A stretch of DNA of 64,000 nt from Micromonospora sp. NBC_01699. Its GTDB lineage: Bacteria > Actinomycetota > Actinomycetes > Mycobacteriales > Micromonosporaceae. Below the pieces are notes generated by a model. That model worked only from the letters and a program-made list of their open reading frames with translations. It did no database searches and had not been told where the DNA came from. Each line of letters starts with the position of its first letter. The first letter of the stretch is position 1. The position numbers and the translations under genes were made by a program. The DNA is taken from positions 4,340,001 through 4,404,000 of the forward strand of contig NZ_CP109199.1 in the NCBI RefSeq assembly GCF_036250065.1, in the 5' to 3' direction. Positions 1-64,000 of the stretch are shown here, in pieces.

Positions 1-162
1 TCAACGGCGACAACGGCCGACACTGACGGCGGCAACGGCCGACACCGACGGGGACAACCGACGACGCTGAGCGGCGCGACCGGACGCCGTTGGCCGACGG
101 TTGCGACGATGGCGGGGAGCCGGCATGGCAGGAGCCCGGCAACCCCCGAGGGACGTGGTCGG

Positions 163-490
163 ATGAGGATCCGCGAACTGGACGCCGAGGAGCGGGCGGA
201 GCTGAGTCTGCCGTTGCAGACCTACTCCTTCCGCCCCTCGCCCCGCGGAAACGGGAGCGACGACCAGCTGCGTCAGTTGCAGCCGTACCTGCGGGACAAC
301 CTCACCCTGGTGGTGGAGGACGGTGGCGACGTCGTCGCCGAGGCGTCGGCGATCCCGATGCGCCAGAACGTACGCGGGCTGGTCTGCCCGATGGCCGGCA
401 TCGCCGGGGTGGCGAGTAACCCGCTGCACCGGCGCCGGGGCCACGTGCGGACCCTACTGACCGAACTGCTCGGCCGGATGCGGGACCGGT
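163..490 (+). pseudogene. Eis-like GNAT acetyltransferase, 5' fragment
   Basis: The first ~108 codons read as the N-terminal GNAT domain of an Eis-type N-acetyltransferase: an opening 'MRIRELDAEE', a 'PMAGIAGVASNP' strand and the acetyl-CoA loop 'RRRGHVRTLL' followed by 'TELLGRMRD'. ATG at 163 is preceded by GAGGGA at 149-154. Homology stops after the RMRD codons (about 486); an intact Eis protein continues for about 300 more residues. The frame stays open to 684 but codes for Arg/Pro/Gln-rich sequence antisense to the neighbouring ATPase fragment. I read this as a truncated gene at a rearrangement joint. Confidence 0.6.
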
Positions 491-810
491 CGCCAGCCGA
501 CCCGGCTGCGGCGTACGCGCTCGGCGAAGGCGGCGGCCACCGTCGACTTGCCGACGCCGCCCGGACCGGTCAGCACCTCCACGCCGCCGGTGGGTCGACG
601 CAGCGACCGCCACAACTGCCGGGTCAGCTCGTCGCGGCCGCGCAGCACCGACGGCAGCCGCCCGATCGGTTCCCGCACGGGTAGACCGACCACGTCGGGC
701 GGGTGGCGGTCGTCGGCGTCGAGCTGCCGCTGCCGTCTGTGGCGCGGGATCAACCAGGCGAGCGCCGCGACGGCGGTGCCGAGGATCGAGAGCAGCAGAT
801 CGGCGTCCAT
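487..810 (-). pseudogene. STAND/NB-ARC ATPase, 5' fragment
   Basis: Read on the minus strand from ATG at 810, the protein has one N-terminal membrane helix (LLLSILGTAVAALAWLIP), a basic stretch, then 'LRGRDELTRQLW' and a perfect P-loop 'GPGGVGKSTVAAAFAERVR', the usual start of an NB-ARC/STAND ATPase. The rest of the nucleotide-binding domain and any sensor repeats are missing: recognisable sequence ends near 490-500, where the Eis-like fragment on the other strand also ends. The frame runs on to 454 without family resemblance. Both neighbours have lost their 3' parts at one point. Confidence 0.6.
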
Positions 811-947
811 CCTGGTGGATCCTCCCGGCCGTGGAGGTTCGTCGGCACACCCGACAGCAGGGCGTACGGCGCTCCGACGGCCAGGATAGTGGCCGATGCC
901 AAGCTCCCGGCCGGTCTACCGACCGGTGCGGGCACCCGGTCCGGTGT

Positions 948-1286
948 TCAGCCGCAGTGGACGTCCGGCAGGATGTAGCCGCCGCTCCCGACGACCTGGC
1001 CGCCGAGCTGGTACGTCCAGACGTCGGAGGTGCGGCAGACGTAGGTGGCCACCCCCATTCCGCTGGCGGCGTACTGCTGGGGGCCGCCGGCCTGGCTGCG
1101 CAGCAGCACCAGGTACGCCGGCTGCCAGCCGTTGTCGCAGGCGAAGCCGCCGGTGACCTCGACCTTGCCACCGTAGTGGGCGATCGAGTAGATCCCCTGA
1201 CAGGGCGCGGCCTGGGCGGCGCCGGCCGGGACGAGGACGGCGGCGGCCGTGATGGCGGCGGCAACGGCCAGCTTGATGATTTTCAC
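948..1286 (-). CDS. Small secreted cysteine-containing protein
   Basis: A 112-residue protein starting with GTG at 1286, preceded by GAAGGAT. It has a clear Sec signal peptide: a KIIK n-region, an Ala/Val-rich core, and probable cleavage after 'AGAAQA'. The mature part is about 86 residues with four cysteines (two possible disulfides) and Gly/Tyr-rich strands, consistent with a small beta-rich extracellular protein. I do not recognise a named family. The much longer frame upstream of this start is antisense to the next two genes and is not real coding. Function unknown. Confidence 0.7.
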   Translation of the reverse strand: MKIIKLAVAAAITAAAVLVPAGAAQAAPCQGIYSIAHYGGKVEVTGGFACDNGWQPAYLVLLRSQAGGPQQYAASGMGVATYVCRTSDVWTYQLGGQVVGSGGYILPDVHCG

Positions 1287-1523
1287 GGTGATCCTTCGCG
1301 GTGGGGGCGGGTGGATCGGTGGCGACGCAAGGATCGTAGGTTGTCGAACAATGCGTTGCAATATCCGAAGAGGATCCCGCAAATTTCCGCGCATGGGCTC
1401 CGGCTTGGAACCGAGACGAGGGGACGCCACGAGGTCGTTTCCGCCCTCCGGTCGTTGCGATCTCCACAGGAAACGATAATCATGTCTGTTTAGGACGCGC
1501 GGCCCGGCCACCGGAGGAGGACC

Positions 1524-2573
1524 ATGGAGCCCACCGCCCCGGTGCAGGCGCACCTGTTCCTGCTCGCCGGACAGCACCCGGACAGCACCCACGCCGAGAC
1601 ACTCGCCGCCGCGAAGGAATACGCGCTCGCCGGCGAGGCCGCGGACTACGCCGGGGTGTGGATCGCCGAGCACCACTTCATCTCGTACGGCGTCTGCCCG
1701 TCGGCGCTGGCCTTCGCCGCGTACCTGCTCGGCGCGACCCGGCGGATCACCGTCGGCACCGCGGCCTGCATCCTGTCCAACCGACACCCCGTCGCCCTGG
1801 CCGAGGAGACGGTACTGCTCGACGAACTCTCCGGCGGCCGGTTCGCGCTCGGCGTCGGGCGCGGCGGGCCCTGGGTGGATCTGGAGGTCTTCGGCACCGG
1901 CCGGCAGCGGTACGCCGACGGCTTCGCCGAATCGATCGACCTGCTCGCGAGCTGGCTCTCCGGAGCCGAGAGGGTCACCGGAACGGGCCGTTTCCCGTTC
2001 CGCCCGGTGCGGGTGGTGCCCCGTCCCCGCCGGCCGATCCCGGTGTGGATCGCGGCCACCTCCGCGTCGACCGTCGAACTGGCCGCCCGGCACGGGCTTG
2101 CGCTCCTGCTCGGCATGCACGCCGGTCACGCCGAGAAGGCCGAACTGCTCGACCGGTACGGGCGGGTCGCCACCGCACACGGCCACGACCCGTCGACGGC
2201 CGCCCACGCCAGCGCCCACCTCGCCTACGTGGCCGACACCGACGAGGCCGCCGAGGCCGACGTACGGACGAACCTGGCCGCGTTGCTGACCGGGCTGGAC
2301 GACTACGTCCGGCTCGACGACGCACCACCGGCCGGGGCGCCGGACCGAACCGCCTACCTGGAACGGTTGCTCGACATCCACCCGGTCGGCGGTCCGGACA
2401 GGTGCCGCGAGCGGCTCGCCGAGGCCGCCGCGCTGCCCGGCGTACGCCATCTGCTGTTGATGGTCGAAGCCGGCGGTGGCCGACGGCCCACCCTGGACAA
2501 CATCGCCCGGCTCGCCACCGAGGTACTCGAACCGGGTCTCATGGCCACCCGCGCGGCGCCAGCGTTCGGCTGA
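1524..2573 (+). CDS. LLM-class flavin-dependent oxidoreductase
   Basis: A 349-residue luciferase-like monooxygenase, close to the usual family length. Visible signatures are 'GVWIAEHHF' near residue 50, 'RITVGTAACILSNRHP' for the flavin-proximal strand, 'LDELSGGRFALGVGRG' near 105, and 'PIPVWIAATS' near 170. ATG at 1524 follows a strong GGAGGAGG. Such enzymes use reduced FMN or coenzyme F420; which one, and the substrate, cannot be told here. It appears monocistronic, with an unrelated membrane-protein gene 150 bp downstream. Confidence 0.85.
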   Translation: MEPTAPVQAHLFLLAGQHPDSTHAETLAAAKEYALAGEAADYAGVWIAEHHFISYGVCPSALAFAAYLLGATRRITVGTAACILSNRHPVALAEETVLLDELSGGRFALGVGRGGPWVDLEVFGTGRQRYADGFAESIDLLASWLSGAERVTGTGRFPFRPVRVVPRPRRPIPVWIAATSASTVELAARHGLALLLGMHAGHAEKAELLDRYGRVATAHGHDPSTAAHASAHLAYVADTDEAAEADVRTNLAALLTGLDDYVRLDDAPPAGAPDRTAYLERLLDIHPVGGPDRCRERLAEAAALPGVRHLLLMVEAGGGRRPTLDNIARLATEVLEPGLMATRAAPAFG

Positions 2574-2723
2574 GCGGTCGGCCACCCCGGCCCGCCGACG
2601 ACCCGCCGTGGACAAAGTCGACCCTGCCTCGTTAGGGCATGAGGGACGGGCGCGGCGGCCGATGTCGGGCCGATCGGGCCTCGACGGACGGCCGGAAGAG
2701 GTGACGACGATGCTCGGGCGCTC

Positions 2724-3380
2724 GTGTTGAGCAGGCTTCCGGCGGCGGCCCAGCGGGTGCGCGCCGGGGTGGAACTGGCCGTGGTCGCGATCATCGGCCT
2801 CTGCGTCGGGGTTCCGGTGGGTGTCCTCTACTCGCCGATCCTCGGCCCGCTGGCCGGTTGGGACGCTGCCGCCATCGCCTACCTGCTCTGGATCTGGACG
2901 ATCATCTGGCCGATGGGCCCGGAGCAGACGGCGCGCCTCGCGCTCCGGGAGGACCCCAGCCGCACCGTCCGCGACCTGCTCCTGCTGGGGGCGTGCCTGG
3001 TCAGCCTGGTCGCGATCGGCTTCGTGCTGGCCGAGGGCAACCCGCCCGACCTCGGTCAACCGATCCGGGTCGGCGCCGCCATCGTGAGCATCGTGGTGTC
3101 GTGGAGCGTCGTGCACACGGTGTTCACCGCCCGGTACGCCCGGCTCTACTACACCGGGGTCGACGGTGGGATCGAGTTCCACCAGACACCGCTGCCCCGG
3201 TACGTCGACTTCGCCTACGTGGCGTTCACCGTCGGCCTCACCTTCCAGGTGTCGGACACCGACCTCACCACCACCGAGATGCGGGCCACCGTGCTCCGAC
3301 ACGCGCTGCTGGCGTACCTCTTCGGGGCCGTGATCGTCGGTGCCGCCATCAACCTGGTCGCCGGCCTCGCCCACCCGTGA
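2724..3380 (+). CDS. DUF1345-like integral membrane protein
   Basis: A 218-residue protein with about five hydrophobic segments (residues ~17-37, 45-60, 88-105, 118-138 and near the C-terminus) and the 'PLPRYVDFAYVAFTVGLTFQVSD' style region of DUF1345 proteins (known family, unknown function). I chose GTG at 2724, directly followed by TTG; the exact start is uncertain because no strong ribosome-binding site is seen. It converges on the oxidoreductase gene at 3418. Inner-membrane location is inferred from the helices. Confidence 0.75.
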   Translation: MLSRLPAAAQRVRAGVELAVVAIIGLCVGVPVGVLYSPILGPLAGWDAAAIAYLLWIWTIIWPMGPEQTARLALREDPSRTVRDLLLLGACLVSLVAIGFVLAEGNPPDLGQPIRVGAAIVSIVVSWSVVHTVFTARYARLYYTGVDGGIEFHQTPLPRYVDFAYVAFTVGLTFQVSDTDLTTTEMRATVLRHALLAYLFGAVIVGAAINLVAGLAHP

Positions 3381-3417
3381 ACCGGTGCCCGCCCGTCCGG
3401 CCCGCCCCGACGCCCCG

Positions 3418-4479
3418 TCAAACGGTCGTCCACGCCTCGGTGGTCGTACCGACGGTGCGATCGACATCGGCGGCGTGCTCAACGGCCAGGGCGATCAGGT
3501 GGTCCTGTGCCCCGTCCGCCAGCGGGTACGGTGCCGGCCCGGCACCGCGTACCCAGGCGGCCATCGCCTGCAACAGGGTGGCGGTGGCGATCTCGTCGTC
3601 GTTCCACCGCAGACCCGGATAGGGGTTGCGGTACAGCACCTCCGAGCCGAGGGTGACGGCACCGGTGTCGAAGCCGTCGAGGTCGAGGTCGTACCCGGTC
3701 TGTCGACGTACCAGCGGTGAGCGCACGATCGTACGAGCGGCGGCCAGGTGCACCACCTCGTCGTCGCGCAACTCGCCGTGCGTGCCCCGGACCAGAATCC
3801 GGCGGAACCGCAACTGGTTGCGCGACTGGTTGTCGGTGAAGTCGTAGAGCCCGGAGCGGCCGTCGCCGAAGTCCAGCGTGGCGATGGTGGTGGTGGCGGG
3901 CTTCGGCACCGGATCGTCCGTCCAGCCCGAACGGGTCTGCGGATCGAGCAGCGGCGCGGTGGTGCGGGTGGCCCGGACGCTCGCCGGTGCGTGACCGGCG
4001 CCGAGCAGACCCCGGATCAGGGACACGGCGTGGTACTGGTGCGTCGAGGACACCTGCACCTGGGTCGGCGTACCGATGATCCCGGAACGCACCGCCGCCA
4101 GCCGCGCCGCGTGCGCGGGCATCAGCAGGTACTGCTCGGCGACCTGCACCAGGCCGGACCCGCCGACCGCGTCCCACAACCGGCGCAGGCCGGCCAGGTC
4201 CGGCGCGGGCGGGGTCTCGGTCAGCACCGGGACACCGCGGGCCACCGCCTCCGTCACGATGTCCGGGTTCACGGCCCGGGGCAGCGCGGTCACCACGAAG
4301 TCCGGCCGGACCGAGTCCAGGCAGGCGGCGAGCGAGTCGAAGCCCGGCACCGGCAGTTCCCGAGGGGTGCGGACCACGGCCCCGACGCAGGTGACGTCGG
4401 GTAGCCGGGTGGACAACCGCCAGAACGCCTCCGCCCGCCAACCGAATCCGACCAGCGCGAACGACATCCTGTCCGTCAT
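3418..4479 (-). CDS. Gfo/Idh/MocA family oxidoreductase
   Basis: A 353-residue NAD(P)-dependent oxidoreductase. The N-terminal Rossmann fold shows 'FALVGFGWRAEAFW', then 'DFVVTALPRAVNPDIV' and 'GVPVLTETPPAPDL', where many relatives have the E-K-P motif (here E-T-P, so the usual catalytic lysine is replaced by threonine). The C-terminal half is the alpha/beta substrate domain. These enzymes act on sugars, inositols or heme-like substrates. The altered motif makes a standard sugar dehydrogenase role less certain. It stands alone between convergent DUF1345 and a two-component operon in the same direction. Confidence 0.8.
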   Translation of the reverse strand: MTDRMSFALVGFGWRAEAFWRLSTRLPDVTCVGAVVRTPRELPVPGFDSLAACLDSVRPDFVVTALPRAVNPDIVTEAVARGVPVLTETPPAPDLAGLRRLWDAVGGSGLVQVAEQYLLMPAHAARLAAVRSGIIGTPTQVQVSSTHQYHAVSLIRGLLGAGHAPASVRATRTTAPLLDPQTRSGWTDDPVPKPATTTIATLDFGDGRSGLYDFTDNQSRNQLRFRRILVRGTHGELRDDEVVHLAAARTIVRSPLVRRQTGYDLDLDGFDTGAVTLGSEVLYRNPYPGLRWNDDEIATATLLQAMAAWVRGAGPAPYPLADGAQDHLIALAVEHAADVDRTVGTTTEAWTTV

Positions 4480-4527
4480 CGGGCAACCGTAGGCCAGCGC
4501 CGCCGGATCCGCCGTCGGCCGGCGGGC

Positions 4528-5190
4528 TCACCGCCGGCCGAGGCCGCTCTCCCTGGCCCGTACGATCGCCTGGGCCCGGTCGCTGACGCCGATCTTGACC
4601 AGGACGTTCGACAGGTTGTTCCGTACGGTCTTCGGACTGAGGGCGAGCAGTTGCGCGATCGTGTGGTTGTCCAGACCCCGCGCGACATGGTGGAGAATCT
4701 CCCGTTCCCGCTCTGTCAACTGGGGAAAGGCCGCCGGCTCGCCGGCGGCGCGGGTCAGGAAACCGACCGCTCGGACCCCGATCTCGGGACCGAGCAGCAG
4801 TTCGCCCTCGGCCACCGCCCGTACCCCGCGCTCCACCTGCTCGGGTGAGGCACCCTTGAGCAGGTAACCGGACGCCCCGGCACGCAGGGCGCCGAACAGC
4901 GAATCGTCGTCGTCGAACATCGTGATGACCAGCACCGCCACCGCCGGATACCGGGTACGGACCAGCCGGGTGGCCTCCACCCCGGAACGATCCCCCAGAT
5001 TCAGGTCCATCAGCACCACGTCCGGCGTACGGTCGGCGACCAGGTCCAGCGCGGAGTCGACGTCGACCGCCTCGCCGACGCACTCGATCCCGGCCAGCGT
5101 GCCCAGCAAGGCGGTCATGCCCAGCCGGAACACCGGGTGGTCGTCGACAACCGCCACCCTGATCGTCCGCTCCCCCGCACCCCGGCTCAT
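4528..5190 (-). CDS. NarL/FixJ-family response regulator
   Basis: A 220-residue regulator. The receiver domain (residues ~10-125) has the acidic pair in 'VVDDHPVFRLG', the phospho-acceptor Asp in 'VVLMDLNLGD' and the Lys of 'GYLLKGAS'. A LuxR-type helix-turn-helix follows (~150-210: 'LTEREREILHHVARG', 'SPKTVRNNLSNVLVKIGV'). ATG at 5190 overlaps the stop of the upstream kinase gene as ATGA, so the pair is translationally coupled. It should bind DNA when phosphorylated by that kinase; targets are not known. Confidence 0.92.
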   Translation of the reverse strand: MSRGAGERTIRVAVVDDHPVFRLGMTALLGTLAGIECVGEAVDVDSALDLVADRTPDVVLMDLNLGDRSGVEATRLVRTRYPAVAVLVITMFDDDDSLFGALRAGASGYLLKGASPEQVERGVRAVAEGELLLGPEIGVRAVGFLTRAAGEPAAFPQLTEREREILHHVARGLDNHTIAQLLALSPKTVRNNLSNVLVKIGVSDRAQAIVRARESGLGRR

Positions 5191-7223
5191 CGGGCGCCGA
5201 TCGGCAGGAACAGCCGGACCCGCGTACCGGTCCGCAGCTCCGTCGCCCGGTCCGGACCGATGGTCAGGTCGGCGCCGATACCCTCCGCGCGTTCCCGCAT
5301 CGACCGGGTGCCGACGCCCACGGTCACCTCGGCGCCGATGCCCACCCCCTGGTCCGTCACGCACACCTCCAGGCCGTCCGGCCCGCTCGTCACCTCGATC
5401 GTGCACCGGTCCACGTCGGCGTGGCGGTGCACGTTGCGGACCGCCTCCGCCACGATGCCGTACACGGCGGTCGCCACCGGCTCGGGCAGGCTCACCGGCG
5501 CCGCCCGTACCCGTACCGTCAGCCCCGCCGCGGCGTACCGTTCCCGCAGCCGGTCCAGGGCCGGCAGCAACGCGCCGTCGTCGAGCAGCGGCGGCAGCAG
5601 GTCCCGGGCTATCTCGCGGACCCCGACCGCCTGCCGGTCCATCTCCTGGACGAGCTGGTCGAGCAGGTTGTCGGCCGCCGCGATCTCCGGCAGGTGCCGG
5701 TGCGCCCGGAGCATGTTACGGCCGGCGGCCAACGCCAGCGCCACCCCGCTCAGTGCCGGACCGAGGTCGTCGTGCAGATCCCGACGCAGTTTGCGGCGTT
5801 CCTCGTCGCGGCCCCGGGCCAGCCGTAGCCGGGACCACTCCAGGTCACGCTGGGCCACCGCGAGTTCGGCGAGCGCCGTCACCACCGGCGCCAGGTCGGC
5901 CAGCACCGAACTGGCCCGTCCGTCCAACCGCTCGCCCGCCCGTGGCCAGGCCCGCAGCACCCCGACCGGGCGGTCGCCGTTGACCAGACGGACGGTCAAC
6001 GGCGGGCCGGCGGGGGCGACCTGGCCCGCCGCGGCGGGCCGCTGCGGCCCCGCCGGGTCACCGGTGAGCGTTATCGTGGCCGCCGCCAACCGCAGCGAGT
6101 CGGCGATCCCGTCGGCGACCGCGTCGAGCATCTGGGTGCCCCGGTCCGCCGCCCGCAACCGGTCGCCGACCAGACGGATCAGCGGACGCCCGCCGTCACC
6201 GTGCACCAGCAGGTCCACCCGGCGCTGCACCCACTGGCGCAGCGGCTGGAACGCGGCCGCCAGCAACGCCGTCACCACCACCTCGGGTACGACCGAGGAG
6301 GTCGGCACGACCGTCTTCAGCAACAGCACACCCAGCGTGTACGACGCGATCACCAGCCCGGTCATCAGCGCCCAGACCAGGGTCCGGCGGACGGTGAGCT
6401 CCAGTCCCCACAGTCGCTGGCGCAGCACCACCACCAGGACCGACGCCGGGAAGAACGCCTGCGCGACGAGCATCAGCAGCGGGGAGAACGGGACCGGGAC
6501 GGTGACCGGCAGCAGCGGGTTGAGCGCGAGCGGGAGGAAGGCCGCGCAGAGCAGCAGCGTACCGACCGCGAGCCAACCGAGGCCGTGCCGTTGCTGCGGT
6601 GGCAGCGTACGGCGGCGTCTCAGCACCCCGACGGCGGCGGCGCACCCGAGCAGCACCAGTACGGGCTCCAGCCACGGTTCCACCACCGCGCGTACGCCGA
6701 GCAGGGTCGGATCGGTGAGCGGGATCGCGTGCAGCCCGTCGGGCAGCGTGAGTACGCACGCCTGCGCCACCACGATGAAGGCGGTTCCGATGCCGACCGC
6801 GATCCGTGCGGTCCGGTCGGCGGGCCGCACCGGAAGGAGCCACGGCAGCACCACGATGAGGGCATAGAAGCCCGGCACCCAGATCCAGTAGGTGCTGGCG
6901 AGCACCTGGCCCGGACCCCACAGGTCGGGCCACCGCCCGACGACCATCCACCAGCAGGCGGCCGCCGCCGCCGACGCCCCGCCGAGCCCGGCCGCCGCCA
7001 TGATCCAGGCGGCCAGGTGGGCCCGGCGCAGCAGCGTCAGCCAGGCGACCACCCCGTAGATCGCGCCGACCATCAGGTCCACCAGCGTGTAGAGCATCCA
7101 CGGGTCCCACGGCGGGGCGGCCACCCACCAACAGACCACCGAGCCGACGCTGAGCAGGGTGGTGATGGCGAGCACCGCCCACGCCGCGACCGGGGCTCGC
7201 CGGTCGACACCGGCGACCGTCAT
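5187..7223 (-). CDS. Membrane sensor histidine kinase (NarX/HisKA_3 type)
   Basis: A 678-residue kinase. About ten hydrophobic segments fill the first ~300 residues. A GAF-like linker follows, then the HisKA_3 dimerisation helix with the phospho-acceptor in 'RRDLHDDLGPALSG' (~475) and a HATPase domain ('EAVRNVHRHA', 'VTDQGVGIG') to the C-terminus. The hydrophobic N-terminus suggests sensing within or near the membrane rather than by a large extracellular domain. It forms a two-gene operon with the response regulator through a 4-bp overlap. The signal is unknown. Confidence 0.9.
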   Translation of the reverse strand: MTVAGVDRRAPVAAWAVLAITTLLSVGSVVCWWVAAPPWDPWMLYTLVDLMVGAIYGVVAWLTLLRRAHLAAWIMAAAGLGGASAAAAACWWMVVGRWPDLWGPGQVLASTYWIWVPGFYALIVVLPWLLPVRPADRTARIAVGIGTAFIVVAQACVLTLPDGLHAIPLTDPTLLGVRAVVEPWLEPVLVLLGCAAAVGVLRRRRTLPPQQRHGLGWLAVGTLLLCAAFLPLALNPLLPVTVPVPFSPLLMLVAQAFFPASVLVVVLRQRLWGLELTVRRTLVWALMTGLVIASYTLGVLLLKTVVPTSSVVPEVVVTALLAAAFQPLRQWVQRRVDLLVHGDGGRPLIRLVGDRLRAADRGTQMLDAVADGIADSLRLAAATITLTGDPAGPQRPAAAGQVAPAGPPLTVRLVNGDRPVGVLRAWPRAGERLDGRASSVLADLAPVVTALAELAVAQRDLEWSRLRLARGRDEERRKLRRDLHDDLGPALSGVALALAAGRNMLRAHRHLPEIAAADNLLDQLVQEMDRQAVGVREIARDLLPPLLDDGALLPALDRLRERYAAAGLTVRVRAAPVSLPEPVATAVYGIVAEAVRNVHRHADVDRCTIEVTSGPDGLEVCVTDQGVGIGAEVTVGVGTRSMRERAEGIGADLTIGPDRATELRTGTRVRLFLPIGAR

Positions 7224-7654
7224 GGCCCCTCCCCCGGTCGGCCTCGTACGGGACCCGGTCCGGGCCCCCGCGCACCGTCCACAGTGCTGTCACCTGCCCC
7301 ACTTGCCCATCCCGTGTCCAGACGAGAATCTCGACAGGTCGGAGAAGAAGGACACCGAAGGGGCGTCCCGGTCCACCAGTGACCGGAGTCCCGACCGACC
7401 GGGACAGTCGCCGCCCGTTGGCGCTCGACGAGGATGTCGTATTGACGAGACTGCCCGCGCACCGAGAGTTATTTCCGCAGGTCAGAACGAACATGAACAG
7501 CCTGTTCGCGTTTGCCGGACCACCGCCTTCCGGATAAGGATGGGTCAGTTCGAGCGCGGGTCCGCCATCGACCGACACACCGAGCAGCGCACCAACCGGT
7601 GCGCCGTTCGGCGTGCGCGCCGAACATTCTCACCACCGAAAAGGGGAGGACCCA
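7224..7654 (+). other. Intergenic region between divergent kinase and NmrA-like genes
   Basis: About 430 bp with no convincing gene. It must hold promoters for the kinase operon (leftward) and the NmrA-like gene (rightward). A TTGACG hexamer at 7442-7447 could be a -35 element, but no good -10 lies at the expected spacing. The stretch 7455-7560 is less GC-rich than the surrounding genes. Confidence 0.4.
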
Positions 7655-8542
7655 ATGACAATTCTGGTGACCGGCGCGACCGGACACGTGGGCCGGCTCG
7701 TGGTCGAGCGGCTGGTCGAGGCCGGCGCGCGGGTACGTGCGATGACCCGCGCGCCCCGGTCGGCCCGGTTCCCGGCCGGCGTCGAGGTGGTGCACGGCGA
7801 CCTCGCCGAGCCGCCGACCCTGGCGGGCGCCCTGGCCGGCGTCGATCGGATGTACCTCTTTCCGGTTGCCCAGACCGCGCGCGAGGTGGTCGATCAGGCG
7901 AAGCGCGCCGGCGTACGACGTTTCGTGGTGCTCTCCTCCGGTGCGGTGACCGGCGGCTTCGACACCGACTTCCACCTTCCGGTGGAGCGGGCGGTGGAAG
8001 AGTCCGGTCTGGAGTGGACGCACGTGCGCCCCGGCGAGTTCATGCTGAACCGGCTCTGGCTGTGGGGTCCGTCCATCCGGTCCGAGAGCGTGGTCCACGA
8101 GCCCTTTCCCGAGGTGTCGTGGTGTCCGGTGCACGAGCGTGACATCGCCGAGGTCGCCGCCGCCGCGCTGCTGCGGGACGGGCACCACGGCAGGGCGTAC
8201 GACCTGAACGGGCCGGAGCTGATCAGCCGCCGGGACCAGGTGCGCGCCATCGCGTCGGCGATCGGTCGCTACGTACGGCTGGACGTGGTGACCCCCGCGC
8301 AGGCCCGGGAGATCTACCTGAAGCAGGGCGGCTTCGCCGCGGACAACGCCGACTTCCTGCTCGGGTTCGAGACCTACTCGGGCGACGAGGCCGACCCGGA
8401 GTCGATCGAGGAGCTGGACCTCGCCACCCTCGGCCCGCTGCCCACGGCGGAGCAGGTGACCGGGCGCCCCGGCCGTTCGTTCGCGCAGTGGGCCCGCGAC
8501 CACGCCGTGGACCTGCGCGCCGATCACCATCGAATTGCGTGA
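7655..8542 (+). CDS. NmrA-like atypical short-chain dehydrogenase/NAD(P)-binding protein
   Basis: A 295-residue protein with the N-terminal dinucleotide motif 'ILVTGATGHVGRLVVERL', 'VVHGDLAEPPTLAGAL' and 'GVRRFVVLSSGAVTGG', typical of NmrA/ycf39-like atypical SDRs that bind NAD(P) and often lack the YxxxK catalytic pair. No YxxxK is obvious. ATG at 7655 follows AGGGGAGGA at a normal distance, so the longer frame from 7613 is not needed. Role unknown; possibly a redox sensor or a quinone/nucleoside-sugar reductase. Confidence 0.82.
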   Translation: MTILVTGATGHVGRLVVERLVEAGARVRAMTRAPRSARFPAGVEVVHGDLAEPPTLAGALAGVDRMYLFPVAQTAREVVDQAKRAGVRRFVVLSSGAVTGGFDTDFHLPVERAVEESGLEWTHVRPGEFMLNRLWLWGPSIRSESVVHEPFPEVSWCPVHERDIAEVAAAALLRDGHHGRAYDLNGPELISRRDQVRAIASAIGRYVRLDVVTPAQAREIYLKQGGFAADNADFLLGFETYSGDEADPESIEELDLATLGPLPTAEQVTGRPGRSFAQWARDHAVDLRADHHRIA

Positions 8543-8608
8543 ATTCGTTCGGCTACTCTGGGCAGGACCTTCCGAGGTCGGGTACCGGATGCCGGAAGAG
8601 GGTGCGGG

Positions 8609-11116
8609 ATGGGGGAAGCCGGCCGGGAGGTGTTGGTCCGGTTCGTCGACGAACTCCGGCGGCTTCGGCAGCTCGCCGGCGCACCGTCACTGAACGCACT
8701 GGTCGCGGTCTCCGCCCGGTTGCGGCAGCCACTCGCCCGGTCCACCCTCAGCGACAAGCTCAACGCCAAGTCACTGCCCGACTGGCCGTTCGTCGCCGCG
8801 TACGTCAGCGCCTGCTCCGCGTACGCCGAACAGGCCGGCACCCCGTTGCCGGCCGAACTGACCGACCTGGCCCGCTGGGACGCGGAGCACTGGCGGCTGT
8901 TGCGGGCGGCGGACGGCCTGCGGGCGAGTGACCGGGTCGCCGGCGCGGCCCACAGCGAGATCGGTCGTCGGGCCTCCCACAGCGAGGTCGGTCGTCGGGC
9001 CTCCCACAGCGAGGTCGGTCGTCGGGCCGCCGGCACCACACCACAGCGGCGGCCGGAGGCGTCGGCCCCGGAGCAACAACCCGTCACCCGGGCATGGGTC
9101 GTGCCCCGGCAACTACCGGCGGCGGTGCGGCACTTCGCCGGCCGGACGGCACAGGTCGCCGCCCTGACCGGGCTGCTCACCGAGCCGGCGGGCGCACCCG
9201 GCACGGTGCTGATCTCGGCGATCGGCGGTACGGCCGGGGTCGGCAAGACCGCGCTCGCGCTGCACTGGGCGCACCGGGTGGCGGACCGGTTCCCGGACGG
9301 GCAGCTCTACGTCGACCTGCGCGGTTTCGACGCCACCGCACCGATCCTGAGCCCGGACGAGGCGATCCGGGGTTTTCTGGACGCCCTCGGAGTGCCGCCG
9401 GAGCGTGTCCCGGTCGGGCTCACCGCGCAGGCGGCGCTCTACCGCAGCCTGCTGGCGGGCCGGCGGATGCTGGTGCTGCTGGACAACGCCCGCGACGCCG
9501 ACCAGGTGCGACCGCTGCTGCCCGGCTCGACGGGTTGCCTGGTGGTGGTGACCAGTCGCAACCAGCTACCGGGACTCGTCGCGGCCGAGGGAGCGCATCC
9601 GCTCGTCCTGGACCTGCTGCCGGCGGCGGAGTCGCGGGAGCTGCTGTCCCGCCGGCTCGGGCCGGACCGGGTGGCGCGGGAACCGGACGCGGTGGACCGG
9701 ATCGCCGCCGCCTCGGCCGGGCTGCCGCTGGCACTGTCCATCGTGGCCGCACGGGCGGCGACCCACCCGGAGTTCGGCCTGGGCCGGCTGGCCGACGAGT
9801 TGCAGGGCGGCCGGGGCAGCCTCGACGGGTTCACCGGGGGCGAGGCGACCGCCGACGTACGGGCGGTCTTCTCCTGGTCCTGTCGCGGCCTGGACCCGCC
9901 GACCGCGCGGCTGTTCCGCCTGCTCGGGCTGCACCCCGGCCCGGACCTGTCGATCGCGGCCGCCGCCAGCCTCACCGGGGTTCCGGTCGCCGGGGTACGG
10001 GCACCGCTGGCCGCGCTGACCCGGGCGAACCTGCTGGCCGAACCCCTGCCCGGCCGGTACGCGCTGCACGACCTCCTGCGTGCCTACGCGCTCGAACAGC
10101 TCGACACCAACGATCCCGACCCGGTACGCGAAGCGGCGCTGGGCCGGCTGTTCGACCACTACCTGCACACCGCGCACGCCGCCGACCTGCTGCTCTACCA
10201 GCACCGGGACTCGATCTGCCTGCCGGCCGTGCACGACGGGGTGGTCACCCCCGAACTGGCCGACCGGGACCAGGCCTGGGCCTGGCTGAGCGCCGAGCAC
10301 CGGGCGCTGCTGGCCGCCACCGCACTCGCCGCCGGCACCGGCTTCGACACCCACGCCTGGCAGCTCGCCTGCACCCTGAACACGTACCTCGACCGGTTGG
10401 GTGCCTGGCAGGAGCAGTCCGGCGTACAGCAGCTCGCGCTGGAGGCCGCGACCCGGGCCGGCGACCGCAACGGCCAGGCCCGGGTCCACCGCAACCGGGC
10501 GGTGGCGTGCCTGCGGTTGGGCAACCACGACGAGGCCCGCGCCCACCTGGACCGGTCCCTCGACCTGTACGGTCAGCTCGGCGACCACGTCGGCAGCGCC
10601 CGTACCCAGCTCAACCTCGGCATCCTCGCCGAACGTCAGGGCCACTACCGACCGGCGCTCGACCACGCGCAACGGGCGTTCGACCTGTTCGAAGCCGCCG
10701 GTCACACCCAGGGCGCGGCCAACGCGTTGAACAACATCGGCTGGTACCACATACAGCTCGGCGACCACCGGCGGGCGCTCGGTTACTGCGAGCGGGCGCT
10801 CGTCGCGCAGCAGCGGACCGGCAACCGGTACTGGCAGGCCCACACCTGGGACAGCCTCGGTTACGCGCACCACCACCTCGGCCACCACCGGGAGGCGGTC
10901 GACTGTTACGAGCACGCGCTCGCGCTATGGCAGGAGGCCGGGGAGCGGTACTTCGAGGCCACCACGTGGACGCACCTCGGCGACACCCACCACGTCGCGG
11001 GCACCCCCGACCGGGCCGGCACCGCCTGGCGGCAAGCCGTCGACATCCTCGACCGGCTCGGCCACCCCGACGCCGCGCAGGTCCGGAGGAAACTGCCGCC
11101 GGACAGCGACGAATAG
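8609..11116 (+). CDS. STAND-type NB-ARC ATPase with TPR repeats, probable transcriptional regulator
   Basis: An 835-residue protein. The N-terminal ~90 residues are helical and resemble the HTH-like module of actinobacterial AfsR-like/STAND regulators. A repeat-bearing linker follows (~112-145), then the NB-ARC ATPase with Walker A 'GGTAGVGKTALALHW' (~205) and Walker B 'RRMLVLLDNARD' (~286). From ~600 to the end lie five or six TPR units ('NLGILAERQGHYRPALDHAQ', 'NNIGWYHIQLGDHRRALGYC'). Such proteins switch on ATP binding and control secondary metabolism or stress genes. It starts 66 bp after the NmrA-like gene. No target is evident. Confidence 0.85.
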   Translation: MGEAGREVLVRFVDELRRLRQLAGAPSLNALVAVSARLRQPLARSTLSDKLNAKSLPDWPFVAAYVSACSAYAEQAGTPLPAELTDLARWDAEHWRLLRAADGLRASDRVAGAAHSEIGRRASHSEVGRRASHSEVGRRAAGTTPQRRPEASAPEQQPVTRAWVVPRQLPAAVRHFAGRTAQVAALTGLLTEPAGAPGTVLISAIGGTAGVGKTALALHWAHRVADRFPDGQLYVDLRGFDATAPILSPDEAIRGFLDALGVPPERVPVGLTAQAALYRSLLAGRRMLVLLDNARDADQVRPLLPGSTGCLVVVTSRNQLPGLVAAEGAHPLVLDLLPAAESRELLSRRLGPDRVAREPDAVDRIAAASAGLPLALSIVAARAATHPEFGLGRLADELQGGRGSLDGFTGGEATADVRAVFSWSCRGLDPPTARLFRLLGLHPGPDLSIAAAASLTGVPVAGVRAPLAALTRANLLAEPLPGRYALHDLLRAYALEQLDTNDPDPVREAALGRLFDHYLHTAHAADLLLYQHRDSICLPAVHDGVVTPELADRDQAWAWLSAEHRALLAATALAAGTGFDTHAWQLACTLNTYLDRLGAWQEQSGVQQLALEAATRAGDRNGQARVHRNRAVACLRLGNHDEARAHLDRSLDLYGQLGDHVGSARTQLNLGILAERQGHYRPALDHAQRAFDLFEAAGHTQGAANALNNIGWYHIQLGDHRRALGYCERALVAQQRTGNRYWQAHTWDSLGYAHHHLGHHREAVDCYEHALALWQEAGERYFEATTWTHLGDTHHVAGTPDRAGTAWRQAVDILDRLGHPDAAQVRRKLPPDSDE
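8951..9031 (+). repeat. Three tandem 27-bp in-frame repeats
   Basis: Three copies of a 27-bp unit (8951-8977, 8978-9004, 9005-9031) differ at only a few bases and encode HSE(I/V)GRRA(S/A) three times in the linker between the N-terminal module and the ATPase of the STAND protein. Copy number could vary by slippage. Confidence 0.9.
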
Positions 11117-11464
11117 TCCGGGATCGGCTCGTCGGTAACGGTCCACACGTCACGATCCTGCCGTACGAAATCGCTGTCCGGCCGATTCCCGGATAGCGGT
11201 ACCGGCACCGGCGCAATTGGCGCAGGTCACGGCCACCGTACCGGCCGGGGGTTTCCGGGCGCCGTCCGGATATGCACGACCCGAACAGCCACACAGCGTG
11301 TGACCAGGCATTTTGGTGGCTGGTGGTGCATCCCTGACCGTTTTCGTCAATGGATTCCGACGGCAATTCACGAATGGCTTGCACTTTGCTCGAATGCTGG
11401 CTGTCGGGGCCTCCCAATGGAGAATCTGTTGTCTCCGGTTCGTACCCAGAGTGAAGGGACCTCC
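11117..11464 (+). other. Intergenic region upstream of secreted propeller-like gene
   Basis: About 350 bp with no supported gene. It carries the promoter and leader of the secreted protein at 11465. The part 11290-11450 is locally AT-richer, and a longer in-frame reading from 11300 lacks a signal peptide, so it is probably untranslated. Confidence 0.4.
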
Positions 11465-12637
11465 GTGAACCAGACCCACACCAGACGCTTCCGGATCGCG
11501 GTCGCGGTCGGCGTCGCGGTGGCGACCGCCATCGCACCGATCGGAGCACCACCCGCGCGAGCCGCGCAGGTCGCGGCGTCGCAGCTGCTCGGTTTCACCA
11601 TCGGCGCGGACGGCCGCCTCTACTCGGCGTCGCCCGGAGGGTCGTCGGGCGGATCCGGTCCGGTCAGCGGCACCGTGATCGCGCCGCCGGGCGCGGCCGT
11701 CAGCGCGGCCCGGCAGCCGGACGGGAACGTCGCCACCTTCGTCATCGGCAACCAGGGCGGGCTCGTCGCCGGATCCACCAGCTCCGCCGGTTCCGGCTTC
11801 AGGATCTTCCTCGACGGGTCGGCCGGGCTGGCGCCTCCGGGCGGACAGGTGAGCTCGATCAGCACCCAGGACTCGGTACACGTCTTCTTCGTCGGTTACG
11901 ACGGGGCGATCTACAGCACGTCGTACCTCCAGCGCGTACAGCCGGGAGCCGGACCACGGCGGGTCTCCGCCGTCGGGATCGCACCGCCCGGCGCGGTCGT
12001 CGCCGCGACCCGGCAGTCCTACCTGCCGGGTGCCGTCTTCGTCGGCGTGGACGGCGCCGTGCATTCGGTCTGGCGCGGCGGCACGGGCGCCTGGTCCACG
12101 TTCCCGGTGAGTCCGGCCGGTGTGGCGCCGCCCGGCGGCGGCGTCGCCACGGCCTCCACCACGAGCCCGCACGCGTTCTTCACCGGCCAGGACGGACGGC
12201 TGTGGCGGGTCGGCCTTTCCGCCGTGCCCCATCCGGAGCCGTGGGAGCCGGTGGCCATCTCGGGGGTGGGTGCGGCGCCGGCCGGTGCCCGTCTCGCGGC
12301 GGCGCAGTTCACCGACGGCCGGCTGGCCGTCTTCTTCGCCGCCGCCGACGGTGCGATCCGGGTGGCGACCAACCTCGCCGGCGGCTGGACCGAGCCGGCG
12401 GTCGCGAGCCAGCCGGGAATCGCCCGGCCCGGCGGCGCGATCTCGCTCACCGTCGTCGACGACTACGTGTACGTGGCCTGGTGCGGCAACAACATCTGGT
12501 GGTGGTTCTTCTGGTGGTGGCGTCGACCGATCCCGCCGCCCCCGGGGCCACCGCCGTGGTACGGCGAGGTCTTCTCGTTCCCGACAACCAACCCGGTCCG
12601 GGCCGGATTCAACGTCTCGACGACTCTCTACTGGTGA
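11465..12637 (+). CDS. Secreted beta-propeller/lectin-like protein with Trp-rich tail
   Basis: A 390-residue protein starting with GTG at 11465, preceded by GAAGGGA. A signal peptide (RRFR n-region, Ala/Val core, 'PPARAAQ' cleavage zone) is followed by repeats of ~50-60 residues that each contain 'APPGA/G-V' and 'V/FxGxDGAxxxxW' elements, as in tectonin/fucose-lectin-like propellers. Near the end is a highly unusual Trp/Phe cluster (ten aromatics within thirteen residues, about residues 343-352) followed by RRPI and a proline run. Extracellular carbohydrate binding is an inference. The tail could insert in or adhere to membranes. Confidence 0.7.
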   Translation: MNQTHTRRFRIAVAVGVAVATAIAPIGAPPARAAQVAASQLLGFTIGADGRLYSASPGGSSGGSGPVSGTVIAPPGAAVSAARQPDGNVATFVIGNQGGLVAGSTSSAGSGFRIFLDGSAGLAPPGGQVSSISTQDSVHVFFVGYDGAIYSTSYLQRVQPGAGPRRVSAVGIAPPGAVVAATRQSYLPGAVFVGVDGAVHSVWRGGTGAWSTFPVSPAGVAPPGGGVATASTTSPHAFFTGQDGRLWRVGLSAVPHPEPWEPVAISGVGAAPAGARLAAAQFTDGRLAVFFAAADGAIRVATNLAGGWTEPAVASQPGIARPGGAISLTVVDDYVYVAWCGNNIWWWFFWWWRRPIPPPPGPPPWYGEVFSFPTTNPVRAGFNVSTTLYW

Positions 12638-12752
12638 ACGGGTAGTCCCCCGACCGGAACGGATGCCCGGCCCACGACAGCGGGTCGGGCATCCGGCCGT
12701 GCCGGTGGACGGCGCCGGGAGCACCGCCGGCCGGGGTCCGGCGGGTCCACGG

Positions 12753-13667
12753 TCAGCCGGTCCGGGACTCCGGATCACCACCGACCACTACCGGCTGCCG
12801 CCGCCGTTGCCCGAGGTGCTGCCGGAACGAGTGGGTGACCGCCGCCGCCCACACCGCGAGGATCACCGCGTAGCAGCCGTACCGGACGGCGGACGGGGCG
12901 TCGAGCCAGTCGCTGCGGAGCAGGGTTCGGCTGTTGGTCAGGACGATCATGCCGCCGACCGCGGAGCCGAGGACCCGGGGCGGGACCCTGCGGACGAGCC
13001 AGGCCGCGATCGGTGCGGCGACCACGCCGCCGATCAGCAGCGCGAGGACCCAGCCGAGGTTGATGTTCTCCGCGCCGAGCCCGACCAGGAACCCGAGGCT
13101 CGCCGCGACGGCGACCAGGAACTCGCTGGTGTCGATCGATCCGATGACCTTTCGTGGTTCGAGCCGGCCGCTGGCCAGGATCGCCGGGGTGCCGATCGGC
13201 CCCCAGCCGCCGCCACCGGTGGCGTCGACGAAGCCGGCGAGCAGGCCCAGTGGACCGAGGAACCGCTTGCGCAGCGGCTTGCCCACGTTGTCCTTCGGCA
13301 GGTCGAAGGTGGTGAAGCGGACCAGGAGGTAGCCACCGAGGCCGAGCAGGATCAGCGACATGATCGGAGCCGCCGAGTCGGTGGAGAGGCTGGACAGGAG
13401 GGTGGCTCCGGCGAAGGCACCGATCGCGCCGGGGATGCCGATCCGGGCGACGACCTTCGGGTCGACGTTGCCGAACCGCCAGTGCGCGGCGCCCGAGGCG
13501 AGCGTGGTGCCGATCTCGGCGAGGTGGACCGTCGCCGAGGCGGCGGCCGCGTGGACGCCGACGGCGAGCAGCAGGGTCGTGGAGGTCACGCCGTAGGCCA
13601 TGCCGAGGCTGCCGTCGACCAGTTGCGCGCCGAGACCGACCAGGGCCAGCAGGAGGATTTTGCGCAT
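12753..13667 (-). CDS. TauE/SafE family sulfite/sulfonate permease-like protein
   Basis: A 304-residue membrane protein with about eight hydrophobic helices in two similar halves, 'GLGAQLVDGSLGMAYGVTS' at the N-terminus and 'GFVDATGGGGWGPIGTPAIL' in the middle, the paired glycine-rich motifs of TauE/SafE transporters. Members move sulfite, sulfoacetate or related anions and some are linked to cysteine or taurine metabolism. The gene diverges from the sulfated-lipid synthase genes, so it may serve the same pathway by importing sulfur or exporting sulfite. That link rests on position only. ATG at 13667 has a weak Shine-Dalgarno. Confidence 0.85.
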   Translation of the reverse strand: MRKILLLALVGLGAQLVDGSLGMAYGVTSTTLLLAVGVHAAAASATVHLAEIGTTLASGAAHWRFGNVDPKVVARIGIPGAIGAFAGATLLSSLSTDSAAPIMSLILLGLGGYLLVRFTTFDLPKDNVGKPLRKRFLGPLGLLAGFVDATGGGGWGPIGTPAILASGRLEPRKVIGSIDTSEFLVAVAASLGFLVGLGAENINLGWVLALLIGGVVAAPIAAWLVRRVPPRVLGSAVGGMIVLTNSRTLLRSDWLDAPSAVRYGCYAVILAVWAAAVTHSFRQHLGQRRRQPVVVGGDPESRTG

Positions 13668-14243
13668 GAGGGACCACCAGTTCGTCGGGGTGCAGGTGGG
13701 GAAGGGGTCGGAGGTTCCGGTCCGGGCGTGCGGCGACCGGGCCTTCTCGCGGCCGATTCACCTCCCTCCGATCGCTGTCCCGACCAATTAGCCGGGCCCG
13801 CCCGAACCATTTTCATACCCATCAGATAGGAATGGTTCTAGGAACCAAACCGACCGAACAAGAGTGCTTTCGCAATTCCGATCGGCCAACTAGATAGTGA
13901 TCGACATCACTCTTTTCGAGTGGCAGGTAACATTTCGGCAATCAAAGTAGGTCGATACGTAACAGTGCCGCCCAACACTCGCCAGATAACCGCCCACCTC
14001 GTGACCAGCTCCCGGCGACGGGCCGTTGACGGGCATCAAATGTCCGGCACACCGCCGGGGTCGCCGGAAAAACTGACCGCCAGGCGCCCTGGTTAGAGAG
14101 ATTTAACTAGCCTGTAACCAAGCTCCCCTAACTTAATTGGGGCGCGAGATCGATTAGCGCCTATTGACTGCGGGTCCCCTCGGTTGATCATTTGATCCAT
14201 TCTGTCGCGTCCGAGAACCGCCGCCCGATGAAGTGGGAGTCCG
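13668..14243 (+). promoter_or_regulatory. Divergent control region between tauE-like gene and megasynthase operon
   Basis: A 576-bp gene-free stretch, clearly AT-richer than its flanks from ~13790 to ~14230. It contains the GAACC repeats described separately, a GGTTA...TAACC inverted pair at 14091-14119, and CCCC-N10-GGGG near 14127-14144. This is the expected site of promoters for both directions and of a pathway-specific operator. No RNA family was recognised. The first synthase ATG at 14244 is preceded by a GTGGGAGT ribosome-binding site. Confidence 0.55.
13804..13846. promoter_or_regulatory. Candidate operator: three GAACC half-sites in inverted arrangement
   Basis: GAACCATT at 13804-13811 pairs perfectly with AATGGTTC at 13831-13838 (19-bp spacer). 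The latter overlaps GGTTC-TAG-GAACC at 13834-13846, a perfect 5-3-5 palindrome. Shared half-sites in the divergent region between the permease and synthase genes suggest a dimeric regulator site; the protein is unknown. Confidence 0.45.
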
Positions 14244-17200
14244 ATGAGCCCTGCACCGAACACGCGTGATCTGGTCATCGCCATCAGCGCCGGTAGCCTC
14301 CTCGAACCCAGTCCCCGGATCGCCACCGCCGCCCGCCGCGGCGGCGGCCACGGCGTACTGGACCTCGCCTCCGGCGACAGCTGGACACTCACCTGCCTGG
14401 CCCAGGCCACCGCCGGATCGGACGAGCCGATCGGCGTACGGGTGCCGGCCGGCTGCGCCGCCACCCCGGCCGACGTCGAGCGGGCCGGACACGGCCGGGT
14501 GGACCTCCTCGTCGTACCGCTGGACACGCCGTGGGACCTGGCCGCCGCCGTCGACCGGTACCGGGTGCTGGTCGAGGTGACCAGCCTCGACGAGGCCCAC
14601 CGGGCGGCCGCCGCCGGGGCGCACGGGCTCGTCGCGCGGGGCATGGAGGGCGGCGGAAAGGTCAGCGAACTCAGCTCGTTCGTCCTGCTCCAGCAACTGG
14701 CCGCGGCCGACGGCATCGACCTGCCGATCTGGGTGGCCGGCGGGATCGGTCCCCGTACCGCCGTCGCCTGCCTGATCGGCGGTGCGGCCGGGGTCGTCCT
14801 GGACAGCCAGCTCACCCTGATGCCCGAGGCCGAACTGCCCGACGACGTACGGCGCACCATCCGTCGGCTGGACGGGTCCGAGACGGTGCTGGTCGACGGC
14901 GTACGCGGGATCCGCCGGGGTGGACCGCACGACACCGCCTCGGCACTGCTGCCGATCGGCCAGGACGGCTGGCTCGCCGCCGTCTTCGCCCGACGCTGGC
15001 CGGACACCGCCGCCGCCGTACGCGCGATCCGGACCACGCTGCTCGAAGCGATCGCGCAACCGGGCGCCGGGGACGCGCTGGCGCCGGGCGCCGCCCTCGC
15101 CGACGCCCTCGCCGTACGGATACCCGTGGTGCAGGGCCCGATGACCCGGGTCAGCGACGAGGCCCCGTTCGCCGCCTCGGTCGCCGCCGACGGGGCGCTG
15201 CCCTTCGTCGCGCTCGCCCTGTCCGGTGCCGAACAGTCCCGCCGGGTGCTCCGGGAGACCGCCGACCGGCTGGGCGACCGGCCCTGGGGCGTCGGTGTGC
15301 TCGGCTTCGCACCGGACGAACTGCGCGCGGCACAGCTCGACGCGATCCGCGAGATCAAACCGGCCTGCGCGATCATCGCCGGTGGACGGCCGGCCCAGGC
15401 CACCGTGCTGGAGCAGGAGGGGATCAACACCTTCCTGCACGTACCCTCGCCGGGGCTGCTGCGGCAGTTCCTGCGCTCGGGAGCGCGTAAGTTCGTCTTC
15501 GAGGGCGCGGAGTGCGGCGGGCACGTCGGACCACGGGCGAGCTTCCCGCTGTGGGAGGCCCAACTGCTGGTCCTGGACGAGTTCCTGGCGGACTCGCCGG
15601 AGGACGCCGGGCAGTTGCAACTCCTGTTCGCCGGCGGCATCCACGACGCGCGGTCGGCGGCGATGGTCGCGGCGATGGCGGCACCGCTGACCGGGCGCGG
15701 AGCCCGGATCGGCCTGCTGATGGGGACCGCGTACCTGTTCACCCGCGAAGCTGTCGAGCAGGGCGCGATCCAGCCGCTGTTCCACCGCGAGGCGATCGCC
15801 GCGACCGGCACGTCGCTGCTGGAGACCGCCCCGGGACACGCCACCCGCTGCCTGCCCAGCCCGTTCGTCGACGACTTCCACGGCGTACGGGAGGAACTGG
15901 AGTCGGCCGGCGTCGAGAACCGCCGGGTGTGGGAGCAGTTGGAGCTGCTGAACGTCGGACGGCTGCGGATCGCCAGCAAGGGGGTGCGCCGCGAGGACAC
16001 CGGCCTGGTCGAGGTCGACGAGACGGTCCAGGCCGTCGAGGGGATGTTCATGGCCGGTCAGGTCGCCGTGCTGCGGCACGCACCGACCACGGTCGCCGAG
16101 CTGCACGCGCAGGTCACCACCGAGGCGGTGGAATACCACGCCGTACGGGCCGCCGCCCTGCGCGCCGAACTCACCCCGCCGGCCGTCCCGGTCGAGGAGC
16201 CGCCCGCTCCGCTGGACATCGCCATCGTCGGCATGTCCTGCGTCCTGCCCGGCTCCCCCGACCTGCACAGCTTCTGGCAGACCGTGCTCGGCGGCACCGA
16301 CGCGGTCACCGAGGTACCGGCCGACCGGTGGGACGTCGACAACTACTACGCACCCGAGGTGGGGCCCGGACAGACCGGCCGAATCAGTGTCTCCCGATGG
16401 GGCGGGTTCATCGACCCGGTGCCGTTCGACGCGATCCGCTACGGCATCCCCCCGGCGGCGCTGAGCAGCATCGACCCGACCCAGTTGCTCGCCCTGGAGG
16501 TGGCCCACCGGGCGCTGGTCGACGCCGGCTACCCGTACGACGGCGACGGTGTCGACCACAGCGCGACCGGGGTGGTGTTCGGGGCCGAGGCCGGCAGCGA
16601 CATGGGCCACGCCCAGACGTTGCGGACCATGCTCCCGGCCTACTTCGGTGACGTGCCCGCCGAGTTGGAGGACCTGCTCCCCACGGTCACCGAGGACAGC
16701 TTCCCCGGTGTGCTGGCCAACGTCATCGCCGGCCGGGTCGCCAACCGGCTCGACCTGGGCGGGCCCAACTACACCATCGACGCCGCCTGCGCCTCGTCAC
16801 TGGCCGCGATGGACGCCGCCTGCAAGGAACTCAGTGCCGGCAGCAGCGACCTGATGATCTGCGGTGGTGCCGACCTGCACAACGGCATCAACGACTACCT
16901 CATGTTCACCTCCGCGCACGCGCTCTCCCCGACCGGCCGCTGCCGTACGTTCGACAGCACCGGCGACGGCATCGCCCTCGGCGAGGGGGTGGCCTGCGTC
17001 GTCCTGAAGCGGTTGGCCGACGCCGAACGTGACGGCGACCGGATCTACGCCGTGATCAAGGGCGTCGGCAGTTCCAGCGACGGGCGGGCCCTCGGACTCA
17101 CCGCCCCGAGGGCGAGCGGGCAGCGGCGGGCGCTGGACCGGGCCTACCACCGTACCGGCATCTCGCCGAAGCAGATCGGCCTGGTCGAGGCGCACGGCAC

Positions 17201-20200
17201 CGGCACCGTCGTCGGTGACCGTACCGAACTGGAGACCCTGACCCGGTTCTTCGACGAGGCCGGCGCGGAACCCGGCAGTTGCGCGCTCGGCTCGGTGAAG
17301 TCGCAGATCGGGCACACCAAGTGCGCGGCCGGGCTGGCCGGCGTGATCAAGGCGAGCCTCGCGCTCTACACCGGGGTCAAGCCGCCCACGATCCACCTGA
17401 CCCGGCCCAACCCGGCGTGGAGCCCGGACCGCAGCCCGTTCACCTTCTACACCGGCGCCCGGCCGTGGGTCGCCCCGGCGGCGCAGCGGTTGGCCGGGGT
17501 GAGCGCGTTCGGCTTCGGCGGCACCAACTTCCACACCGTGCTGAGCGCGTACCCGAACAGCCCGGAACCCCGGCACACCCGGCGGACCTGGCCGGCGGAA
17601 CTGTTCTGCCTGCGCGGCGCCGACCGGGCCGCCGCCCGGGTCCGGGCCGGCAAGCTGGTCGAGAAGCTGTCGGCCCGCGACGAGTTGGGCCGGCCGTGGG
17701 CCCTGCGCGACCTGGCCGCCGCCCTGGCCGACGAGTCCGACCACCGCACCGGTCCGGTCCGGATCGCGATCGTCGCCCGCGACCGGGACGAACTCGCCAC
17801 CCTGCTCGACCGGGCGCTGGCCGGCGAGCACGATCCGGCGCGCGGCCTGGTCCAACCGTCGGACGACCGGGAGCCGGAACCGGGAAAGGTGGCCTTCCTC
17901 TTTCCCGGGCAGGGCAGCCAACGGCCGGGCGCGCTCGCCGAACTGTTCGTGGCGTTCCCCGAACTGCGGCACTACCTGCGCCTCGGCGCCGAGTGGGCGG
18001 ACCTGCTCTTCCCGCCGGCGGCGTTCGACGCCGAGACGACCCGCGCGCAGGAGGACCGGGTACGCGACACCCGGGTCGCCCAACCCGTACTGGGCATCGG
18101 CGGGCTCGCCGTCGACCACCTGTTCCGGCGGTTGGGCATCCGACCCGACCTGGCCGGCGGGCACAGCTACGGCGAGTTGGTGGCGCTCTGCGTGGCCGAC
18201 GCGTTCGACCCGGAGACCCTGCTCGCGCTCAGCCGGCAACGCGCCGACGCCATCCTCGCCGCCAGCGGCGACGATCCGGGCACCATGGCCGCGGTCACCG
18301 CCACCGCCGAGCAGGTGGGCGAGGTGCTCGCCGAGGCGGGGCTGGCCGGCGAGGTGGTGCTGGCCAACCGGAACGCGCCGACCCAGGTGGTGATCTCCGG
18401 CCCGACAGCCGCGGTCGGCTCGGCGGTGGCGGCACTGCGCGAGGCCGGGTTGTCGGCCCGGAGCCTCGCCGTGGCGTGCGCGTTCCACAGTCCGGTGGTG
18501 GCCGGCGGCACCGCCCGGTTCGCCGAGGCCCTGGCCGCCGTCCCGGTACGCGAACCGGCGATCCCGGTCTGGTCGAACCACACCGCCGCCCCGTACGCCG
18601 GTGCGCCCGACCGGGTACGCGACCAGCTCGCCGCGCAGATCGGCGCACCGGTCCGGTTCGTCGAACAGATCGAGTCGATGTACGCCAGCGGCGCCCGGAC
18701 GTTCGTGGAGACCGGCCCCGGTCAGGTCCTCACCAGGCTGGTCCGGGCCATCCTCGGCGACCGGCCGCACCTGGCGGTCGCCGCCGAGCCGCGTCCCGAC
18801 GAGGGGCTGCGCGGCTTCCTGCTGACCGTCGCCGAACTGGCCTGTGCCGGCGTACCGGTCCGGACCGGCTGGTTGTACCAGGGTCGCGACCCGATGGACC
18901 TCGGCGCGGCCCAGCCGACCCCACGTCCGATCTGGACCGTCGACGGCCAGCTCGTACGCGACCAGTTCGGAAACAGCCTGCCCGGCGGGATGACACCCCC
19001 ACGACGGATCAAGGAGTTGTCGATGACCGCATCGAACGGAACCGGCCTCGGTGGCCGGGACGGCCGGGACGAGTTGCTCAGCGAGTTCCTCCGGACCAGC
19101 CGGGACATGATCGCCTCGCAGCGGGACGTGATGCTCGCCTACTTCGGTGACAGCGCCGGCGGGCGGCTGGTGTGGCAACCGTCCCAGGCGTACCAGCCGG
19201 TGGTGTTGCCGGGCAACGGCGGCGAGGTCGCCCCGGTGACGACACCGGCGATGGTGGCCGCGCCCCTGGTCGCGGCCTCGATCGCGCCGGTGGGCGCGGT
19301 CGAGGTCGCCGCCGCGCCGGTGGCCGTGGCCGGTCTCGACTTCCAGACCGCGATCCTGGACGTGATCAGCGAACGCACCGGCTACCCGGTCGACCTCATC
19401 GAACTCGACCTCGACCTCGAAGCCGACCTCAGCATCGACTCCATCAAACGCGCCGAAGTCGCCGGCGAGGTCGCCGCCCGCCTCCGCCTCGCCGTCGAAG
19501 GCAACGAAGCCGAACTCGAAGACCTGGTCAAAGCCCGCACCGTACGCACCATGGTCGACTGGCTCAACCACAGGATGCGGTCCACGGCGACCGTGATCCA
19601 CACGACCGCCGTACTCGGCCCGGCGGGCGGCTCGGGGCGCGGCAACGGGATGGTCGCCACCAGCACGGTAGTGGTGGCCCGACCCGACTTCCAGACCGCG
19701 ATCCTGGACGTGATCAGCGAACGCACCGGCTACCCGGTCGACCTCATCGAACTCGACCTCGACCTCGAAGCCGACCTCAGCATCGACTCCATCAAACGCG
19801 CCGAAGTCGCCGGCGAGGTCGCCGCCCGCCTCCGCCTCGCCGTCGAAGGCAACGAAGCCGAACTCGAAGACCTGGTCAAAGCCCGCACCGTACGCACCAT
19901 GGTCGACTGGCTCAACCAGAAGATGCAGGGCGACGCCGCCCCGGCCGGATCCTCGGGGGCCGTCGCGCTCACCGCGTCGCCCGGAACCCGCGCGTTGACC
20001 GCGACGATCACGGCCACCGCGTCCGCCGTGACGACCGCCCGGCCGGCGGGCCTGGCCACGGCGCTCACCACGATCGGTACGACCATCGCACCGTCGACGG
20101 TCCCGACCGCCGACACCGTGGCCGCCACCGCACCGGCGCCGACCGCCGGCCGGGCCGGGATCACGCCGAAACGGCTCCTGCCACAGGCGACGGTGCTCGC

Positions 20201-21647
20201 GACGCCGCCCGGAACGGCTTCCGACGCCCCGCTCGCCGGGCAGCCCGTCGACGTACTCGCCGGCACCAGCTTCCTGATCACCGGAGCCAGCCCGGCGCTG
20301 GCGTACCTCGCCGAGTTCCTTCAGGAGCAGGGGGCGGGTGGGCAGACCGGTGTGCTGGACGAGAAGCAGGCCGGCCAACTCTCCGGGTTCGACGGGCTGA
20401 TCATGCTCGACGGGTTGACCGGCACCGGAGCCCCGCTGCTGCCCGAGGTCTTCCCGTTCCTCAAGCAGGCGCTCGCGGCCGGGCCACGCTGGCTGATCGC
20501 CGCCGGACCGATCGGCGGCGGCGACCGCACCGACGGGCTCGCCGGCCTGTTCCGTACGATCGCCAGGGAGTACCCGCAGGTCACAGCCAGGTACGTCGAG
20601 GTCGACGAGACGGCCGATCCGCAGCGGGTGGCCCGCCACCTGGTGGACGAACTGCTGGTCGGCGGGGACACACCGGTCGTCGTACGGGGAGACACCGAGC
20701 GGACCACGGTCGACCTCGCGCCGGTGACGCTCGGCGCGGTGGCGACCAGCGGCGCCGGGCCGGCCGGTGACGGCGCCGCCGAGGCCGCCGCGATCGGCCT
20801 GGACCGGGACTCGGTGGTCGTCCTGGTCGGCGGCGCCCGGGGGATCACGCCGTGGTTCGCCCGCGCGGTGGCCACCGCGAGCCGGTGCCGGATCGAGCTG
20901 GTCGGCCGTACCCCGCTGCCGGCCGGGCCGGAGGATCCGGACCTGGCGTCGGCCCGGGACAGGACCTCGTTGCGCGCGGCGCTGGCCCGCCGGGGCCTGC
21001 GGTCACCGGCGGAGATCGAACGCACCACACAGGCGGTGCTGGCCGCCCGCGAGGTCGAGGCGACCATCGCCGAGCTGCGGGAGCTGGGCAGCGAGGTGGG
21101 CTACCACGCCCTCGACGTACGGGACGCGGCGGCGACCCGGAGCCTGCTGCTGGACATCGAGCGGACGCAGGGCCGGGTCGACGGTGTGGTGTACGCCGCC
21201 GGTGTGATCGAGGACAAGCTGATCGCCGAGAAGGACCCGGAATCGTTCGCCCGGGTGTTCGGAACCAAGGTGGACGGTGCCCGGTCGGTGCTCGCCGGGC
21301 TGGACGGGTTGACCTCGGCGCCCCGCTTCGTGGTGCTGTTCGGCAGCATCGCCGCCGCCTACGGCAACCGGGGACAGGGCGACTACGCCGCGGCCAACGA
21401 CGCGATCGACGCGATCGGCGCCCGGTGGGCGGCCGGCACCGGCAACCGCTGCCTGACCGTGCACTGGGGTCCGTGGGCGCCGGGTGCCGGCCACGGCGGG
21501 ATGGTCAGCGAGGAGCTGAGCCGGGAGTACGCGCGCCGGGGCATCGAGCTGATCGATCCCGAGTCGGGCGCGTTCAGCCTGCTCGGCGAGCTGGCCTGGG
21601 GCGACCCGAAGATCAACTCCGTGGTCTACACCGCCTCCGGCTGGTGA
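14244..21647 (+). CDS. Iterative PUFA-type megasynthase: ER-KS-AT-ACP-ACP-KR
   Basis: A 2467-residue cytoplasmic synthase. Residues 1-~640 hold a nitropropane-dioxygenase/PfaD-like flavin enoylreductase region (first a degenerate half, then 'PVVQGPMTRVSD' ~295 and 'GAECGGHVGPR' ~421). The ketosynthase spans ~654-1100 with Cys849, His984 and His1024. The acyltransferase (~1216-1530) has FPGQGSQ and nucleophile Ser1308 in GHSYGE. Two ACPs follow with phosphopantetheine sites Ser1733 and Ser1849 in 'SIDSIKR', the form typical of PUFA synthases. A ketoreductase lies at ~2188-2460 with 'GGARGITP' and Tyr2381. All catalytic residues look intact. With the next protein it would build a long acyl chain iteratively. 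An ER fused at the N-terminus is unusual compared with classical PfaA/PfaD. Confidence 0.9.
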   Translation: MSPAPNTRDLVIAISAGSLLEPSPRIATAARRGGGHGVLDLASGDSWTLTCLAQATAGSDEPIGVRVPAGCAATPADVERAGHGRVDLLVVPLDTPWDLAAAVDRYRVLVEVTSLDEAHRAAAAGAHGLVARGMEGGGKVSELSSFVLLQQLAAADGIDLPIWVAGGIGPRTAVACLIGGAAGVVLDSQLTLMPEAELPDDVRRTIRRLDGSETVLVDGVRGIRRGGPHDTASALLPIGQDGWLAAVFARRWPDTAAAVRAIRTTLLEAIAQPGAGDALAPGAALADALAVRIPVVQGPMTRVSDEAPFAASVAADGALPFVALALSGAEQSRRVLRETADRLGDRPWGVGVLGFAPDELRAAQLDAIREIKPACAIIAGGRPAQATVLEQEGINTFLHVPSPGLLRQFLRSGARKFVFEGAECGGHVGPRASFPLWEAQLLVLDEFLADSPEDAGQLQLLFAGGIHDARSAAMVAAMAAPLTGRGARIGLLMGTAYLFTREAVEQGAIQPLFHREAIAATGTSLLETAPGHATRCLPSPFVDDFHGVREELESAGVENRRVWEQLELLNVGRLRIASKGVRREDTGLVEVDETVQAVEGMFMAGQVAVLRHAPTTVAELHAQVTTEAVEYHAVRAAALRAELTPPAVPVEEPPAPLDIAIVGMSCVLPGSPDLHSFWQTVLGGTDAVTEVPADRWDVDNYYAPEVGPGQTGRISVSRWGGFIDPVPFDAIRYGIPPAALSSIDPTQLLALEVAHRALVDAGYPYDGDGVDHSATGVVFGAEAGSDMGHAQTLRTMLPAYFGDVPAELEDLLPTVTEDSFPGVLANVIAGRVANRLDLGGPNYTIDAACASSLAAMDAACKELSAGSSDLMICGGADLHNGINDYLMFTSAHALSPTGRCRTFDSTGDGIALGEGVACVVLKRLADAERDGDRIYAVIKGVGSSSDGRALGLTAPRASGQRRALDRAYHRTGISPKQIGLVEAHGTGTVVGDRTELETLTRFFDEAGAEPGSCALGSVKSQIGHTKCAAGLAGVIKASLALYTGVKPPTIHLTRPNPAWSPDRSPFTFYTGARPWVAPAAQRLAGVSAFGFGGTNFHTVLSAYPNSPEPRHTRRTWPAELFCLRGADRAAARVRAGKLVEKLSARDELGRPWALRDLAAALADESDHRTGPVRIAIVARDRDELATLLDRALAGEHDPARGLVQPSDDREPEPGKVAFLFPGQGSQRPGALAELFVAFPELRHYLRLGAEWADLLFPPAAFDAETTRAQEDRVRDTRVAQPVLGIGGLAVDHLFRRLGIRPDLAGGHSYGELVALCVADAFDPETLLALSRQRADAILAASGDDPGTMAAVTATAEQVGEVLAEAGLAGEVVLANRNAPTQVVISGPTAAVGSAVAALREAGLSARSLAVACAFHSPVVAGGTARFAEALAAVPVREPAIPVWSNHTAAPYAGAPDRVRDQLAAQIGAPVRFVEQIESMYASGARTFVETGPGQVLTRLVRAILGDRPHLAVAAEPRPDEGLRGFLLTVAELACAGVPVRTGWLYQGRDPMDLGAAQPTPRPIWTVDGQLVRDQFGNSLPGGMTPPRRIKELSMTASNGTGLGGRDGRDELLSEFLRTSRDMIASQRDVMLAYFGDSAGGRLVWQPSQAYQPVVLPGNGGEVAPVTTPAMVAAPLVAASIAPVGAVEVAAAPVAVAGLDFQTAILDVISERTGYPVDLIELDLDLEADLSIDSIKRAEVAGEVAARLRLAVEGNEAELEDLVKARTVRTMVDWLNHRMRSTATVIHTTAVLGPAGGSGRGNGMVATSTVVVARPDFQTAILDVISERTGYPVDLIELDLDLEADLSIDSIKRAEVAGEVAARLRLAVEGNEAELEDLVKARTVRTMVDWLNQKMQGDAAPAGSSGAVALTASPGTRALTATITATASAVTTARPAGLATALTTIGTTIAPSTVPTADTVAATAPAPTAGRAGITPKRLLPQATVLATPPGTASDAPLAGQPVDVLAGTSFLITGASPALAYLAEFLQEQGAGGQTGVLDEKQAGQLSGFDGLIMLDGLTGTGAPLLPEVFPFLKQALAAGPRWLIAAGPIGGGDRTDGLAGLFRTIAREYPQVTARYVEVDETADPQRVARHLVDELLVGGDTPVVVRGDTERTTVDLAPVTLGAVATSGAGPAGDGAAEAAAIGLDRDSVVVLVGGARGITPWFARAVATASRCRIELVGRTPLPAGPEDPDLASARDRTSLRAALARRGLRSPAEIERTTQAVLAAREVEATIAELRELGSEVGYHALDVRDAAATRSLLLDIERTQGRVDGVVYAAGVIEDKLIAEKDPESFARVFGTKVDGARSVLAGLDGLTSAPRFVVLFGSIAAAYGNRGQGDYAAANDAIDAIGARWAAGTGNRCLTVHWGPWAPGAGHGGMVSEELSREYARRGIELIDPESGAFSLLGELAWGDPKINSVVYTASGW
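19337..19570 (+). repeat. ACP repeat copy 1 (234 bp, identical to copy 2)
   Basis: The coding sequence of the first ACP domain matches 19685-19918 base for base over 234 bp (offset 348). Within the repeat nearly all Glu codons are GAA and nearly all Leu codons CTC, unlike the GAG/CTG preference of the flanking domains. Confidence 0.95.
19685..19918 (+). repeat. ACP repeat copy 2
   Basis: Second copy of the 234-bp ACP unit. The 114-bp linker between copies and the sequence just after each copy are not conserved, so the identical part is limited to the ACP fold. This points to recent duplication or ongoing gene conversion. Confidence 0.95.
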
Positions 21648-21750
21648 CCCGCCACCCGATACGGCGACGGGCGTCGATCCGCCCAGCGACACGGCGGCGC
21701 CCGCGCCGTACCCCCGGTACGCCCGTCGACGGTGGAACGAAAGGTCGAGG

Positions 21751-24700
21751 ATGAACACGAGCACCGACCGGCGCGACCCGGTCGCGATCGTCGGGATGGC
21801 GACGGTGATGCCCGGCGCCGGCAACCTGGAAAGCTACTGGCGCAACCTGGTCGACGGCTTCGACGCGATCACCGATGTGCCGGCACACCGGTGGGACGAC
21901 GAGTTCTACGACCCCGAACAGGCTCACCGGCCGGACCGGATGTACTGCCGGCGGGGTGGGTTCGTGGACGAGTTCGCGAACTTCGAGCCGCTGCGGTTCG
22001 GCATCATGCCGACCTCGGTGCCGGAGATCGAGCCGGACCAGCTCATCGCCCTGGACGTGGCCGCCGCCGCGATCGAGGACGCCGGTGGCGCCGATCGGCT
22101 GCCCGGCGGCGACCGGGTCGGCGTGATCCTCGGGCGCGGCGGCATCCTCAGCCCGGCCCAGGCCCGCTACGCCCAACGGGTACGGATGTCCAGCCAGGTC
22201 ATCCAGGTGCTCCGGGAACTCATCCCGGAGCTGGACCAGAGCCGGCTGGACCTGGTACGCGAGAAGTTCGACGAACGGCTCGGCCCGTACCAGCCGGAGG
22301 GGACGATCGGGCTGGTGCCGAACCTGGCCGCGTCCCGGGTGGCCAACCGGCTCAACCTGCGCGGGCCGGCGTACACGCTGGACGCGGCCTGTGCCTCGTC
22401 GCTGATCGCGGTCGACCAGGCGATCACCGAGCTGACCAGTGGACGGTTGGACGCCGTACTCGCCGGTGGTGTGCACCACGTGCACGACATCAGCTTCTGG
22501 TCGGTGTTCAGCCAGTTGCGGGCACTGTCCCGGCGCGGGGAGAGCCGGCCGTTCCACCGGGAGTCCGACGGGCTGCTGATCGGCGAGGGCACCGGTGTGG
22601 TCGTACTGAAACGGTTCTCCGACGCGGTCCGCGACGGTGACCGGGTCTACGCGGTCATCCGGGGTAGCGGGATGTCCAGCGACGGCCGCTCGGCGAGCAT
22701 GTTCAACCCGGCCTCGTCCGGGCAGGTGCTGGCCATCCGGCGGGCCTGGGAGGCGGCCGGGCTGGACCCGACCGCGCCGGACGCGCTGGGCCTGCTGGAG
22801 GCGCACGGCACCGGCACACCCACCGGCGACGCGGCCGAACTGGTCTCGGTCGCGGAGGTCTTCGGCCCGCACTCCGGCGCCGGAGCGCGCCCGGTGATCG
22901 GGTCGGTCAAGTCGATGATCGGGCACACCATGCCGGCCGCCGGCATCGCCGGCCTGATCAAGGCCACGCTGGCGATCCACCGGGGGGTGCTGCCGCCCAC
23001 CCTGCACTGTGACGATCCACGGGCGGAGATGGCGGCGACCCGGTTCGCCCCGATCGCGACCGCCCGACCGTGGGAGGGCGACGGGCCGCGCCGGGCCGGG
23101 GTGAACGCGTTCGGCTTCGGTGGCATCAACGCACACGTCATCGTCGAGCAGGCCCCCGAACCGGGCGGCGTACGCGGCCGGCGAACCGGCGGGCAACCGG
23201 CGACCTCGGCACCGGCGGTCCGGCCGACCGGGTCGACCGTCGAGGTGGCCGAGCCGGACCAGGTGCTCTGGCTCGCCGCCACGGACCCGGTCGAACTGGC
23301 CGGCCTGCTGTCCCGCGACGACCACGAGGTAAGGGCGCTGGGCACCGAGCGGGCGCGGAGCAACCGGCCGGCCACCGGGGCCGAACGGTGCCGGATCGGC
23401 ATCGTCGCCCCGACCGACAAGCTGCTCGCCGTCGCCCGCAAGACGGTGGCCCGTGGGCAGGCCTGGCGGGGTGGCCGGGACATCTGGTTCAGTCCCGAGC
23501 CGCTGCTGGCCGCCGGGACCGGCCGACTCGCCTTCGTCTTCCCCGGCCTGGAGGCGGAGTTCTCCCCGCGTACCGAGGACATCGCCGCGCACTTCGGGCT
23601 GCCGGACCGGCAGTGGTCCGCGACCGACCTGGGCCGGCACGGCGCCGGGCTGATCGAGGTGGGCACCCTGCTCGACGAGTCGCTGCGCCGCATCGGCGTG
23701 GTCCCGGACACGGTCGCCGGGCACAGCATCGGCGAGTGGACGGCCGCCGCGACCAGCGGCCAGATCAGCACCGCGGCGATGGACGAGTTCCTGGAGATGT
23801 TCGACGCCGACTCGGTCGAGGTGTCCGGGTACGTCTTCGCCGCCGTGGGTGCGGGCGCCGAACGGGTCACCCCGATGCTCGGCGACTTCCCGGGGGTGGT
23901 GCTCTCACACGACAACGCCCCCGCCCAGTCGGTGGTCAACGGGCCGGAGTCCCAGGTGGACCGGTTGGTCGAGGCGTTGCGTACGGAGAACGTGCTGTGC
24001 CAGAAGCTGCCGTTCCGGTCGGCCTTCCACACCCCGGTCTTCGCCGAGGGCCTCCAGTCGATCGGGGCGGCGCTGCGCCGGTGGGAGGTGCACCCGCCCC
24101 GGATCCCGGTCTGGTCGGCCACCCTGGCCGCGCCGTTCCCGGCCGACGAGGCGGAGGTCAACGCGTTGTTCGTCCGGCACATGATGGAACCTGTCTGGTT
24201 CCGGCAGACCGTCGCGGCGATGTACGACGCCGGCGTACGGGTCTTCCTGCAACTCGGCGCCGGACAGCTCGCCTCGCTGATCAGCGACAACCTGCGCGGG
24301 CGGGACCACCTGGCGATGCCGGTCAACGTGAAGCACCGCAGCGGCCTGGACCAGCTCCGCCGGGTCGCCACCGCGCTCTGGGTGGAGGGTGGCAGCCCGA
24401 ACCTGGCGGCGCTCGACCCGCCCCGGCCGAAGGCCCCCGCGAAGCCGGTACGTCGTGGGCCGTCGATCCCACTGGACCTGGGTGGGCCGCTGGTACGGCT
24501 CGGTGCCGGCGCCGCCGGTCTGCTCGGCGTCTCGGTGCACGACGGCCAGCCGGATCGGCTGCCCGCCGTCGTCCCGGCCACGGGTGCGGACGTGGCCCGC
24601 ACGGTCGACGCCACGGCCCCGGCGACGCGGCAGCCGGAGCCGGCGGGTGCCGGTGGCAACCCGGCGGCGGCACTGGCCGCGCTGCACCGGCTGGCCGGGC

Positions 24701-26556
24701 GATCCAGCGCGGCGGCCGAACTCGCGGCCCTGTTGCAGGACACGGCACGGGACGCGGTGAGCGTGCTGGACGCCGCCGGGCCGGCGCTGCGACCGCCGCC
24801 GCCGGTCGCGCGGCCGGTGACCGCCGCGCCGCCCCCGGTCACCCCGCCCGCCGCGCCCAACGGAAGCGGCACGCCCAACGGAAGCGGCACGCCCAACGGG
24901 AACGGCACGCCCAACGGGAACGGCACGCCCAACGGGAACGGCACGGCGAACGGGAACGGCACGGCGAACGGGAACGGCGGTGCCGGCGACGCCGGTGCGG
25001 TCCACCGGTTCACGATCCGGGTCTCCGTCGAGACGATGCCCTACCTGCGGGACCACTGCTTCTTCGTCCAGCCGCCGGACTGGCCGAACGTGGAGGACCG
25101 GTGGCCGGTGGTGCCGGCGACCACCCTGGTCCAGCACATGGTCGACGCGGCGGAGCGGGCCGTACCCGACCTGCGGGCGGTGGCCGTACGGGACGCGCGG
25201 TTCAACCGTTGGCTGATCGCCGAGCCGGGGCAGGATGTCGAGGTCACGGTGAAGCCGTCCGGCCCCGGCCGGGTCTCGGTCACCTTCGGACCGTACGCCC
25301 GGTCGACGGTGGAACTCGCCGCCGACTATCCGACGGACCCGCCCGAGGTCTGGCGACACGATCCGGCCACCGAGCAGCCGCCCCGGATCAGCGCCGAGGA
25401 GATGTACGCGGAGCGGCTGATGTTCCACGGGCCGCAGTTCCAGGGGGTCACCGCCGTACACGCTCTCGGGGAGATGCACGTACGGGGAGTGGTGACCGCT
25501 CCCGTACCGCCCGGTGCGCTGCTGGACAACGCGCTGCAACTGATCGGCAACTGGCTCATCACCACCCAGCCGTTCCGTACCGTGGCGCTGCCGGTCGGCC
25601 TGGGCCACGTCCGGTACTTCGGTCCCCCGCCGGAGCCCGGCACGGCGTTCGAGTGTGTCGCCCGGGTTCGTACGATCGACGACGGCCAACTCGTCGCGGA
25701 CACCCAACTGGTGCACGGCGACCGGGTGTGGGCGCAGATCGACGGCGCGGTCGACCGGCGCTTCGACAGCCACCCACAGGCCAGGCCGGCGGAGCGGTTC
25801 CCCGAGCGGCATTCGATGTCGCTGATCCAGCCGGAGGGCTGGACGATGGTCTTCGACTGCTGGACCGACCTGGTCACCCAGGGCATGGCCGCCCGCGGCA
25901 TCCTCGGCTCCGGCGCGTACGCGGATTACGAACGGCAGCCGGCCAAGGCCCGCAAACAGTGGCTGCTGGGCCGGATCGCGGTGAAGGACGCCGTCCGGTT
26001 CCGGTTGTGGGAGGACGGGCACCGCGACATCTACCCGATCGAGCTGACGGTCGGCAACGATCCGGACGGGCGACCCCGGGTGTCCGGGCGTCCGGGTCGT
26101 GACCTGCGCGACTGCGACGTGTCGCTGGCGCACTGCGCCGAGCTCGGGGTCGCCATCGCCAAGCCCCGCGATCCGGCGGCGCCGGCCGGCGTACCGGGCG
26201 TCGGCATCGACGCCGCCGAGATCGCCGACCATCCGGAGAGCACCCTGCGCTTCGCCCTGACCGACGCGGAGATCGCCCTGTTGGACTCGCTCGGCGGCGA
26301 CGCCGAGGACCGACGCCGGTGGTTCACCCGCTTCTGGGCCGCCAAGGAGGCGGTCGGCAAGGCGGAGGGGACCGGCCTCGACGGGCGGCCCCGCCGGCTC
26401 ACCGTGACCAGCGCCGACGACGCCGTGCTGGCGGTGCACGTCGACGGTCGCGGCTACCGGGTGGAGCACCGGGAGGTCGGCAACCCGGAGGACCTTCCGC
26501 CCCGGCGGTACGTCGTGGCCTGGACCTGGGGCCCACAGACCGACGCCCGGCACTGA
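21751..26556 (+). CDS. Megasynthase: KS-AT-DH-phosphopantetheinyl transferase
   Basis: A 1601-residue protein. The ketosynthase (1-~460) has Cys214, His352 and His392, so it is a condensing enzyme and not a chain-length factor. An acyltransferase (~590-880) keeps Ser659 in GHSIGE, but its N-terminal motif reads FPGLEAE instead of the usual FPGQGSQ. A Pro/Ala region and an NG-rich repeat linker lead to a hotdog dehydratase (~1085-1390) with His1102 and Asp1259 (LLDNALQ). The C-terminus (~1480-1601) is an Sfp/AcpS-type transferase with GID at 1485-1487 and 'FWAAKEAVGKAEG' (Lys1532, Glu1533), which can prime the ACPs in cis. The ATG lies 103 bp after the first synthase. Confidence 0.88.
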   Translation: MNTSTDRRDPVAIVGMATVMPGAGNLESYWRNLVDGFDAITDVPAHRWDDEFYDPEQAHRPDRMYCRRGGFVDEFANFEPLRFGIMPTSVPEIEPDQLIALDVAAAAIEDAGGADRLPGGDRVGVILGRGGILSPAQARYAQRVRMSSQVIQVLRELIPELDQSRLDLVREKFDERLGPYQPEGTIGLVPNLAASRVANRLNLRGPAYTLDAACASSLIAVDQAITELTSGRLDAVLAGGVHHVHDISFWSVFSQLRALSRRGESRPFHRESDGLLIGEGTGVVVLKRFSDAVRDGDRVYAVIRGSGMSSDGRSASMFNPASSGQVLAIRRAWEAAGLDPTAPDALGLLEAHGTGTPTGDAAELVSVAEVFGPHSGAGARPVIGSVKSMIGHTMPAAGIAGLIKATLAIHRGVLPPTLHCDDPRAEMAATRFAPIATARPWEGDGPRRAGVNAFGFGGINAHVIVEQAPEPGGVRGRRTGGQPATSAPAVRPTGSTVEVAEPDQVLWLAATDPVELAGLLSRDDHEVRALGTERARSNRPATGAERCRIGIVAPTDKLLAVARKTVARGQAWRGGRDIWFSPEPLLAAGTGRLAFVFPGLEAEFSPRTEDIAAHFGLPDRQWSATDLGRHGAGLIEVGTLLDESLRRIGVVPDTVAGHSIGEWTAAATSGQISTAAMDEFLEMFDADSVEVSGYVFAAVGAGAERVTPMLGDFPGVVLSHDNAPAQSVVNGPESQVDRLVEALRTENVLCQKLPFRSAFHTPVFAEGLQSIGAALRRWEVHPPRIPVWSATLAAPFPADEAEVNALFVRHMMEPVWFRQTVAAMYDAGVRVFLQLGAGQLASLISDNLRGRDHLAMPVNVKHRSGLDQLRRVATALWVEGGSPNLAALDPPRPKAPAKPVRRGPSIPLDLGGPLVRLGAGAAGLLGVSVHDGQPDRLPAVVPATGADVARTVDATAPATRQPEPAGAGGNPAAALAALHRLAGRSSAAAELAALLQDTARDAVSVLDAAGPALRPPPPVARPVTAAPPPVTPPAAPNGSGTPNGSGTPNGNGTPNGNGTPNGNGTANGNGTANGNGGAGDAGAVHRFTIRVSVETMPYLRDHCFFVQPPDWPNVEDRWPVVPATTLVQHMVDAAERAVPDLRAVAVRDARFNRWLIAEPGQDVEVTVKPSGPGRVSVTFGPYARSTVELAADYPTDPPEVWRHDPATEQPPRISAEEMYAERLMFHGPQFQGVTAVHALGEMHVRGVVTAPVPPGALLDNALQLIGNWLITTQPFRTVALPVGLGHVRYFGPPPEPGTAFECVARVRTIDDGQLVADTQLVHGDRVWAQIDGAVDRRFDSHPQARPAERFPERHSMSLIQPEGWTMVFDCWTDLVTQGMAARGILGSGAYADYERQPAKARKQWLLGRIAVKDAVRFRLWEDGHRDIYPIELTVGNDPDGRPRVSGRPGRDLRDCDVSLAHCAELGVAIAKPRDPAAPAGVPGVGIDAAEIADHPESTLRFALTDAEIALLDSLGGDAEDRRRWFTRFWAAKEAVGKAEGTGLDGRPRRLTVTSADDAVLAVHVDGRGYRVEHREVGNPEDLPPRRYVVAWTWGPQTDARH
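24856..24981 (+). repeat. Seven 18-bp tandem repeats encoding a (P/A)NG(S/N)G(T/G) linker
   Basis: Seven in-frame 18-bp units encode hexapeptides PNGSGT (2), PNGNGT (3), ANGNGT and ANGNGG between the AT and DH regions of the second synthase. It should form a flexible linker. Units 3-5 are identical at the DNA level, so length variation between strains is likely. Confidence 0.95.
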
Positions 26557-26606
26557 TCAACCGTGTGACCGGCACCCATTCCCGAACATCCGAAGGAGTA
26601 CGCCCC

Positions 26607-26954
26607 ATGGCCGCCTCGACCGCCGACATCCTCGCCGAACTCACGGAGATCATCCACGCGGTTCTCGGGGATTTCGCCACCGACACCCCGATCACCCCGG
26701 ACACCACCTTCCGCGACGAGCTCGGGATGGAGAGCATCGACGTCGTCTCGCTCGCCGGGCGGTTGCAGGCCCGGTACGGCAACACCGTCAACTTCGCGCA
26801 CTTCGTCGCCCGGCTGGACCTGGAGACCGTGGGCGACCTACGGGTCGGGCAGCTGGTCGAGCACATCACCCGCTCCCTCGACCCGGCCGGTGCCACCGGG
26901 GACACCCAGGCCGGTGCCGGCACGCCCGCCGTCGTCGGGGTGGTCGGCTCGTGA
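26607..26954 (+). CDS. Discrete acyl carrier protein
   Basis: A 115-residue protein with a typical ACP core: acidic helices, 'DELGMESIDVVSLAGRLQ' around the phosphopantetheine serine (~residue 45), and a flexible Gly/Thr/Ala-rich tail after ~90. The LGMES motif differs from the SIDSIKR motif of the synthase's own ACPs, so it is not a third copy of those; it may load a starter, carry an extender or pass the finished chain to the sulfotransferase or hydrolase. AAGGAG at 26593-26598 sets the ATG at 26607. Its stop overlaps the next start (GTGA). Confidence 0.9.
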   Translation: MAASTADILAELTEIIHAVLGDFATDTPITPDTTFRDELGMESIDVVSLAGRLQARYGNTVNFAHFVARLDLETVGDLRVGQLVEHITRSLDPAGATGDTQAGAGTPAVVGVVGS

Positions 26955-27790
26955 CGATGATCCGGGCCAACGGGATCGGGATGCACGTCGAACAGCTCGA
27001 TCCACCGGCCGACGAGCGGGACGAGGTCGCCACCGGCGACGGACCGGCCACCCTGGTGATGATCCACGGGATGGCCTCCGACACCCTGGCGAGCTGGTAC
27101 TTCACGCTGGCCAAGCCGCTGGCCGACGCCGGACTGCGGGTGCTGATGTACGACCTGCGCGGCCATGGCCACAGCGAACGCCCGCCCACCGGCTACACCC
27201 TGGACGACTTCGTCGACGACCTGGCGGCGATGCTGACCGAACTCGACGTCACCGGTCCGGTGCATCTGCTCGGCAACTCGTTCGGCGGCACCATCGCCTT
27301 CGGCTACGCGGCCCGCCACCCGGACCGGGTCGCCTCGATCGCGACAATCGAGTCCTCGCCGCCGACCAGGGCGTGGATGGACCGGATCGCACGTCGGCTG
27401 GACCGGGCCGTCGACCTGCTGCCCCGACCGGAGGCGCTGGAGCGGATCACCGCCGGGCGGGGCGAGCGGGTGGCGCGTCGGGCGCGGGCGACCGGCGAGA
27501 TGCTGCTGACGACAACGCTGGCCCGGGACCTTCCGGCCAGCGCGCTGCCCTCCGCCGGCCGGATCAGCGCGATCGGCGTACCGGTGCTCTGCCTGTACGG
27601 CGCGGACTCGGCGGTGGTCGAGCTGGCCCCGGCCGTGGTCCGGTTGCTGCCGCAGGCGCGGACCGTCGCCCTACCCGGCGAGAAGCACACGGTCCTGATC
27701 GACCGGCCGGAGGCGGTACACCGGCTCGTCCTCGCCTGGCTCCGCGAGGAGTGTTCCGTCGCGGTGGCCGAGGCCGCCGCCACCCCGTGA
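26951..27790 (+). CDS. Alpha/beta hydrolase, probable chain-release thioesterase or esterase
   Basis: A 279-residue alpha/beta-hydrolase: oxyanion-hole 'VMIHGMASD' (~37), 'YDLRGHGHSERP' (~68), nucleophile elbow 'LLGNSFGGTIAFG' (Ser ~107) and late 'LPGEKHTVLID' carrying the catalytic His. The start GTG overlaps the ACP stop by 4 bp, so the two are translated together. In this setting it likely releases or transfers the chain from an ACP; a proofreading thioesterase is an alternative. No signal peptide, so it is cytoplasmic. Confidence 0.85.
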   Translation: MTMIRANGIGMHVEQLDPPADERDEVATGDGPATLVMIHGMASDTLASWYFTLAKPLADAGLRVLMYDLRGHGHSERPPTGYTLDDFVDDLAAMLTELDVTGPVHLLGNSFGGTIAFGYAARHPDRVASIATIESSPPTRAWMDRIARRLDRAVDLLPRPEALERITAGRGERVARRARATGEMLLTTTLARDLPASALPSAGRISAIGVPVLCLYGADSAVVELAPAVVRLLPQARTVALPGEKHTVLIDRPEAVHRLVLAWLREECSVAVAEAAATP

Positions 27791-27816
27791 CAACCCATCG
27801 TGCAGGAGGTCTTCGG

Positions 27817-28779
27817 ATGGACACCCCGATCGCCGGCAGGTCGATCATCATCAGCAACGGCCGGTGCGGTTCGACGCTGCTCTCCGACCTGATAGCGGAG
27901 CAGCCCGGAACGCTGTCGGCGCAGGAGTTCTTCATGTCCGTCGCGCCCTGGGCGCGCAGCTCCGAAGTGCTCGACGGTGCGGCGTACTGGGCGGTGCTGA
28001 GCAGTCCGAAGGCGGAACTCGCGACGCTGTTCCGGATCGGACTGCCGCCGAAGGAGGTGCGTTATCCCCCGACCGGCCGGTGGGCGGACCGGATGACCGA
28101 GCTGCCGCGAATCCTCGCCATCACCCTGTCGAAGCTCACCGACGACCCGGACGCCCTGTTCGACCGGCTCGCCGTACGGGTGCCGGACTTCCCGACCCAG
28201 TCGGTCGGCGACCACCACCGGATGTTCCTCGACCTGCTGGCCGAGGTGACCGGCAAGCAGCGCTGGGTGGAGCGGTCCGGCGGTTCCAGCCACGTCGCGC
28301 CGTACCTGTTGCGGGCGTTTCCCGAGGCGAAGGTGGTGTACCTGACCCGCGACCGGGAGGCGACGGCGCGGTCGATGAGCAACCACTCGTCGTTCCAGTT
28401 GATCCAGCTCCGGGTGGAGTTCCTCGGCCGGTGCGGGCTGGATCCGTTCCGGATCGAGCCCGGCCAGTCGGTGCCGGCGGAGTTGGAACGGTACCTGCCG
28501 GACCGGCTCACCGCCGACCTGCTCCGGGAGCGGGGGCAGGACCTGCGCCGCTACCTCGGCCTCAGCGCGTTCCTGACCAGCCAGGCCGAGCAGGCGCTCA
28601 CCGACCTACCGCCGCGTCACCTGCACCGGATGAGCTACGAGGAACTGGTCGTCGATCCGGTCGAACAGCTCGGGCGGCTGGGCCGGTTCCTGGAGTTCGA
28701 GGACTGGGCGGACTGGGCGCGCCGGGTCGCCGGCCGGGTGGTCGCGCCCGCCCGGTCCCGCGAGGTCGCCGCGGCCTGA
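27817..28779 (+). CDS. PAPS-dependent sulfotransferase
   Basis: A 320-residue sulfotransferase. The 5'-phosphosulfate loop is 'ISNGRCGSTLLSDLI' (residues ~10-24), with the Arg-Cys/Gly-Ser-Thr pattern seen in Stf-type enzymes, and the 3'-phosphate-binding segment is 'VVYLTRDREATARSMS' (~172-187). It would move sulfate from PAPS to an alcohol of the lipid or polyketide, releasing PAP. ATG at 27817 has AGGAGG at 27804-27809. It is the last gene of the synthase operon, 26 bp after the hydrolase. Carrier-bound or free acceptor cannot be distinguished. Confidence 0.85.
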   Translation: MDTPIAGRSIIISNGRCGSTLLSDLIAEQPGTLSAQEFFMSVAPWARSSEVLDGAAYWAVLSSPKAELATLFRIGLPPKEVRYPPTGRWADRMTELPRILAITLSKLTDDPDALFDRLAVRVPDFPTQSVGDHHRMFLDLLAEVTGKQRWVERSGGSSHVAPYLLRAFPEAKVVYLTRDREATARSMSNHSSFQLIQLRVEFLGRCGLDPFRIEPGQSVPAELERYLPDRLTADLLRERGQDLRRYLGLSAFLTSQAEQALTDLPPRHLHRMSYEELVVDPVEQLGRLGRFLEFEDWADWARRVAGRVVAPARSREVAAA

Positions 28780-28787
28780 CCGCACGC

Positions 28788-28807
28788 CCCGCCCCGATCG
28801 GGGCGGG
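28788..28807. terminator. 20-bp perfect palindrome after sulfotransferase
   Basis: CCCGCCCCGAT and its complement form a perfect 20-bp GC-rich palindrome just 9 bp after the stop codon. It is loopless as drawn, so a hairpin would open the central bases. It probably ends the synthase operon, although no U-tract follows (usual in actinomycetes). Confidence 0.55.
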
Positions 28808-28896
28808 TTGCACCGGCGAAGTGCTTCGGTTCCGGCGGCAAACGACGCCGGGACCGTCGAACGCTGACGAATCCGTTCGAACGAGAGGAACGATTG

Positions 28897-30723
28897 GTGA
28901 AACCATTCCGGATGTCGGGCCGGCGACCGCTCGCCGCGGCCGCCGTACTGGGACTGCTGTACGTGCTGGCGGCACCGTCGTCGGTCACCGCCGCGCCGAC
29001 GGACACGGACGCGCGGGGGTCGGCCGGACACCCGCCGACGTACGAGCGCAAGCTGCTCGGGAAGGGCACCCCGGACGAGTGCTTCGCCGGTGTCGGGCTG
29101 GCCTATCCGACCGGTCCCCCGTGCGCGACCGGCCAGCCGAAGGTGAACCAGTCGTACCTGTGGGGCATGACCCAGACCGAGCAGAGCCTCTGGTTCGGCA
29201 CCGGAGCGAACGTCAACTGCCTGACCAGCGGGCGCAACCTGCGCAACACGACGCCGAACCTGAACGACGACTGGGTGTGCGAGTACGGCGAGAGCCAGAT
29301 CGTGAAGCGCAACCCGACCCTGCCGGCCACCCTCGGCGACCACCGTCCGCCCCGGTTGTACACCTACGACAAGCGGGCCAAGCGGTTGACGGAAAAGACC
29401 GACCTGATCAAGAACGCCTCCACCACCGACGCCAACCGGCTGGCCTCGACCGCCGGGATCCGGGCCGCCGGCACCCATCAGGGGGTGGCGTTCCTCGGCG
29501 GGCCGGCGCTGGGCGAGAGCATCAACCTGTTCGCCTTCGACACCCACACCGGCGGCTTCCTCGGCTCGGTCAACCTGCCGGCGTACGGCAACATCCGTCA
29601 CTTCGTGGTGGCCGACGGGGCGCTCTACGCGGGTGTCGGGGTGGGCGCGAACGGCGGCAACCGGGGCCACGTGCTGCGCTGGACCGGTAGTAAGAGCAAC
29701 CCGTTCAGTTTCGTCGAGGTCGCGAACCTGCCGGCCCAGGCGGCGGACCTGACCGTGCACGACGGACGGATCTTCGTGACGACCTGGACGGGTTCCGGCG
29801 ACGACGCCCTCGCCGCCGCCGTTCCGGGCAGCACCGACGAGCCGCTGCCCGGCGTCGCCGGGGTGTGGATGAGCCCGAAGCTGTCGCAGGGGGAACGCGG
29901 CCTCACCCCGGCCGACGCGAACGGCTGGACCCAGGTCTGGACGGTGGACCAGTACGAGCCGGACCCGACCATCGCCCGCACCTACGCCCTCGGTGGGCTG
30001 GCCTCGTTCAACGGCTACCTCTACTGGGGCACGATGCACGTACCGATGAAGGCGACCACCGTACACATCGCGACCTTTCCGCCGGCGAACGAGGCCGCGC
30101 TGCGCGCCTCGGTGCGCGGCACCCAGCGGGCGATCAGCATCTTCCGGGGGAAGAGCTTCGGCGACCGCCACCAGCGGGTGGACCTGCTGTACGGGGCACC
30201 GCAGCTGCCCGCGTACGACCCGGCCGGGAACGGCGGCGCGGGCGCCTGGGCTCCGGTCCCGACCGGTTACACCCCGCTCTACGGCCCGTCCGGCATGGGT
30301 AATCCGTACAACAACTACACCTGGAAGATGGCGGTGGCGGGCGGGAAACTGTACGTCGGCACCATGGACTGGAGTTACATCTCCAAGGACCTGGGTCAGG
30401 AGACGGCGAGCCGGTTGGGGGTCAGCGGCCCGGCGGCGGCGGAGTTCGGTGACGCCTCGGTGCTGGCCGACGATCCGCCGCCGCCCCCGGCCCCGGTGTA
30501 CGGCGGCGACCTGTTCGTCTTCGACTCGACCAGCAAGCCGGCCCGGGTGGTGGACGACAGCGGGCTCGGCAACTATCTGAACTACGGGATCCGCAACATG
30601 GTCGCCGACGGGACGACCCTGTACCTGGGCATGGCGAATCCGATGAACCTGCGTACGGACCCGGACGACGACGTTCCCGAGGGTGGTTGGGAACTGATCC
30701 GGCTGAGCATGCAGCGCTGTTGA
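28897..30723 (+). CDS. Large secreted protein of unknown function in the lipid locus
   Basis: A 608-residue protein. I chose GTG at 28897 (GAGAGG eight bases upstream) over TTG at 28894. A signal peptide is clear: KPFRMSGRRP, a hydrophobic core, then 'SSVTAAP'. The mature protein has recurring 'YVG/YAG...G' and 'LxVGTMDW' strand motifs suggestive of a beta-propeller, and a few cysteines (e.g. 'DECFAG', 'PPCATG'). I do not recognise a named family. Its position between the synthase operon and the export/sulfur operon suggests a surface role, but there is a hairpin on each side, so it may be transcribed alone. Confidence 0.75.
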   Translation: MKPFRMSGRRPLAAAAVLGLLYVLAAPSSVTAAPTDTDARGSAGHPPTYERKLLGKGTPDECFAGVGLAYPTGPPCATGQPKVNQSYLWGMTQTEQSLWFGTGANVNCLTSGRNLRNTTPNLNDDWVCEYGESQIVKRNPTLPATLGDHRPPRLYTYDKRAKRLTEKTDLIKNASTTDANRLASTAGIRAAGTHQGVAFLGGPALGESINLFAFDTHTGGFLGSVNLPAYGNIRHFVVADGALYAGVGVGANGGNRGHVLRWTGSKSNPFSFVEVANLPAQAADLTVHDGRIFVTTWTGSGDDALAAAVPGSTDEPLPGVAGVWMSPKLSQGERGLTPADANGWTQVWTVDQYEPDPTIARTYALGGLASFNGYLYWGTMHVPMKATTVHIATFPPANEAALRASVRGTQRAISIFRGKSFGDRHQRVDLLYGAPQLPAYDPAGNGGAGAWAPVPTGYTPLYGPSGMGNPYNNYTWKMAVAGGKLYVGTMDWSYISKDLGQETASRLGVSGPAAAEFGDASVLADDPPPPPAPVYGGDLFVFDSTSKPARVVDDSGLGNYLNYGIRNMVADGTTLYLGMANPMNLRTDPDDDVPEGGWELIRLSMQRC

Positions 30724-30729
30724 TCGGTC

Positions 30730-30767
30730 GGCCCCGCTCGGCATCGTCAGCGGGCACGGGCGGGGCC
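30730..30767. terminator. GC-rich hairpin after secreted protein gene
   Basis: GGCCCCGC at 30730-30737 pairs with GCGGGGCC at 30760-30767, and the stem extends by two further pairs, one of them G-U. It sits 6 bp after the stop codon and separates this gene from the downstream operon. Confidence 0.5.
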
Positions 30768-30835
30768 ACCTCGCGGATACACCGACCAGCGCTCGTCCTT
30801 ACCTTCCCCGAACATCATCATGCCATGGTGCGAAT

Positions 30836-31873
30836 ATGACTGAAATCAGTAGATCTTGGACAGGTTGGGTGGGCCGGCTCGACCGGTGCGGCCGTACCCC
30901 GTGGCAACGTCCGCTCGCGGTCCTGCCGCTCGTCGCGGTGCTCGCCCTGACGGCCGGTTGCGGACTGTTCCGGGACACCCCGCAGCGGCCCGAGGCCGGT
31001 GCGGTGGCGACCGCGCCGGCCGGCACGTCGACCCACACCGTCGTGGTCGACGGGCAGGACCGCGACTTCCGGCTCTACCAGCCGGCGAACCTCGCCCGGT
31101 CGACCCCGGTGCCGCTCGTGGTCATGCTGCACGGCGCGCTCGGTACGGGCAGCCAGGCCGAAACCTCGTACGGCTGGAACGCCGAGGCGGACCGGGAGGG
31201 CTTCGTCGTCGCCTACCCGGACGGGCTCAGCCGCACCTGGGCGGTGGCACCGGACTGCTGCGGTCCACCGGCCCGTGACGGGGTGGACGACGTCGCCTTC
31301 ATCCGGCAACTGGTCGACACCGTGGCCGACCGGCTCCCGGTCGACCGCGACCGGGTCTACGCCACCGGGATCTCCAACGGCGGAATGCTCGCCTACCGCC
31401 TGGCCTGCGACACGAACCTGTTCGCCGCGATCGGGCCGGTGGCGGCGACCCAGCTCGGCCCGTGCCCGTCACCCGCACCGACCTCGGTGATCCACATCCA
31501 CGGTACGGCGGACCGGACCGTGCCGTACGCCGGCGGACCGGGCCGACGGGACAACGGCGGAACCGGCCGCAACCCCGTCCGGATGGACGGTCCGGCAACA
31601 CCCGAACTGCTCGCACGGTGGCGCACGATCGGCGGCTGCGACGCGCCGGTGACCACCACCTCGGGCCCGGTCACCACCTCGGCCGCCGGTTGCCCCGATG
31701 GGCGGGCGGTCGAGCTGATCACCGTCGCCGACGCCGGCCACCAGTGGCCCGGTGCCGCCGGCCCCGCGCCCGAGGCACGACGCCTGCTCGACCTGGATCC
31801 GCCCGCGACCGCGCCGAACGCCACCGACACCATCTGGCGCTTCTTCGAGGCACACCACCGCACCGGCGGCTGA
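30836..31873 (+). CDS. LpqC-like esterase lipoprotein (PHB depolymerase family)
   Basis: A 345-residue protein. Basic N-terminus, hydrophobic stretch and lipobox 'LTAGC' (~residues 38-42) mark a lipoprotein. The mature part is an esterase of the PHB-depolymerase/feruloyl-esterase class: 'VVMLHGALGTG' (oxyanion region), 'GISNGGMLAYRLACD' with the nucleophile Ser, 'IHGTADRTVPY' with the acid and 'ADAGHQWPG' with the His. It would act outside the membrane. It opens the operon that includes the ABC exporter and sulfate-activation genes (48-bp gap), so it may process or attach an exported ester lipid; this role is inferred. Confidence 0.82.
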   Translation: MTEISRSWTGWVGRLDRCGRTPWQRPLAVLPLVAVLALTAGCGLFRDTPQRPEAGAVATAPAGTSTHTVVVDGQDRDFRLYQPANLARSTPVPLVVMLHGALGTGSQAETSYGWNAEADREGFVVAYPDGLSRTWAVAPDCCGPPARDGVDDVAFIRQLVDTVADRLPVDRDRVYATGISNGGMLAYRLACDTNLFAAIGPVAATQLGPCPSPAPTSVIHIHGTADRTVPYAGGPGRRDNGGTGRNPVRMDGPATPELLARWRTIGGCDAPVTTTSGPVTTSAAGCPDGRAVELITVADAGHQWPGAAGPAPEARRLLDLDPPATAPNATDTIWRFFEAHHRTGG

Positions 31874-31921
31874 GCTACACCGGCACCCACCCACCCGACA
31901 ACCCAGGACAGGGAGCAGCAG

Positions 31922-33058
31922 ATGCCGAGCAGTGGTGGCACCCCGGCCGCGGTCGAGGTCGTCGACCTCGTCAAACGCTATCCGGGAAGCAAGACCCCGG
32001 CGGTGGACGGGCTGTCGTTCACGGTGGCCCGTGGCGAGATCTTCGGGCTGCTCGGGCCGAACGGTGCCGGCAAGTCCACCACCATCGGCATCCTCACCAC
32101 CCGGCTGCGGGCAACGGCGGGCCGGGCCGTGGTCGGCGGGGTCGACGTGCTCGGTGACCCGGTCGCGGCCCGCGCCCAGTTGGCCGTCGTCCCCCAGCAC
32201 AACAACCTGGACCGGGCGCTGACCCCACGGCAGAACCTGCTGTTCCATGCGGCGTACCACGGCGTCGGCCGCGCCGTACGCAACACCCGCGCGGACGAGC
32301 TGCTGGACCGCTTCGGCCTCGCCGACCGGGCGGACAAGCGGATCGAGGCGTACTCGGGCGGCATGGCGCAGCGGCTGATGATCGCCCGCGCGCTGATCCA
32401 CGAGCCGGCGGTGCTCTTCCTCGACGAACCCACCAACGGCCTGGACCCGCAGTCCCGGCGCCTCATCTGGGGCCGGATCCGGGAGATGCGCGGACGCGGC
32501 GTGACGGTGGTGCTGACCACCCACCAGATGAACGGGGCCGCCGCCCTGGTCGACCGGGTCGGCATCGTCGACCACGGCCGGCTGCTCACCCTGGACACAC
32601 CGGGCAACCTGGTCCGGGGCCTCGGCGGACGCTCGATCCTCGACCTGACCGTCACGCCGGCCGGGCCCGACGATCCGGACGAGCTGTTGCGGACGCTGTC
32701 GGAGGTTCCCGGCGTACGCAAGGGTGAACGCCTCGCCCCGGCGGCGCCGCCGGCCGCCGGGCCGGGTGCCGGGCGACCGGGCCCGGATTTCGGCGCCGGG
32801 CTCGGTCTCGGCTCGGGCGCGCCGGCCGCCGCACTGGCCGCGCTGGCCCGACAGCGGTCGGTGGCCACGCTCGCCCCCGACCCCGGCGGGCGCCAACGGG
32901 TACGGATCCGGCTGCACCTCGCCACCGATCCGGCGGCCGTGCTCGGGCCGGCGCTCGCCGTGCTGACCACCCGGTCGGCGAAGCTCACCGACGTGCACAT
33001 CGCCGAGCCGAGCCTCGAAGACGTCTTCATCGGACTGACCGGAAGGGACCCACGGTGA
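31922..33058 (+). CDS. ABC exporter ATP-binding protein (DrrA-like)
   Basis: A 378-residue ATPase with Walker A 'GPNGAGKSTTIGIL' (~47), signature 'YSGGMAQRLMIARALI' (~147), Walker B 'VLFLDEPTNGLD' (~167) and the switch His in 'LTTHQMNGA'. The C-terminal extension includes a Gly/Ala/Pro-rich insertion (~270-320) not essential to the fold. DrrA-like ATPases drive two-component ABC-2 exporters of drugs, polyketides and lipids. Its stop overlaps the permease start (GTGA). Export of the sulfated product is the likely role given the operon. Confidence 0.9.
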   Translation: MPSSGGTPAAVEVVDLVKRYPGSKTPAVDGLSFTVARGEIFGLLGPNGAGKSTTIGILTTRLRATAGRAVVGGVDVLGDPVAARAQLAVVPQHNNLDRALTPRQNLLFHAAYHGVGRAVRNTRADELLDRFGLADRADKRIEAYSGGMAQRLMIARALIHEPAVLFLDEPTNGLDPQSRRLIWGRIREMRGRGVTVVLTTHQMNGAAALVDRVGIVDHGRLLTLDTPGNLVRGLGGRSILDLTVTPAGPDDPDELLRTLSEVPGVRKGERLAPAAPPAAGPGAGRPGPDFGAGLGLGSGAPAAALAALARQRSVATLAPDPGGRQRVRIRLHLATDPAAVLGPALAVLTTRSAKLTDVHIAEPSLEDVFIGLTGRDPR

Positions 33059-33885
33059 CCGACCTCGAAGCCCCACCGGTGCCGGCGGCGATCTCCACGC
33101 CGGCACCCCCGCGACCCCGCGCCCACCGGGCGTTCCTGGCCATCCTGCGCCGGGACCTGCTGGTCACCGGCAAGGAACTCTGGGTCATCCTGGTCCAGGT
33201 CGGCCTCACCCCGCTGTTCATGCTCTTCGTCTTCGTCAAGGTGCTCGGCGGGCAGGGCATCGTCACCCGGGACTTCGCCGACCTGTTCCTGCCCGGCATC
33301 ATCGCGCTGGCCGCGCTCACCACCGCGCTACAGAGCGTCGCGCTGCCGCTGGTCAAGGAGTTCGGTTTCACCCGCGAGATCGAGGACCGGCTGCTCGCCC
33401 CGCTGTCGACCAACCTGGTGGCGGTGGGGAAACTGGTGGTCGCGATGCTGCGCGGACTTATCGCCGCCGCCCTCATCTACCCGCTGGGCGCGCTGATGGT
33501 CGGCTCGGCCCCCTGGCAACCCGAACGGCTGCCGATGGTCCTGCTGACGGTCCTGCTCGGCGGTTGGATCGGCGGCGGGATCGGCATGACGCTGGCGACG
33601 ATCCTGCCCATCCAACGGATCAACGTCACGTTCTCGCTGGTCATTACCCCGATCATCTGGACCGGTTGCATCCACTACCCGTGGCCGCGGCTCTCCTCGA
33701 TGCCCTGGTTCCAGGCGGTCACCGCCGTGAACCCGATGACCTACGTCTCCGAAGGGGTACGCGGGGCGATGCTGCCCGAGGTCGCGCACATACCGGCCTG
33801 GATCTGTCTTCTGGTGCTGAGCGCGGTGGCCGCCACGGTCACCGCCACCGGCGTACGTAGTTTCAGTCGGCGTGCCGTTCAATGA
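33055..33885 (+). CDS. ABC-2 type exporter permease (DrrB-like)
   Basis: A 276-residue inner-membrane protein with six predicted helices and the ABC-2 features 'DLFLPGIIALAALTTALQS', 'FTREIEDRLLAPLSTNLVAV' and a conserved 'NPMTYVSEGVRGAMLP' near the end. The start GTG overlaps the ATPase stop by 4 bp, so both subunits are made together. It is followed 37 bp later by cysQ, which ties export and sulfonucleotide metabolism into one transcript. Confidence 0.9.
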   Translation: MTDLEAPPVPAAISTPAPPRPRAHRAFLAILRRDLLVTGKELWVILVQVGLTPLFMLFVFVKVLGGQGIVTRDFADLFLPGIIALAALTTALQSVALPLVKEFGFTREIEDRLLAPLSTNLVAVGKLVVAMLRGLIAAALIYPLGALMVGSAPWQPERLPMVLLTVLLGGWIGGGIGMTLATILPIQRINVTFSLVITPIIWTGCIHYPWPRLSSMPWFQAVTAVNPMTYVSEGVRGAMLPEVAHIPAWICLLVLSAVAATVTATGVRSFSRRAVQ

Positions 33886-33922
33886 GCGGCACGGTCAACG
33901 TCTCCCCCGGAGGTGCTCGTCG

Positions 33923-34786
33923 ATGAACGTGCTGGAACCCCCCAGCTCCGTTGCTCCCACGTCGGACGGTGACTTCGCCGCCTGGTTGGCCGAGCGGGCC
34001 GGCCGGTTGCTGCTGCGGGTACGCGCCGAACACGGTCACGACGACCCGGCCGCGTTGAAGCGCGCGGGTGACCAAGCGTCGCACCACCTGCTGCGGGACG
34101 AACTGGCCCGGCACCGGGGCACCGACGCGGTGCTCTCGGAGGAGGACGACGACGCCCGGCGGGCATGGGCCGACGGTACGGCCGGAGCCGCACCGGACCG
34201 GCTCGGCGCCGACCGGGTGTGGATCATCGACCCGTTGGACGGGACGCGGGAGTTCTCCGAGCCGGGCCGGTCGGACTGGGCGGTGCACGTGGCGCTCTGG
34301 GCGCGTACCGCCGCGACGGAGCATCGGCTCGTCGCGGGCGCCGTCGCCCTGCCCGCCCAGCACCGCACCCTCGGCACCGAGAATCCCCCGCCCCGACCGG
34401 CGGCGCCGGATGGGCGGACGATCCGGTTGGCGGCGAGTCGTAGTCGGCCGCCGGCGTTCCTGACGGAGTTGGCGGAGGAGGTGGGTGCGGAGTTGGTGCC
34501 GATGGGGTCGGCGGGTGCGAAGATCGCGGCGGTGGTCGGTGGTGAGGTGGACGCGTACGTGCATGCGGGTGGTCAGTACGAGTGGGATTCGGCCGCGCCG
34601 GTGGCTGTGGCGACGGCCACGGGTCTGCACGCTTCCCGAATCGACGGTTCTGCGCTGAGATACAACGAGGCTGACCCCCGGCTGCCCGATCTGGTGGTCT
34701 GCCGGCCGGAACTGGCCGAGCCACTGCTCGCCGCACTGCGCCGGCACCTGTCCCTCGTGCCGGCGACGACCACGGCAGCCGGCTGA
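33923..34786 (+). CDS. cysQ: 3'(2'),5'-bisphosphate nucleotidase (PAP phosphatase), CysQ-like
   Basis: A 287-residue member of the inositol-monophosphatase/CysQ family. Metal ligands appear in 'AVLSEEDDD' and 'WIIDPLDGTREF', with the late 'YEWDSAAPVAVA' motif. The enzyme converts PAP to AMP, relieving sulfotransferase inhibition, and can also degrade PAPS. ATG at 33923 follows GGAGG at 33909-33913. From about 34420 the codon choice changes sharply to TTG, GGT and NNG, continuing into cysD. It sits directly between the exporter and cysD, as expected for a sulfation pathway. Confidence 0.9.
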   Translation: MNVLEPPSSVAPTSDGDFAAWLAERAGRLLLRVRAEHGHDDPAALKRAGDQASHHLLRDELARHRGTDAVLSEEDDDARRAWADGTAGAAPDRLGADRVWIIDPLDGTREFSEPGRSDWAVHVALWARTAATEHRLVAGAVALPAQHRTLGTENPPPRPAAPDGRTIRLAASRSRPPAFLTELAEEVGAELVPMGSAGAKIAAVVGGEVDAYVHAGGQYEWDSAAPVAVATATGLHASRIDGSALRYNEADPRLPDLVVCRPELAEPLLAALRRHLSLVPATTTAAG

Positions 34787-34791
34787 CCGCG

Positions 34792-35718
34792 ATGGCAGAC
34801 GTGGACATGACTACCCCGGCGGCGTACCGGGTGTCGCATCTGGATGCTCTGGAGGCGGAGAGCATCTTCGTCATGCGTGAGGTGGTGGCCGAGCTGGAGC
34901 GTCCGGTGTTGCTGTTCTCGGGCGGTAAGGATTCGATAGTGATGCTCCGGTTGGCGCAGAAGGCGTTCGCTCCGGGCAGGATCCCGTTTCCGGTGATGCA
35001 CGTCGACACGGGGCACAACTTCGCCGAGGTTCTGGAGTATCGGGACCGGCGGGTGGTCGAGTTGGGGTTGCAGTTGGTGGTGGCGTCGGTGCCGGAGGCG
35101 TTGGAGTCGGGGTTGGTGCGGGAGTCCGCTGATGGGATGCGGAACCGGATCCAGACTCCGGTGTTGTTGGCGGCGGTGGAGAAGTACCGGTTCGATGCCC
35201 TGTTCGGGGGTGCGCGTCGGGATGAGGAGAAGGCGCGGGCGAAGGAACGGGTGTTCAGCTTCCGGGACGATTTCGGGCAGTGGGATCCGAAGAACCAGCG
35301 GCCGGAGTTGTGGTCGTTGTACAACGGTCGCCATCATCCGGGTGAGTCGATCCGGGTGTTCCCGTTGTCGAACTGGACCGAGCTCGACATCTGGCACTAC
35401 ATCGCCAGGGAGCGGTTGGCGTTGCCGTCGATCTACTACGCGCATGAGCGTGAGGTGATCGAGCGGGACGGGATGTTGTACGCGGTGAACGAGTTCATCG
35501 CCCCGCGTGGTGGTGAGGTGCCGTTTACCGAGCGGGTCAGGTACCGGACGGTCGGTGACGCCTCCTGCACGGCGGCGGTCCGTTCGGTCGCCGACTCGGT
35601 GGAGTTGGTGATCGAGGAGGTCGCCGCGACGAGGATCACCGAGCGTGGGGCGACCCGTGGTGATGACCGGGTCAGCGAGGCCGCGATGGAAGACCGCAAA
35701 CGGGAAGGCTACTTCTGA
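34792..35718 (+). CDS. cysD: Sulfate adenylyltransferase subunit 2
   Basis: A 308-residue ATP sulfurylase small subunit: PP-loop 'LLFSGGKDSIVMLRLA', 'FPVMHVDTGHNF', 'DALFGGARRDEEKARAKERV' and 'LSNWTELDIWHYI' are all classical. With CysN it makes APS from sulfate and ATP. The start is 5 bp after cysQ, and the stop overlaps the cysN ATG (TGATG). Leu is mostly TTG and many codons end in T or G, unlike genes on both sides, suggesting separate ancestry or conversion from another copy. The family assignment is certain; a dedicated role for sulfation rests on the operon. Confidence 0.95.
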   Translation: MADVDMTTPAAYRVSHLDALEAESIFVMREVVAELERPVLLFSGGKDSIVMLRLAQKAFAPGRIPFPVMHVDTGHNFAEVLEYRDRRVVELGLQLVVASVPEALESGLVRESADGMRNRIQTPVLLAAVEKYRFDALFGGARRDEEKARAKERVFSFRDDFGQWDPKNQRPELWSLYNGRHHPGESIRVFPLSNWTELDIWHYIARERLALPSIYYAHEREVIERDGMLYAVNEFIAPRGGEVPFTERVRYRTVGDASCTAAVRSVADSVELVIEEVAATRITERGATRGDDRVSEAAMEDRKREGYF

Positions 35719-37019
35719 TGAGCACCACAGCGGTCACCGAGGTGGTTCCGGTCGAGGGTCGGGCGATGGACCTGTTGCGTTTCGCCACCGCCGGGAGTGT
35801 CGACGACGGGAAGTCGACCCTGATCGGCCGACTGTTGTACGACACGAAGTCGTTGTTCACCGACCAGTTGGCCGCCGTCGAGGCGGTCAGTGCGGCTCGG
35901 GGGGACGAGTACACGAACCTGGCGTTGCTCACCGACGGTCTGCGGGCCGAGCGGGAGCAGGGCATCACGATCGATGTGGCGTACCGGTACTTCGCCACCC
36001 CACGGCGGAAGTTCATCATCGCCGACACCCCCGGGCACGTGCAGTACACCAGGAACATGGTCACCGGTGCGTCGACCGCCGACCTGGCGTTGATCCTGGT
36101 CGACGCCCGTAAGGGCCTGGTCGAGCAGTCCCGGCGGCACGCGTTCCTGTGCTCGTTGCTGCGGGTGCCGCACCTGGTGCTGTGTGTCAACAAGATGGAC
36201 CTGGTCGACTGGTCCCAGGACGTCTTCGAACGGATCAGCGACGAGTTCACCGCGTTCGCCGCGAAACTCGAAGCACCCGACCTGACCGTGGTCCCGATCT
36301 CCGCCCTGCACGGCGACAACATCGTCACCCGGTCGGAACACACCCCCTGGTACGAGGGCCCGTCGCTGCTGCACCACCTCGAACGGGTCCACATCGCCTC
36401 CGACCGGAACCTGGTCGACGTCCGGTTCCCGGTCCAGTACGTGATCCGCCCGCAGTCGACCACGGTCACCGACTACCGCGGCTACGCCGGACAGGTCGCC
36501 TCCGGGGTACTCAAACCCGGCGACGAGGTGATGGTCCTGCCGTCGGGGTTCACCAGCAGGATCGCCGGCATCGACACCGCCGACGGACCCGTGACCGAGG
36601 CGTTCCCACCGATGTCGGTCACCGTCCGCCTCACCGACGAGATCGACATCTCCCGCGGCGACCTGATCTGCCGACCGAACAACGCCCCGACCATCGCCCA
36701 GGACATCCAAGCGATGATCTGCTGGATGGACGAAAGCCGGCCGCTACGCCCCGGTGCGAAATACGCCATCAAACACACCACCCGCACCGCCCGGACCGTC
36801 ATCCGCGAACTCCACTACCGCCTCGACGTCAACTCACTACACCGCGACGAGACCGCCACCGAACTCGGCCTCAACGAAATCGGCCGGATCCGACTCCGGA
36901 CCACGATCCCACTCCTCGCCGACGAATACCGCCGCAACCGCACCACCGGCGGCTTCATCCTCATCGACGAGACCACCAACCGCACCGTCGCCGCCGGCAT
37001 GATCGTCGACACCAACTAA
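35718..37019 (+). CDS. cysN: Sulfate adenylyltransferase subunit 1 (GTPase)
   Basis: A 433-residue elongation-factor-like GTPase: 'ATAGSVDDGKSTLIGRLL' (P-loop), 'EQGITIDVAYRYF', 'DTPGHVQYTRNM' and 'CVNKMDLVDW'. It powers APS formation by CysD. The protein ends after the beta-barrel domains; the APS-kinase (CysC) domain of fused CysNC proteins is absent. The 5' half shares the TTG/GGT-rich codon style of cysD, whereas the 3' half (from ~36230) is strongly C-ending, a mosaic pattern. The gene ends the operon just before a strong hairpin. Confidence 0.95.
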   Translation: MSTTAVTEVVPVEGRAMDLLRFATAGSVDDGKSTLIGRLLYDTKSLFTDQLAAVEAVSAARGDEYTNLALLTDGLRAEREQGITIDVAYRYFATPRRKFIIADTPGHVQYTRNMVTGASTADLALILVDARKGLVEQSRRHAFLCSLLRVPHLVLCVNKMDLVDWSQDVFERISDEFTAFAAKLEAPDLTVVPISALHGDNIVTRSEHTPWYEGPSLLHHLERVHIASDRNLVDVRFPVQYVIRPQSTTVTDYRGYAGQVASGVLKPGDEVMVLPSGFTSRIAGIDTADGPVTEAFPPMSVTVRLTDEIDISRGDLICRPNNAPTIAQDIQAMICWMDESRPLRPGAKYAIKHTTRTARTVIRELHYRLDVNSLHRDETATELGLNEIGRIRLRTTIPLLADEYRRNRTTGGFILIDETTNRTVAAGMIVDTN

Positions 37020-37032
37020 CCCACCAGCAGAA

Positions 37033-37071
37033 AGGGGCCCTTCCCGTCGTGTTGCGATGGGAAGGGCCCCT
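37033..37071. terminator. Strong 13-bp hairpin between convergent genes
   Basis: AGGGGCCCTTCCC at 37033-37045 pairs perfectly with 37059-37071 around a 13-nt loop. It lies 14 bp past the cysN stop and 37 bp past the end of the leftward gene at 37108, so it can serve as a bidirectional terminator. Confidence 0.8.
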
Positions 37072-37107
37072 CTGCACGTCAGATCTCGCGGGTGTTGATG
37101 CCGCCCA

Positions 37108-37824
37108 CTAGGTCAGCCGGGAAACATAGACGGTGTTGGTGGCGATGCGTTCCTGTAGCGGATTGGGAAAACTGACGACGTGCGCCTTCGTCGTGGCGAA
37201 CACCTCGTCGAGTACGGCGATGAAGTCGTCGTCGGGTGGATCGTTCGACCAGAGCGCGAACACCCCGCCCGCCCGCAGCCGCCCGGCCAACCGCCGTAGG
37301 CCGTCGGGCGTGTAGAAGGCGGCATTGCCCGGATGCAGCACCTGACGTGGCGAATGGTCGATGTCGAGCAGGACGGCGTCGAACCGGCGACCGGGGGCGT
37401 CGGGGTCGAACCCGGTGTCGCCAGCGGCCATGGCGAAGAAGTCGCCGTGCACCAGCCGGGTACGCGAATCCGAGGTCAGCTCGGCGGCGTACGGCAGCAG
37501 CGCGTCCCGGTGCCAGCCGATGACCGCACCGAGCGCCTCGACCACCGTCAGCGAGCGCACCCGCCGATCCTCCAGCGCCGCTCGTGCGGTGTAGCCGAGG
37601 CCGAGGCCGCCGACGATCACGTCGAGGTCGCCACCGGAGAGTTCGGCCAGGCCCAGCCGGGCCAGCTCGACCTCGGCCACGGTGAACAGGCTGGACATGA
37701 GGAACTCGTCGTCGAGCTTGACCTCGTACACCTCGACCCGCAGCGACGGGTCGAACCGGCGACGCAGACTGATCGCGCCGATCTCCGTCTCACGCCAGTC
37801 GAGCTCCTCGAAACGCGCACCCAC
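37108..37824 (-). CDS. Spermidine synthase-like methyltransferase-fold protein
   Basis: A 238-residue Rossmann-fold protein: 'VIVGGLGLGYTARAAL' (~70) for the nucleotide loop, 'SLTVVEALGAVIGWHRDALL' with the acidic residue that follows strand 2, and 'FDAVLLDIDHSPRQVLHP' (~150) for the active-site aspartate region. It resembles spermidine-synthase-like proteins of actinomycetes, many not proven to make polyamines. It converges on the cysN gene and probably is not part of the lipid locus. Confidence 0.75.
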   Translation of the reverse strand: MGARFEELDWRETEIGAISLRRRFDPSLRVEVYEVKLDDEFLMSSLFTVAEVELARLGLAELSGGDLDVIVGGLGLGYTARAALEDRRVRSLTVVEALGAVIGWHRDALLPYAAELTSDSRTRLVHGDFFAMAAGDTGFDPDAPGRRFDAVLLDIDHSPRQVLHPGNAAFYTPDGLRRLAGRLRAGGVFALWSNDPPDDDFIAVLDEVFATTKAHVVSFPNPLQERIATNTVYVSRLT

Positions 37825-37995
37825 CCGTAGCCTCTCCTCTGGTCGGCACCGCCGGCAGCCCCAGATTCCCAGCTCACGGGGCCGGAAGCGATTGTCTGCA
37901 CCCTACAGGGCAGGTCCCGCCCACCGTGGTCGGGCGATCGACGGGCCCGCGGGCGTCGTTCGAGCGGCGATGACCTTGCCGATAGCATCGGGATC

Positions 37996-38637
37996 ATGGC
38001 ATTGCTGCACCGAGCCTCACTGCACCCCACCAAACTTGAGCTTCTCGCGCCGTGGCTGCCCGGTCGCCGCTGGTACCGGGGGTCGCCGGGCGCCGAGATC
38101 GTCCGGGTGGCGGCCTGCCGCTTCGACGACCCGGCGGGCGAGGTCGGGATCGAGACGCTCCTCGTCAGCGCCGGTGACTCGCCGGCGCACCAGGTCCCGC
38201 TCACCTACCGTGGCGCGCCCCTGGACGGCGGCGAGCGCTGGTTGGTCGGTACCACCGAGCATTCGGTCCTCGGCCGGCGCTGGGTGTACGACGCGTGCGG
38301 GGATCCGGTGTACGTCGCCGCGCTGGCGAGCACCATCCACACCGGTGCCGGGCAGGCGGAGGAGTTCGTCCAGGTCGACGGTCGACTCGATCGGCGCGAT
38401 CCCGACATGGTCGTCGTCGGCAGCGGCACCCGTGACGCCGACGTCCCCGCCGCCGGTGGACACCGTCCCGTGGTGACGGACGAGGACGACGCCACCGTGA
38501 TCACGGCGGGCCGGGTGCGGCTCACCGTGATCCGTCGGCCCGGCGGCGACGAGCGGCCGGACAGGCCGACCCTCACCGGTACGTGGAGCGGCCAGCCGAA
38601 CCCACTGACACTGGCGTACGCCGATGTCGCCCCTTGA
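37996..38637 (+). CDS. Maltokinase N-terminal cap-like domain protein
   Basis: A 213-residue protein resembling the N-terminal cap domain of maltokinases: 'LHPTKLELLAPWLPGRRWYRG' style opening, 'HQVPLTYRGAPL', 'LVGTTEHSVLGRRWVYDACGDPVYV'. The kinase domain is missing, and stand-alone versions occur in actinomycetes, often labelled as 1,4-alpha-glucan branching-like proteins. Enzyme activity is therefore doubtful. ATG at 37996 begins it. It is divergent from the spermidine-synthase-like gene and may influence glucan/trehalose metabolism. Confidence 0.65.
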   Translation: MALLHRASLHPTKLELLAPWLPGRRWYRGSPGAEIVRVAACRFDDPAGEVGIETLLVSAGDSPAHQVPLTYRGAPLDGGERWLVGTTEHSVLGRRWVYDACGDPVYVAALASTIHTGAGQAEEFVQVDGRLDRRDPDMVVVGSGTRDADVPAAGGHRPVVTDEDDATVITAGRVRLTVIRRPGGDERPDRPTLTGTWSGQPNPLTLAYADVAP

Positions 38638-38665
38638 CCGGCGCGTACGTTGATCGATACGGTCA

Positions 38666-39247
38666 ATGGATCTTGCCGCTGGCTGGCGTAGCGGAGCGCG
38701 GGATCCCTTCGCGACCACATCCCGGGGACTGGCGTTCACCGCCGAGACCTGCCCCGACCCCGGTGTGGAACGGACCTTCCAGACCCAGGTCGTGGACACC
38801 TACGCCGAGCATCGGCTCGCCATGTTCGAGGCGTTGGAGACGACCGCCGACCCGGACCAGCACGGGGTGATCGAGGGCAGGGCGCCCAAGGGCGCGGTGC
38901 TGCGGATCAGAAAGTCCTTCACCATGTACACCCAGCCCCACCTCCAGTCGGACGGGACGACCCGACCGACCCCGTTCGACACGACGTTGACCTCCGATCT
39001 GAAGGTCAGCAGGTCCAACGGCAGGTTCAGCTGGGCGGTCAATCCGTCCTACCGGCCGGTGCCTCCGTACCAGACCGGTGGGGTGCAACCGAACCAGACC
39101 GGGTTCTACCGCGAGCCGTGGATCCTGACCTGCGAACGGCCGGACGGCACGGTGCTGCAACGTACGCCGGTCAACGTCAACCTGGGGCAGCGGGTGACGG
39201 TCGACCTGAAGCAGTGCTCCCGTAACTTCCACAGGAAGTCGCACTGA
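38666..39247 (+). pseudogene. C-terminal fragment of a secreted peptidase-like protein
   Basis: A 193-codon frame without a signal peptide. It reads like the end of a large secreted M14 carboxypeptidase-type protein: a helix 'TYAEHRLAMFEALETTADP', then a beta-sandwich-like extension ('GAVLRIRKSFTMYTQP', 'FSWAVNPSYRP', 'REPWILTCERPDG'). The catalytic domain with zinc ligands is absent upstream; ATG at 38666 lies 28 bp after the preceding gene with no clear ribosome-binding site. I call it a decayed fragment. The M14 parentage is a judgement from sequence style. Confidence 0.45.
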
Positions 39248-39252
39248 CCCAC

Positions 39253-39297
39253 GCCCCGATCCGGGGGAGGGCGAGCGACCTTCCCCCGGTCGGGGGC
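39253..39297. terminator. Imperfect GC-rich hairpin
   Basis: GCCCCGATCCGGGGGAGG at 39253-39270 can pair with 39279-39297 with one bulge and a short loop. It follows the fragment's stop and faces the leftward cupin gene, so it may terminate both. Confidence 0.45.
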
Positions 39298-39340
39298 CGA
39301 TCCCGTCGCGCACGGGCACCTCGGCACCCGCCCGACACCG

Positions 39341-39859
39341 TCAGGGCGTCAGCATCTCGGTCCGGTACTCGGCTGCCAGCCGTCCGGCCCGTGCCTTCCG
39401 CTCGTCCTGCTGCGCGGCGTCGAGCTTCGGCGCCGGTGCCGTCGGGCCGTCCACCGGGTCGCCGACCCGCAGGAAGAACTCGTCCTGCCCGGCCGGGGTG
39501 CACATGCAGAGCAGGCGCGCGGGATGGTCGGAGGAGTTACGGAAGAAGTGCGGCGCGTTCGCCGGGATGTTCACGGTCTCCCCGGCCCTCGCCACGGTGC
39601 TCTCGCCCCGGAAGGTGAACTCGACGGCCCCGTCGAGCACGGTGAACATCTCCTCGAAATCGTGCCGGTGCGGGGGCGGCCCACCGCCGGGCGGGACCCG
39701 CATGTCGATCAGGCAGTACCGTCCGGCGGTCTGTTCGCCGGCGACGAGGATCGTGTAGGTGCCGCCGGCGACCGCGACGTGCGGCAGTGCGGGATCGTCG
39801 GGCCGGGAGTGGACCAGGGTGCGGTTGGGGTCGTCGGGCGGGATGGCGGAGTCGTTCAT
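39341..39859 (-). CDS. Cupin-domain protein
   Basis: A 172-residue protein with one cupin barrel: 'GGGPPPHRHDFEEMFTVLDG' carries the first metal motif (His, His, Glu), and 'NIPANAPHFFRNSSDHP' the second (His). It is like quercetinase/oxalate-decarboxylase-type single-domain cupins. ATG at 39859 is preceded by GGAGAC. Substrate not predictable. The next gene lies 388 bp away on the other strand. Confidence 0.8.
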   Translation of the reverse strand: MNDSAIPPDDPNRTLVHSRPDDPALPHVAVAGGTYTILVAGEQTAGRYCLIDMRVPPGGGPPPHRHDFEEMFTVLDGAVEFTFRGESTVARAGETVNIPANAPHFFRNSSDHPARLLCMCTPAGQDEFFLRVGDPVDGPTAPAPKLDAAQQDERKARAGRLAAEYRTEMLTP

Positions 39860-40247
39860 GCCCTGTCTCCCATCTTGGCGAACCACGTGGCGGACCTCGT
39901 CCTCCGCTTCCTGCCGTATTTACCCATGGTGCGGGATCGAAACGTGGCGTGCCCGAGCCCGACTCGATGTCGATCCCGAGGGAAAACCCAAACCCACCCG
40001 CCGTCGTACGGCCACCGAGCCACGCGTCCACAACGGAGCGCACCGGAACCGTTTTCGATACGTCGTACGAATGAACCGGCCTTTGCCGGCGCGTTCCCCA
40101 TCCGACACGAACCGGCTCTACCGAATATGTCGGTCCGGGACCCGATGGCGGTTCGTCTGCTCTGCGCTAATCAAAGGGACACCGGCAGGCCATTCCGCCT
40201 ACGCTCGCCCCGAGGGATCACCGATCGGGCATTCGAGCGGAGGAACG
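39860..40247 (+). other. Intergenic region between cupin and PGPGW-like genes
   Basis: About 390 bp, less GC-rich than the surroundings, without a convincing gene or known RNA motif. It should carry divergent promoters. Short frames here lack ribosome-binding sites and plausible protein composition. Confidence 0.4.
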
Positions 40248-40610
40248 TTGAACTCTCCGGACAGTGAGCTGGTCAAACGGGCGACGGCGACGCGGCTGGC
40301 CGCTCGGCGTGAGCGTCACCGGCGCCGTCCGGCGGTCGTACGGGCCCTGATCGACCTCGGCGGTGGCCTGCTTTCCCTGGTGGGCCTGGTGTTGCTGTGG
40401 GCTCCGGAGTTCGGCCTGCCACTGTTGTTGGCGGGCTTCGGGCTGCTGGCCCTGGAGTTCGACTGGGCGTTTCGCGCCCGAGCCTGGACCGAGTGGCGTG
40501 CCGCGCTGCTCCGTCGGCGGTTCGTGACGCAGCCACCCGCGGTACAGGCCGCCCTGCCGATCACGATGCTGGCAATCATCGGCATTGTGCTCTGGCGGGT
40601 ACTCTTCTGA
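40248..40610 (+). CDS. Small PGPGW-like transmembrane protein
   Basis: A 120-residue protein with two adjacent membrane helices (~37-52 and 56-70) and one near the C-terminus. The layout 'LLSLVGLVLLWAPEFGLPLLLAGFGLLALEFDWAFRAR' mirrors the PGPGW family (small actinobacterial membrane proteins), although the PGPGW motif itself is not exact (APEFG). TTG at 40248 is chosen because GCGGAGGA lies immediately upstream. Function unknown. Confidence 0.65.
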   Translation: MNSPDSELVKRATATRLAARRERHRRRPAVVRALIDLGGGLLSLVGLVLLWAPEFGLPLLLAGFGLLALEFDWAFRARAWTEWRAALLRRRFVTQPPAVQAALPITMLAIIGIVLWRVLF

Positions 40611-40720
40611 CGAGAATCAGTACGTGCCGAATGGTGCTGACCCGGTTCCGCCGATGAACGGAAACGGCATCCGACCGGCGGGCCCCATTTCGACCGGCCG
40701 CTTTCCTGGAATTGGGGCGG

Positions 40721-41038
40721 TCAGCCGGGCCTGCGGGTGCCGGTGACGCTACTGCGCGGCAGTCGGCCGGCGCGGGAGTGCCCGGTGAGGGTGTCGCCGA
40801 CCACGGTGACATCGAAGTCCAGGTTCAGCCGCATGGGCCGGGTGACCAACTGTCGCCAGGTGACCCGGCGGCCCTCGGCCGCCGCCTGCTCCTCGATGTC
40901 GGTCAGCGAGACGGTCTCGCCCGTGCTCTCGGCCAGGCCGCGCGGGCCCGCCACGGTGTCGGTGAAGGTGTAGACGACGGCGAGGGTGCCGACCGGCGTC
41001 CTCAGCCTCAGATCCCATGTCCCGACGATGGAGTTCAC
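40721..41038 (-). CDS. Small lipocalin-like hypothetical protein
   Basis: A 105-residue protein beginning 'NSIVGTWDLRLRTPVGTLAVVYTF' with alternating strands and 'LNLDFDVTVVGDTLTGHSRAG', a layout seen in small calycin-like proteins that may bind hydrophobic ligands. GTG at 41038 is used. It lies 53 bp downstream of the DJ-1-family gene on the opposite end of its transcript direction and may be co-transcribed with it. Confidence 0.65.
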   Translation of the reverse strand: MNSIVGTWDLRLRTPVGTLAVVYTFTDTVAGPRGLAESTGETVSLTDIEEQAAAEGRRVTWRQLVTRPMRLNLDFDVTVVGDTLTGHSRAGRLPRSSVTGTRRPG

Positions 41039-41091
41039 GAGTTCCTTCCGGATGCGACGGGTGATCGACTACGGGTGACCTGGCGGGCGAC

Positions 41092-41748
41092 TCAGACCGC
41101 GACCGGTTGCCGTCCGACGTTCCGCCAGACGGTGCCACGGCGCTCGTACTCGAAGAGGGCCTCGACGGCGTGGGCGACCCTCGGCCCGTACTCGCGTTCG
41201 AGGATGTGCAGTCCGAGGTCCAGCCCGGAGGTCACTCCCCCGGCGCTGATCAGGTCGCCGTCGTCGACGACCCGGGCCGGTACGGCGGACACGCCGGTTG
41301 CCTGTAGCACGTCCATGCCCTGCACATGGGTCACGGCATGGCGTCCCGTGATCAGGCCGGCCATCGCCAGGGCGAGCGAACCGCCGCACACGGCGGCCAC
41401 CGTCACCTCCGGGTTGTCCAGCGCCTGCCGGATCAACGGCACGGCCTCGGTGTCGCCGAAGCGGGCGAGCAGCACCGGGATCGTCTCGATCCCCTCGTCG
41501 GGATCACCGACGGTCGGTCCGCTGGCACCCGGCACCAGGACGTAACCGGGTCTGGCCGGGTCGAGCCGGGAGGTGGCGTCCAGCACCAGGCCACGGGTGC
41601 CGCTCACCACCGGACCGGGACCCTGCGCGCGGACGAGTTCCACGACCAGCTCACCACCCACCGCGTCACTGCCGGCCGCGAGCACCTCGAACGGCGCGAT
41701 CACGTCCAGCGGGTCGAAGCCGTCGAACAGAACGATCTGGGCGTACAT
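41092..41748 (-). CDS. DJ-1/PfpI family protein
   Basis: A 218-residue DJ-1/PfpI-fold protein: 'AQIVLFDGFDPLDVIAPFEVL' at the start, and the nucleophile elbow 'VAAVCGGSLALAMAGLI' with Cys at about residue 118, followed by 'RHAVTH'. Relatives include isonitrile hydratases. ATG at 41748 has GAGGAGT upstream. It is divergent from a GlxA-type regulator of the same fold family, a common pairing in which the regulator controls the enzyme. Confidence 0.85.
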   Translation of the reverse strand: MYAQIVLFDGFDPLDVIAPFEVLAAGSDAVGGELVVELVRAQGPGPVVSGTRGLVLDATSRLDPARPGYVLVPGASGPTVGDPDEGIETIPVLLARFGDTEAVPLIRQALDNPEVTVAAVCGGSLALAMAGLITGRHAVTHVQGMDVLQATGVSAVPARVVDDGDLISAGGVTSGLDLGLHILEREYGPRVAHAVEALFEYERRGTVWRNVGRQPVAV

Positions 41749-41939
41749 CGGGACTCCTCGAACTGGTGCGGATGGGTGTCGGTGCCCCGTCCATGTTCGG
41801 CAACCCGGGTCGACAACTCCACTGGCTCGAATGCCATCCTCCGGCTGAATTTTGCCAACCTGATCCGACCAGGTGTTGTCGCCATCCACACGCTGTCTCG
41901 CCGATCGCCGCGCGTACGGTCGGGCGCTAGGATTTTGCC

Positions 41940-42887
41940 GTGCACACCGTGGTCGTCCTCGCCCTGCCGGACACCATCGCGTTCGACCTGACCACGCCGA
42001 TCGAGGTGTTCGGCCGGGTGCGCCTGCCTGGCGGCCGACCCGGCTACCGGGTACAGGTCTGCGCGGACGAACCCACCGTCACCGCCGGACCGATTCGGCT
42101 GGCCACCGACCACGGGCTCGACGCGCTGACCCGCGCCGACACGATCGTCGTGCCCGGCCGCAACGACCCGTCGGCCGCGACCCCGGCAGCCGTCGCGGAC
42201 GCGCTGCGCGAGGCCGCCGCCGCCGGCACCCGGATCGCCTCCATCTGCGTCGGCGCCTTCACCCTCGCCGCGGCGGGTCTGCTCGACGGCCGGCGCGCCA
42301 CCACCCACTGGGCCGCGACCGACCGGTTCCGCGCCGCCTTCCCCGGCGTCGACCTCGACCCCGACGTGCTCTACGTCGACAGCGGTCAGATCGTGACGTC
42401 CGCCGGTGCCACCGCCGGGATCGACATGTGCCTGCACCTGGTCGGCCGGGACTACGGGGCCGCGGTCGCCGCCGACGCCTCCCGGCTGACCGTCGCACCG
42501 CTGCACCGCGACGGCGGGCAGGCGCAGTTCATCGTGCGCGCCGGCCCCGGTCCGACGGCACCCGCACTCGCCCACGTCCTCGAATGGATCGAGGAGAACT
42601 CGCACCGGGACATCGACCTCGGCGACCTGGCGGACCGGGCCGCCATGAGCATCCGTACGCTCAACCGCCGCTTCCACGAGGAGACCGGCCACACGCCCAT
42701 GCAGTGGCTCAACGGTGTGCGGATCCGCCGGGCCCGGGAACTGCTCGAAACGACCGACCACGGGATCGACCGGGTCGCCCGCCAGGTCGGCTTCACCTCG
42801 CCGACAAACTTCCGTACCCAGTTCAAACGCGTCAGCGGCGTCGCGCCTCGGGCGTACCGCGGCACTTTCCGGACCGACCGGCACTGA
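41940..42887 (+). CDS. GlxA-family transcriptional regulator (DJ-1 domain plus AraC HTH)
   Basis: A 315-residue regulator. Residues 1-~190 form a DJ-1/PfpI domain ('FDLTTPIEVFGRVRLP', 'IASICVGAFTLAAAGLLDGRRATTHW') and ~215-310 an AraC-type DNA-binding domain ('RTLNRRFHEETGHTPMQWLNG', 'VARQVGFTSPTNFRTQFKRV'). GTG at 41940. It is divergent from the DJ-1-family gene across a 191-bp promoter region and likely regulates it. Confidence 0.9.
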   Translation: MHTVVVLALPDTIAFDLTTPIEVFGRVRLPGGRPGYRVQVCADEPTVTAGPIRLATDHGLDALTRADTIVVPGRNDPSAATPAAVADALREAAAAGTRIASICVGAFTLAAAGLLDGRRATTHWAATDRFRAAFPGVDLDPDVLYVDSGQIVTSAGATAGIDMCLHLVGRDYGAAVAADASRLTVAPLHRDGGQAQFIVRAGPGPTAPALAHVLEWIEENSHRDIDLGDLADRAAMSIRTLNRRFHEETGHTPMQWLNGVRIRRARELLETTDHGIDRVARQVGFTSPTNFRTQFKRVSGVAPRAYRGTFRTDRH

Positions 42888-43016
42888 CGCCGGGCCGGCC
42901 GGTCCGGCCGGGAGCCGCTGGTCCGGGCCGGGTCCGTGCCATGATCGGGTACGGGTGGTCCGCGCCGCTTCGACGGCGGTCGTCAGCGGCGGGTGACGAT
43001 GGTGCGGGAGACGAGG

Positions 43017-43256
43017 ATGGCCGTTCGGGTCGCGGTGCTCGACGACTACCAGGACGTGGCGCGCGAGTTCGGCGGCTGGAACCGGCTCGGCGACCGGGTC
43101 GAGCTGACCGTCTTCACCGACCACGTGGACGACGCCGAGGTGCTCGTGCGGCGACTCGCCGACGCCGAGATCGTGGTCGCGATGCGGGAACGCCCGATCC
43201 GTGGGCCCGCCGATCGTCCGGTACGGCGGCGGCCTTGCCGCACCACCGATCGATAG
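43017..43256 (+). pseudogene. D-2-hydroxyacid dehydrogenase, 5' fragment
   Basis: Starts 'MAVRVAVLDDYQDVAREFGGWNRL', followed by 'VFTDHVDDAEVLVRRLADAEIVVAMRERP', the start of the D-2-hydroxyacid dehydrogenase N-terminal domain. After ~59 codons (about 43193) similarity ends, and the frame stops at 43256. A full enzyme has about 320 residues. The rest is replaced by the promoter of the P450 operon, so this is the remnant of a gene lost by deletion. Confidence 0.7.
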
Positions 43257-43257
43257 G

Positions 43258-43275
43258 TAACGTATCGAAGCGTTA
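43258..43275. promoter_or_regulatory. Inverted repeat TAACG-N8-CGTTA upstream of P450
   Basis: TAACG at 43258-43262 and CGTTA at 43271-43275 flank an 8-bp spacer, 31 bp before the P450 start. The spacing and location fit an operator for a TetR-like or similar dimeric regulator. No such regulator is adjacent. Confidence 0.4.
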
Positions 43276-43306
43276 TGAATACGGTGCGCAATCACCGGAG
43301 GTGTCG

Positions 43307-44527
43307 ATGACCGGCTCCACGACCACCGACCTGCCGTTGTTCCCTTTCTTCAACACCGCAAGCCCGTTCGCCCCGCTCACCGAGGCCGACCGCGCCACGA
43401 TCGACGACCCGCTCACCCCGGTCCAGCTACCCACCGGCCAGCGGGCCTGGCTGGTCACCCGGCACGCGGACGTACGCCAGGTGCTGCGCCATCCGGGATT
43501 CAGCGCCGACTTCGGCCGACCCAACTTCCCGATGCTGCGAGCGGTGTCGCTGGGAAGCGACGAGGACCGGCAGGGCGGCTTCATCCGGATGGACGGCGAG
43601 GAGCACAGCCGGCTGCGCCGCATGCTCACCGCCGAGTTCATGATCAAGAATATTCGCCGGATCGAGCCGCTCATCCAGGAGACCGTCGACCGGGCCCTCG
43701 ACGACATGTACGACGCGGGTCCCCCCGCCGACCTGGTGCACTCGTTCGCGCTGCCCGTACCGTCGATGGTGATCTGCCACCTGCTCGGGGTGCCGTACCA
43801 GGATCACGGGTTCTTCCAGGCGCGCAGTCACACCCTGCTGGACCAGAGCGCCTCGGCGGAAAGCGTCGCGACCGCCGCCCAGGAACTCCGTGACTACCTG
43901 CGCTCCCTGATCGAGGCGAAACAGCGGTCCACCGTGGACTCGGAGGACCTGCTGAGCCGCCTGGTCAACGAGCGGGTACGGACCGGCGAACTGACCGTCG
44001 GCGAACTGGTGGGGATGGCCCTGCTGCTGCTCATCGCCGGCCACGAGACCACCGCGAACATGATCGGCCTGAGTACGCTGCTGCTCCTGCAACATCCCGG
44101 CCACCTGGCCGCGCTGCGCGCCGACCCGACGCTCGCGCCCGGACTGGTCGAGGAACTGCTGCGTTACCTCACCATCGTGCGCAGCGGCCTGCCCAGACTG
44201 GCCACCGAGGACATCGAGGTCGGCGGTCACCTGGTCAGGGCCGGCGAGGGTGTGATCGCGCTGCTCTCCCTCGCCAACCGGGACGACGCCGTGTTCGGCG
44301 ACCCCGAGGACTTCGTCCTCGACCGGCAGGCGCACCAGCACATCGCGTTCGGCTTCGGCGTACACCAGTGCATCGGTCAGCCACTCGCCCGCGCCGAGCT
44401 GCGGATCGCGCTGGTCGAACTCGCCCGACGGTTCCCCGACCTGCGTGCCAACGCCGCGCTGGCCGACATACCCGGCCGGACCACCTCGGTCGTGTACGGG
44501 CTCACCGAACTTCCGGTCACCTGGTGA
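43307..44527 (+). CDS. Cytochrome P450
   Basis: A 406-residue soluble bacterial P450: I-helix 'LLLLIAGHETTANMIG' (~245), ExxR within 'VEELLRYL' (~285), and the heme loop 'HIAFGFGVHQCIGQPLARAE' with the ligand Cys (~354). ATG at 43307 follows CCGGAGG. The stop overlaps the ferredoxin start by 4 bp, giving a ready electron partner. It likely hydroxylates a small hydrophobic substrate. Lack of neighbours that make such a substrate leaves its pathway open. Confidence 0.93.
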   Translation: MTGSTTTDLPLFPFFNTASPFAPLTEADRATIDDPLTPVQLPTGQRAWLVTRHADVRQVLRHPGFSADFGRPNFPMLRAVSLGSDEDRQGGFIRMDGEEHSRLRRMLTAEFMIKNIRRIEPLIQETVDRALDDMYDAGPPADLVHSFALPVPSMVICHLLGVPYQDHGFFQARSHTLLDQSASAESVATAAQELRDYLRSLIEAKQRSTVDSEDLLSRLVNERVRTGELTVGELVGMALLLLIAGHETTANMIGLSTLLLLQHPGHLAALRADPTLAPGLVEELLRYLTIVRSGLPRLATEDIEVGGHLVRAGEGVIALLSLANRDDAVFGDPEDFVLDRQAHQHIAFGFGVHQCIGQPLARAELRIALVELARRFPDLRANAALADIPGRTTSVVYGLTELPVTW

Positions 44528-44736
44528 GCGGCGGCCAGCCGGTGCGGATCACGGTCGACCGGGACCGCTGCTGCGGCTCGGGCAACTGCGTGGTGACGGT
44601 GCCCGAGGTCTTCGACCAGGACGACGCCGAGGGGCTGGTTGTCCTGCACCAGCCCGAGCCCCCACCCGAGTACGCCGACCGACTGCGGGAGGCCGTCGAC
44701 CTCTGCCCGGCCGGGGCGATCCGGCTGGACGAGTGA
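44524..44736 (+). CDS. Ferredoxin, probably [3Fe-4S]
   Basis: A 70-residue ferredoxin with 'VDRDRCCGSGNCVVTVPEVF' and the late 'AVDLCPAGAI', the pattern of actinobacterial single-cluster P450 ferredoxins. GTG at 44524 overlaps the P450 stop (GTGA), so it is the dedicated electron donor. A ferredoxin reductase is not nearby. A hairpin follows directly. Confidence 0.92.
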   Translation: MSGGQPVRITVDRDRCCGSGNCVVTVPEVFDQDDAEGLVVLHQPEPPPEYADRLREAVDLCPAGAIRLDE

Positions 44737-44741
44737 CCCCG

Positions 44742-44786
44742 GCCGCTGTCGACGGCGGCGACGTCCCGGCCGCCGTCGACAGCGGC
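44742..44786. terminator. 18-bp perfect hairpin between convergent genes
   Basis: GCCGCTGTCGACGGCGGC at 44742-44759 pairs perfectly with 44769-44786 around a 9-nt loop. It sits 5 bp after the ferredoxin stop and 42 bp from the end of the MFS gene, a likely bidirectional terminator. Confidence 0.8.
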
Positions 44787-44828
44787 GATGTCCCGGCCAT
44801 GCCCCTGGGCCGGGCCGGAGCACCGACG

Positions 44829-46103
44829 TCACGAGGGCGCCGACGCCGGTTCCGGCGTGACGACCACCGGTGACCGCTCGTCGGCGTGTGCGATCCGGGT
44901 CAGCTCACGCCACAGCGCGACCACGAAGATCGCCGAGCCGGCGAAGGCGAACCAGAAGGGTGCGGTCACGCCGTAGTGGGCGGCCAGCGTGCCGCCGATG
45001 GCCGAGCCCACGACCAGGCCACCGAAGACGCTGATGGTGTTGATGCTGTTCACCCGCCCCTGCAAATGCAGCGGGACGGCCCGCTGCCGCACCGTGAGGG
45101 AGGTGGTGTGCCAGACGAACGCGTGCGCGCCGAAGACAAAGAAGATCAGGGAGGCCAGCCACCACACGGTGGTGAGGGCGAGGGCGAGGTGGGTGAGGGT
45201 CTCGATGACCAGTCCGACCCGCATCACGTTACCCAGGCTCACCCGTCGGGTGATCCATCCGTACAGGGCCGTTCCCAGCAGGCCACCGACCGCCGAGACG
45301 GTGGCGATCAGGCCGAACCCGATGGCGCCCAGACCCAGTCGTTGCCCGGCGTAGAGCACCAGGACCGACCAGGCCGCACCATAGGTGACGTTGAAGATCA
45401 AAATCGTCAGACACAGCGTACGGATGGCCGGATGGCGCACGGTCCAGCGGAAACCCTCGACCATCTCCCGCCACACGCCCGTCGGCGCACCTGCCGCTTC
45501 CTGTCCCGCGACCGGCAGCACGACCCTCGACACCAGCAGTGCACCGGCGGCGGCCAGGACCGCCTCGGTCACGAACGGCCAGGCCGAGCCGGCCGCGAAC
45601 AGGGCCGCCCCGATCGGCGGGCCGGCGAGCTGGTTGAGCGTGATGAAACCGGTCTGCAACCGTACGTTGGCCAGCCCCAGGTCGTCGCGGGACACCAGCG
45701 TCGGCGTCAGCGTCGTCGACGTGTTGTCGGCGAACACCTCGGCGGTGGCCAGCACTCCCAGCACCACCAGCACCCCGACCACCGACGCCCGATCCGTCAG
45801 CATGGTGACGACCAGGACGACCAGCACCAGCACCCGGACCGCGTTGGCGACGATCACGATCCGGCGCCGGTCGTGCCGGTCGGACAGCACGCCGGCGTAC
45901 AGGCCGAACAGCAGCGGCGGCGCCCACCGCAGCAGCGCCGCCAGCGACACCAGGAACGCGTTGTCGGTCAGCGATGCCACCAGCAGCGGCCCGGCCGCGA
46001 CCGCCACGCCGTCACCGAGGTTCGTTGCCCAGGACGAGGCGAGCAACCAGCGGTAGCCCGTTCCCAACCGCGCCGGTACGACCGTCTCCAGCACCTTGTT
46101 CAC
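44829..46103 (-). CDS. MFS exporter (MFS_3/enterobactin-exporter-like)
   Basis: A 424-residue permease with about 12 hydrophobic segments. The loop 'GLYAGVLSDRHDRRRIVI' (~75) is the conserved MFS A-like motif, and 'GWITRRVSLGNVMRVGL' marks the second half. Relatives export siderophores or drugs. It is convergent with the P450-ferredoxin operon; a functional link is possible but not shown. Confidence 0.87.
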   Translation of the reverse strand: MNKVLETVVPARLGTGYRWLLASSWATNLGDGVAVAAGPLLVASLTDNAFLVSLAALLRWAPPLLFGLYAGVLSDRHDRRRIVIVANAVRVLVLVVLVVTMLTDRASVVGVLVVLGVLATAEVFADNTSTTLTPTLVSRDDLGLANVRLQTGFITLNQLAGPPIGAALFAAGSAWPFVTEAVLAAAGALLVSRVVLPVAGQEAAGAPTGVWREMVEGFRWTVRHPAIRTLCLTILIFNVTYGAAWSVLVLYAGQRLGLGAIGFGLIATVSAVGGLLGTALYGWITRRVSLGNVMRVGLVIETLTHLALALTTVWWLASLIFFVFGAHAFVWHTTSLTVRQRAVPLHLQGRVNSINTISVFGGLVVGSAIGGTLAAHYGVTAPFWFAFAGSAIFVVALWRELTRIAHADERSPVVVTPEPASAPS

Positions 46104-46202
46104 AAGGTCAGCACCCTACGTCCGTGATCGCCCGACGGTATACCCATATTCCCGCCTCCGGTGCTGCCGGCCCGCGGCCGGAGGCGGGACGCCGGGCCGG
46201 GG

Positions 46203-47036
46203 TCAGGCCAGCTGGTCGCCGATGACCGACAGCAATCGCAGCTTCCGGTGGCTCTCGGTGCCCGGTACGGCGGTGTAGACCACCAGGAGCTGGGACTGGT
46301 CCGGGTCGACCAGGGTCTGGCAGTGCAACTCGATCAGGCCGAGTTGCGGGTGCTGGACGCGCTTGGGCGCGCAGTAGGGTCCGGCCACCGGATGGGCGCG
46401 CCACAGCTCGGCGAACTCCGGGCTGACCGGGAGCAGTGCGTCGACGATCGCGACGGCGCGGGAACCCGTGCCGTCACGGGTGTACGCGGCGTGCAGGTTG
46501 GCGACCATGAGTCGGCTCTGCTCCGCCTGGTCCTCTTCGGGGTGGATCGACCGTGACGTCGGGTCGGTGAACCAGCGGTAGTGCTTGCTGCGCGCGAGGC
46601 CGGTGAAGGCGGCCTCGTCGCCGAGCAGGGCGACGGAGAGGCGGGTCTGCCTCAGCGTCTCGCCGAGATGGCTGACCACCTGGGCGGCGGCGTCCTCAAG
46701 CCCGTCGAAGATGCGCATCATGCCGGGATTGATGTGTTCCGCGCGTACGGTCCGTCGCGGGCTGGCGTAGCCGGCCAACTGGAACAGGTGATCGCGCTCC
46801 TCCAGGGAGAGCCTCAGCCCCCGAGCGAGGGCGGCCAGCATCTGCTCCGACGGGTGGGGGCCGCGCTGCTGCTCCAACCGGCTGTAGTAGTCGATCGACA
46901 TGTCGGACAGGACCGCTACCTCCTCCCGGCGCAGCCCGCCGGTACGCCGACGCGGCCCGCGCGGCAGTCCCACATCCTCCGGTTGCAGCGCCTCCCGCCG
47001 CGTACGCAGGAAGTCGGCGAGTCGGGCTCGGTCCAC
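46203..47036 (-). CDS. XRE/MmyB-type transcriptional regulator
   Basis: A 277-residue regulator starting with GTG at 47036 (GAGGAGG upstream). The N-terminus is an XRE helix-turn-helix ('LADFLRTRREALQPEDVG', 'RRTGGLRREEVAVLSDMSIDYYSRLEQQRG'), followed by the MmyB-like ligand domain (~110-270), which in known structures has a PAS-like fold and binds fatty acids. It is divergent from an aldehyde dehydrogenase gene, a common arrangement in actinomycetes where the regulator represses its neighbour. Confidence 0.88.
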   Translation of the reverse strand: MDRARLADFLRTRREALQPEDVGLPRGPRRRTGGLRREEVAVLSDMSIDYYSRLEQQRGPHPSEQMLAALARGLRLSLEERDHLFQLAGYASPRRTVRAEHINPGMMRIFDGLEDAAAQVVSHLGETLRQTRLSVALLGDEAAFTGLARSKHYRWFTDPTSRSIHPEEDQAEQSRLMVANLHAAYTRDGTGSRAVAIVDALLPVSPEFAELWRAHPVAGPYCAPKRVQHPQLGLIELHCQTLVDPDQSQLLVVYTAVPGTESHRKLRLLSVIGDQLA

Positions 47037-47257
47037 GGTTGCCTCCTCGCGCTGTTCGCGGGCCCGCCGAGCCCGTCGAGCACTCCCGCCGAGCCCGCCG
47101 GTCAGGAGGCCGGCCGGCCCACACTCCCGCACAACGAACCGGGGTGTCCCGGTGTTCCGGTCGAGGTTCGCACCACCCGCCGGCCGGATCCATGTACCGC
47201 GAATACCCGGATCCGGAGCACATGGTCGCCGCCGGGTGACGGTGCCACGGTCGGTTC

Positions 47258-48682
47258 ATGAACACAGCCACCTTCCCCGTACCCGCCCACTGGATCGGCG
47301 GCGAGGCCGTCGCCGGATCCGCCGAGACCACCACGGTGGTGAACCCGGCGACCGGCAGGGTCGTCACCGACGTACCGGCCGGCACCGCCGCCGACGTCGA
47401 CCGTGCGGTCGCCGCCGCACGGGCCGCCCTTCCGGCCTGGGCCGCGACCGCCCCGGCCGAGCGGGCCGCCGTGGTGCGGCGCATCGCCGCCGGCCTGCAA
47501 ACCCGCGCCGAGGAGATCGCCGCCGCGATCACCGCCGAGATGGGTTCGCCGATCACCATGTCCCGCACCGCCCAGGTCGGCTTCCCGGTCGCGGTGGCGG
47601 AGTCGGTCGCCGCGCTCGCCACCGGCTTCGAGTGGACCGAGGAGGTCGGGAACTCGCTGATCGTCCGCGAACCGATAGGCGTCGTCGGGGCGATCACGCC
47701 GTGGAACTTCCCGCTCCAGCAGATCGTCTCGAAGCTGGCGCCCGCGCTGGTGGCGGGTAACACCATGGTCTTCAAACCGTCCGAGGTAGCGCCGCTGACG
47801 GCGCGGATCCTCGCCGAGGTCAGCCGCGACGCGGGCCTGCCGGCCGGGGTCTTCAACATCGTGTACGGCACCGGCCCGGTGGTCGGCGAGGCGATCTCGG
47901 CCCATCCGGACATCGACATGGTGTCCTTCACCGGCTCGACCCGGGCCGGCCGGCGGATCTCCGTGGTCGCGTCGGAAACGGTCAAACGGGTCGCGCTCGA
48001 ACTCGGCGGCAAGGGGGCGAACATCATCCTGGACGACGCCGACCTGGCGCGAGCGGTCGAGACGGGCGTGATGATGGCCTTCTCCAACGGCGGCCAGGTC
48101 TGCGGTGCCTGGCCACGGATGCTGGTCCCGGCGTCCCGGCACGACGAGATCGTCGAGCTGGCGGTCGCCGCCGCCGCGCAATATCCGGTCGGGGATCCGC
48201 TGGACGAGACGACCCGGATCGGCCCGATGTCCTCGGAGGCACACCGACGGAAGGTCGACGGCTACATCGAACGTGGGATCGCCGACGGCGCCACCCTCGT
48301 CTTCGGTGGTCCGGGGCGACCCGAGGGGCTGTCGGAGGGCGCCTACGTCCGACCGACGATCTTCGCGAACGTCGACCCGGACTCCGCCATCGCCCAGGAG
48401 GAGATCTTCGGCCCGGTGCTCACGATCATCCCGTACGCGGACGAGGACCGGGCCGTGGAGATCGCCAACAGCACGGTGTACGGCCTCACCTCGGGTGTGT
48501 TCGGCGAGCGCGGGCACGCCCTGGCGATCGCCAGGCGGCTCCGTACGGGCCAGGTCGACGTCAACGGCGCCCAGTGGAACCCGCTCGCCCCGTTCGGGGG
48601 TTACAAGCAGTCCGGCAACGGTCGGGAGTTCGGCCGGCAGGGTCTTGAGGAGTTCCTGGAGACCAAGTCCATCCAACTGTGA
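47258..48682 (+). CDS. NAD(P)-dependent aldehyde dehydrogenase
   Basis: A 474-residue ALDH: 'ITPWNFPLQQIVSKLAPAL' (~147), 'FTGSTRAGRRIS' (~228), the general base in 'ALELGGKGANII' (~249) and catalytic Cys in 'NGGQVCGAWPRMLVP' (~283), 'EEIFGPVLTI' (~383). All key residues are present. ATG at 47258. It is divergent from the MmyB-like regulator, which probably controls it. Substrate unknown; a broad aliphatic aldehyde range is usual. Confidence 0.93.
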   Translation: MNTATFPVPAHWIGGEAVAGSAETTTVVNPATGRVVTDVPAGTAADVDRAVAAARAALPAWAATAPAERAAVVRRIAAGLQTRAEEIAAAITAEMGSPITMSRTAQVGFPVAVAESVAALATGFEWTEEVGNSLIVREPIGVVGAITPWNFPLQQIVSKLAPALVAGNTMVFKPSEVAPLTARILAEVSRDAGLPAGVFNIVYGTGPVVGEAISAHPDIDMVSFTGSTRAGRRISVVASETVKRVALELGGKGANIILDDADLARAVETGVMMAFSNGGQVCGAWPRMLVPASRHDEIVELAVAAAAQYPVGDPLDETTRIGPMSSEAHRRKVDGYIERGIADGATLVFGGPGRPEGLSEGAYVRPTIFANVDPDSAIAQEEIFGPVLTIIPYADEDRAVEIANSTVYGLTSGVFGERGHALAIARRLRTGQVDVNGAQWNPLAPFGGYKQSGNGREFGRQGLEEFLETKSIQL

Positions 48683-48693
48683 CCACGCCGGTC

Positions 48694-48726
48694 GGGGCCA
48701 CCGCGCCGTCGCCGCGCGGTGGTCCC
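48694..48726. terminator. Hairpin downstream of aldehyde dehydrogenase
   Basis: GGGGCCACCGCG at 48694-48705 pairs with CGCGGTGGTCCC at 48715-48726 (one G-U pair) over a 9-nt loop, 11 bp after the stop codon. Confidence 0.65.
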
Positions 48727-48875
48727 GGAGACGCAGGGCCGCCCTCGGGCGCCGAGGTTGGGTGATCTTGCGAAGTTCGGTAACGAGTCCGTTTCCTCGA
48801 CAGAGATCATTTGGAACAGGGAATCCATAGTGTCCGCTCGCGCTGCCTCCACAGCGCGAGAAGGAGAAACCAGAC

Positions 48876-51326
48876 ATGGCCCGTTTCGTCCCACCGCACA
48901 GCCGAGCCGGAGCGGCGGCAGCGCTGTCGACCGCCGTGCTCGCCGGATGCCTCGTCGTACCCGGACTGATCGCCGCTCCCGCCGCCGCGCAACCCAACGA
49001 CGGGGCGACGGGCTCGAACAGCTTCACCGTCGAGCCCCTGTCGGACGGCGGGTGGCGGGTCGAGCTGCGGCTCGACGAGCCGCTGCCGGTCCGCGACGCC
49101 GTACCGGAACTGGCCGTGGACGGTCAGATCATCGGTACGGCCGAGGAGTCCGCCGACGGACTCACCCTCAGCACGGAGACCACCGACGCCAGCGTCGCCG
49201 ACGCCGAGCGGGTCGACGTCGGGTGGAACGGCGTGGTTCCCGACCTGCTGCCGTCGCCGCAGCGGCGCGCCCCGGCACCGGAGGGCCGCAGGGGCCCGCA
49301 CCGGAAGAAGCCGCTCTTCACCGACCCGGCCACGCCCGGCCGCTACGCCGTCGAACGGCTCGACTACGACCTCGGCGACACCGCCACGACCCTGTCCGGG
49401 CTCGACAACCTCCCGGTCGAGCTGCGCGCCGCCGTCTACGCCCCGGCCCGCGCGAAGGGGCCCCGCCCGGTGGTGGTCTTCCTGCACGGCCGGCACTCGG
49501 CCTGCTACAACCCCGTCACCCGGCAGACCAACAACACCAACTGGCCGTGCCTGGCCGGGTTCATCCCGATCGACAGCCACCTCGGCTACACCGAGACGGC
49601 CGAGTCCCTGGCCAGCCACGGCTACGTGGTGGTCTCGATCAGCGCCAACGGCATCAACGCCAAGGACGCCACGAACACCGACGACAACGGCGCGCTGGCC
49701 CGTGGACAGCTCGTCCTGCGACACCTGGACCAGCTGGCGCGGTGGAACGACTCGAAGGGCCCGTCGTGGTCCCGCCATCCGCTGGCCGGGCGCCTGGACC
49801 TGCGCAACGTCGGGCTGATGGGACACTCGCGCGGTGGCGAGGGCGTGGTCGAGGCCGCGCTGCTCAACGCCGGGAACCGGCACCCGTACGGGATCCGCGC
49901 CGTACTGCCGCTCGCACCGGTCGACTTCGGCCGGCCGACCCTGCCGGACGTCCCGATGGCGGTGCTGCTGCCGTACTGCGACGGTGATGTCTCCAACCAG
50001 CAGGGGCAGCACTTCTTCGACGACACCCGCTACTCGGTGGACGACGACGTGCTGCGCTCCTCGCTCATGATCATGGGCGCGAACCACAACTTCTTCAACA
50101 CCGAGTGGACGCCGGGCGTCTCCGTCTCGCCGTCGAACGACGACTGGTCACCCGCCACCGACGAGGTGTGCGGCAGCGCCAGCCCGAGCCGGTTGACCGG
50201 CGCCGAGCAGCGGGCCGTCGGCACGGCGTACATGGCCGGGTTCTTCCGGCTCGTACAGGGCGGGGAGACCGCGTTCCTCCCGCTGTTCGACGGCACCGAC
50301 GGCACGGTGCCGTCGGCCGGCCGGGCGGAGGTGTACGCCCAGGCCCAGGCACCCGGCTCGCGCCGCCTGGACCTCGCCCCGCTGGAACGTCCCGCCGACA
50401 CCGTCTCGGTCACCGGCTTCGACCTGGGCGCGTACTGCTACAGCGTGGCCTCGCGGGTCCTGGTCGGCGACACACCGTGCTCGGCGACCACCGCCACGTC
50501 CAAGATCCCGCACTGGACGCCGGCCACCTTCGCCACCTCGGTCCCGACCAGCCCGGTCCTGCGGCTGGGGTGGAGCCCGACATCGACGTCCCCGCAGGTA
50601 CGGGTGGCCGTCCCGACCGGCGACCGGGACGTACGCCGGTACGACGCGCTCACCTTCCGGCTGGCTCGGGACGAGGCGGCGGTCGGCGACGTCGACCTCG
50701 ACGTGGCGGTGGTCGACTGGGCGGGCCGTTCGGCGACCGTCCGGGTGGGCACCGTCAGCCCCGCCCTCGATCCGTTCCCGGCCTCGACGAACACCCCGAA
50801 CGGGATCAGCCGGCTGGGCAAGACCTGGCTGCGTACCGTCCGGCTGCCGGTCGACTCGATGCGCGGAGTGGACCTGAGGAACATTCGGTTCGTCACCGTA
50901 CGCCCGGCCACGCCCACCGGTGGCGCCTACCTGTCCGACATCAGCTTCGACAGCCCCGGCGTCGGCGACGGTGGCGCCACCTCGGCGGCACAGGTCAGCA
51001 TCGCCGACGCGACCGTGAGCGAGGGCGCCGGGCCGGGCACCGCGACGATGCGACTGACCCTCACCGACCGGCTCAGGAGCGCGGCGACGGTCCAGGTCCA
51101 GGCGGCGGCGAGCGGGTCCGCGTCCGCCGGACAGGTGCCGCTGCTGTCGTTCCCGGTCACCATCCCCCGGGGAGCGACCGGGGCCCGGATCGAGGTGCCG
51201 CTGGTCGGCAACACGGCGGTCAACACCGCCTCGCTCCGCTACAAGATCACCATCTCGGCGCCGACCGGGGCCGTGATCGGTGACGGCTTCGCCTGGCTCA
51301 CCGTGCTCGACGACGACACCGCCTGA
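48876..51326 (+). CDS. Secreted alpha/beta-hydrolase with C-terminal Calx-beta-like domain
   Basis: An 816-residue secreted protein. Signal peptide at 1-~38 ('AAAALSTAVLAGCLVVPG', 'AAPAAAQ'). Residues ~170-500 are an esterase/lipase-like alpha/beta-hydrolase: 'VVVFLHGRHSACYN', nucleophile elbow 'GLMGHSRGGEGVVEA' (Ser ~314), a following acid region, and 'MIMGANHNFFNTEW' with the probable His. The last ~110 residues ('VSIADATVSEGAGPGTATM' to 'WLTVLDDDTA') look like a Calx-beta domain, a calcium-binding adhesion module. Probably an extracellular esterase or amidase. An ATG at 48876 with GAAGGAG upstream. It is the terminal gene before a hairpin. Confidence 0.82.
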   Translation: MARFVPPHSRAGAAAALSTAVLAGCLVVPGLIAAPAAAQPNDGATGSNSFTVEPLSDGGWRVELRLDEPLPVRDAVPELAVDGQIIGTAEESADGLTLSTETTDASVADAERVDVGWNGVVPDLLPSPQRRAPAPEGRRGPHRKKPLFTDPATPGRYAVERLDYDLGDTATTLSGLDNLPVELRAAVYAPARAKGPRPVVVFLHGRHSACYNPVTRQTNNTNWPCLAGFIPIDSHLGYTETAESLASHGYVVVSISANGINAKDATNTDDNGALARGQLVLRHLDQLARWNDSKGPSWSRHPLAGRLDLRNVGLMGHSRGGEGVVEAALLNAGNRHPYGIRAVLPLAPVDFGRPTLPDVPMAVLLPYCDGDVSNQQGQHFFDDTRYSVDDDVLRSSLMIMGANHNFFNTEWTPGVSVSPSNDDWSPATDEVCGSASPSRLTGAEQRAVGTAYMAGFFRLVQGGETAFLPLFDGTDGTVPSAGRAEVYAQAQAPGSRRLDLAPLERPADTVSVTGFDLGAYCYSVASRVLVGDTPCSATTATSKIPHWTPATFATSVPTSPVLRLGWSPTSTSPQVRVAVPTGDRDVRRYDALTFRLARDEAAVGDVDLDVAVVDWAGRSATVRVGTVSPALDPFPASTNTPNGISRLGKTWLRTVRLPVDSMRGVDLRNIRFVTVRPATPTGGAYLSDISFDSPGVGDGGATSAAQVSIADATVSEGAGPGTATMRLTLTDRLRSAATVQVQAAASGSASAGQVPLLSFPVTIPRGATGARIEVPLVGNTAVNTASLRYKITISAPTGAVIGDGFAWLTVLDDDTA

Positions 51327-51336
51327 CCGAGAACGA

Positions 51337-51371
51337 GTCGTGGGGTCGGGCGCGTCCGCCGACCCCACGAC
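51337..51371. terminator. 13-bp perfect hairpin between convergent genes
   Basis: GTCGTGGGGTCGG at 51337-51349 pairs with 51359-51371 around a 9-nt loop, placed between the hydrolase stop and the end of the leftward reductase gene. Confidence 0.8.
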
Positions 51372-51387
51372 ACGTCGTCCCGGTCGC

Positions 51388-52053
51388 CTAACCGGTTCCG
51401 GTGTCCAGGGCCAGTTCGAATTCGGCCCGACGCAGCGAGGCGCCGAAGACGGGTCCGCCCGGTTCGAGCAGGCGGCCGGCGCGGAGGCTGTCCAGCCGTA
51501 CGCTGTCGTAGCCGACGCGTTCGACGAGTTCCGCCACCACCTTGACCCCGGCCGGGTCGTCCCCGGCGACGCCGAGCGCGCGGCGCTCGGGTGAGCCGGC
51601 AGGCCGGCGTTCCTCCTCAAGTTCGTGGTAGCCGAACTGGTTGAAGGTCTTGACGACGGTGGAGTGGGCGAGCCGGCGCTGGACGATCTCGCTGCTGCCG
51701 TACGCGGGGTCCTCGAACATCTGCTGCACACCGTCGATCGGCGTCCAGTAGTTCATCGTGTCCACGACGAGCTTGCCGGCCACCAGGTCGGGATCGAAGG
51801 TCGCGAACCGGTGCAGCGGGATGGCCAGCACCACGATGTCGGCGTCGGTGACGGCGTCGGCGGCCCAGCGCGGCTCGGCTCCGGGGGCCAGCACCCGGGT
51901 GATCAGGGCGATCCGCGCGGGGTCACCGGCGGCGGCGATCGTCACGGGATAGCCGGCGGCGATCGCTACCCGCGCGATCACCGGGCCGGTGTGGCCCGCG
52001 CCGAGCACCGCGAGCCGTGGCATCGGCGCCAGGACGGGTACGCCGTCGCTCAT
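51388..52053 (-). CDS. NADPH-dependent F420 reductase-like protein
   Basis: A 221-residue Rossmann-fold protein: 'RLAVLGAGHTGPVIARVAIAAGYPV' (~13) and 'DADIVVLAIPLHRF', with 'LVVDTMNYW' and 'HSTVVKTFNQFGYHEL', as in the F420-dependent NADP reductase-like family. The second of two adjacent ATGs (52053) has the better spacing from GAAGGGG; the first would add one residue. It likely transfers hydride between NADPH and F420 or a flavin; activity not certain. F420-linked LLM enzymes also occur in this window. Confidence 0.75.
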   Translation of the reverse strand: MSDGVPVLAPMPRLAVLGAGHTGPVIARVAIAAGYPVTIAAAGDPARIALITRVLAPGAEPRWAADAVTDADIVVLAIPLHRFATFDPDLVAGKLVVDTMNYWTPIDGVQQMFEDPAYGSSEIVQRRLAHSTVVKTFNQFGYHELEEERRPAGSPERRALGVAGDDPAGVKVVAELVERVGYDSVRLDSLRAGRLLEPGGPVFGASLRRAEFELALDTGTG

Positions 52054-52239
52054 CATCGCCCCTTCGCGCGCGGTCCGGGCAGCGGTCGGTTCCGGATGTC
52101 GAGCATACTGACGGCTGAGTGATCGGGGTTTGAGGTACTTCGTCCGCCTCGTCCGGATAGCCTGGCTCTCGGGTTCCGGGTCGGGCCTGCGGGCGGGTCA
52201 CCGTCCCGCCGTCCCGGCAACCACGCGGAAGGAAACGGG

Positions 52240-52830
52240 ATGACAAGACCCACCACGGCCACCGTGGACCGGGAGTACGGCGAATCCACGGCGGACCCGA
52301 CGCAATGGCCGGGGCCGCTCACCGTGGTCGACCTGACGGTGAACGGGGAGCCCCGCCGGGTCCTGGTCGACGTCCGCACCACCCTGCTCGACGTCATCCG
52401 CGAACACCTCGACCTGACCGGGTCGAAAAAGGGCTGCGACCACGGCCAGTGCGGCGCCTGCACGATGCGGGTCGGCGGCAGCACGGTCCTGTCCTGCCTC
52501 ACCCTGGCGGTCGCCGTACGCGAGCCGGTCGAGACGATCGAGTCGCTCGCCGCGCCGGACGGGACCCTGCACCCGATGCAGCAGGCGTTCATCGAACAGG
52601 ACGCCTTCCAGTGCGGCTACTGCACGCCGGGTCAGATCCTGTCCGCCATCGCCTGCGTCGAGGACGGGTACGCGGGCTCCGACCACGAGATCCGCGACCA
52701 CATGAGCGGCAACCTGTGCCGGTGCGGGGCGTACCCGCACATCGTCGCCGCCGTACGGCAGGTTCGGGACACGACACCGGCGCGCGGGACCGGACCGACC
52801 GCCCACGGCACCGCGACCGGGCGGGGCTGA
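52240..52830 (+). CDS. Molybdenum hydroxylase, 2Fe-2S subunit
   Basis: A 196-residue small subunit with two iron-sulfur domains: plant-type 'GSKKGCDHGQCGACTM' with later Cys in 'VLSCLTL', then 'FQCGYCTPGQILSA' and 'GNLCRCGAYPHI'. It carries electrons in a xanthine dehydrogenase-family complex. Unlike E. coli PaoA there is no Tat signal, so the complex is probably cytoplasmic. It is first in a three-gene operon, 3 bp before the FAD subunit. Confidence 0.93.
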   Translation: MTRPTTATVDREYGESTADPTQWPGPLTVVDLTVNGEPRRVLVDVRTTLLDVIREHLDLTGSKKGCDHGQCGACTMRVGGSTVLSCLTLAVAVREPVETIESLAAPDGTLHPMQQAFIEQDAFQCGYCTPGQILSAIACVEDGYAGSDHEIRDHMSGNLCRCGAYPHIVAAVRQVRDTTPARGTGPTAHGTATGRG

Positions 52831-52833
52831 GCC

Positions 52834-53853
52834 GTGCGCCCCTTCGTCTACACCAGGGTCGACACCGCCGAGCAGGCCGTCGCCCGCGCCGCCCCGGTCG
52901 ACGGCACTGTCGGCCCGACCAACTCCCCGGTCCAGTTCCTGGCCGGCGGCACCAACATCGTCGACTACCTCAAGCTGTCCTGCTGGACCGCCGACGAGCT
53001 GGTCGACATCAACGGGCTCCGGGACGAGCACGGCTCCATCGAGGTGACCCCGGACGGGATCCGGTTCGGCTCGCTGGTCCGCCTGCGCCAGGCCCTCGAC
53101 CACCCGGCGGTCGTCCGGGACTACCCGGTCATCGCCGAGACGCTGGGGCGGGCCGCCAGCCCACAGCTGCGCAACATGGCCTCGCTCGCCGGCAACCTGC
53201 TGCAACGCACCCGGTGCGGCTACTTCCGGGACGTCGACTACGACGAGTGCAACAAGCGCCGGCCCGGCTCCGGCTGTGCCGCCATCGGCGGGAGGAACCG
53301 GATGCACGCGGTGCTCGGGGTGAGCGACAGCTGCATCGCCAGCTACCCCGGCGACCTCGCCCAGGCACTCGTCGCCCTCGACACGCGGGTGGAGACCCTC
53401 GGCCCCGACGGCGTACGGACGTTTCCGGTGCGGGACCTGCACACGGGTGCGGACCGACCGGAGGTCGAGACCATCCTCGCACCGGGCGAACTGATCACCG
53501 CGCTGTTCGTACCGTCGGGTCCGCACACCCGGCGCTCGACGTACGTCAAGGTACGCGACCGCGAAAGCTACGAGTTCGCGGTCGCCAGCGCGGCGGTCGC
53601 ACTCGACCTGGCGGACGACGGAACCGTCACCGACGTGCGGATAGCCGTCGGCGGCCTGGCCTACCGGCCCTGGCGGGCCGACGCGGCGGAGGAGTTCCTG
53701 CGCGGCCGACCACTGACCGCCGACAGCGCGGAGCAGGCCGGACGCGTCGCCCTCGACGGCGCCGTCACCCACGGCGACAACGACCACTCCCCCGAACTCG
53801 GCGCCCGCACGGTCGCCCGAGCCCTGATCCAGGCCGCACAGTTGCAGGTGTGA
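52834..53853 (+). CDS. Molybdenum hydroxylase, FAD-binding subunit
   Basis: A 339-residue FAD subunit: 'LAGGTNIVDYLKL' and 'SLAGNLLQRTRCGYFRD' for FAD binding. The stretch from ~125 carries several cysteines ('RTRCGYF', 'DECNKRRPGSGCAAIGG') as in PaoB/YagS, where this insert holds an extra [4Fe-4S] cluster. GTG start 3 bp after the small subunit; the large subunit begins 1 bp after its stop. The three genes form one tight operon. Confidence 0.92.
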   Translation: MRPFVYTRVDTAEQAVARAAPVDGTVGPTNSPVQFLAGGTNIVDYLKLSCWTADELVDINGLRDEHGSIEVTPDGIRFGSLVRLRQALDHPAVVRDYPVIAETLGRAASPQLRNMASLAGNLLQRTRCGYFRDVDYDECNKRRPGSGCAAIGGRNRMHAVLGVSDSCIASYPGDLAQALVALDTRVETLGPDGVRTFPVRDLHTGADRPEVETILAPGELITALFVPSGPHTRRSTYVKVRDRESYEFAVASAAVALDLADDGTVTDVRIAVGGLAYRPWRADAAEEFLRGRPLTADSAEQAGRVALDGAVTHGDNDHSPELGARTVARALIQAAQLQV

Positions 53854-53854
53854 C

Positions 53855-56074
53855 ATGACAGCCCCACCGGACGGCAGACCGACCCGCATCGGGACACCCA
53901 CCTCCCGGGTCGACGGATGGATGCGGGTCACCGGCGCGGCCAGGTACGGCTCCGACTACGCCGTCCCACACCAGGCGTACGCGTACCTGCGCACCAGCGC
54001 GATCGCCCGGGGCCGGATCACCGGCATCGACGAGACCGGGGCGCGGAGCCTGCCCGGGGTGCTCGACATCCTGACGTACCGCAACGTCGGCGACGCCATC
54101 AAGCCCGGTCGGGACTTCGCACGGCAGGGGGTGATGGACTCCACCGTCGCCCCGCTCGCCTCCGACCGGGTGTGGTACGCCGGCCAGATCGTCGCGATGG
54201 TGATCGCCGAGTCGTTCGAGCAGGCCCGCGACGCCGCCGGGCGGCTCCGGATCGACTACGCGGCGGAACCCGCGAAGTCCACCTTCGCCGACGACGACTT
54301 CGTGGCCGCCGAGCGGTCCGGCGCGGCCGGGCAGTCCGACGCGCGGTCGGGTACGGCCGACCCGGCCGAGACCGAGGGCGTCGGCGACCCGGACGGCGCC
54401 CAGGCCGACTCGCCGGTGACCGTCGACGCGTGGTACGCGACACCGACCCAGCACCACAACCCGATCGAGCTGTTCACCACCACCTGCGCCTGGACCGGGT
54501 CCCGCCTGACGGTCTGGGAGTCGTCCCGGAACGTGACCGGGTTCCGCAACGGGCTGGCCGAGCAGCTCGGCATCGACGCCGACGACGTACGCGTGGTGTC
54601 GCCGTACATCGGGGGTGCGTTCGGGTCGCGCGGCTTCCTCAACCAGCGGACCGCGATCGTGGCGCTGGCCGCCCGGCGACTCAAACGCCCGGTCCGGCTG
54701 GCGGTCACCCGGGCGCAGATGTTCACCATCGCCACGTACCGGGCCGAGACCCGCCAGCACGTACGACTCGGTGCGACGCCGGACGGCCGGCTGCGCGCGC
54801 TGACCCACCGGGGCTGGGAGATCAGCAGCCGGGCGGACACCTTCAAGGTCGCCGGTACGGAGTCGTCGACCCGGCTGTACGACTGCCCGAACGTGGGCTC
54901 GGCGGTCACCGTCGTGCACGCCGACCGCAACACGCCGGGCTTCATGCGCTGCCCGCCCGAGGTGGTGTACCTGTTCGCCATCGAGTCGGCGATGGACGAG
55001 CTGAGCTACGCCCTCGGCATGGACCCGGTCGAGCTGCGCCGGATCAACGACACCATGGTCGAGCCGGTCAACGGCCGCCGGTACACCTCGCGAAACCTGG
55101 TCGCCTGTCTGGACGCCGCCGCCGACGCCTTCGGCTGGGCCGACCGCGACCCACGGCCGGGCAGCATGGTCGACGGCGACTGGCAGATCGGGTACGGCTG
55201 CGCCGCGATGTCGCACACCGCGTTCGCCGCACCGGCCAGCGCCCGGATCACGGTGTCGCCACAGGGCTGGGTCCGGGTGCAGACCGGCGGACACGATGTC
55301 GGCGGCGGCCTCGGCACCGCGATCGCGATGACGGTCTCGGACCTGCTGGAGGTGCCGCTGGGACGGATCAGCGTCGACCTCGGGGACAGTGACCTGCCAC
55401 CGGGCCCGATCGCCGGCGGCTCGATGTCCACCGCGAGCGTTTGCAGCGCCGTGGCGAAGGCGTGCGAGCAGATCCGGGTACGCCGGGCCGCGACGACGCC
55501 CGGCGACGGCGGCGGCGCCATCGAGGCGTACGCGGAGTTCCTGCCCCGGGGCGTGCCGGACAGCGGCAGGCGGATGCTGTACGCGGGCAGCCCGATGCCC
55601 AGCGGCGGATACCGGTTGCCGGATCGCGCCGAGTGCTCGTTCGGAGCCGTGTTCGTGGAGGTGCGCGTCCACCGGCAGACCCGTGAGGTGCGCCTGCCCC
55701 GGATCGTCGGCGCGTACGCGGCCGGACGGGTGATCAACCCGAAGACGGCCGAGAGCCAACTGATGGGTGCACAGATCTTCGGCACGTCCATGGCCCTGTA
55801 CGAGGGGACCGACCTCGACGAACGGTACGCCCGGTACACGAACACGAATCTCGCCGATTACCACATCCCGGTGAACGCCGACATCACCGACCATCAGATC
55901 ATCATCATTCCGGAGATCGACAACTCGCTCAACGAACTCGGGATCAAGGGCGTCGGCGAACTCGCCACCAGCGGCGTGAACGCCGCCATCGCCAATGCCG
56001 TGCACCACGCCACCGGGGTCCGGATCCGGGAGCTGCCGATCCGGCTCGAAAAGCTGCTTTCCGTACGGGCCTGA
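53855..56074 (+). CDS. Molybdenum hydroxylase, molybdopterin-binding large subunit
   Basis: A 739-residue catalytic subunit of the xanthine dehydrogenase/aldehyde oxidase family (PaoC/YagR-like): 'RVTGAARYGSDY' opening, 'PYIGGAFGSRGFLNQ' near residue 250, 'QTGGHDVGGGLGTA' near 475, and 'GIKGVGELATSGVNAAI' (~695), where the Glu is the catalytic base. The set probably oxidises aldehydes to acids, with Pao-like architecture. No XdhC/PaoD maturation chaperone is in the window. Confidence 0.93.
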   Translation: MTAPPDGRPTRIGTPTSRVDGWMRVTGAARYGSDYAVPHQAYAYLRTSAIARGRITGIDETGARSLPGVLDILTYRNVGDAIKPGRDFARQGVMDSTVAPLASDRVWYAGQIVAMVIAESFEQARDAAGRLRIDYAAEPAKSTFADDDFVAAERSGAAGQSDARSGTADPAETEGVGDPDGAQADSPVTVDAWYATPTQHHNPIELFTTTCAWTGSRLTVWESSRNVTGFRNGLAEQLGIDADDVRVVSPYIGGAFGSRGFLNQRTAIVALAARRLKRPVRLAVTRAQMFTIATYRAETRQHVRLGATPDGRLRALTHRGWEISSRADTFKVAGTESSTRLYDCPNVGSAVTVVHADRNTPGFMRCPPEVVYLFAIESAMDELSYALGMDPVELRRINDTMVEPVNGRRYTSRNLVACLDAAADAFGWADRDPRPGSMVDGDWQIGYGCAAMSHTAFAAPASARITVSPQGWVRVQTGGHDVGGGLGTAIAMTVSDLLEVPLGRISVDLGDSDLPPGPIAGGSMSTASVCSAVAKACEQIRVRRAATTPGDGGGAIEAYAEFLPRGVPDSGRRMLYAGSPMPSGGYRLPDRAECSFGAVFVEVRVHRQTREVRLPRIVGAYAAGRVINPKTAESQLMGAQIFGTSMALYEGTDLDERYARYTNTNLADYHIPVNADITDHQIIIIPEIDNSLNELGIKGVGELATSGVNAAIANAVHHATGVRIRELPIRLEKLLSVRA

Positions 56075-56564
56075 ACCCGCACGGGTTCGCACCCGAAGCG
56101 GGCCCGGCCTATCTTGTTTCTAACCTTCGACTCTCTCGGCTGATGTTTCGCGGTGTCATGGGTGGACACGAAGGCGGCCTTCGGTGATACATCGCCGGGT
56201 TCATGGGCCCACGGACTGCCGATCTCGCCCTCCGACTGGAAGATAGTGCACCAGATGTCGGGGCAGGGCCGCCCCGGGACGACTTCGAGAGCGCGAAGGT
56301 AGCGCGCTGCTCCACCTTTTAACCACGCTTCCTCCTGGCTAGGCTGACCACAAACGATCACCGGGTTTGGTCACTCAGTCCGGGACCGAGGGCGACCTCG
56401 CCGGCGGTGTCGTTCACGCCGTACCCGAGCACGTTCGCGACACATTCGGGTGCCGGTGTGTTCGCGTTGCGCCACCACGGATGCGCGTGCAACTCTCGTC
56501 CTTGCCCTCCCCGCCGGGCCGAACTAGGGTCCGACCTCGGTTTCCAAGATCCCTGGAGAAACGT
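56075..56564 (+). other. 490-bp intergenic region, lower GC
   Basis: No gene is convincingly supported. The region is less GC-rich than the preceding operon and includes a small minus-strand frame (rightmost start near 56361) that lacks a good ribosome-binding site and known relatives. It holds the promoter of the DHFR-like gene at 56565. It may be part of an acquired segment that reaches ~57210. Confidence 0.4.
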
Positions 56565-57107
56565 ATGAGTGATGTAGGCACCGTCACTGGCAAGGTGGTC
56601 GTGAACAGGGTGATGTCGCTGGACGGCTTCATTGCCGGTCCTGGCCACTCGATGGACTGGGTCTTCGAGTACATGACCGCGGATACGGTCCCGGAGGTCA
56701 TGGCGGCCACGGGCGCCATGCTCGTCGGCCGGAATACCTACGAGGTCGGCAAGCGTATGGCCGACCAGAACCCCAGCTACGACGGGGGAGCACAGTTCGT
56801 CCTCACCCACAATCCTCCCGCCGAGCCGGACCCTGCCGTCACATTCCTCACCTGCGGACTTGAGGAAGCCGTTGCCACGGCACGCAGCGCCGCAGGCGGC
56901 AAGAACCTGGAGATCCTCGGTGCCGATGTGGCCGCCCAGTGTCTACAGCGCGGGCTTGTCGACGAGATCCTGGTGTATGTCCTACCGCTGCTACTCGGCG
57001 ACGGCGTCCGTTTCTCGCCTCCGGGCCTCGACAGGATCGACCTGGAACCTTTCAGCAATACCCAGTCGGGCGCCGTCACCATGCTCCGCTTCCGCGTGCG
57101 AAAGTAG
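56565..57107 (+). CDS. Dihydrofolate reductase family (RibD C-terminal-like) protein
   Basis: A 180-residue reductase of the RibD_C/DHFR superfamily: 'VVNRVMSLDGFIAGPGHSMDW' at the N-terminus, 'AMLVGRNTYEVGKRM' (~50), 'FLTCGLEEAVATARSAAGGKNLEILGADVAAQCL' and 'VDEILVYVLPLLLGDGVRF'. Such proteins bind NADPH; stand-alone ones usually have unknown substrates and are not necessarily folate enzymes. Its codon choice is less extreme in GC at third positions than the neighbours. A strong hairpin follows. Confidence 0.88.
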   Translation: MSDVGTVTGKVVVNRVMSLDGFIAGPGHSMDWVFEYMTADTVPEVMAATGAMLVGRNTYEVGKRMADQNPSYDGGAQFVLTHNPPAEPDPAVTFLTCGLEEAVATARSAAGGKNLEILGADVAAQCLQRGLVDEILVYVLPLLLGDGVRFSPPGLDRIDLEPFSNTQSGAVTMLRFRVRK

Positions 57108-57180
57108 GCGCGGCCCTCCAACGGCTACAGCGCTGTCCCTGAACCTTCACCGGGTGTGATCAGGCAGCTTGGGGTCGTGG

Positions 57181-57206
57181 GCGTCCCCAGCGTTCGCTGG
57201 GGACGC
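57181..57206. terminator. 12-bp perfect hairpin after DHFR-like gene
   Basis: GCGTCCCCAGCG at 57181-57192 and its exact complement at 57195-57206 flank TT; as RNA this gives an 11-bp stem with a short loop. It lies 74 bp after the stop codon. Confidence 0.7.
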
Positions 57207-57334
57207 GTTCGCGGCGTTGTGCGGCTAGGACGTCGGGGTGGCGGGTGTTTGGCGTTGCGCCAGCGTTCCCGCCCACCCTCGCGGGTCGCAGTGGGCGTAC
57301 GGCGACGGGCAAGGGCGACCACTGCTCGCTGGCC

Positions 57335-58048
57335 TCAGCAGGTGAGACAGAACGGGTGCCCGGCCGGATCCGCGAACACCCGGAACCGCTCGCCACCGCC
57401 GTCCAGCCGCGACGCGCCCAGCTCCAGTGCCCGCGCCTGGCCCGCGTCGAGGTCGTCGACGAGGATGTCCAGGTGCGCCTGCTGCGGGTTGGCCGGATCC
57501 GGCCAACGGGGTGCCCGGTAGTCGCTGACCTGCTGGAACATCACGTTCCTGGCACCGCTGGCGATGAGTGCGCCCTCGGGCCCCTCGTAGGTGACCTCCA
57601 TCGCCAGCAGGTCGGCGTAGAACCGGGCCAGGGCCGGTGCGTCGGGCGCGTCGATCGTCGCCGCGAACAGCTCCATCGCCGGACCGACACCGTCGCGCTG
57701 GCACAGGTCGAACGGGTGGCCGGCCGGGTCGGCCAGCGTGATCCAGGTCGCGCCGTCGGCCAACCGGGTGGCACCGAGGCTCACCGCCCGCTGCGCCGCC
57801 GCCTCGTGGCCGTCGACCAGCAGGTCGAGGTGGAACTGCTGCGGTTGGTCCTGGCCCGGCCAGCGGGGCGGGACGTGGTCCGGGGCGAGCTGGAAGGCGA
57901 CCTCCTGCCCGTCGGAGGTCCGTACGGTGATCCAGTTGGGGTCCTTCCGGACGATCTCCCAACCGGCGAGCTCGGCGTAGAACGAGGCAAGCTTCTCGAT
58001 ATCCGGCGCGTCGAGTGCGACGGCCTCCAGACGTCCTGTCACAGTCAT
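57335..58048 (-). CDS. VOC (glyoxalase/bleomycin-resistance) two-domain protein
   Basis: A 237-residue protein made of two similar VOC halves: 'LEAVALDAPDIEKLASFYAEL' / 'DPAGHPFDLCQ' in the first and 'ATIDAPDAPALARFYADLL' / 'DPAGHPFCLTC' in the second. Each half supplies beta-alpha-beta-beta-beta modules for a metal or ligand site. ATG at 58048 is preferred; an upstream ATG at 58057 is possible. Substrate unknown. Confidence 0.85.
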   Translation of the reverse strand: MTVTGRLEAVALDAPDIEKLASFYAELAGWEIVRKDPNWITVRTSDGQEVAFQLAPDHVPPRWPGQDQPQQFHLDLLVDGHEAAAQRAVSLGATRLADGATWITLADPAGHPFDLCQRDGVGPAMELFAATIDAPDAPALARFYADLLAMEVTYEGPEGALIASGARNVMFQQVSDYRAPRWPDPANPQQAHLDILVDDLDAGQARALELGASRLDGGGERFRVFADPAGHPFCLTC

Positions 58049-58177
58049 GCCCACCATCCTGCCCCCGCCCCCCGACAAATTCGCGCAGGCCGGGGCGCAC
58101 AGCCGTGGACGTACGCCGATCACCGGGGTTGGGTGCCGCCCGTCGACGGACGGCGCCCACCCGGTGGTCGTCGGTGG

Positions 58178-58786
58178 CTAGCGGCCGGCGGCCGCGCGGT
58201 CCCGCTCGCGACGCTGCATGGCCTCGCGCAGCAACGCGATCAGGACCTCCTTGCCGGACTGCCGCTGCCGGGCGTCGCAGAGCATCACCGGTACGTCCGG
58301 ATCGAGGTCGAGCGCGAGCTTGACCTCTTCGAGCGCGTACTGGCGGGCGCCCTCGAAGCAGTTGACCGCCACGATGAACGGGGTGCCCTGCCGCTCGAAG
58401 TAGTCGATCGAGGGGAAACAGTCGGCGAGTCTGCGGGTGTCGGCGAGGACGACCGCGCCCAGTGCACCGAGCGCCAGTTCGTCCCAGACGAACCAGAACC
58501 GGTCCTGGCCCGGTGTCCCGAAGAGGTAGAGGACCAGATCGTCGTTGATCGTGATCCGGCCGAAGTCCATCGCGACGGTCGTGGTGGTCTTCGCCTCGAC
58601 GCCGGAGAGGTCGTCGATCCCGATGCCCTGCTCGGACAGGACCTCCTCGGTACGCAGCGGTCCGGTCTCGCTGACCGCCCCGACCATGGTGGTCTTACCG
58701 ACCCCGAAGCCGCCGGCGATGAGGATCTTGAAGGCCGTCGGCAGCGTGTGGCTACCGGCAGGGGCGTCAGAGTGCTCGTAGTCCAT
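58178..58786 (-). CDS. cvnD: Conservon GTPase CvnD (Ras-like ATP/GTP-binding protein)
   Basis: A 202-residue small G-protein-like factor: P-loop 'IAGGFGVGKTTMVGAV' (~22-36), switch region 'TTTTVAMDFGRI', G3 'YLFGTPGQDRFWFVW' and 'FIVAVNCFEGA' in the base-recognition position. It is the last gene of the four-gene conservon and overlaps cvnC by 20 bp. In Streptomyces, CvnD proteins work with CvnA-C as a membrane-associated signalling complex that controls development and metabolism. Confidence 0.93.
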   Translation of the reverse strand: MDYEHSDAPAGSHTLPTAFKILIAGGFGVGKTTMVGAVSETGPLRTEEVLSEQGIGIDDLSGVEAKTTTTVAMDFGRITINDDLVLYLFGTPGQDRFWFVWDELALGALGAVVLADTRRLADCFPSIDYFERQGTPFIVAVNCFEGARQYALEEVKLALDLDPDVPVMLCDARQRQSGKEVLIALLREAMQRRERDRAAAGR

Positions 58787-59156
58787 TGATCACTGCCTCG
58801 AATACGCTGTCGTCCGGTAGGGCGGTCGCCGGCCGGGGTTCCCGCACCTCTACGAAGTGCCGCTCAAGCAGGTCGCCGAGCAGGACGCGGATGGTGCCGA
58901 GGGGCAAATTGAGGTGCGCCGCGACCTCGGCGACCGACTGCGTCCGATGGCAGAGGCCGACGATGGCGAGGTGTTCGGGCCCGAGGCCGAGCTCCAGCGG
59001 AGCGTCGGCCCGGGTCGTCAGCACCAGTGAGATCAGGTCGAACCTGCCCCGTACGGGCCTGGTCCGTCCACGGGTCATCGCGTACGGACGGACCACCGGC
59101 CCGGCGTGGTCGTCAACCCACTGATCCTCCGTGGATCCTCCCTCTGCGACGGTCAC
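58767..59156 (-). CDS. cvnC: Conservon protein CvnC (DUF742)
   Basis: A 129-residue DUF742 protein: 'VRPYAMTRGRTRPVRGRFDLISLVL' and a C-terminal winged-helix-like segment 'HRTQSVAEVAAHLNLPLGTIRVLLGDLLERHFV'. It starts with GTG at 59156, six bases after the end of cvnB, and overlaps cvnD. It is a likely DNA-binding-like adaptor in the Cvn complex. Confidence 0.92.
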   Translation of the reverse strand: MTVAEGGSTEDQWVDDHAGPVVRPYAMTRGRTRPVRGRFDLISLVLTTRADAPLELGLGPEHLAIVGLCHRTQSVAEVAAHLNLPLGTIRVLLGDLLERHFVEVREPRPATALPDDSVFEAVINGLRAL

Positions 59157-59162
59157 GGCGGC

Positions 59163-59594
59163 CTACTTCTCTCCACCGGTCGACGCCGCCGGGCCGGACT
59201 CCCTGGCCGGTGAGGCGAGGAACTTCCCGGCCCGGGTCACCAGCATCGCCATCTCGTACGCGATCAGCCCCACGTCCGCGTCCTCGTCGGCGAGTACGGC
59301 CAGGCACGCGCCCCGGCCCGCCGCGGTGACGAACATGAACTGGGACTGCATCTCGATGATGGTCTGCTGCACGGTGCCGCCGCCGAACCGCTTCCCGGCG
59401 CCCCGGGCGAGGCTCTGGATCCCGGCCGCGACCGCCGCCAGGTGCTCGCCGTCGTCGCGGCCCAATCCCTTCGATCGGGCCACCAGCAGGCCATCCACGG
59501 ACAGGACGATGGCATGCTCAGCCTGCTTGACCCGGCCGACCAGATCATCCAACAGCCAGGCCAGGTCGGCGCTCGACGCTGTTTTGTGCACCAC
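59163..59594 (-). CDS. cvnB: Conservon protein CvnB (roadblock/LC7)
   Basis: A 143-residue roadblock/LC7 protein: 'LAWLLDDLVGRVKQAEHAIVLSVDGLLVARSKG' and 'GKFLASPARE' end. The start is GTG 59594 (AGAGGA upstream; an immediately following GTG is the alternative), not the longer frame. Such proteins are MglB-like partners for small GTPases, here CvnD. Operon order A-B-C-D is intact. Confidence 0.9.
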   Translation of the reverse strand: MVHKTASSADLAWLLDDLVGRVKQAEHAIVLSVDGLLVARSKGLGRDDGEHLAAVAAGIQSLARGAGKRFGGGTVQQTIIEMQSQFMFVTAAGRGACLAVLADEDADVGLIAYEMAMLVTRAGKFLASPARESGPAASTGGEK

Positions 59595-59650
59595 TCGTTG
59601 TCCTCTGTCTCCTGTCGGCGAGGGGTCGCCGAGTCGTTCTCCTGGTTCGG

Positions 59651-62137
59651 TCACGTACGCGGCTGGTCCCGGGGCGTGTTGTCGTCCCGGTCAGCCGGAG
59701 CGGCCTGCGCCCGCGCCTCCTCGTGCGTCAGCCGGGCGGCCTCGGAGCGGCCGCGCCTGGTGCCGAGCTGGTAGGAACTCATCATCGAGCGGATCTGCTC
59801 CGGCGGTCGAGGGGCGTCGTCGTCCTCGACCGTCCCGCCCGGATCCTCCTGCTGCAACGGCTTGGCGAGGTTGGCCTGCCGGACCCGTACCGGCAACCCG
59901 GACGGGGTCTGGCCCGTACCGGTGTCGCGGGTTTCCGCCGGGGTCGGCGGCGGCTGGTCCCCCGGCGCAACACCGGGCGCGGCGACCGCTCCGGGTGACT
60001 GCGCCGGACCCGCCTGCGAACGCTGTCGCGGGATCAGGCTGTCCACCCGCTGGGTGGTCAGCGGTGGCCGTGCGGACCGGGCCGGCAGCGGCGGATCGGT
60101 CCGGTCCGGAACCGCCGCCGACGACGCCGGGGTGGGTGCCTGGTTCGGTCCCCCGCCCACGGTCGTCGCACCGACCCGGACCTGCGTCGGCACACTGTCG
60201 GCCGGCGGCCGGGCCGGGGCGGTGTCCCGCTGGTCCGGCTCGGCGCCGCCGTCGGTCACCAGGCCGAGCGGGATGAGCACGACCGCGGTCGTGCCGCCGT
60301 ACGGCGACTCCTTGAGGTGGGCCCGTACGCCGTGCCGCTCGGTGAGCCGGCTGACCACGTACAGGCCCAGGCGGGTGGCGTTGGCGAGGTTGAACTCCTG
60401 CTGGCTGACGATCTGCTCGTTGGCCAGGGCGAGGTCCTCCTCGCTCATGCCGAGGCCGCGATCCTCGATCTCGACGACGAAGCCGTTCGCCACCATCTGC
60501 CCCTTCACCTCGACCGCGGTGTTCGGGGGCGAGAAGGACAGCCCGTTCTCGATCAGCTCGGCCAGCAGGTGGATCACGTCACCGACGGCCCGGCCGGCGA
60601 GGGCCACCGAACCCATGGGCAGCACGTTGACCCGGGTGTAGTCCTCCACCTCGGCCACCGCACCGCGTACGACGTCGACCATCGGCACGTTGCGACGCCA
60701 GGCACGCCCCGCCTTCGAGCCGGAGAGCACGATCAGGTTCTCGGCGTTGCGCCGCATCCGGGTGGCCAGGTGGTCGACCCGGAACAGGTCCTCCAACTCC
60801 TCGGCGTCGTTCTCCCGCCGCTCCATCGCGTCGAGCAGGATGAGCTGACGGTGAACCAGGGCCTGGGTACGCCGGGCGAGGCTGAGGAAGATGTCCCGTA
60901 CGCTGCGCCGCAGTTCTGCCTGCTCGACCGCGGTCCGGATGGCGGTCTCCTGGACCGCGTTGAACGCCTGGCCCACCTGGCCGATCTCGTCGTTGCCGAA
61001 GTCCAGCGGCGGCGCCTCGGCGGAGACGTCCACCTCCTCGCCCCGGCCGAGCCGTTCGACGACGCCGGGCAGCCGCTCGTTGGCCAGCGTCCGGGCCGCC
61101 TCGCGCAGCCGTTCGAGCTGGGCGACCAGGGCACGGGCCGTGGTCACCGAGACGATGACCGAGGCGACGACGGCGAAGGCGCCCAGCACGGCGGCGAGGA
61201 AGATGCGGACGATCACCCAGATGGCGCCCGGTGTGCTGCGCTCGACGATGCCGTCGCCGCCGGTGACCACCACCTCGTGGAGCTGCCGCAGCGCCGGCTC
61301 GACCACACCCGGCCAGTCCGCCGGCTGGATCGGCGGCGCGGTGCCGCTCCGGTTCGCGAGCATCAGCCGGTCCTCGGCGGCCCGCAGGCGCAGGAACGCG
61401 TCGCCGGCGAGCATCCCGTCGTACCGGGCCCGGTCGCGGCTCTCCAGGTCGCTGACGGTCTTGGAGCCCATGAAGCGCTGCGCCCCGACGAGTTTAGTGA
61501 CCTCGGCGTACTCGGCGGGGGTGATCCTGGCGGCGGCCAGGATCCCGGTGACCAGCGCGTCCTCCTGGGAGATCAGCTCGTACTGCCGGTTGAGGTCGAT
61601 CAGGGCGGCGGCCTGGGTCGCGATCGTCTCGTCGTCGAGGCTGCCCAGGGCGTCGTAGACCCGGAAGATCCCGTCGACCACGGCGGTGTAGGCCGCCGCC
61701 GCCGCGCCCCGGTCGATGGTCCGGGAGTCGACCTGCGCCCGGATGGTGTTCAGCTCGTCGAGCTGCACGACGGTCGCGCCGATCCGACGCTTGAGTTCCG
61801 AGGTGCCGGCGATGTCGGCCTGCCGGCTCTCCGCGGAACTGCGGAACTCGGCCGCGAGGCCCCGGGTGTTCGCCCGCGCGGCGTCCATCTCGGTCCGGGC
61901 CGCCCTGGCCGAACCCAGGTACGCCAGCGACAGCCGGCGCTCGTCCTGGAGTCCCTGTAGCAGGGGCTCGCTCGGCTGGTACACGTAGCTGTTGAGCGCC
62001 TGGGCGAACAGGAGGTTCGTTCCCTCGCGCAGGGTCACCCATGCGGCGAACACCCACAGGGCGGTCAGCGACACCAGGAGTGCGACCACTTTGGTACGTA
62101 GGTTCGCGCTGCTGCCGCGAGGAATGCGGGAAGCCAT
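59651..62137 (-). CDS. cvnA: Conservon sensor kinase-like protein CvnA (NIT domain)
   Basis: An 828-residue membrane protein: helix ~16-34, a large extracellular nitrate/sulfonate-sensing (NIT-like) helical domain (~40-300), second helix ~308-330, HAMP, a helical segment with 'HRQLILLDAMERRE' and an ATPase domain with 'ELIENGLSFSPPN' and 'IEDRGLGMSEED'. The C-terminal ~200 residues are Pro/Thr-rich and probably disordered. It may sense an external ligand and signal through CvnB-D. Confidence 0.92.
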   Translation of the reverse strand: MASRIPRGSSANLRTKVVALLVSLTALWVFAAWVTLREGTNLLFAQALNSYVYQPSEPLLQGLQDERRLSLAYLGSARAARTEMDAARANTRGLAAEFRSSAESRQADIAGTSELKRRIGATVVQLDELNTIRAQVDSRTIDRGAAAAAYTAVVDGIFRVYDALGSLDDETIATQAAALIDLNRQYELISQEDALVTGILAAARITPAEYAEVTKLVGAQRFMGSKTVSDLESRDRARYDGMLAGDAFLRLRAAEDRLMLANRSGTAPPIQPADWPGVVEPALRQLHEVVVTGGDGIVERSTPGAIWVIVRIFLAAVLGAFAVVASVIVSVTTARALVAQLERLREAARTLANERLPGVVERLGRGEEVDVSAEAPPLDFGNDEIGQVGQAFNAVQETAIRTAVEQAELRRSVRDIFLSLARRTQALVHRQLILLDAMERRENDAEELEDLFRVDHLATRMRRNAENLIVLSGSKAGRAWRRNVPMVDVVRGAVAEVEDYTRVNVLPMGSVALAGRAVGDVIHLLAELIENGLSFSPPNTAVEVKGQMVANGFVVEIEDRGLGMSEEDLALANEQIVSQQEFNLANATRLGLYVVSRLTERHGVRAHLKESPYGGTTAVVLIPLGLVTDGGAEPDQRDTAPARPPADSVPTQVRVGATTVGGGPNQAPTPASSAAVPDRTDPPLPARSARPPLTTQRVDSLIPRQRSQAGPAQSPGAVAAPGVAPGDQPPPTPAETRDTGTGQTPSGLPVRVRQANLAKPLQQEDPGGTVEDDDAPRPPEQIRSMMSSYQLGTRRGRSEAARLTHEEARAQAAPADRDDNTPRDQPRT

Positions 62138-62283
62138 TACACCGTCCCAGGCCGGATTGGGGGTGTCGTCATATGTCGGTGATGCGACGTACCGAATACG
62201 TTGACCGGGTCATTCGGGAAGTGCGGTCACGCTAGCAGTATCGGACAAGTCATCTCAAGTCCACACAATGGGATGATGCGGCT

Positions 62284-63903
62284 TCATTGCGGTGCCGGGG
62301 CTGCTACCGCCAGGTCCGCCCTGCTGGCTACAAGATGGACAGCCGCCAGGGTGGCGGATCGCACAATCGCCGTCGGTGCGTACAGGTCTTTGCCGTGCCA
62401 CAGCGCCGGGTGCTTCTTTCGCCCGAGCGTGTGCCGAAGATAGGAGTATCCACTAAGGACAGATGCGCGCAGCGCACCGGGCAGGGGCGCGCGCGTCCCC
62501 AGCAGAACGTGCAGCGCGTACGCCGTCTCCTCCGCCGTACCCGACCACCGACCCCACGAGCCGTCCGGTCGCTGACCGGCGACCACCCAGGCGACCGCCC
62601 GACCGACCGCCTCGGTGACCCCGCGCCCCCGACCGTGCTCGCGCAGTGCGAGCACCGCGCAGGCGGTCGCGTAGTAGGGGGAGGCGTGCCAACGGTCGTA
62701 CCACGCCCCGTCGGGCCGCTGCTGCTCCCGGAGCCAGGCCGACAGTCGGCGTACCACGGCCGGGTACCGCGGGTCCGGGTCCGCTCGGGTCGCCAGCTGC
62801 AACCCGAACGCGTCGAGGACGTGGGCGTTGGTCGAGACGGACGCGCCGTCCTCGCCGGGCCAGGTGGAGAAGTGGGCGCCGGTGTCGTAGCCCCACAGGC
62901 TGTCCGGCTCGGTCGGCACGCCGAGGTGTCCGAGCGCGTAGAGGGTGACGGCGGTGGTGTCGGCGTCGGCCGGCAGCCCCGGTCCGGTCGCGGTTCCCGT
63001 CGGACCGAGCGCGCGGACCAGACTGTCGACCAGTTCCCGGGGTGCGGTGAAATCGACCCCGGCGCGGGCGAGTCCACTCAGGATCCAGGCGCGCTCGAAG
63101 ACGGTGATCGGGGTCGGGCAGGGCACCGGGCCGTCCTGAACCGGTGCCAGGGCTTCGAGGTGGGTCCGGGCGGCGTCGGTGCCGTCCGCCCGTCCCGCGG
63201 CGGCGATCCAGGCGGCGGTGGCCGCCGGTGACGCCCCGACCGTGCCGTAGCGGCCGGGCAGGATGCCGGACGGCAACCCGGCGGCGGCTCCGACCACCTC
63301 GAACGAGTGCGCCAGCTTGGCGGGCACCTCGGCACCGGCGGCGACCAGCCGACGGACCGCGACCAGCCGGGCGCCGCTCATGCCCGCCGGCAGGCCGAGG
63401 CTCGGGCCCGGCCGCCACCCGGACGGCCGGGCGGGCGGATCGTCGAGGTGCCGGTTGATCGCCTCGACCAGGGCCGGCACGATCAGATCGATCGCCGGCG
63501 TGTCGGGCAGGCGCAGCGTCTCGTCGCCGAGCCAGCCGGCGAGCGCCGCGAGCCCCCGGTCCACCGCACCCACCAGCGCCGGCCCGGCCACCGTGAACCG
63601 GCCACCCGCCGCGTCCCGACGCAGTACGGCCAGCAGCGCTTCCACCGCGCTCAGCGTCGGTACGAGGGCGTAGCCGCCCGGTGGGCCCCAGCCGCCGTCG
63701 CCGCGTTGCGCTGCCAGCACGAACCGCATCCGCTCGGCGTGCCCGGTCAGCCAGGGCGCCAGTGTGATCAGCCGGGCGGTCTCGTAGACCGACGGGGCGA
63801 CCCGGCCCCACGGTTGCTCGACCAGCCCGGCGAGCAGCCGGTCGACCTCGCCGGCGAGATCACCCGGGTCGGTCACGGAATCGGGGACGACGGACGTGGT
63901 CAC
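62284..63903 (-). CDS. Class II terpene cyclase (copalyl diphosphate synthase-like)
   Basis: A 539-residue protein with the alpha-barrel repeats of class II terpene cyclases: QW-like motifs 'QRGDGGWGP' (~70) and 'QRPDGSWGRW' near the C-terminus, and the catalytic acidic motif as DADTTA (~317-322), a DxD(D/T)T form used to protonate the terminal alkene. It should cyclise GGPP (or related) to a bicyclic diphosphate. GTG at 63903 overlaps the stop of the upstream gene by 4 bp, so they are coupled. The rest of the pathway is outside the window. Confidence 0.85.
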   Translation of the reverse strand: MTTSVVPDSVTDPGDLAGEVDRLLAGLVEQPWGRVAPSVYETARLITLAPWLTGHAERMRFVLAAQRGDGGWGPPGGYALVPTLSAVEALLAVLRRDAAGGRFTVAGPALVGAVDRGLAALAGWLGDETLRLPDTPAIDLIVPALVEAINRHLDDPPARPSGWRPGPSLGLPAGMSGARLVAVRRLVAAGAEVPAKLAHSFEVVGAAAGLPSGILPGRYGTVGASPAATAAWIAAAGRADGTDAARTHLEALAPVQDGPVPCPTPITVFERAWILSGLARAGVDFTAPRELVDSLVRALGPTGTATGPGLPADADTTAVTLYALGHLGVPTEPDSLWGYDTGAHFSTWPGEDGASVSTNAHVLDAFGLQLATRADPDPRYPAVVRRLSAWLREQQRPDGAWYDRWHASPYYATACAVLALREHGRGRGVTEAVGRAVAWVVAGQRPDGSWGRWSGTAEETAYALHVLLGTRAPLPGALRASVLSGYSYLRHTLGRKKHPALWHGKDLYAPTAIVRSATLAAVHLVASRADLAVAAPAPQ

Positions 63904-64000
63904 AGCCGACCCCAGAAGTCGGCGCCGCCGCCGTAGAACCGGGTGACGAAGCCCAGCTGCCGTGCCAGGTAGGACGCCTGGCGCGGGCAGCCCGGGTGCA
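63900..64000 (-). CDS. C-terminal end of an unidentified gene coupled to the terpene cyclase (partial)
   Basis: Only 32 codons before the stop are inside the window: the frame ending 'RFYGGGADFWGRL' with upstream 'QLGFVTRFY'. The stop at 63900-63902 overlaps the cyclase GTG (GTGA), so the two are co-translated. By analogy with other bacterial diterpene loci this could be a prenyltransferase or class I terpene synthase, but the sequence seen is too short to say. Confidence 0.55.
   Translation of the reverse strand, partial: HPGCPRQASYLARQLGFVTRFYGGGADFWGRL

Follow-up and report, generated by a model that had tools for sequence, protein, structure and literature searches.

Mycobacterial sulfolipid-1 is an example of a lipid synthase that is combined with a sulfotransferase (ST). 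Pfa-type secondary lipid clusters are known (Shulse & Allen 2011, PMC3098273), and the phosphopantetheinyl transferase (PPT) motif of their Types M-T has the form hShxH in the available text of that work. Sulfotransferase clusters with PAPS cassettes are also already known (PMC12135136, PMC7081687), and the dedicated PAPS cassette of the adp cluster improved sulfation, as reported in the accessible part of PMC12135136. The window, which is the whole 64,000-nucleotide stretch of Micromonospora sp. NBC_01699 analysed here, contains a locus that brings together elements of these systems. Here it is proposed that this is a secondary-lipid cluster in which the glycosyltransferase (GT) of related clusters has been replaced by an ST, and that its product is probably an exported sulfated secondary lipid.

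All genes of the block at 14244-37019 are on the + strand, with gaps between neighbors of 114 bp at most (ORF listing), and the gene for a TauE/SafE family permease (12753..13667, - strand; Pfam TauE 3.9e-41) diverges from it. Both the co-directional, tightly packed block and the diverging permease had been part of the original prediction and were borne out, as was the presence of every gene that it listed (ORF listing, Pfam and NCBIfam); its inventory was not complete, since the gene for a 609-aa protein between its two blocks had been left out. The locus has five terminator-like sites, compared with 3.0 (sd 1.5) in shuffled sequence, and no promoter-like sites, compared with 0.5.

The lipid synthase core starts with megasynthase 1 (14244..21647, +), having NMO-type ER, KS, AT and KR domains (Pfam, NCBIfam) in the order ER-KS-AT-ACP-ACP-KR, where each of the two ACPs was recognized by a DSIK motif (aa 1732 and aa 1848). 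Neither ACP was listed when the complete protein was scanned against Pfam at E 0.001, and the first one, scanned alone, gave PP-binding at 1.5e-6. Megasynthase 2 (21751..26556, +) has KS, AT, PS-DH and 4'-phosphopantetheinyl transferase domains (Pfam), with the KS Cys, AT Ser and DH Asp motifs found by pattern. This inventory, with KS, AT, tandem ACP and KR on a single polypeptide plus a PfaD/NMO-like ER, is that of a Pfa-type secondary lipid synthase. The FabA-like dehydratase/isomerase domains and the KS-CLF pair of PUFA synthases (Types A/B) were not found: Pfam detected no FabA-like domain in the megasynthases, the dehydratase being of the PS-DH type, and megasynthase 2 has one KS with the active-site Cys kept. 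A PUFA product was rejected on the lack of the FabA-type domain in the megasynthases (Pfam). The PUFA-type synthase that had been predicted holds for the domains and tandem ACPs, and not for the PfaA subfamily model, for which megasynthase 1 scored 950 bits, under the 1010 cut-off (NCBIfam). Next in the block are a discrete ACP (26607..26954, +; Pfam PP-binding 2.9e-9) and an alpha/beta hydrolase with a GNSFGG motif (26951..27790, +; Pfam Abhydrolase_1 8.3e-32), which is proposed to be the thioesterase releasing the chain. Judging from domains and motifs, the two megasynthases would build a long acyl chain iteratively on ACPs armed by the PPT domain, and the discrete ACP and the hydrolase would hand over and then release it.

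The ST gene (27817..28779, +; Pfam Sulfotransfer_3 1.8e-15) encodes a protein with GRCGST and YLTR...TA-SMS near-invariant in 39 orthologs, presumably the PAPS-binding motifs. Motifs and fold are those of a PAPS-dependent sulfotransferase, the fold part coming from a low-confidence model (pLDDT 58.9), for which the best Foldseek matches, with TM-scores of about 0.4, were the ST of CurM (first, E 2e-5), STF9, STF1 and the ST of olefin synthase (OLS; fourth, E 6.6e-4). A profile search gave weak matches throughout, with Teg14 first (E 0.0078), the CurM ST second (0.015) and the OLS ST lower (0.7). With PAPS as donor, the enzyme would sulfate a hydroxyl group on the chain, probably one derived from the KR step. 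Since sulfotransferases accept many different acceptors, and STF9, STF1 and tyrosylprotein STs are among the fold matches, the ST might instead act on another acceptor produced elsewhere (a sugar, phenol or protein) and give a sulfated glycolipid or similar product; this is quite improbable, as none of the 45 ST stretches has a relative of the two GT queries. PAPS is also required by further STs encoded in the genome.

Gene order was compared across relatives using 51 ST-type rows including the window's own genome, of which 45 were read downstream (G024, G154, G175, G215, G251 and G261 were left out); four of the nine low-identity genomes were read, and six ST loci run into a contig end (G264, G182, G265, G275, G094, G102). 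Eight loci (L118-L125) belong to Micromonospora. Megasynthase 2, ACP, hydrolase and ST are contiguous in all 45 ST-type loci, and in 20 of 20 related loci without ST, 16 of them from other families, a UDP-type GT occupies the slot of the ST after the hydrolase. ST and GT were found together in none of the 65 loci (45 ST-type without a GT match, 20 GT without ST), and there is no GT match in the window's own stretch, which thus is not a GT-type cluster. Among 54 positive genomes (two own-family), 20 kb was covered for 16 out-of-family loci and a shorter stretch for 28; these 28 class-wide loci, 15 of which share genomes with the 16 long ones, have a GT start in 21 cases and an ST in none, the remaining seven being too short or unclear. 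The ST-type synthases form one clade (SH-aLRT 100; 30 ST versus 28 non-ST rows), with long branches among the non-ST rows, for part of which GT presence was checked. Because of these synteny counts the arrangement goes beyond chance, there is good support for the predicted tie between the lipid synthase and sulfation, and the ST looks like a head-group switch relative to the GT clusters.

The discrete ACP is present in 45 of 45 ST loci, and both ACP and hydrolase are also present in 20 of 20 GT loci when compared without identity or coverage limits; the lower GT-locus counts of 3/20 for ACP and 8/20 for hydrolase are too low because hits below 45% identity or 12% coverage had been dropped. The hydrolase is therefore not tied to the ST. 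This bears on the main rival, a CurM/OLS-like reading, in which sulfate is a leaving group: the ST would sulfate the beta-hydroxyl of the acyl-ACP, and release by the hydrolase, accompanied by decarboxylation and departure of the sulfate, would leave a terminal alkene. ST and hydrolase do adjoin, the CurM and OLS STs are among the matches of the poor fold model and of the weak profile search, and such a pathway would also need PAPS supply and PAP removal. Nevertheless, it is unlikely, given the hydrolase in all GT loci without ST, the position of the ST in the slot of a head-group enzyme, its separate ORF, the lack of an AMP-binding (FAAL-type) domain in the megasynthases (Pfam), and a plain hydrocarbon product that would be ill-suited to ABC export and secreted enzymes. 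With the ST as a head-group enzyme, sulfate would be retained on the product; of the predicted making and export of a sulfated lipid or polyketide, the synthase-ST linkage is observed in 45 of 45 loci, and we infer the sulfate-bearing product.

Downstream of the ST is the gene for the 609-aa beta-propeller-like protein (28894..30723, +), which has an N-terminal secretion signal, seen by eye, no Pfam match and no significant PDB sequence match; its model (pLDDT 56.5, poor) returned generic propeller folds only in a structure search. It is followed by a PHB-depolymerase-like esterase with a lipoprotein signal, also seen by eye (30836..31873, +; Pfam Esterase_PHB 1.3e-9), an ABC exporter ATPase (31922..33058, +; Pfam ABC_tran 1.9e-32) and an ABC-2 type permease (33055..33885, +; Pfam ABC2_membrane 3.1e-17). 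The propeller-like protein was found in 40/45 ST loci and the esterase in 39/45, both in 0/20 GT loci, and the ABC pair in 27/45 ST loci, not being found in the other 18. Export of the product would fall to the ABC pair; the propeller protein and the esterase lipoprotein may work extracellularly.

The block ends with genes for a CysQ-like phosphatase (33872..34786, +; Pfam Inositol_P 4.2e-25; TIGR01331 8e-22, below cut-off) and the small (CysD; 34792..35718, +; TIGR02039 5.4e-131, above cut-off) and large (CysN; 35718..37019, +; TIGR02034 8.5e-172, above cut-off) subunits of sulfate adenylyltransferase. The TauE permease is proposed to move sulfate or a related anion, probably by import, with CysDN then making APS. 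No APS kinase was found within the locus, so that the block makes APS, not PAPS, and the activated-sulfate supply of the original prediction stands for APS and not for PAPS formation within the locus. APS would be converted to PAPS by the single APS kinase of the genome, encoded outside the locus and fused to an ATP-sulfurylase domain that covers its 212-position profile only from 2 to 128. The PAP left by the ST would be cleared by the cluster CysQ-like phosphatase. Its catalytic motifs, such as DPLDGT, are intact and agree with the predicted cysQ, unlike its score of 78 bits against the CysQ equivalog cut-off of 229.

The cluster cysDN tract (34817..37012) is 99.8% identical over 2,196 bp to a second cysDN elsewhere in the genome (G000:C1, 7.29 Mb; blastn, windowed identity), and cluster and housekeeping cysN are sisters in 11 of 14 genomes, indicating gene conversion, apparently recurrent in many species. 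With this second cysDN and the ATP-sulfurylase/APS-kinase fusion, cysQDN as the sole sulfate activation set of the cell was rejected. The cluster cysQ forms its own clade (19 rows, SH-aLRT 99), in a tree where nine g29 rows had been placed in the housekeeping group before testing because of their genomic position. At least two cysD matches were found in 23/50 cluster genomes versus 14/250 others (p 1.1e-11, related genomes treated as independent), the copies being counted by eye as matches rather than intact genes: those of G182 may be pieces of one gene, and G264 has zero matches at the count limit, though its locus holds a cysD start at the contig end. In four of the 23 (G060, G175, G219, G251), no intact cysD was seen beside the cluster, G175 and G251 not having been read there. 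TauE is upstream in 14/14 ST loci with adjacent cysQ/cysD versus 0/17 without (Fisher p 3.8e-9, related genomes treated as independent; 33 upstream stretches including the window, 31 of them ST-type). In 15/45 ST loci, one of which is cut by a contig end, the stretch retrieved showed no cysD, with partial matches counted as present (partial at contig ends in G264 and G182; half-length and on the opposite strand in G219). APS supply is therefore an addition, not part of the core, and the steady linkage of sulfur genes to the ST that had been predicted holds for a large subset with cysQ, cysDN and TauE, its absence in relatives, named in advance as refuting, being partly observed. Additionally, in 9/11 loci of genus g29, which has no full second cysQDN by the cluster, a housekeeping-type cysQDN lies about 11-14 kb beyond the ST.

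These 15 loci, and the near identity of the CysDN proteins between the two copies, also fit a unit made up of the lipid genes and the ST, with TauE, ABC and cysQDN as mere neighbors for ordinary sulfur assimilation. That is very improbable in view of the separate cysQ clade, the association of cysD copy number with the cluster, the co-occurrence of TauE with adjacent cysQ/cysD, and the second, different cysQDN linkage in g29. For the sulfur genes as part of the lipid cluster, the sequence comparisons support an evolution with one ST-type synthase clade, one cluster cysQ clade and a cysDN homogenized with the housekeeping copy. There is an even chance that the full sequence of events was an exchange of GT for ST in one branch, a gain of propeller and esterase, and the capture in several genera of a sulfate uptake and activation set whose cysDN stays identical to the housekeeping copy through gene conversion and whose cysQ diverges. 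In that case the product would be an exported bacterial sulfolipid of a new class, with a role at the surface or in development, and the locus a clear case of primary sulfur genes taken over by a secondary pathway and homogenized in many species, with the adjoining cysQ escaping. A plausible list of neighbors has become a testable proposal: clusters with a GT in the slot would be expected to make glycolipids and those with an ST sulfolipids, from related chains, a prediction that applies to culturable Micromonospora species.

Like the system for sulfolipid-1, the window cluster has a lipid synthase and an ST; it differs in that no Pap-type acyltransferase or MmpL was found among the block proteins scanned (Pfam), and a sulfolipid-1 type pathway was rejected, megasynthase 1 scoring 456 against the cut-off of 2400 of the Pks2 model. 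As originally predicted, no characterized product for the gene set was found in the open-access literature, nor a described cluster of the same make-up or a sulfated lipid from the same synthase type. The adp cluster for sulfated adipostatins, as far as the accessible text of PMC12135136 describes it, likewise has a synthase for a lipid-like product, an ST and dedicated CysD/CysN; unlike the window, it has a type III PKS, a resorcinol acceptor and an APS kinase, and cysQ does not appear in that text. Of a dedicated PAPS cassette (ST, CysD, CysN and APS kinase), the block lacks the APS kinase and has CysQ in addition. The notonesomycin PAPS operon, compared with that of azinomycin in the available text of PMC7081687, also combines CysD/CysN-like proteins and an ST in a polyketide cluster; unlike the window, its product is a 32-membered macrolactone and it has its own APS kinase. 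Cyanobacterial OLS and CurM, in the accessible text of PMC3903477, share a PAPS-dependent ST of matching fold that works with a thioesterase; their ST and thioesterase lie within the PKS pathway protein, with FAAL loading in OLS, whereas in the window cluster they are separate ORFs and no AMP-binding domain was found. The available text of PMC3098273 nowhere uses the word sulfotransferase, and the window cluster has an ST; nevertheless, the Pfa-type secondary lipid clusters described there share ER, KS, AT, tandem ACPs, KR, DH and PPT with it. The VSLAH motif of the window PPT fits, by eye, the hShxH form of Types M-T, and by this one motif the cluster possibly corresponds to the actinobacterial Type M of Shulse & Allen.

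The genome is assembled as a single contig of 8.28 Mb, in which the window spans 4.34-4.40 Mb. All the genes listed in the original prediction were found with their claimed domains (by ORF listing, Pfam/NCBIfam and motif patterns), together with a gene absent from that list, which encodes a 609-aa protein at 28894-30723. Between 14244 and 37019, every gene is on the + strand with a maximum intergenic gap of 114 bp, so this block could form one or two operons. By eye, the two ACPs of megasynthase 1 (about 19300-19960) share almost the same sequence across some 75 residues, which might reflect recent duplication or homogenisation. Adjoining the TauE/SafE permease gene, long + strand ORFs overlap at 11300-12637 and 12120-13829; the former had no match in a Pfam scan.

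Using the dehydratase-phosphopantetheinyl transferase part of megasynthase 2 as a query, the synthase was found in 59 of 300 family genomes, including the window's own, and at an identity of at least 64% in 50 genomes (51 rows, 45 loci of which were read downstream). The consecutive order megasynthase 2-ACP-hydrolase-sulfotransferase (ST) is kept in all 45 ST loci, and the eight named loci with ST are all Micromonospora. The propeller-like 609-aa protein is present in 40, the esterase in 39, the ABC pair in 27, cysQ in 28, cysD in 30 and cysN in 26, counts that take in partial matches and six loci cut by contig ends. The proposed pairing of lipid synthesis with sulfation is well supported as to the ST, which follows synthase, ACP and hydrolase in all of these loci; the sulfate-activation set is present in many of them and is optional. 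TauE is upstream in 14 of the 31 ST loci read in that direction, precisely the ones that have an adjacent cysQ or cysD (Fisher p 3.8e-9, with related genomes not being independent). Individual loci vary further: three from genus g29 (L073, L074 and L075) have, by eye, two or three tandem propeller-like copies between ST and esterase (about 3-8 kb in cluster orientation). In locus L065 (genome G102, with four cysD matches), the esterase is followed immediately by cysD and cysN, and neither the ABC pair nor cysQ is present up to the contig end. In L114 (G219), past the esterase at about 6.6 kb in cluster orientation, the opposite strand carries a cysD match of half length, possibly a remnant of lost cysDN.

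Across the class, the synthase turned up in 54 of 394 genomes. In 16 loci from outside the family, each followed for 20 kb, the synthase is succeeded by ACP and hydrolase, and these by a glycosyltransferase (GT); the one such GT that was scanned showed UDPGT and EryCIII-like domains. The same order, with GT after the hydrolase, was found in four in-family loci below 64% identity. No ST was found in these 20 GT loci, and no GT match in the 45 ST loci. Among 28 short class-wide loci, 15 of which share genomes with long loci, the start of a GT was found in 21 and an ST in none. The ST-type synthases group in a single clade (30 rows, SH-aLRT 100), nested among other branches under a midpoint root without outgroup and with a long-branch warning for the non-ST rows; we take these results to suggest a single replacement of GT by ST.

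The domains, motifs and synteny of the pathway are established, as is the finding that, in the loci read, ST and GT never occur together. In the proposed mechanism, the synthase would build an acyl chain, which the hydrolase would release, and the ST would sulfate a hydroxyl. The product would then be exported and processed extracellularly, and CysQ would act on PAP; the direction of TauE transport is likewise a prediction. Sulfate could instead serve as a leaving group, as in CurM and the cyanobacterial olefin synthase (OLS). The best fold matches of the ST model are sulfotransferases, with the CurM ST first and the OLS ST fourth, which may point that way, the model itself being poor (mean pLDDT 58.9). 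However, the hydrolase is independent of the ST and the ST slot is the head-group slot, and we regard the leaving-group role as rather unlikely beside sulfation of the product.

Regarding sulfur supply, the genome has a single APS kinase match, within a 531-aa ORF at 0.83 Mb that also has PUA_2 and partial ATP-sulfurylase matches. CysH at 7.03 Mb has a Cys pattern that we take to be that of APS reductases, in which case PAPS would be left chiefly to sulfotransferases. Further sulfotransferase genes are present, so PAPS demand would not come from the cluster alone. Several sulfotransferase-type matches, two of them Pfam-confirmed genes, are grouped in L201 (G000:C1:2120500-2140400, about 5.9-15.8 kb) among genes that look polysaccharide-like by eye, possibly a sulfated polysaccharide locus.

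A second cysDN pair, with cysQ ahead of it, is located at 7.29 Mb; near it are a gene for a galactokinase and one for a GlmU-like protein that combines an NTP transferase with hexapeptide repeats. Nine of the 11 loci from genus g29 have cysQDN about 11-14 kb beyond the ST. In one of these nine, L073, Pfam confirms that the intervening genes include a GlmU-like gene and those for phosphoribosyl pyrophosphate synthetase and peptidyl-tRNA hydrolase, the same kind of place as the second copy here. Counted by eye, 23 of 50 cluster genomes have at least two cysD matches, versus 14 of 250 others (Fisher p 1.1e-11). In a cysQ tree of 48 rows, 19 cluster copies fall together in a single clade, apart from the other 29 rows (SH-aLRT 99), and the cysQ of the two places share just 72.6-85.5% identity (13 genomes with both). 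For cysN, cluster and housekeeping copies are sisters in 11 of 14 genomes with both, and nucleotide identity is 92.6-100% in 12 of the 14, versus 84-92% in five species pairs compared. In G285 the cysN copies are not sisters, yet close at 92.6%. Those of G206 and G228 are not sisters either, at 82-83%, and their clusters group with the window's genus, which suggests whole-cluster transfer. The window's cysDN matches the 7.29 Mb copy at 99.8% over 2,196 bp (4 mismatches); the identical tract, 34817-37012, starts just within cysD and stops 7 bp short of the cysN ORF end, and a short identical stretch also lies within cysQ (34501-34650). Such alternation of identical and diverged stretches is as expected of gene conversion, and since the neighbouring cysQ stays old, recurrent conversion would explain the copies better than repeated fresh duplication.

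Taken together, the data partly bear out the original interpretation and refine it: the predicted product is an exported sulfated secondary lipid, of a pathway in which a sulfotransferase would have taken the place of a sugar transferase and to which captured sulfate-activation genes belong as an optional part. In the open-access literature searched, no sulfotransferase was found with this synthase type. The systems compared include Pfa-type secondary lipid clusters (PMC3098273), the adp cluster (PMC12135136), the notonesomycin PAPS operon (PMC7081687) and OLS/CurM (PMC3903477); PMC5704753 and PMC13291983 were also consulted.
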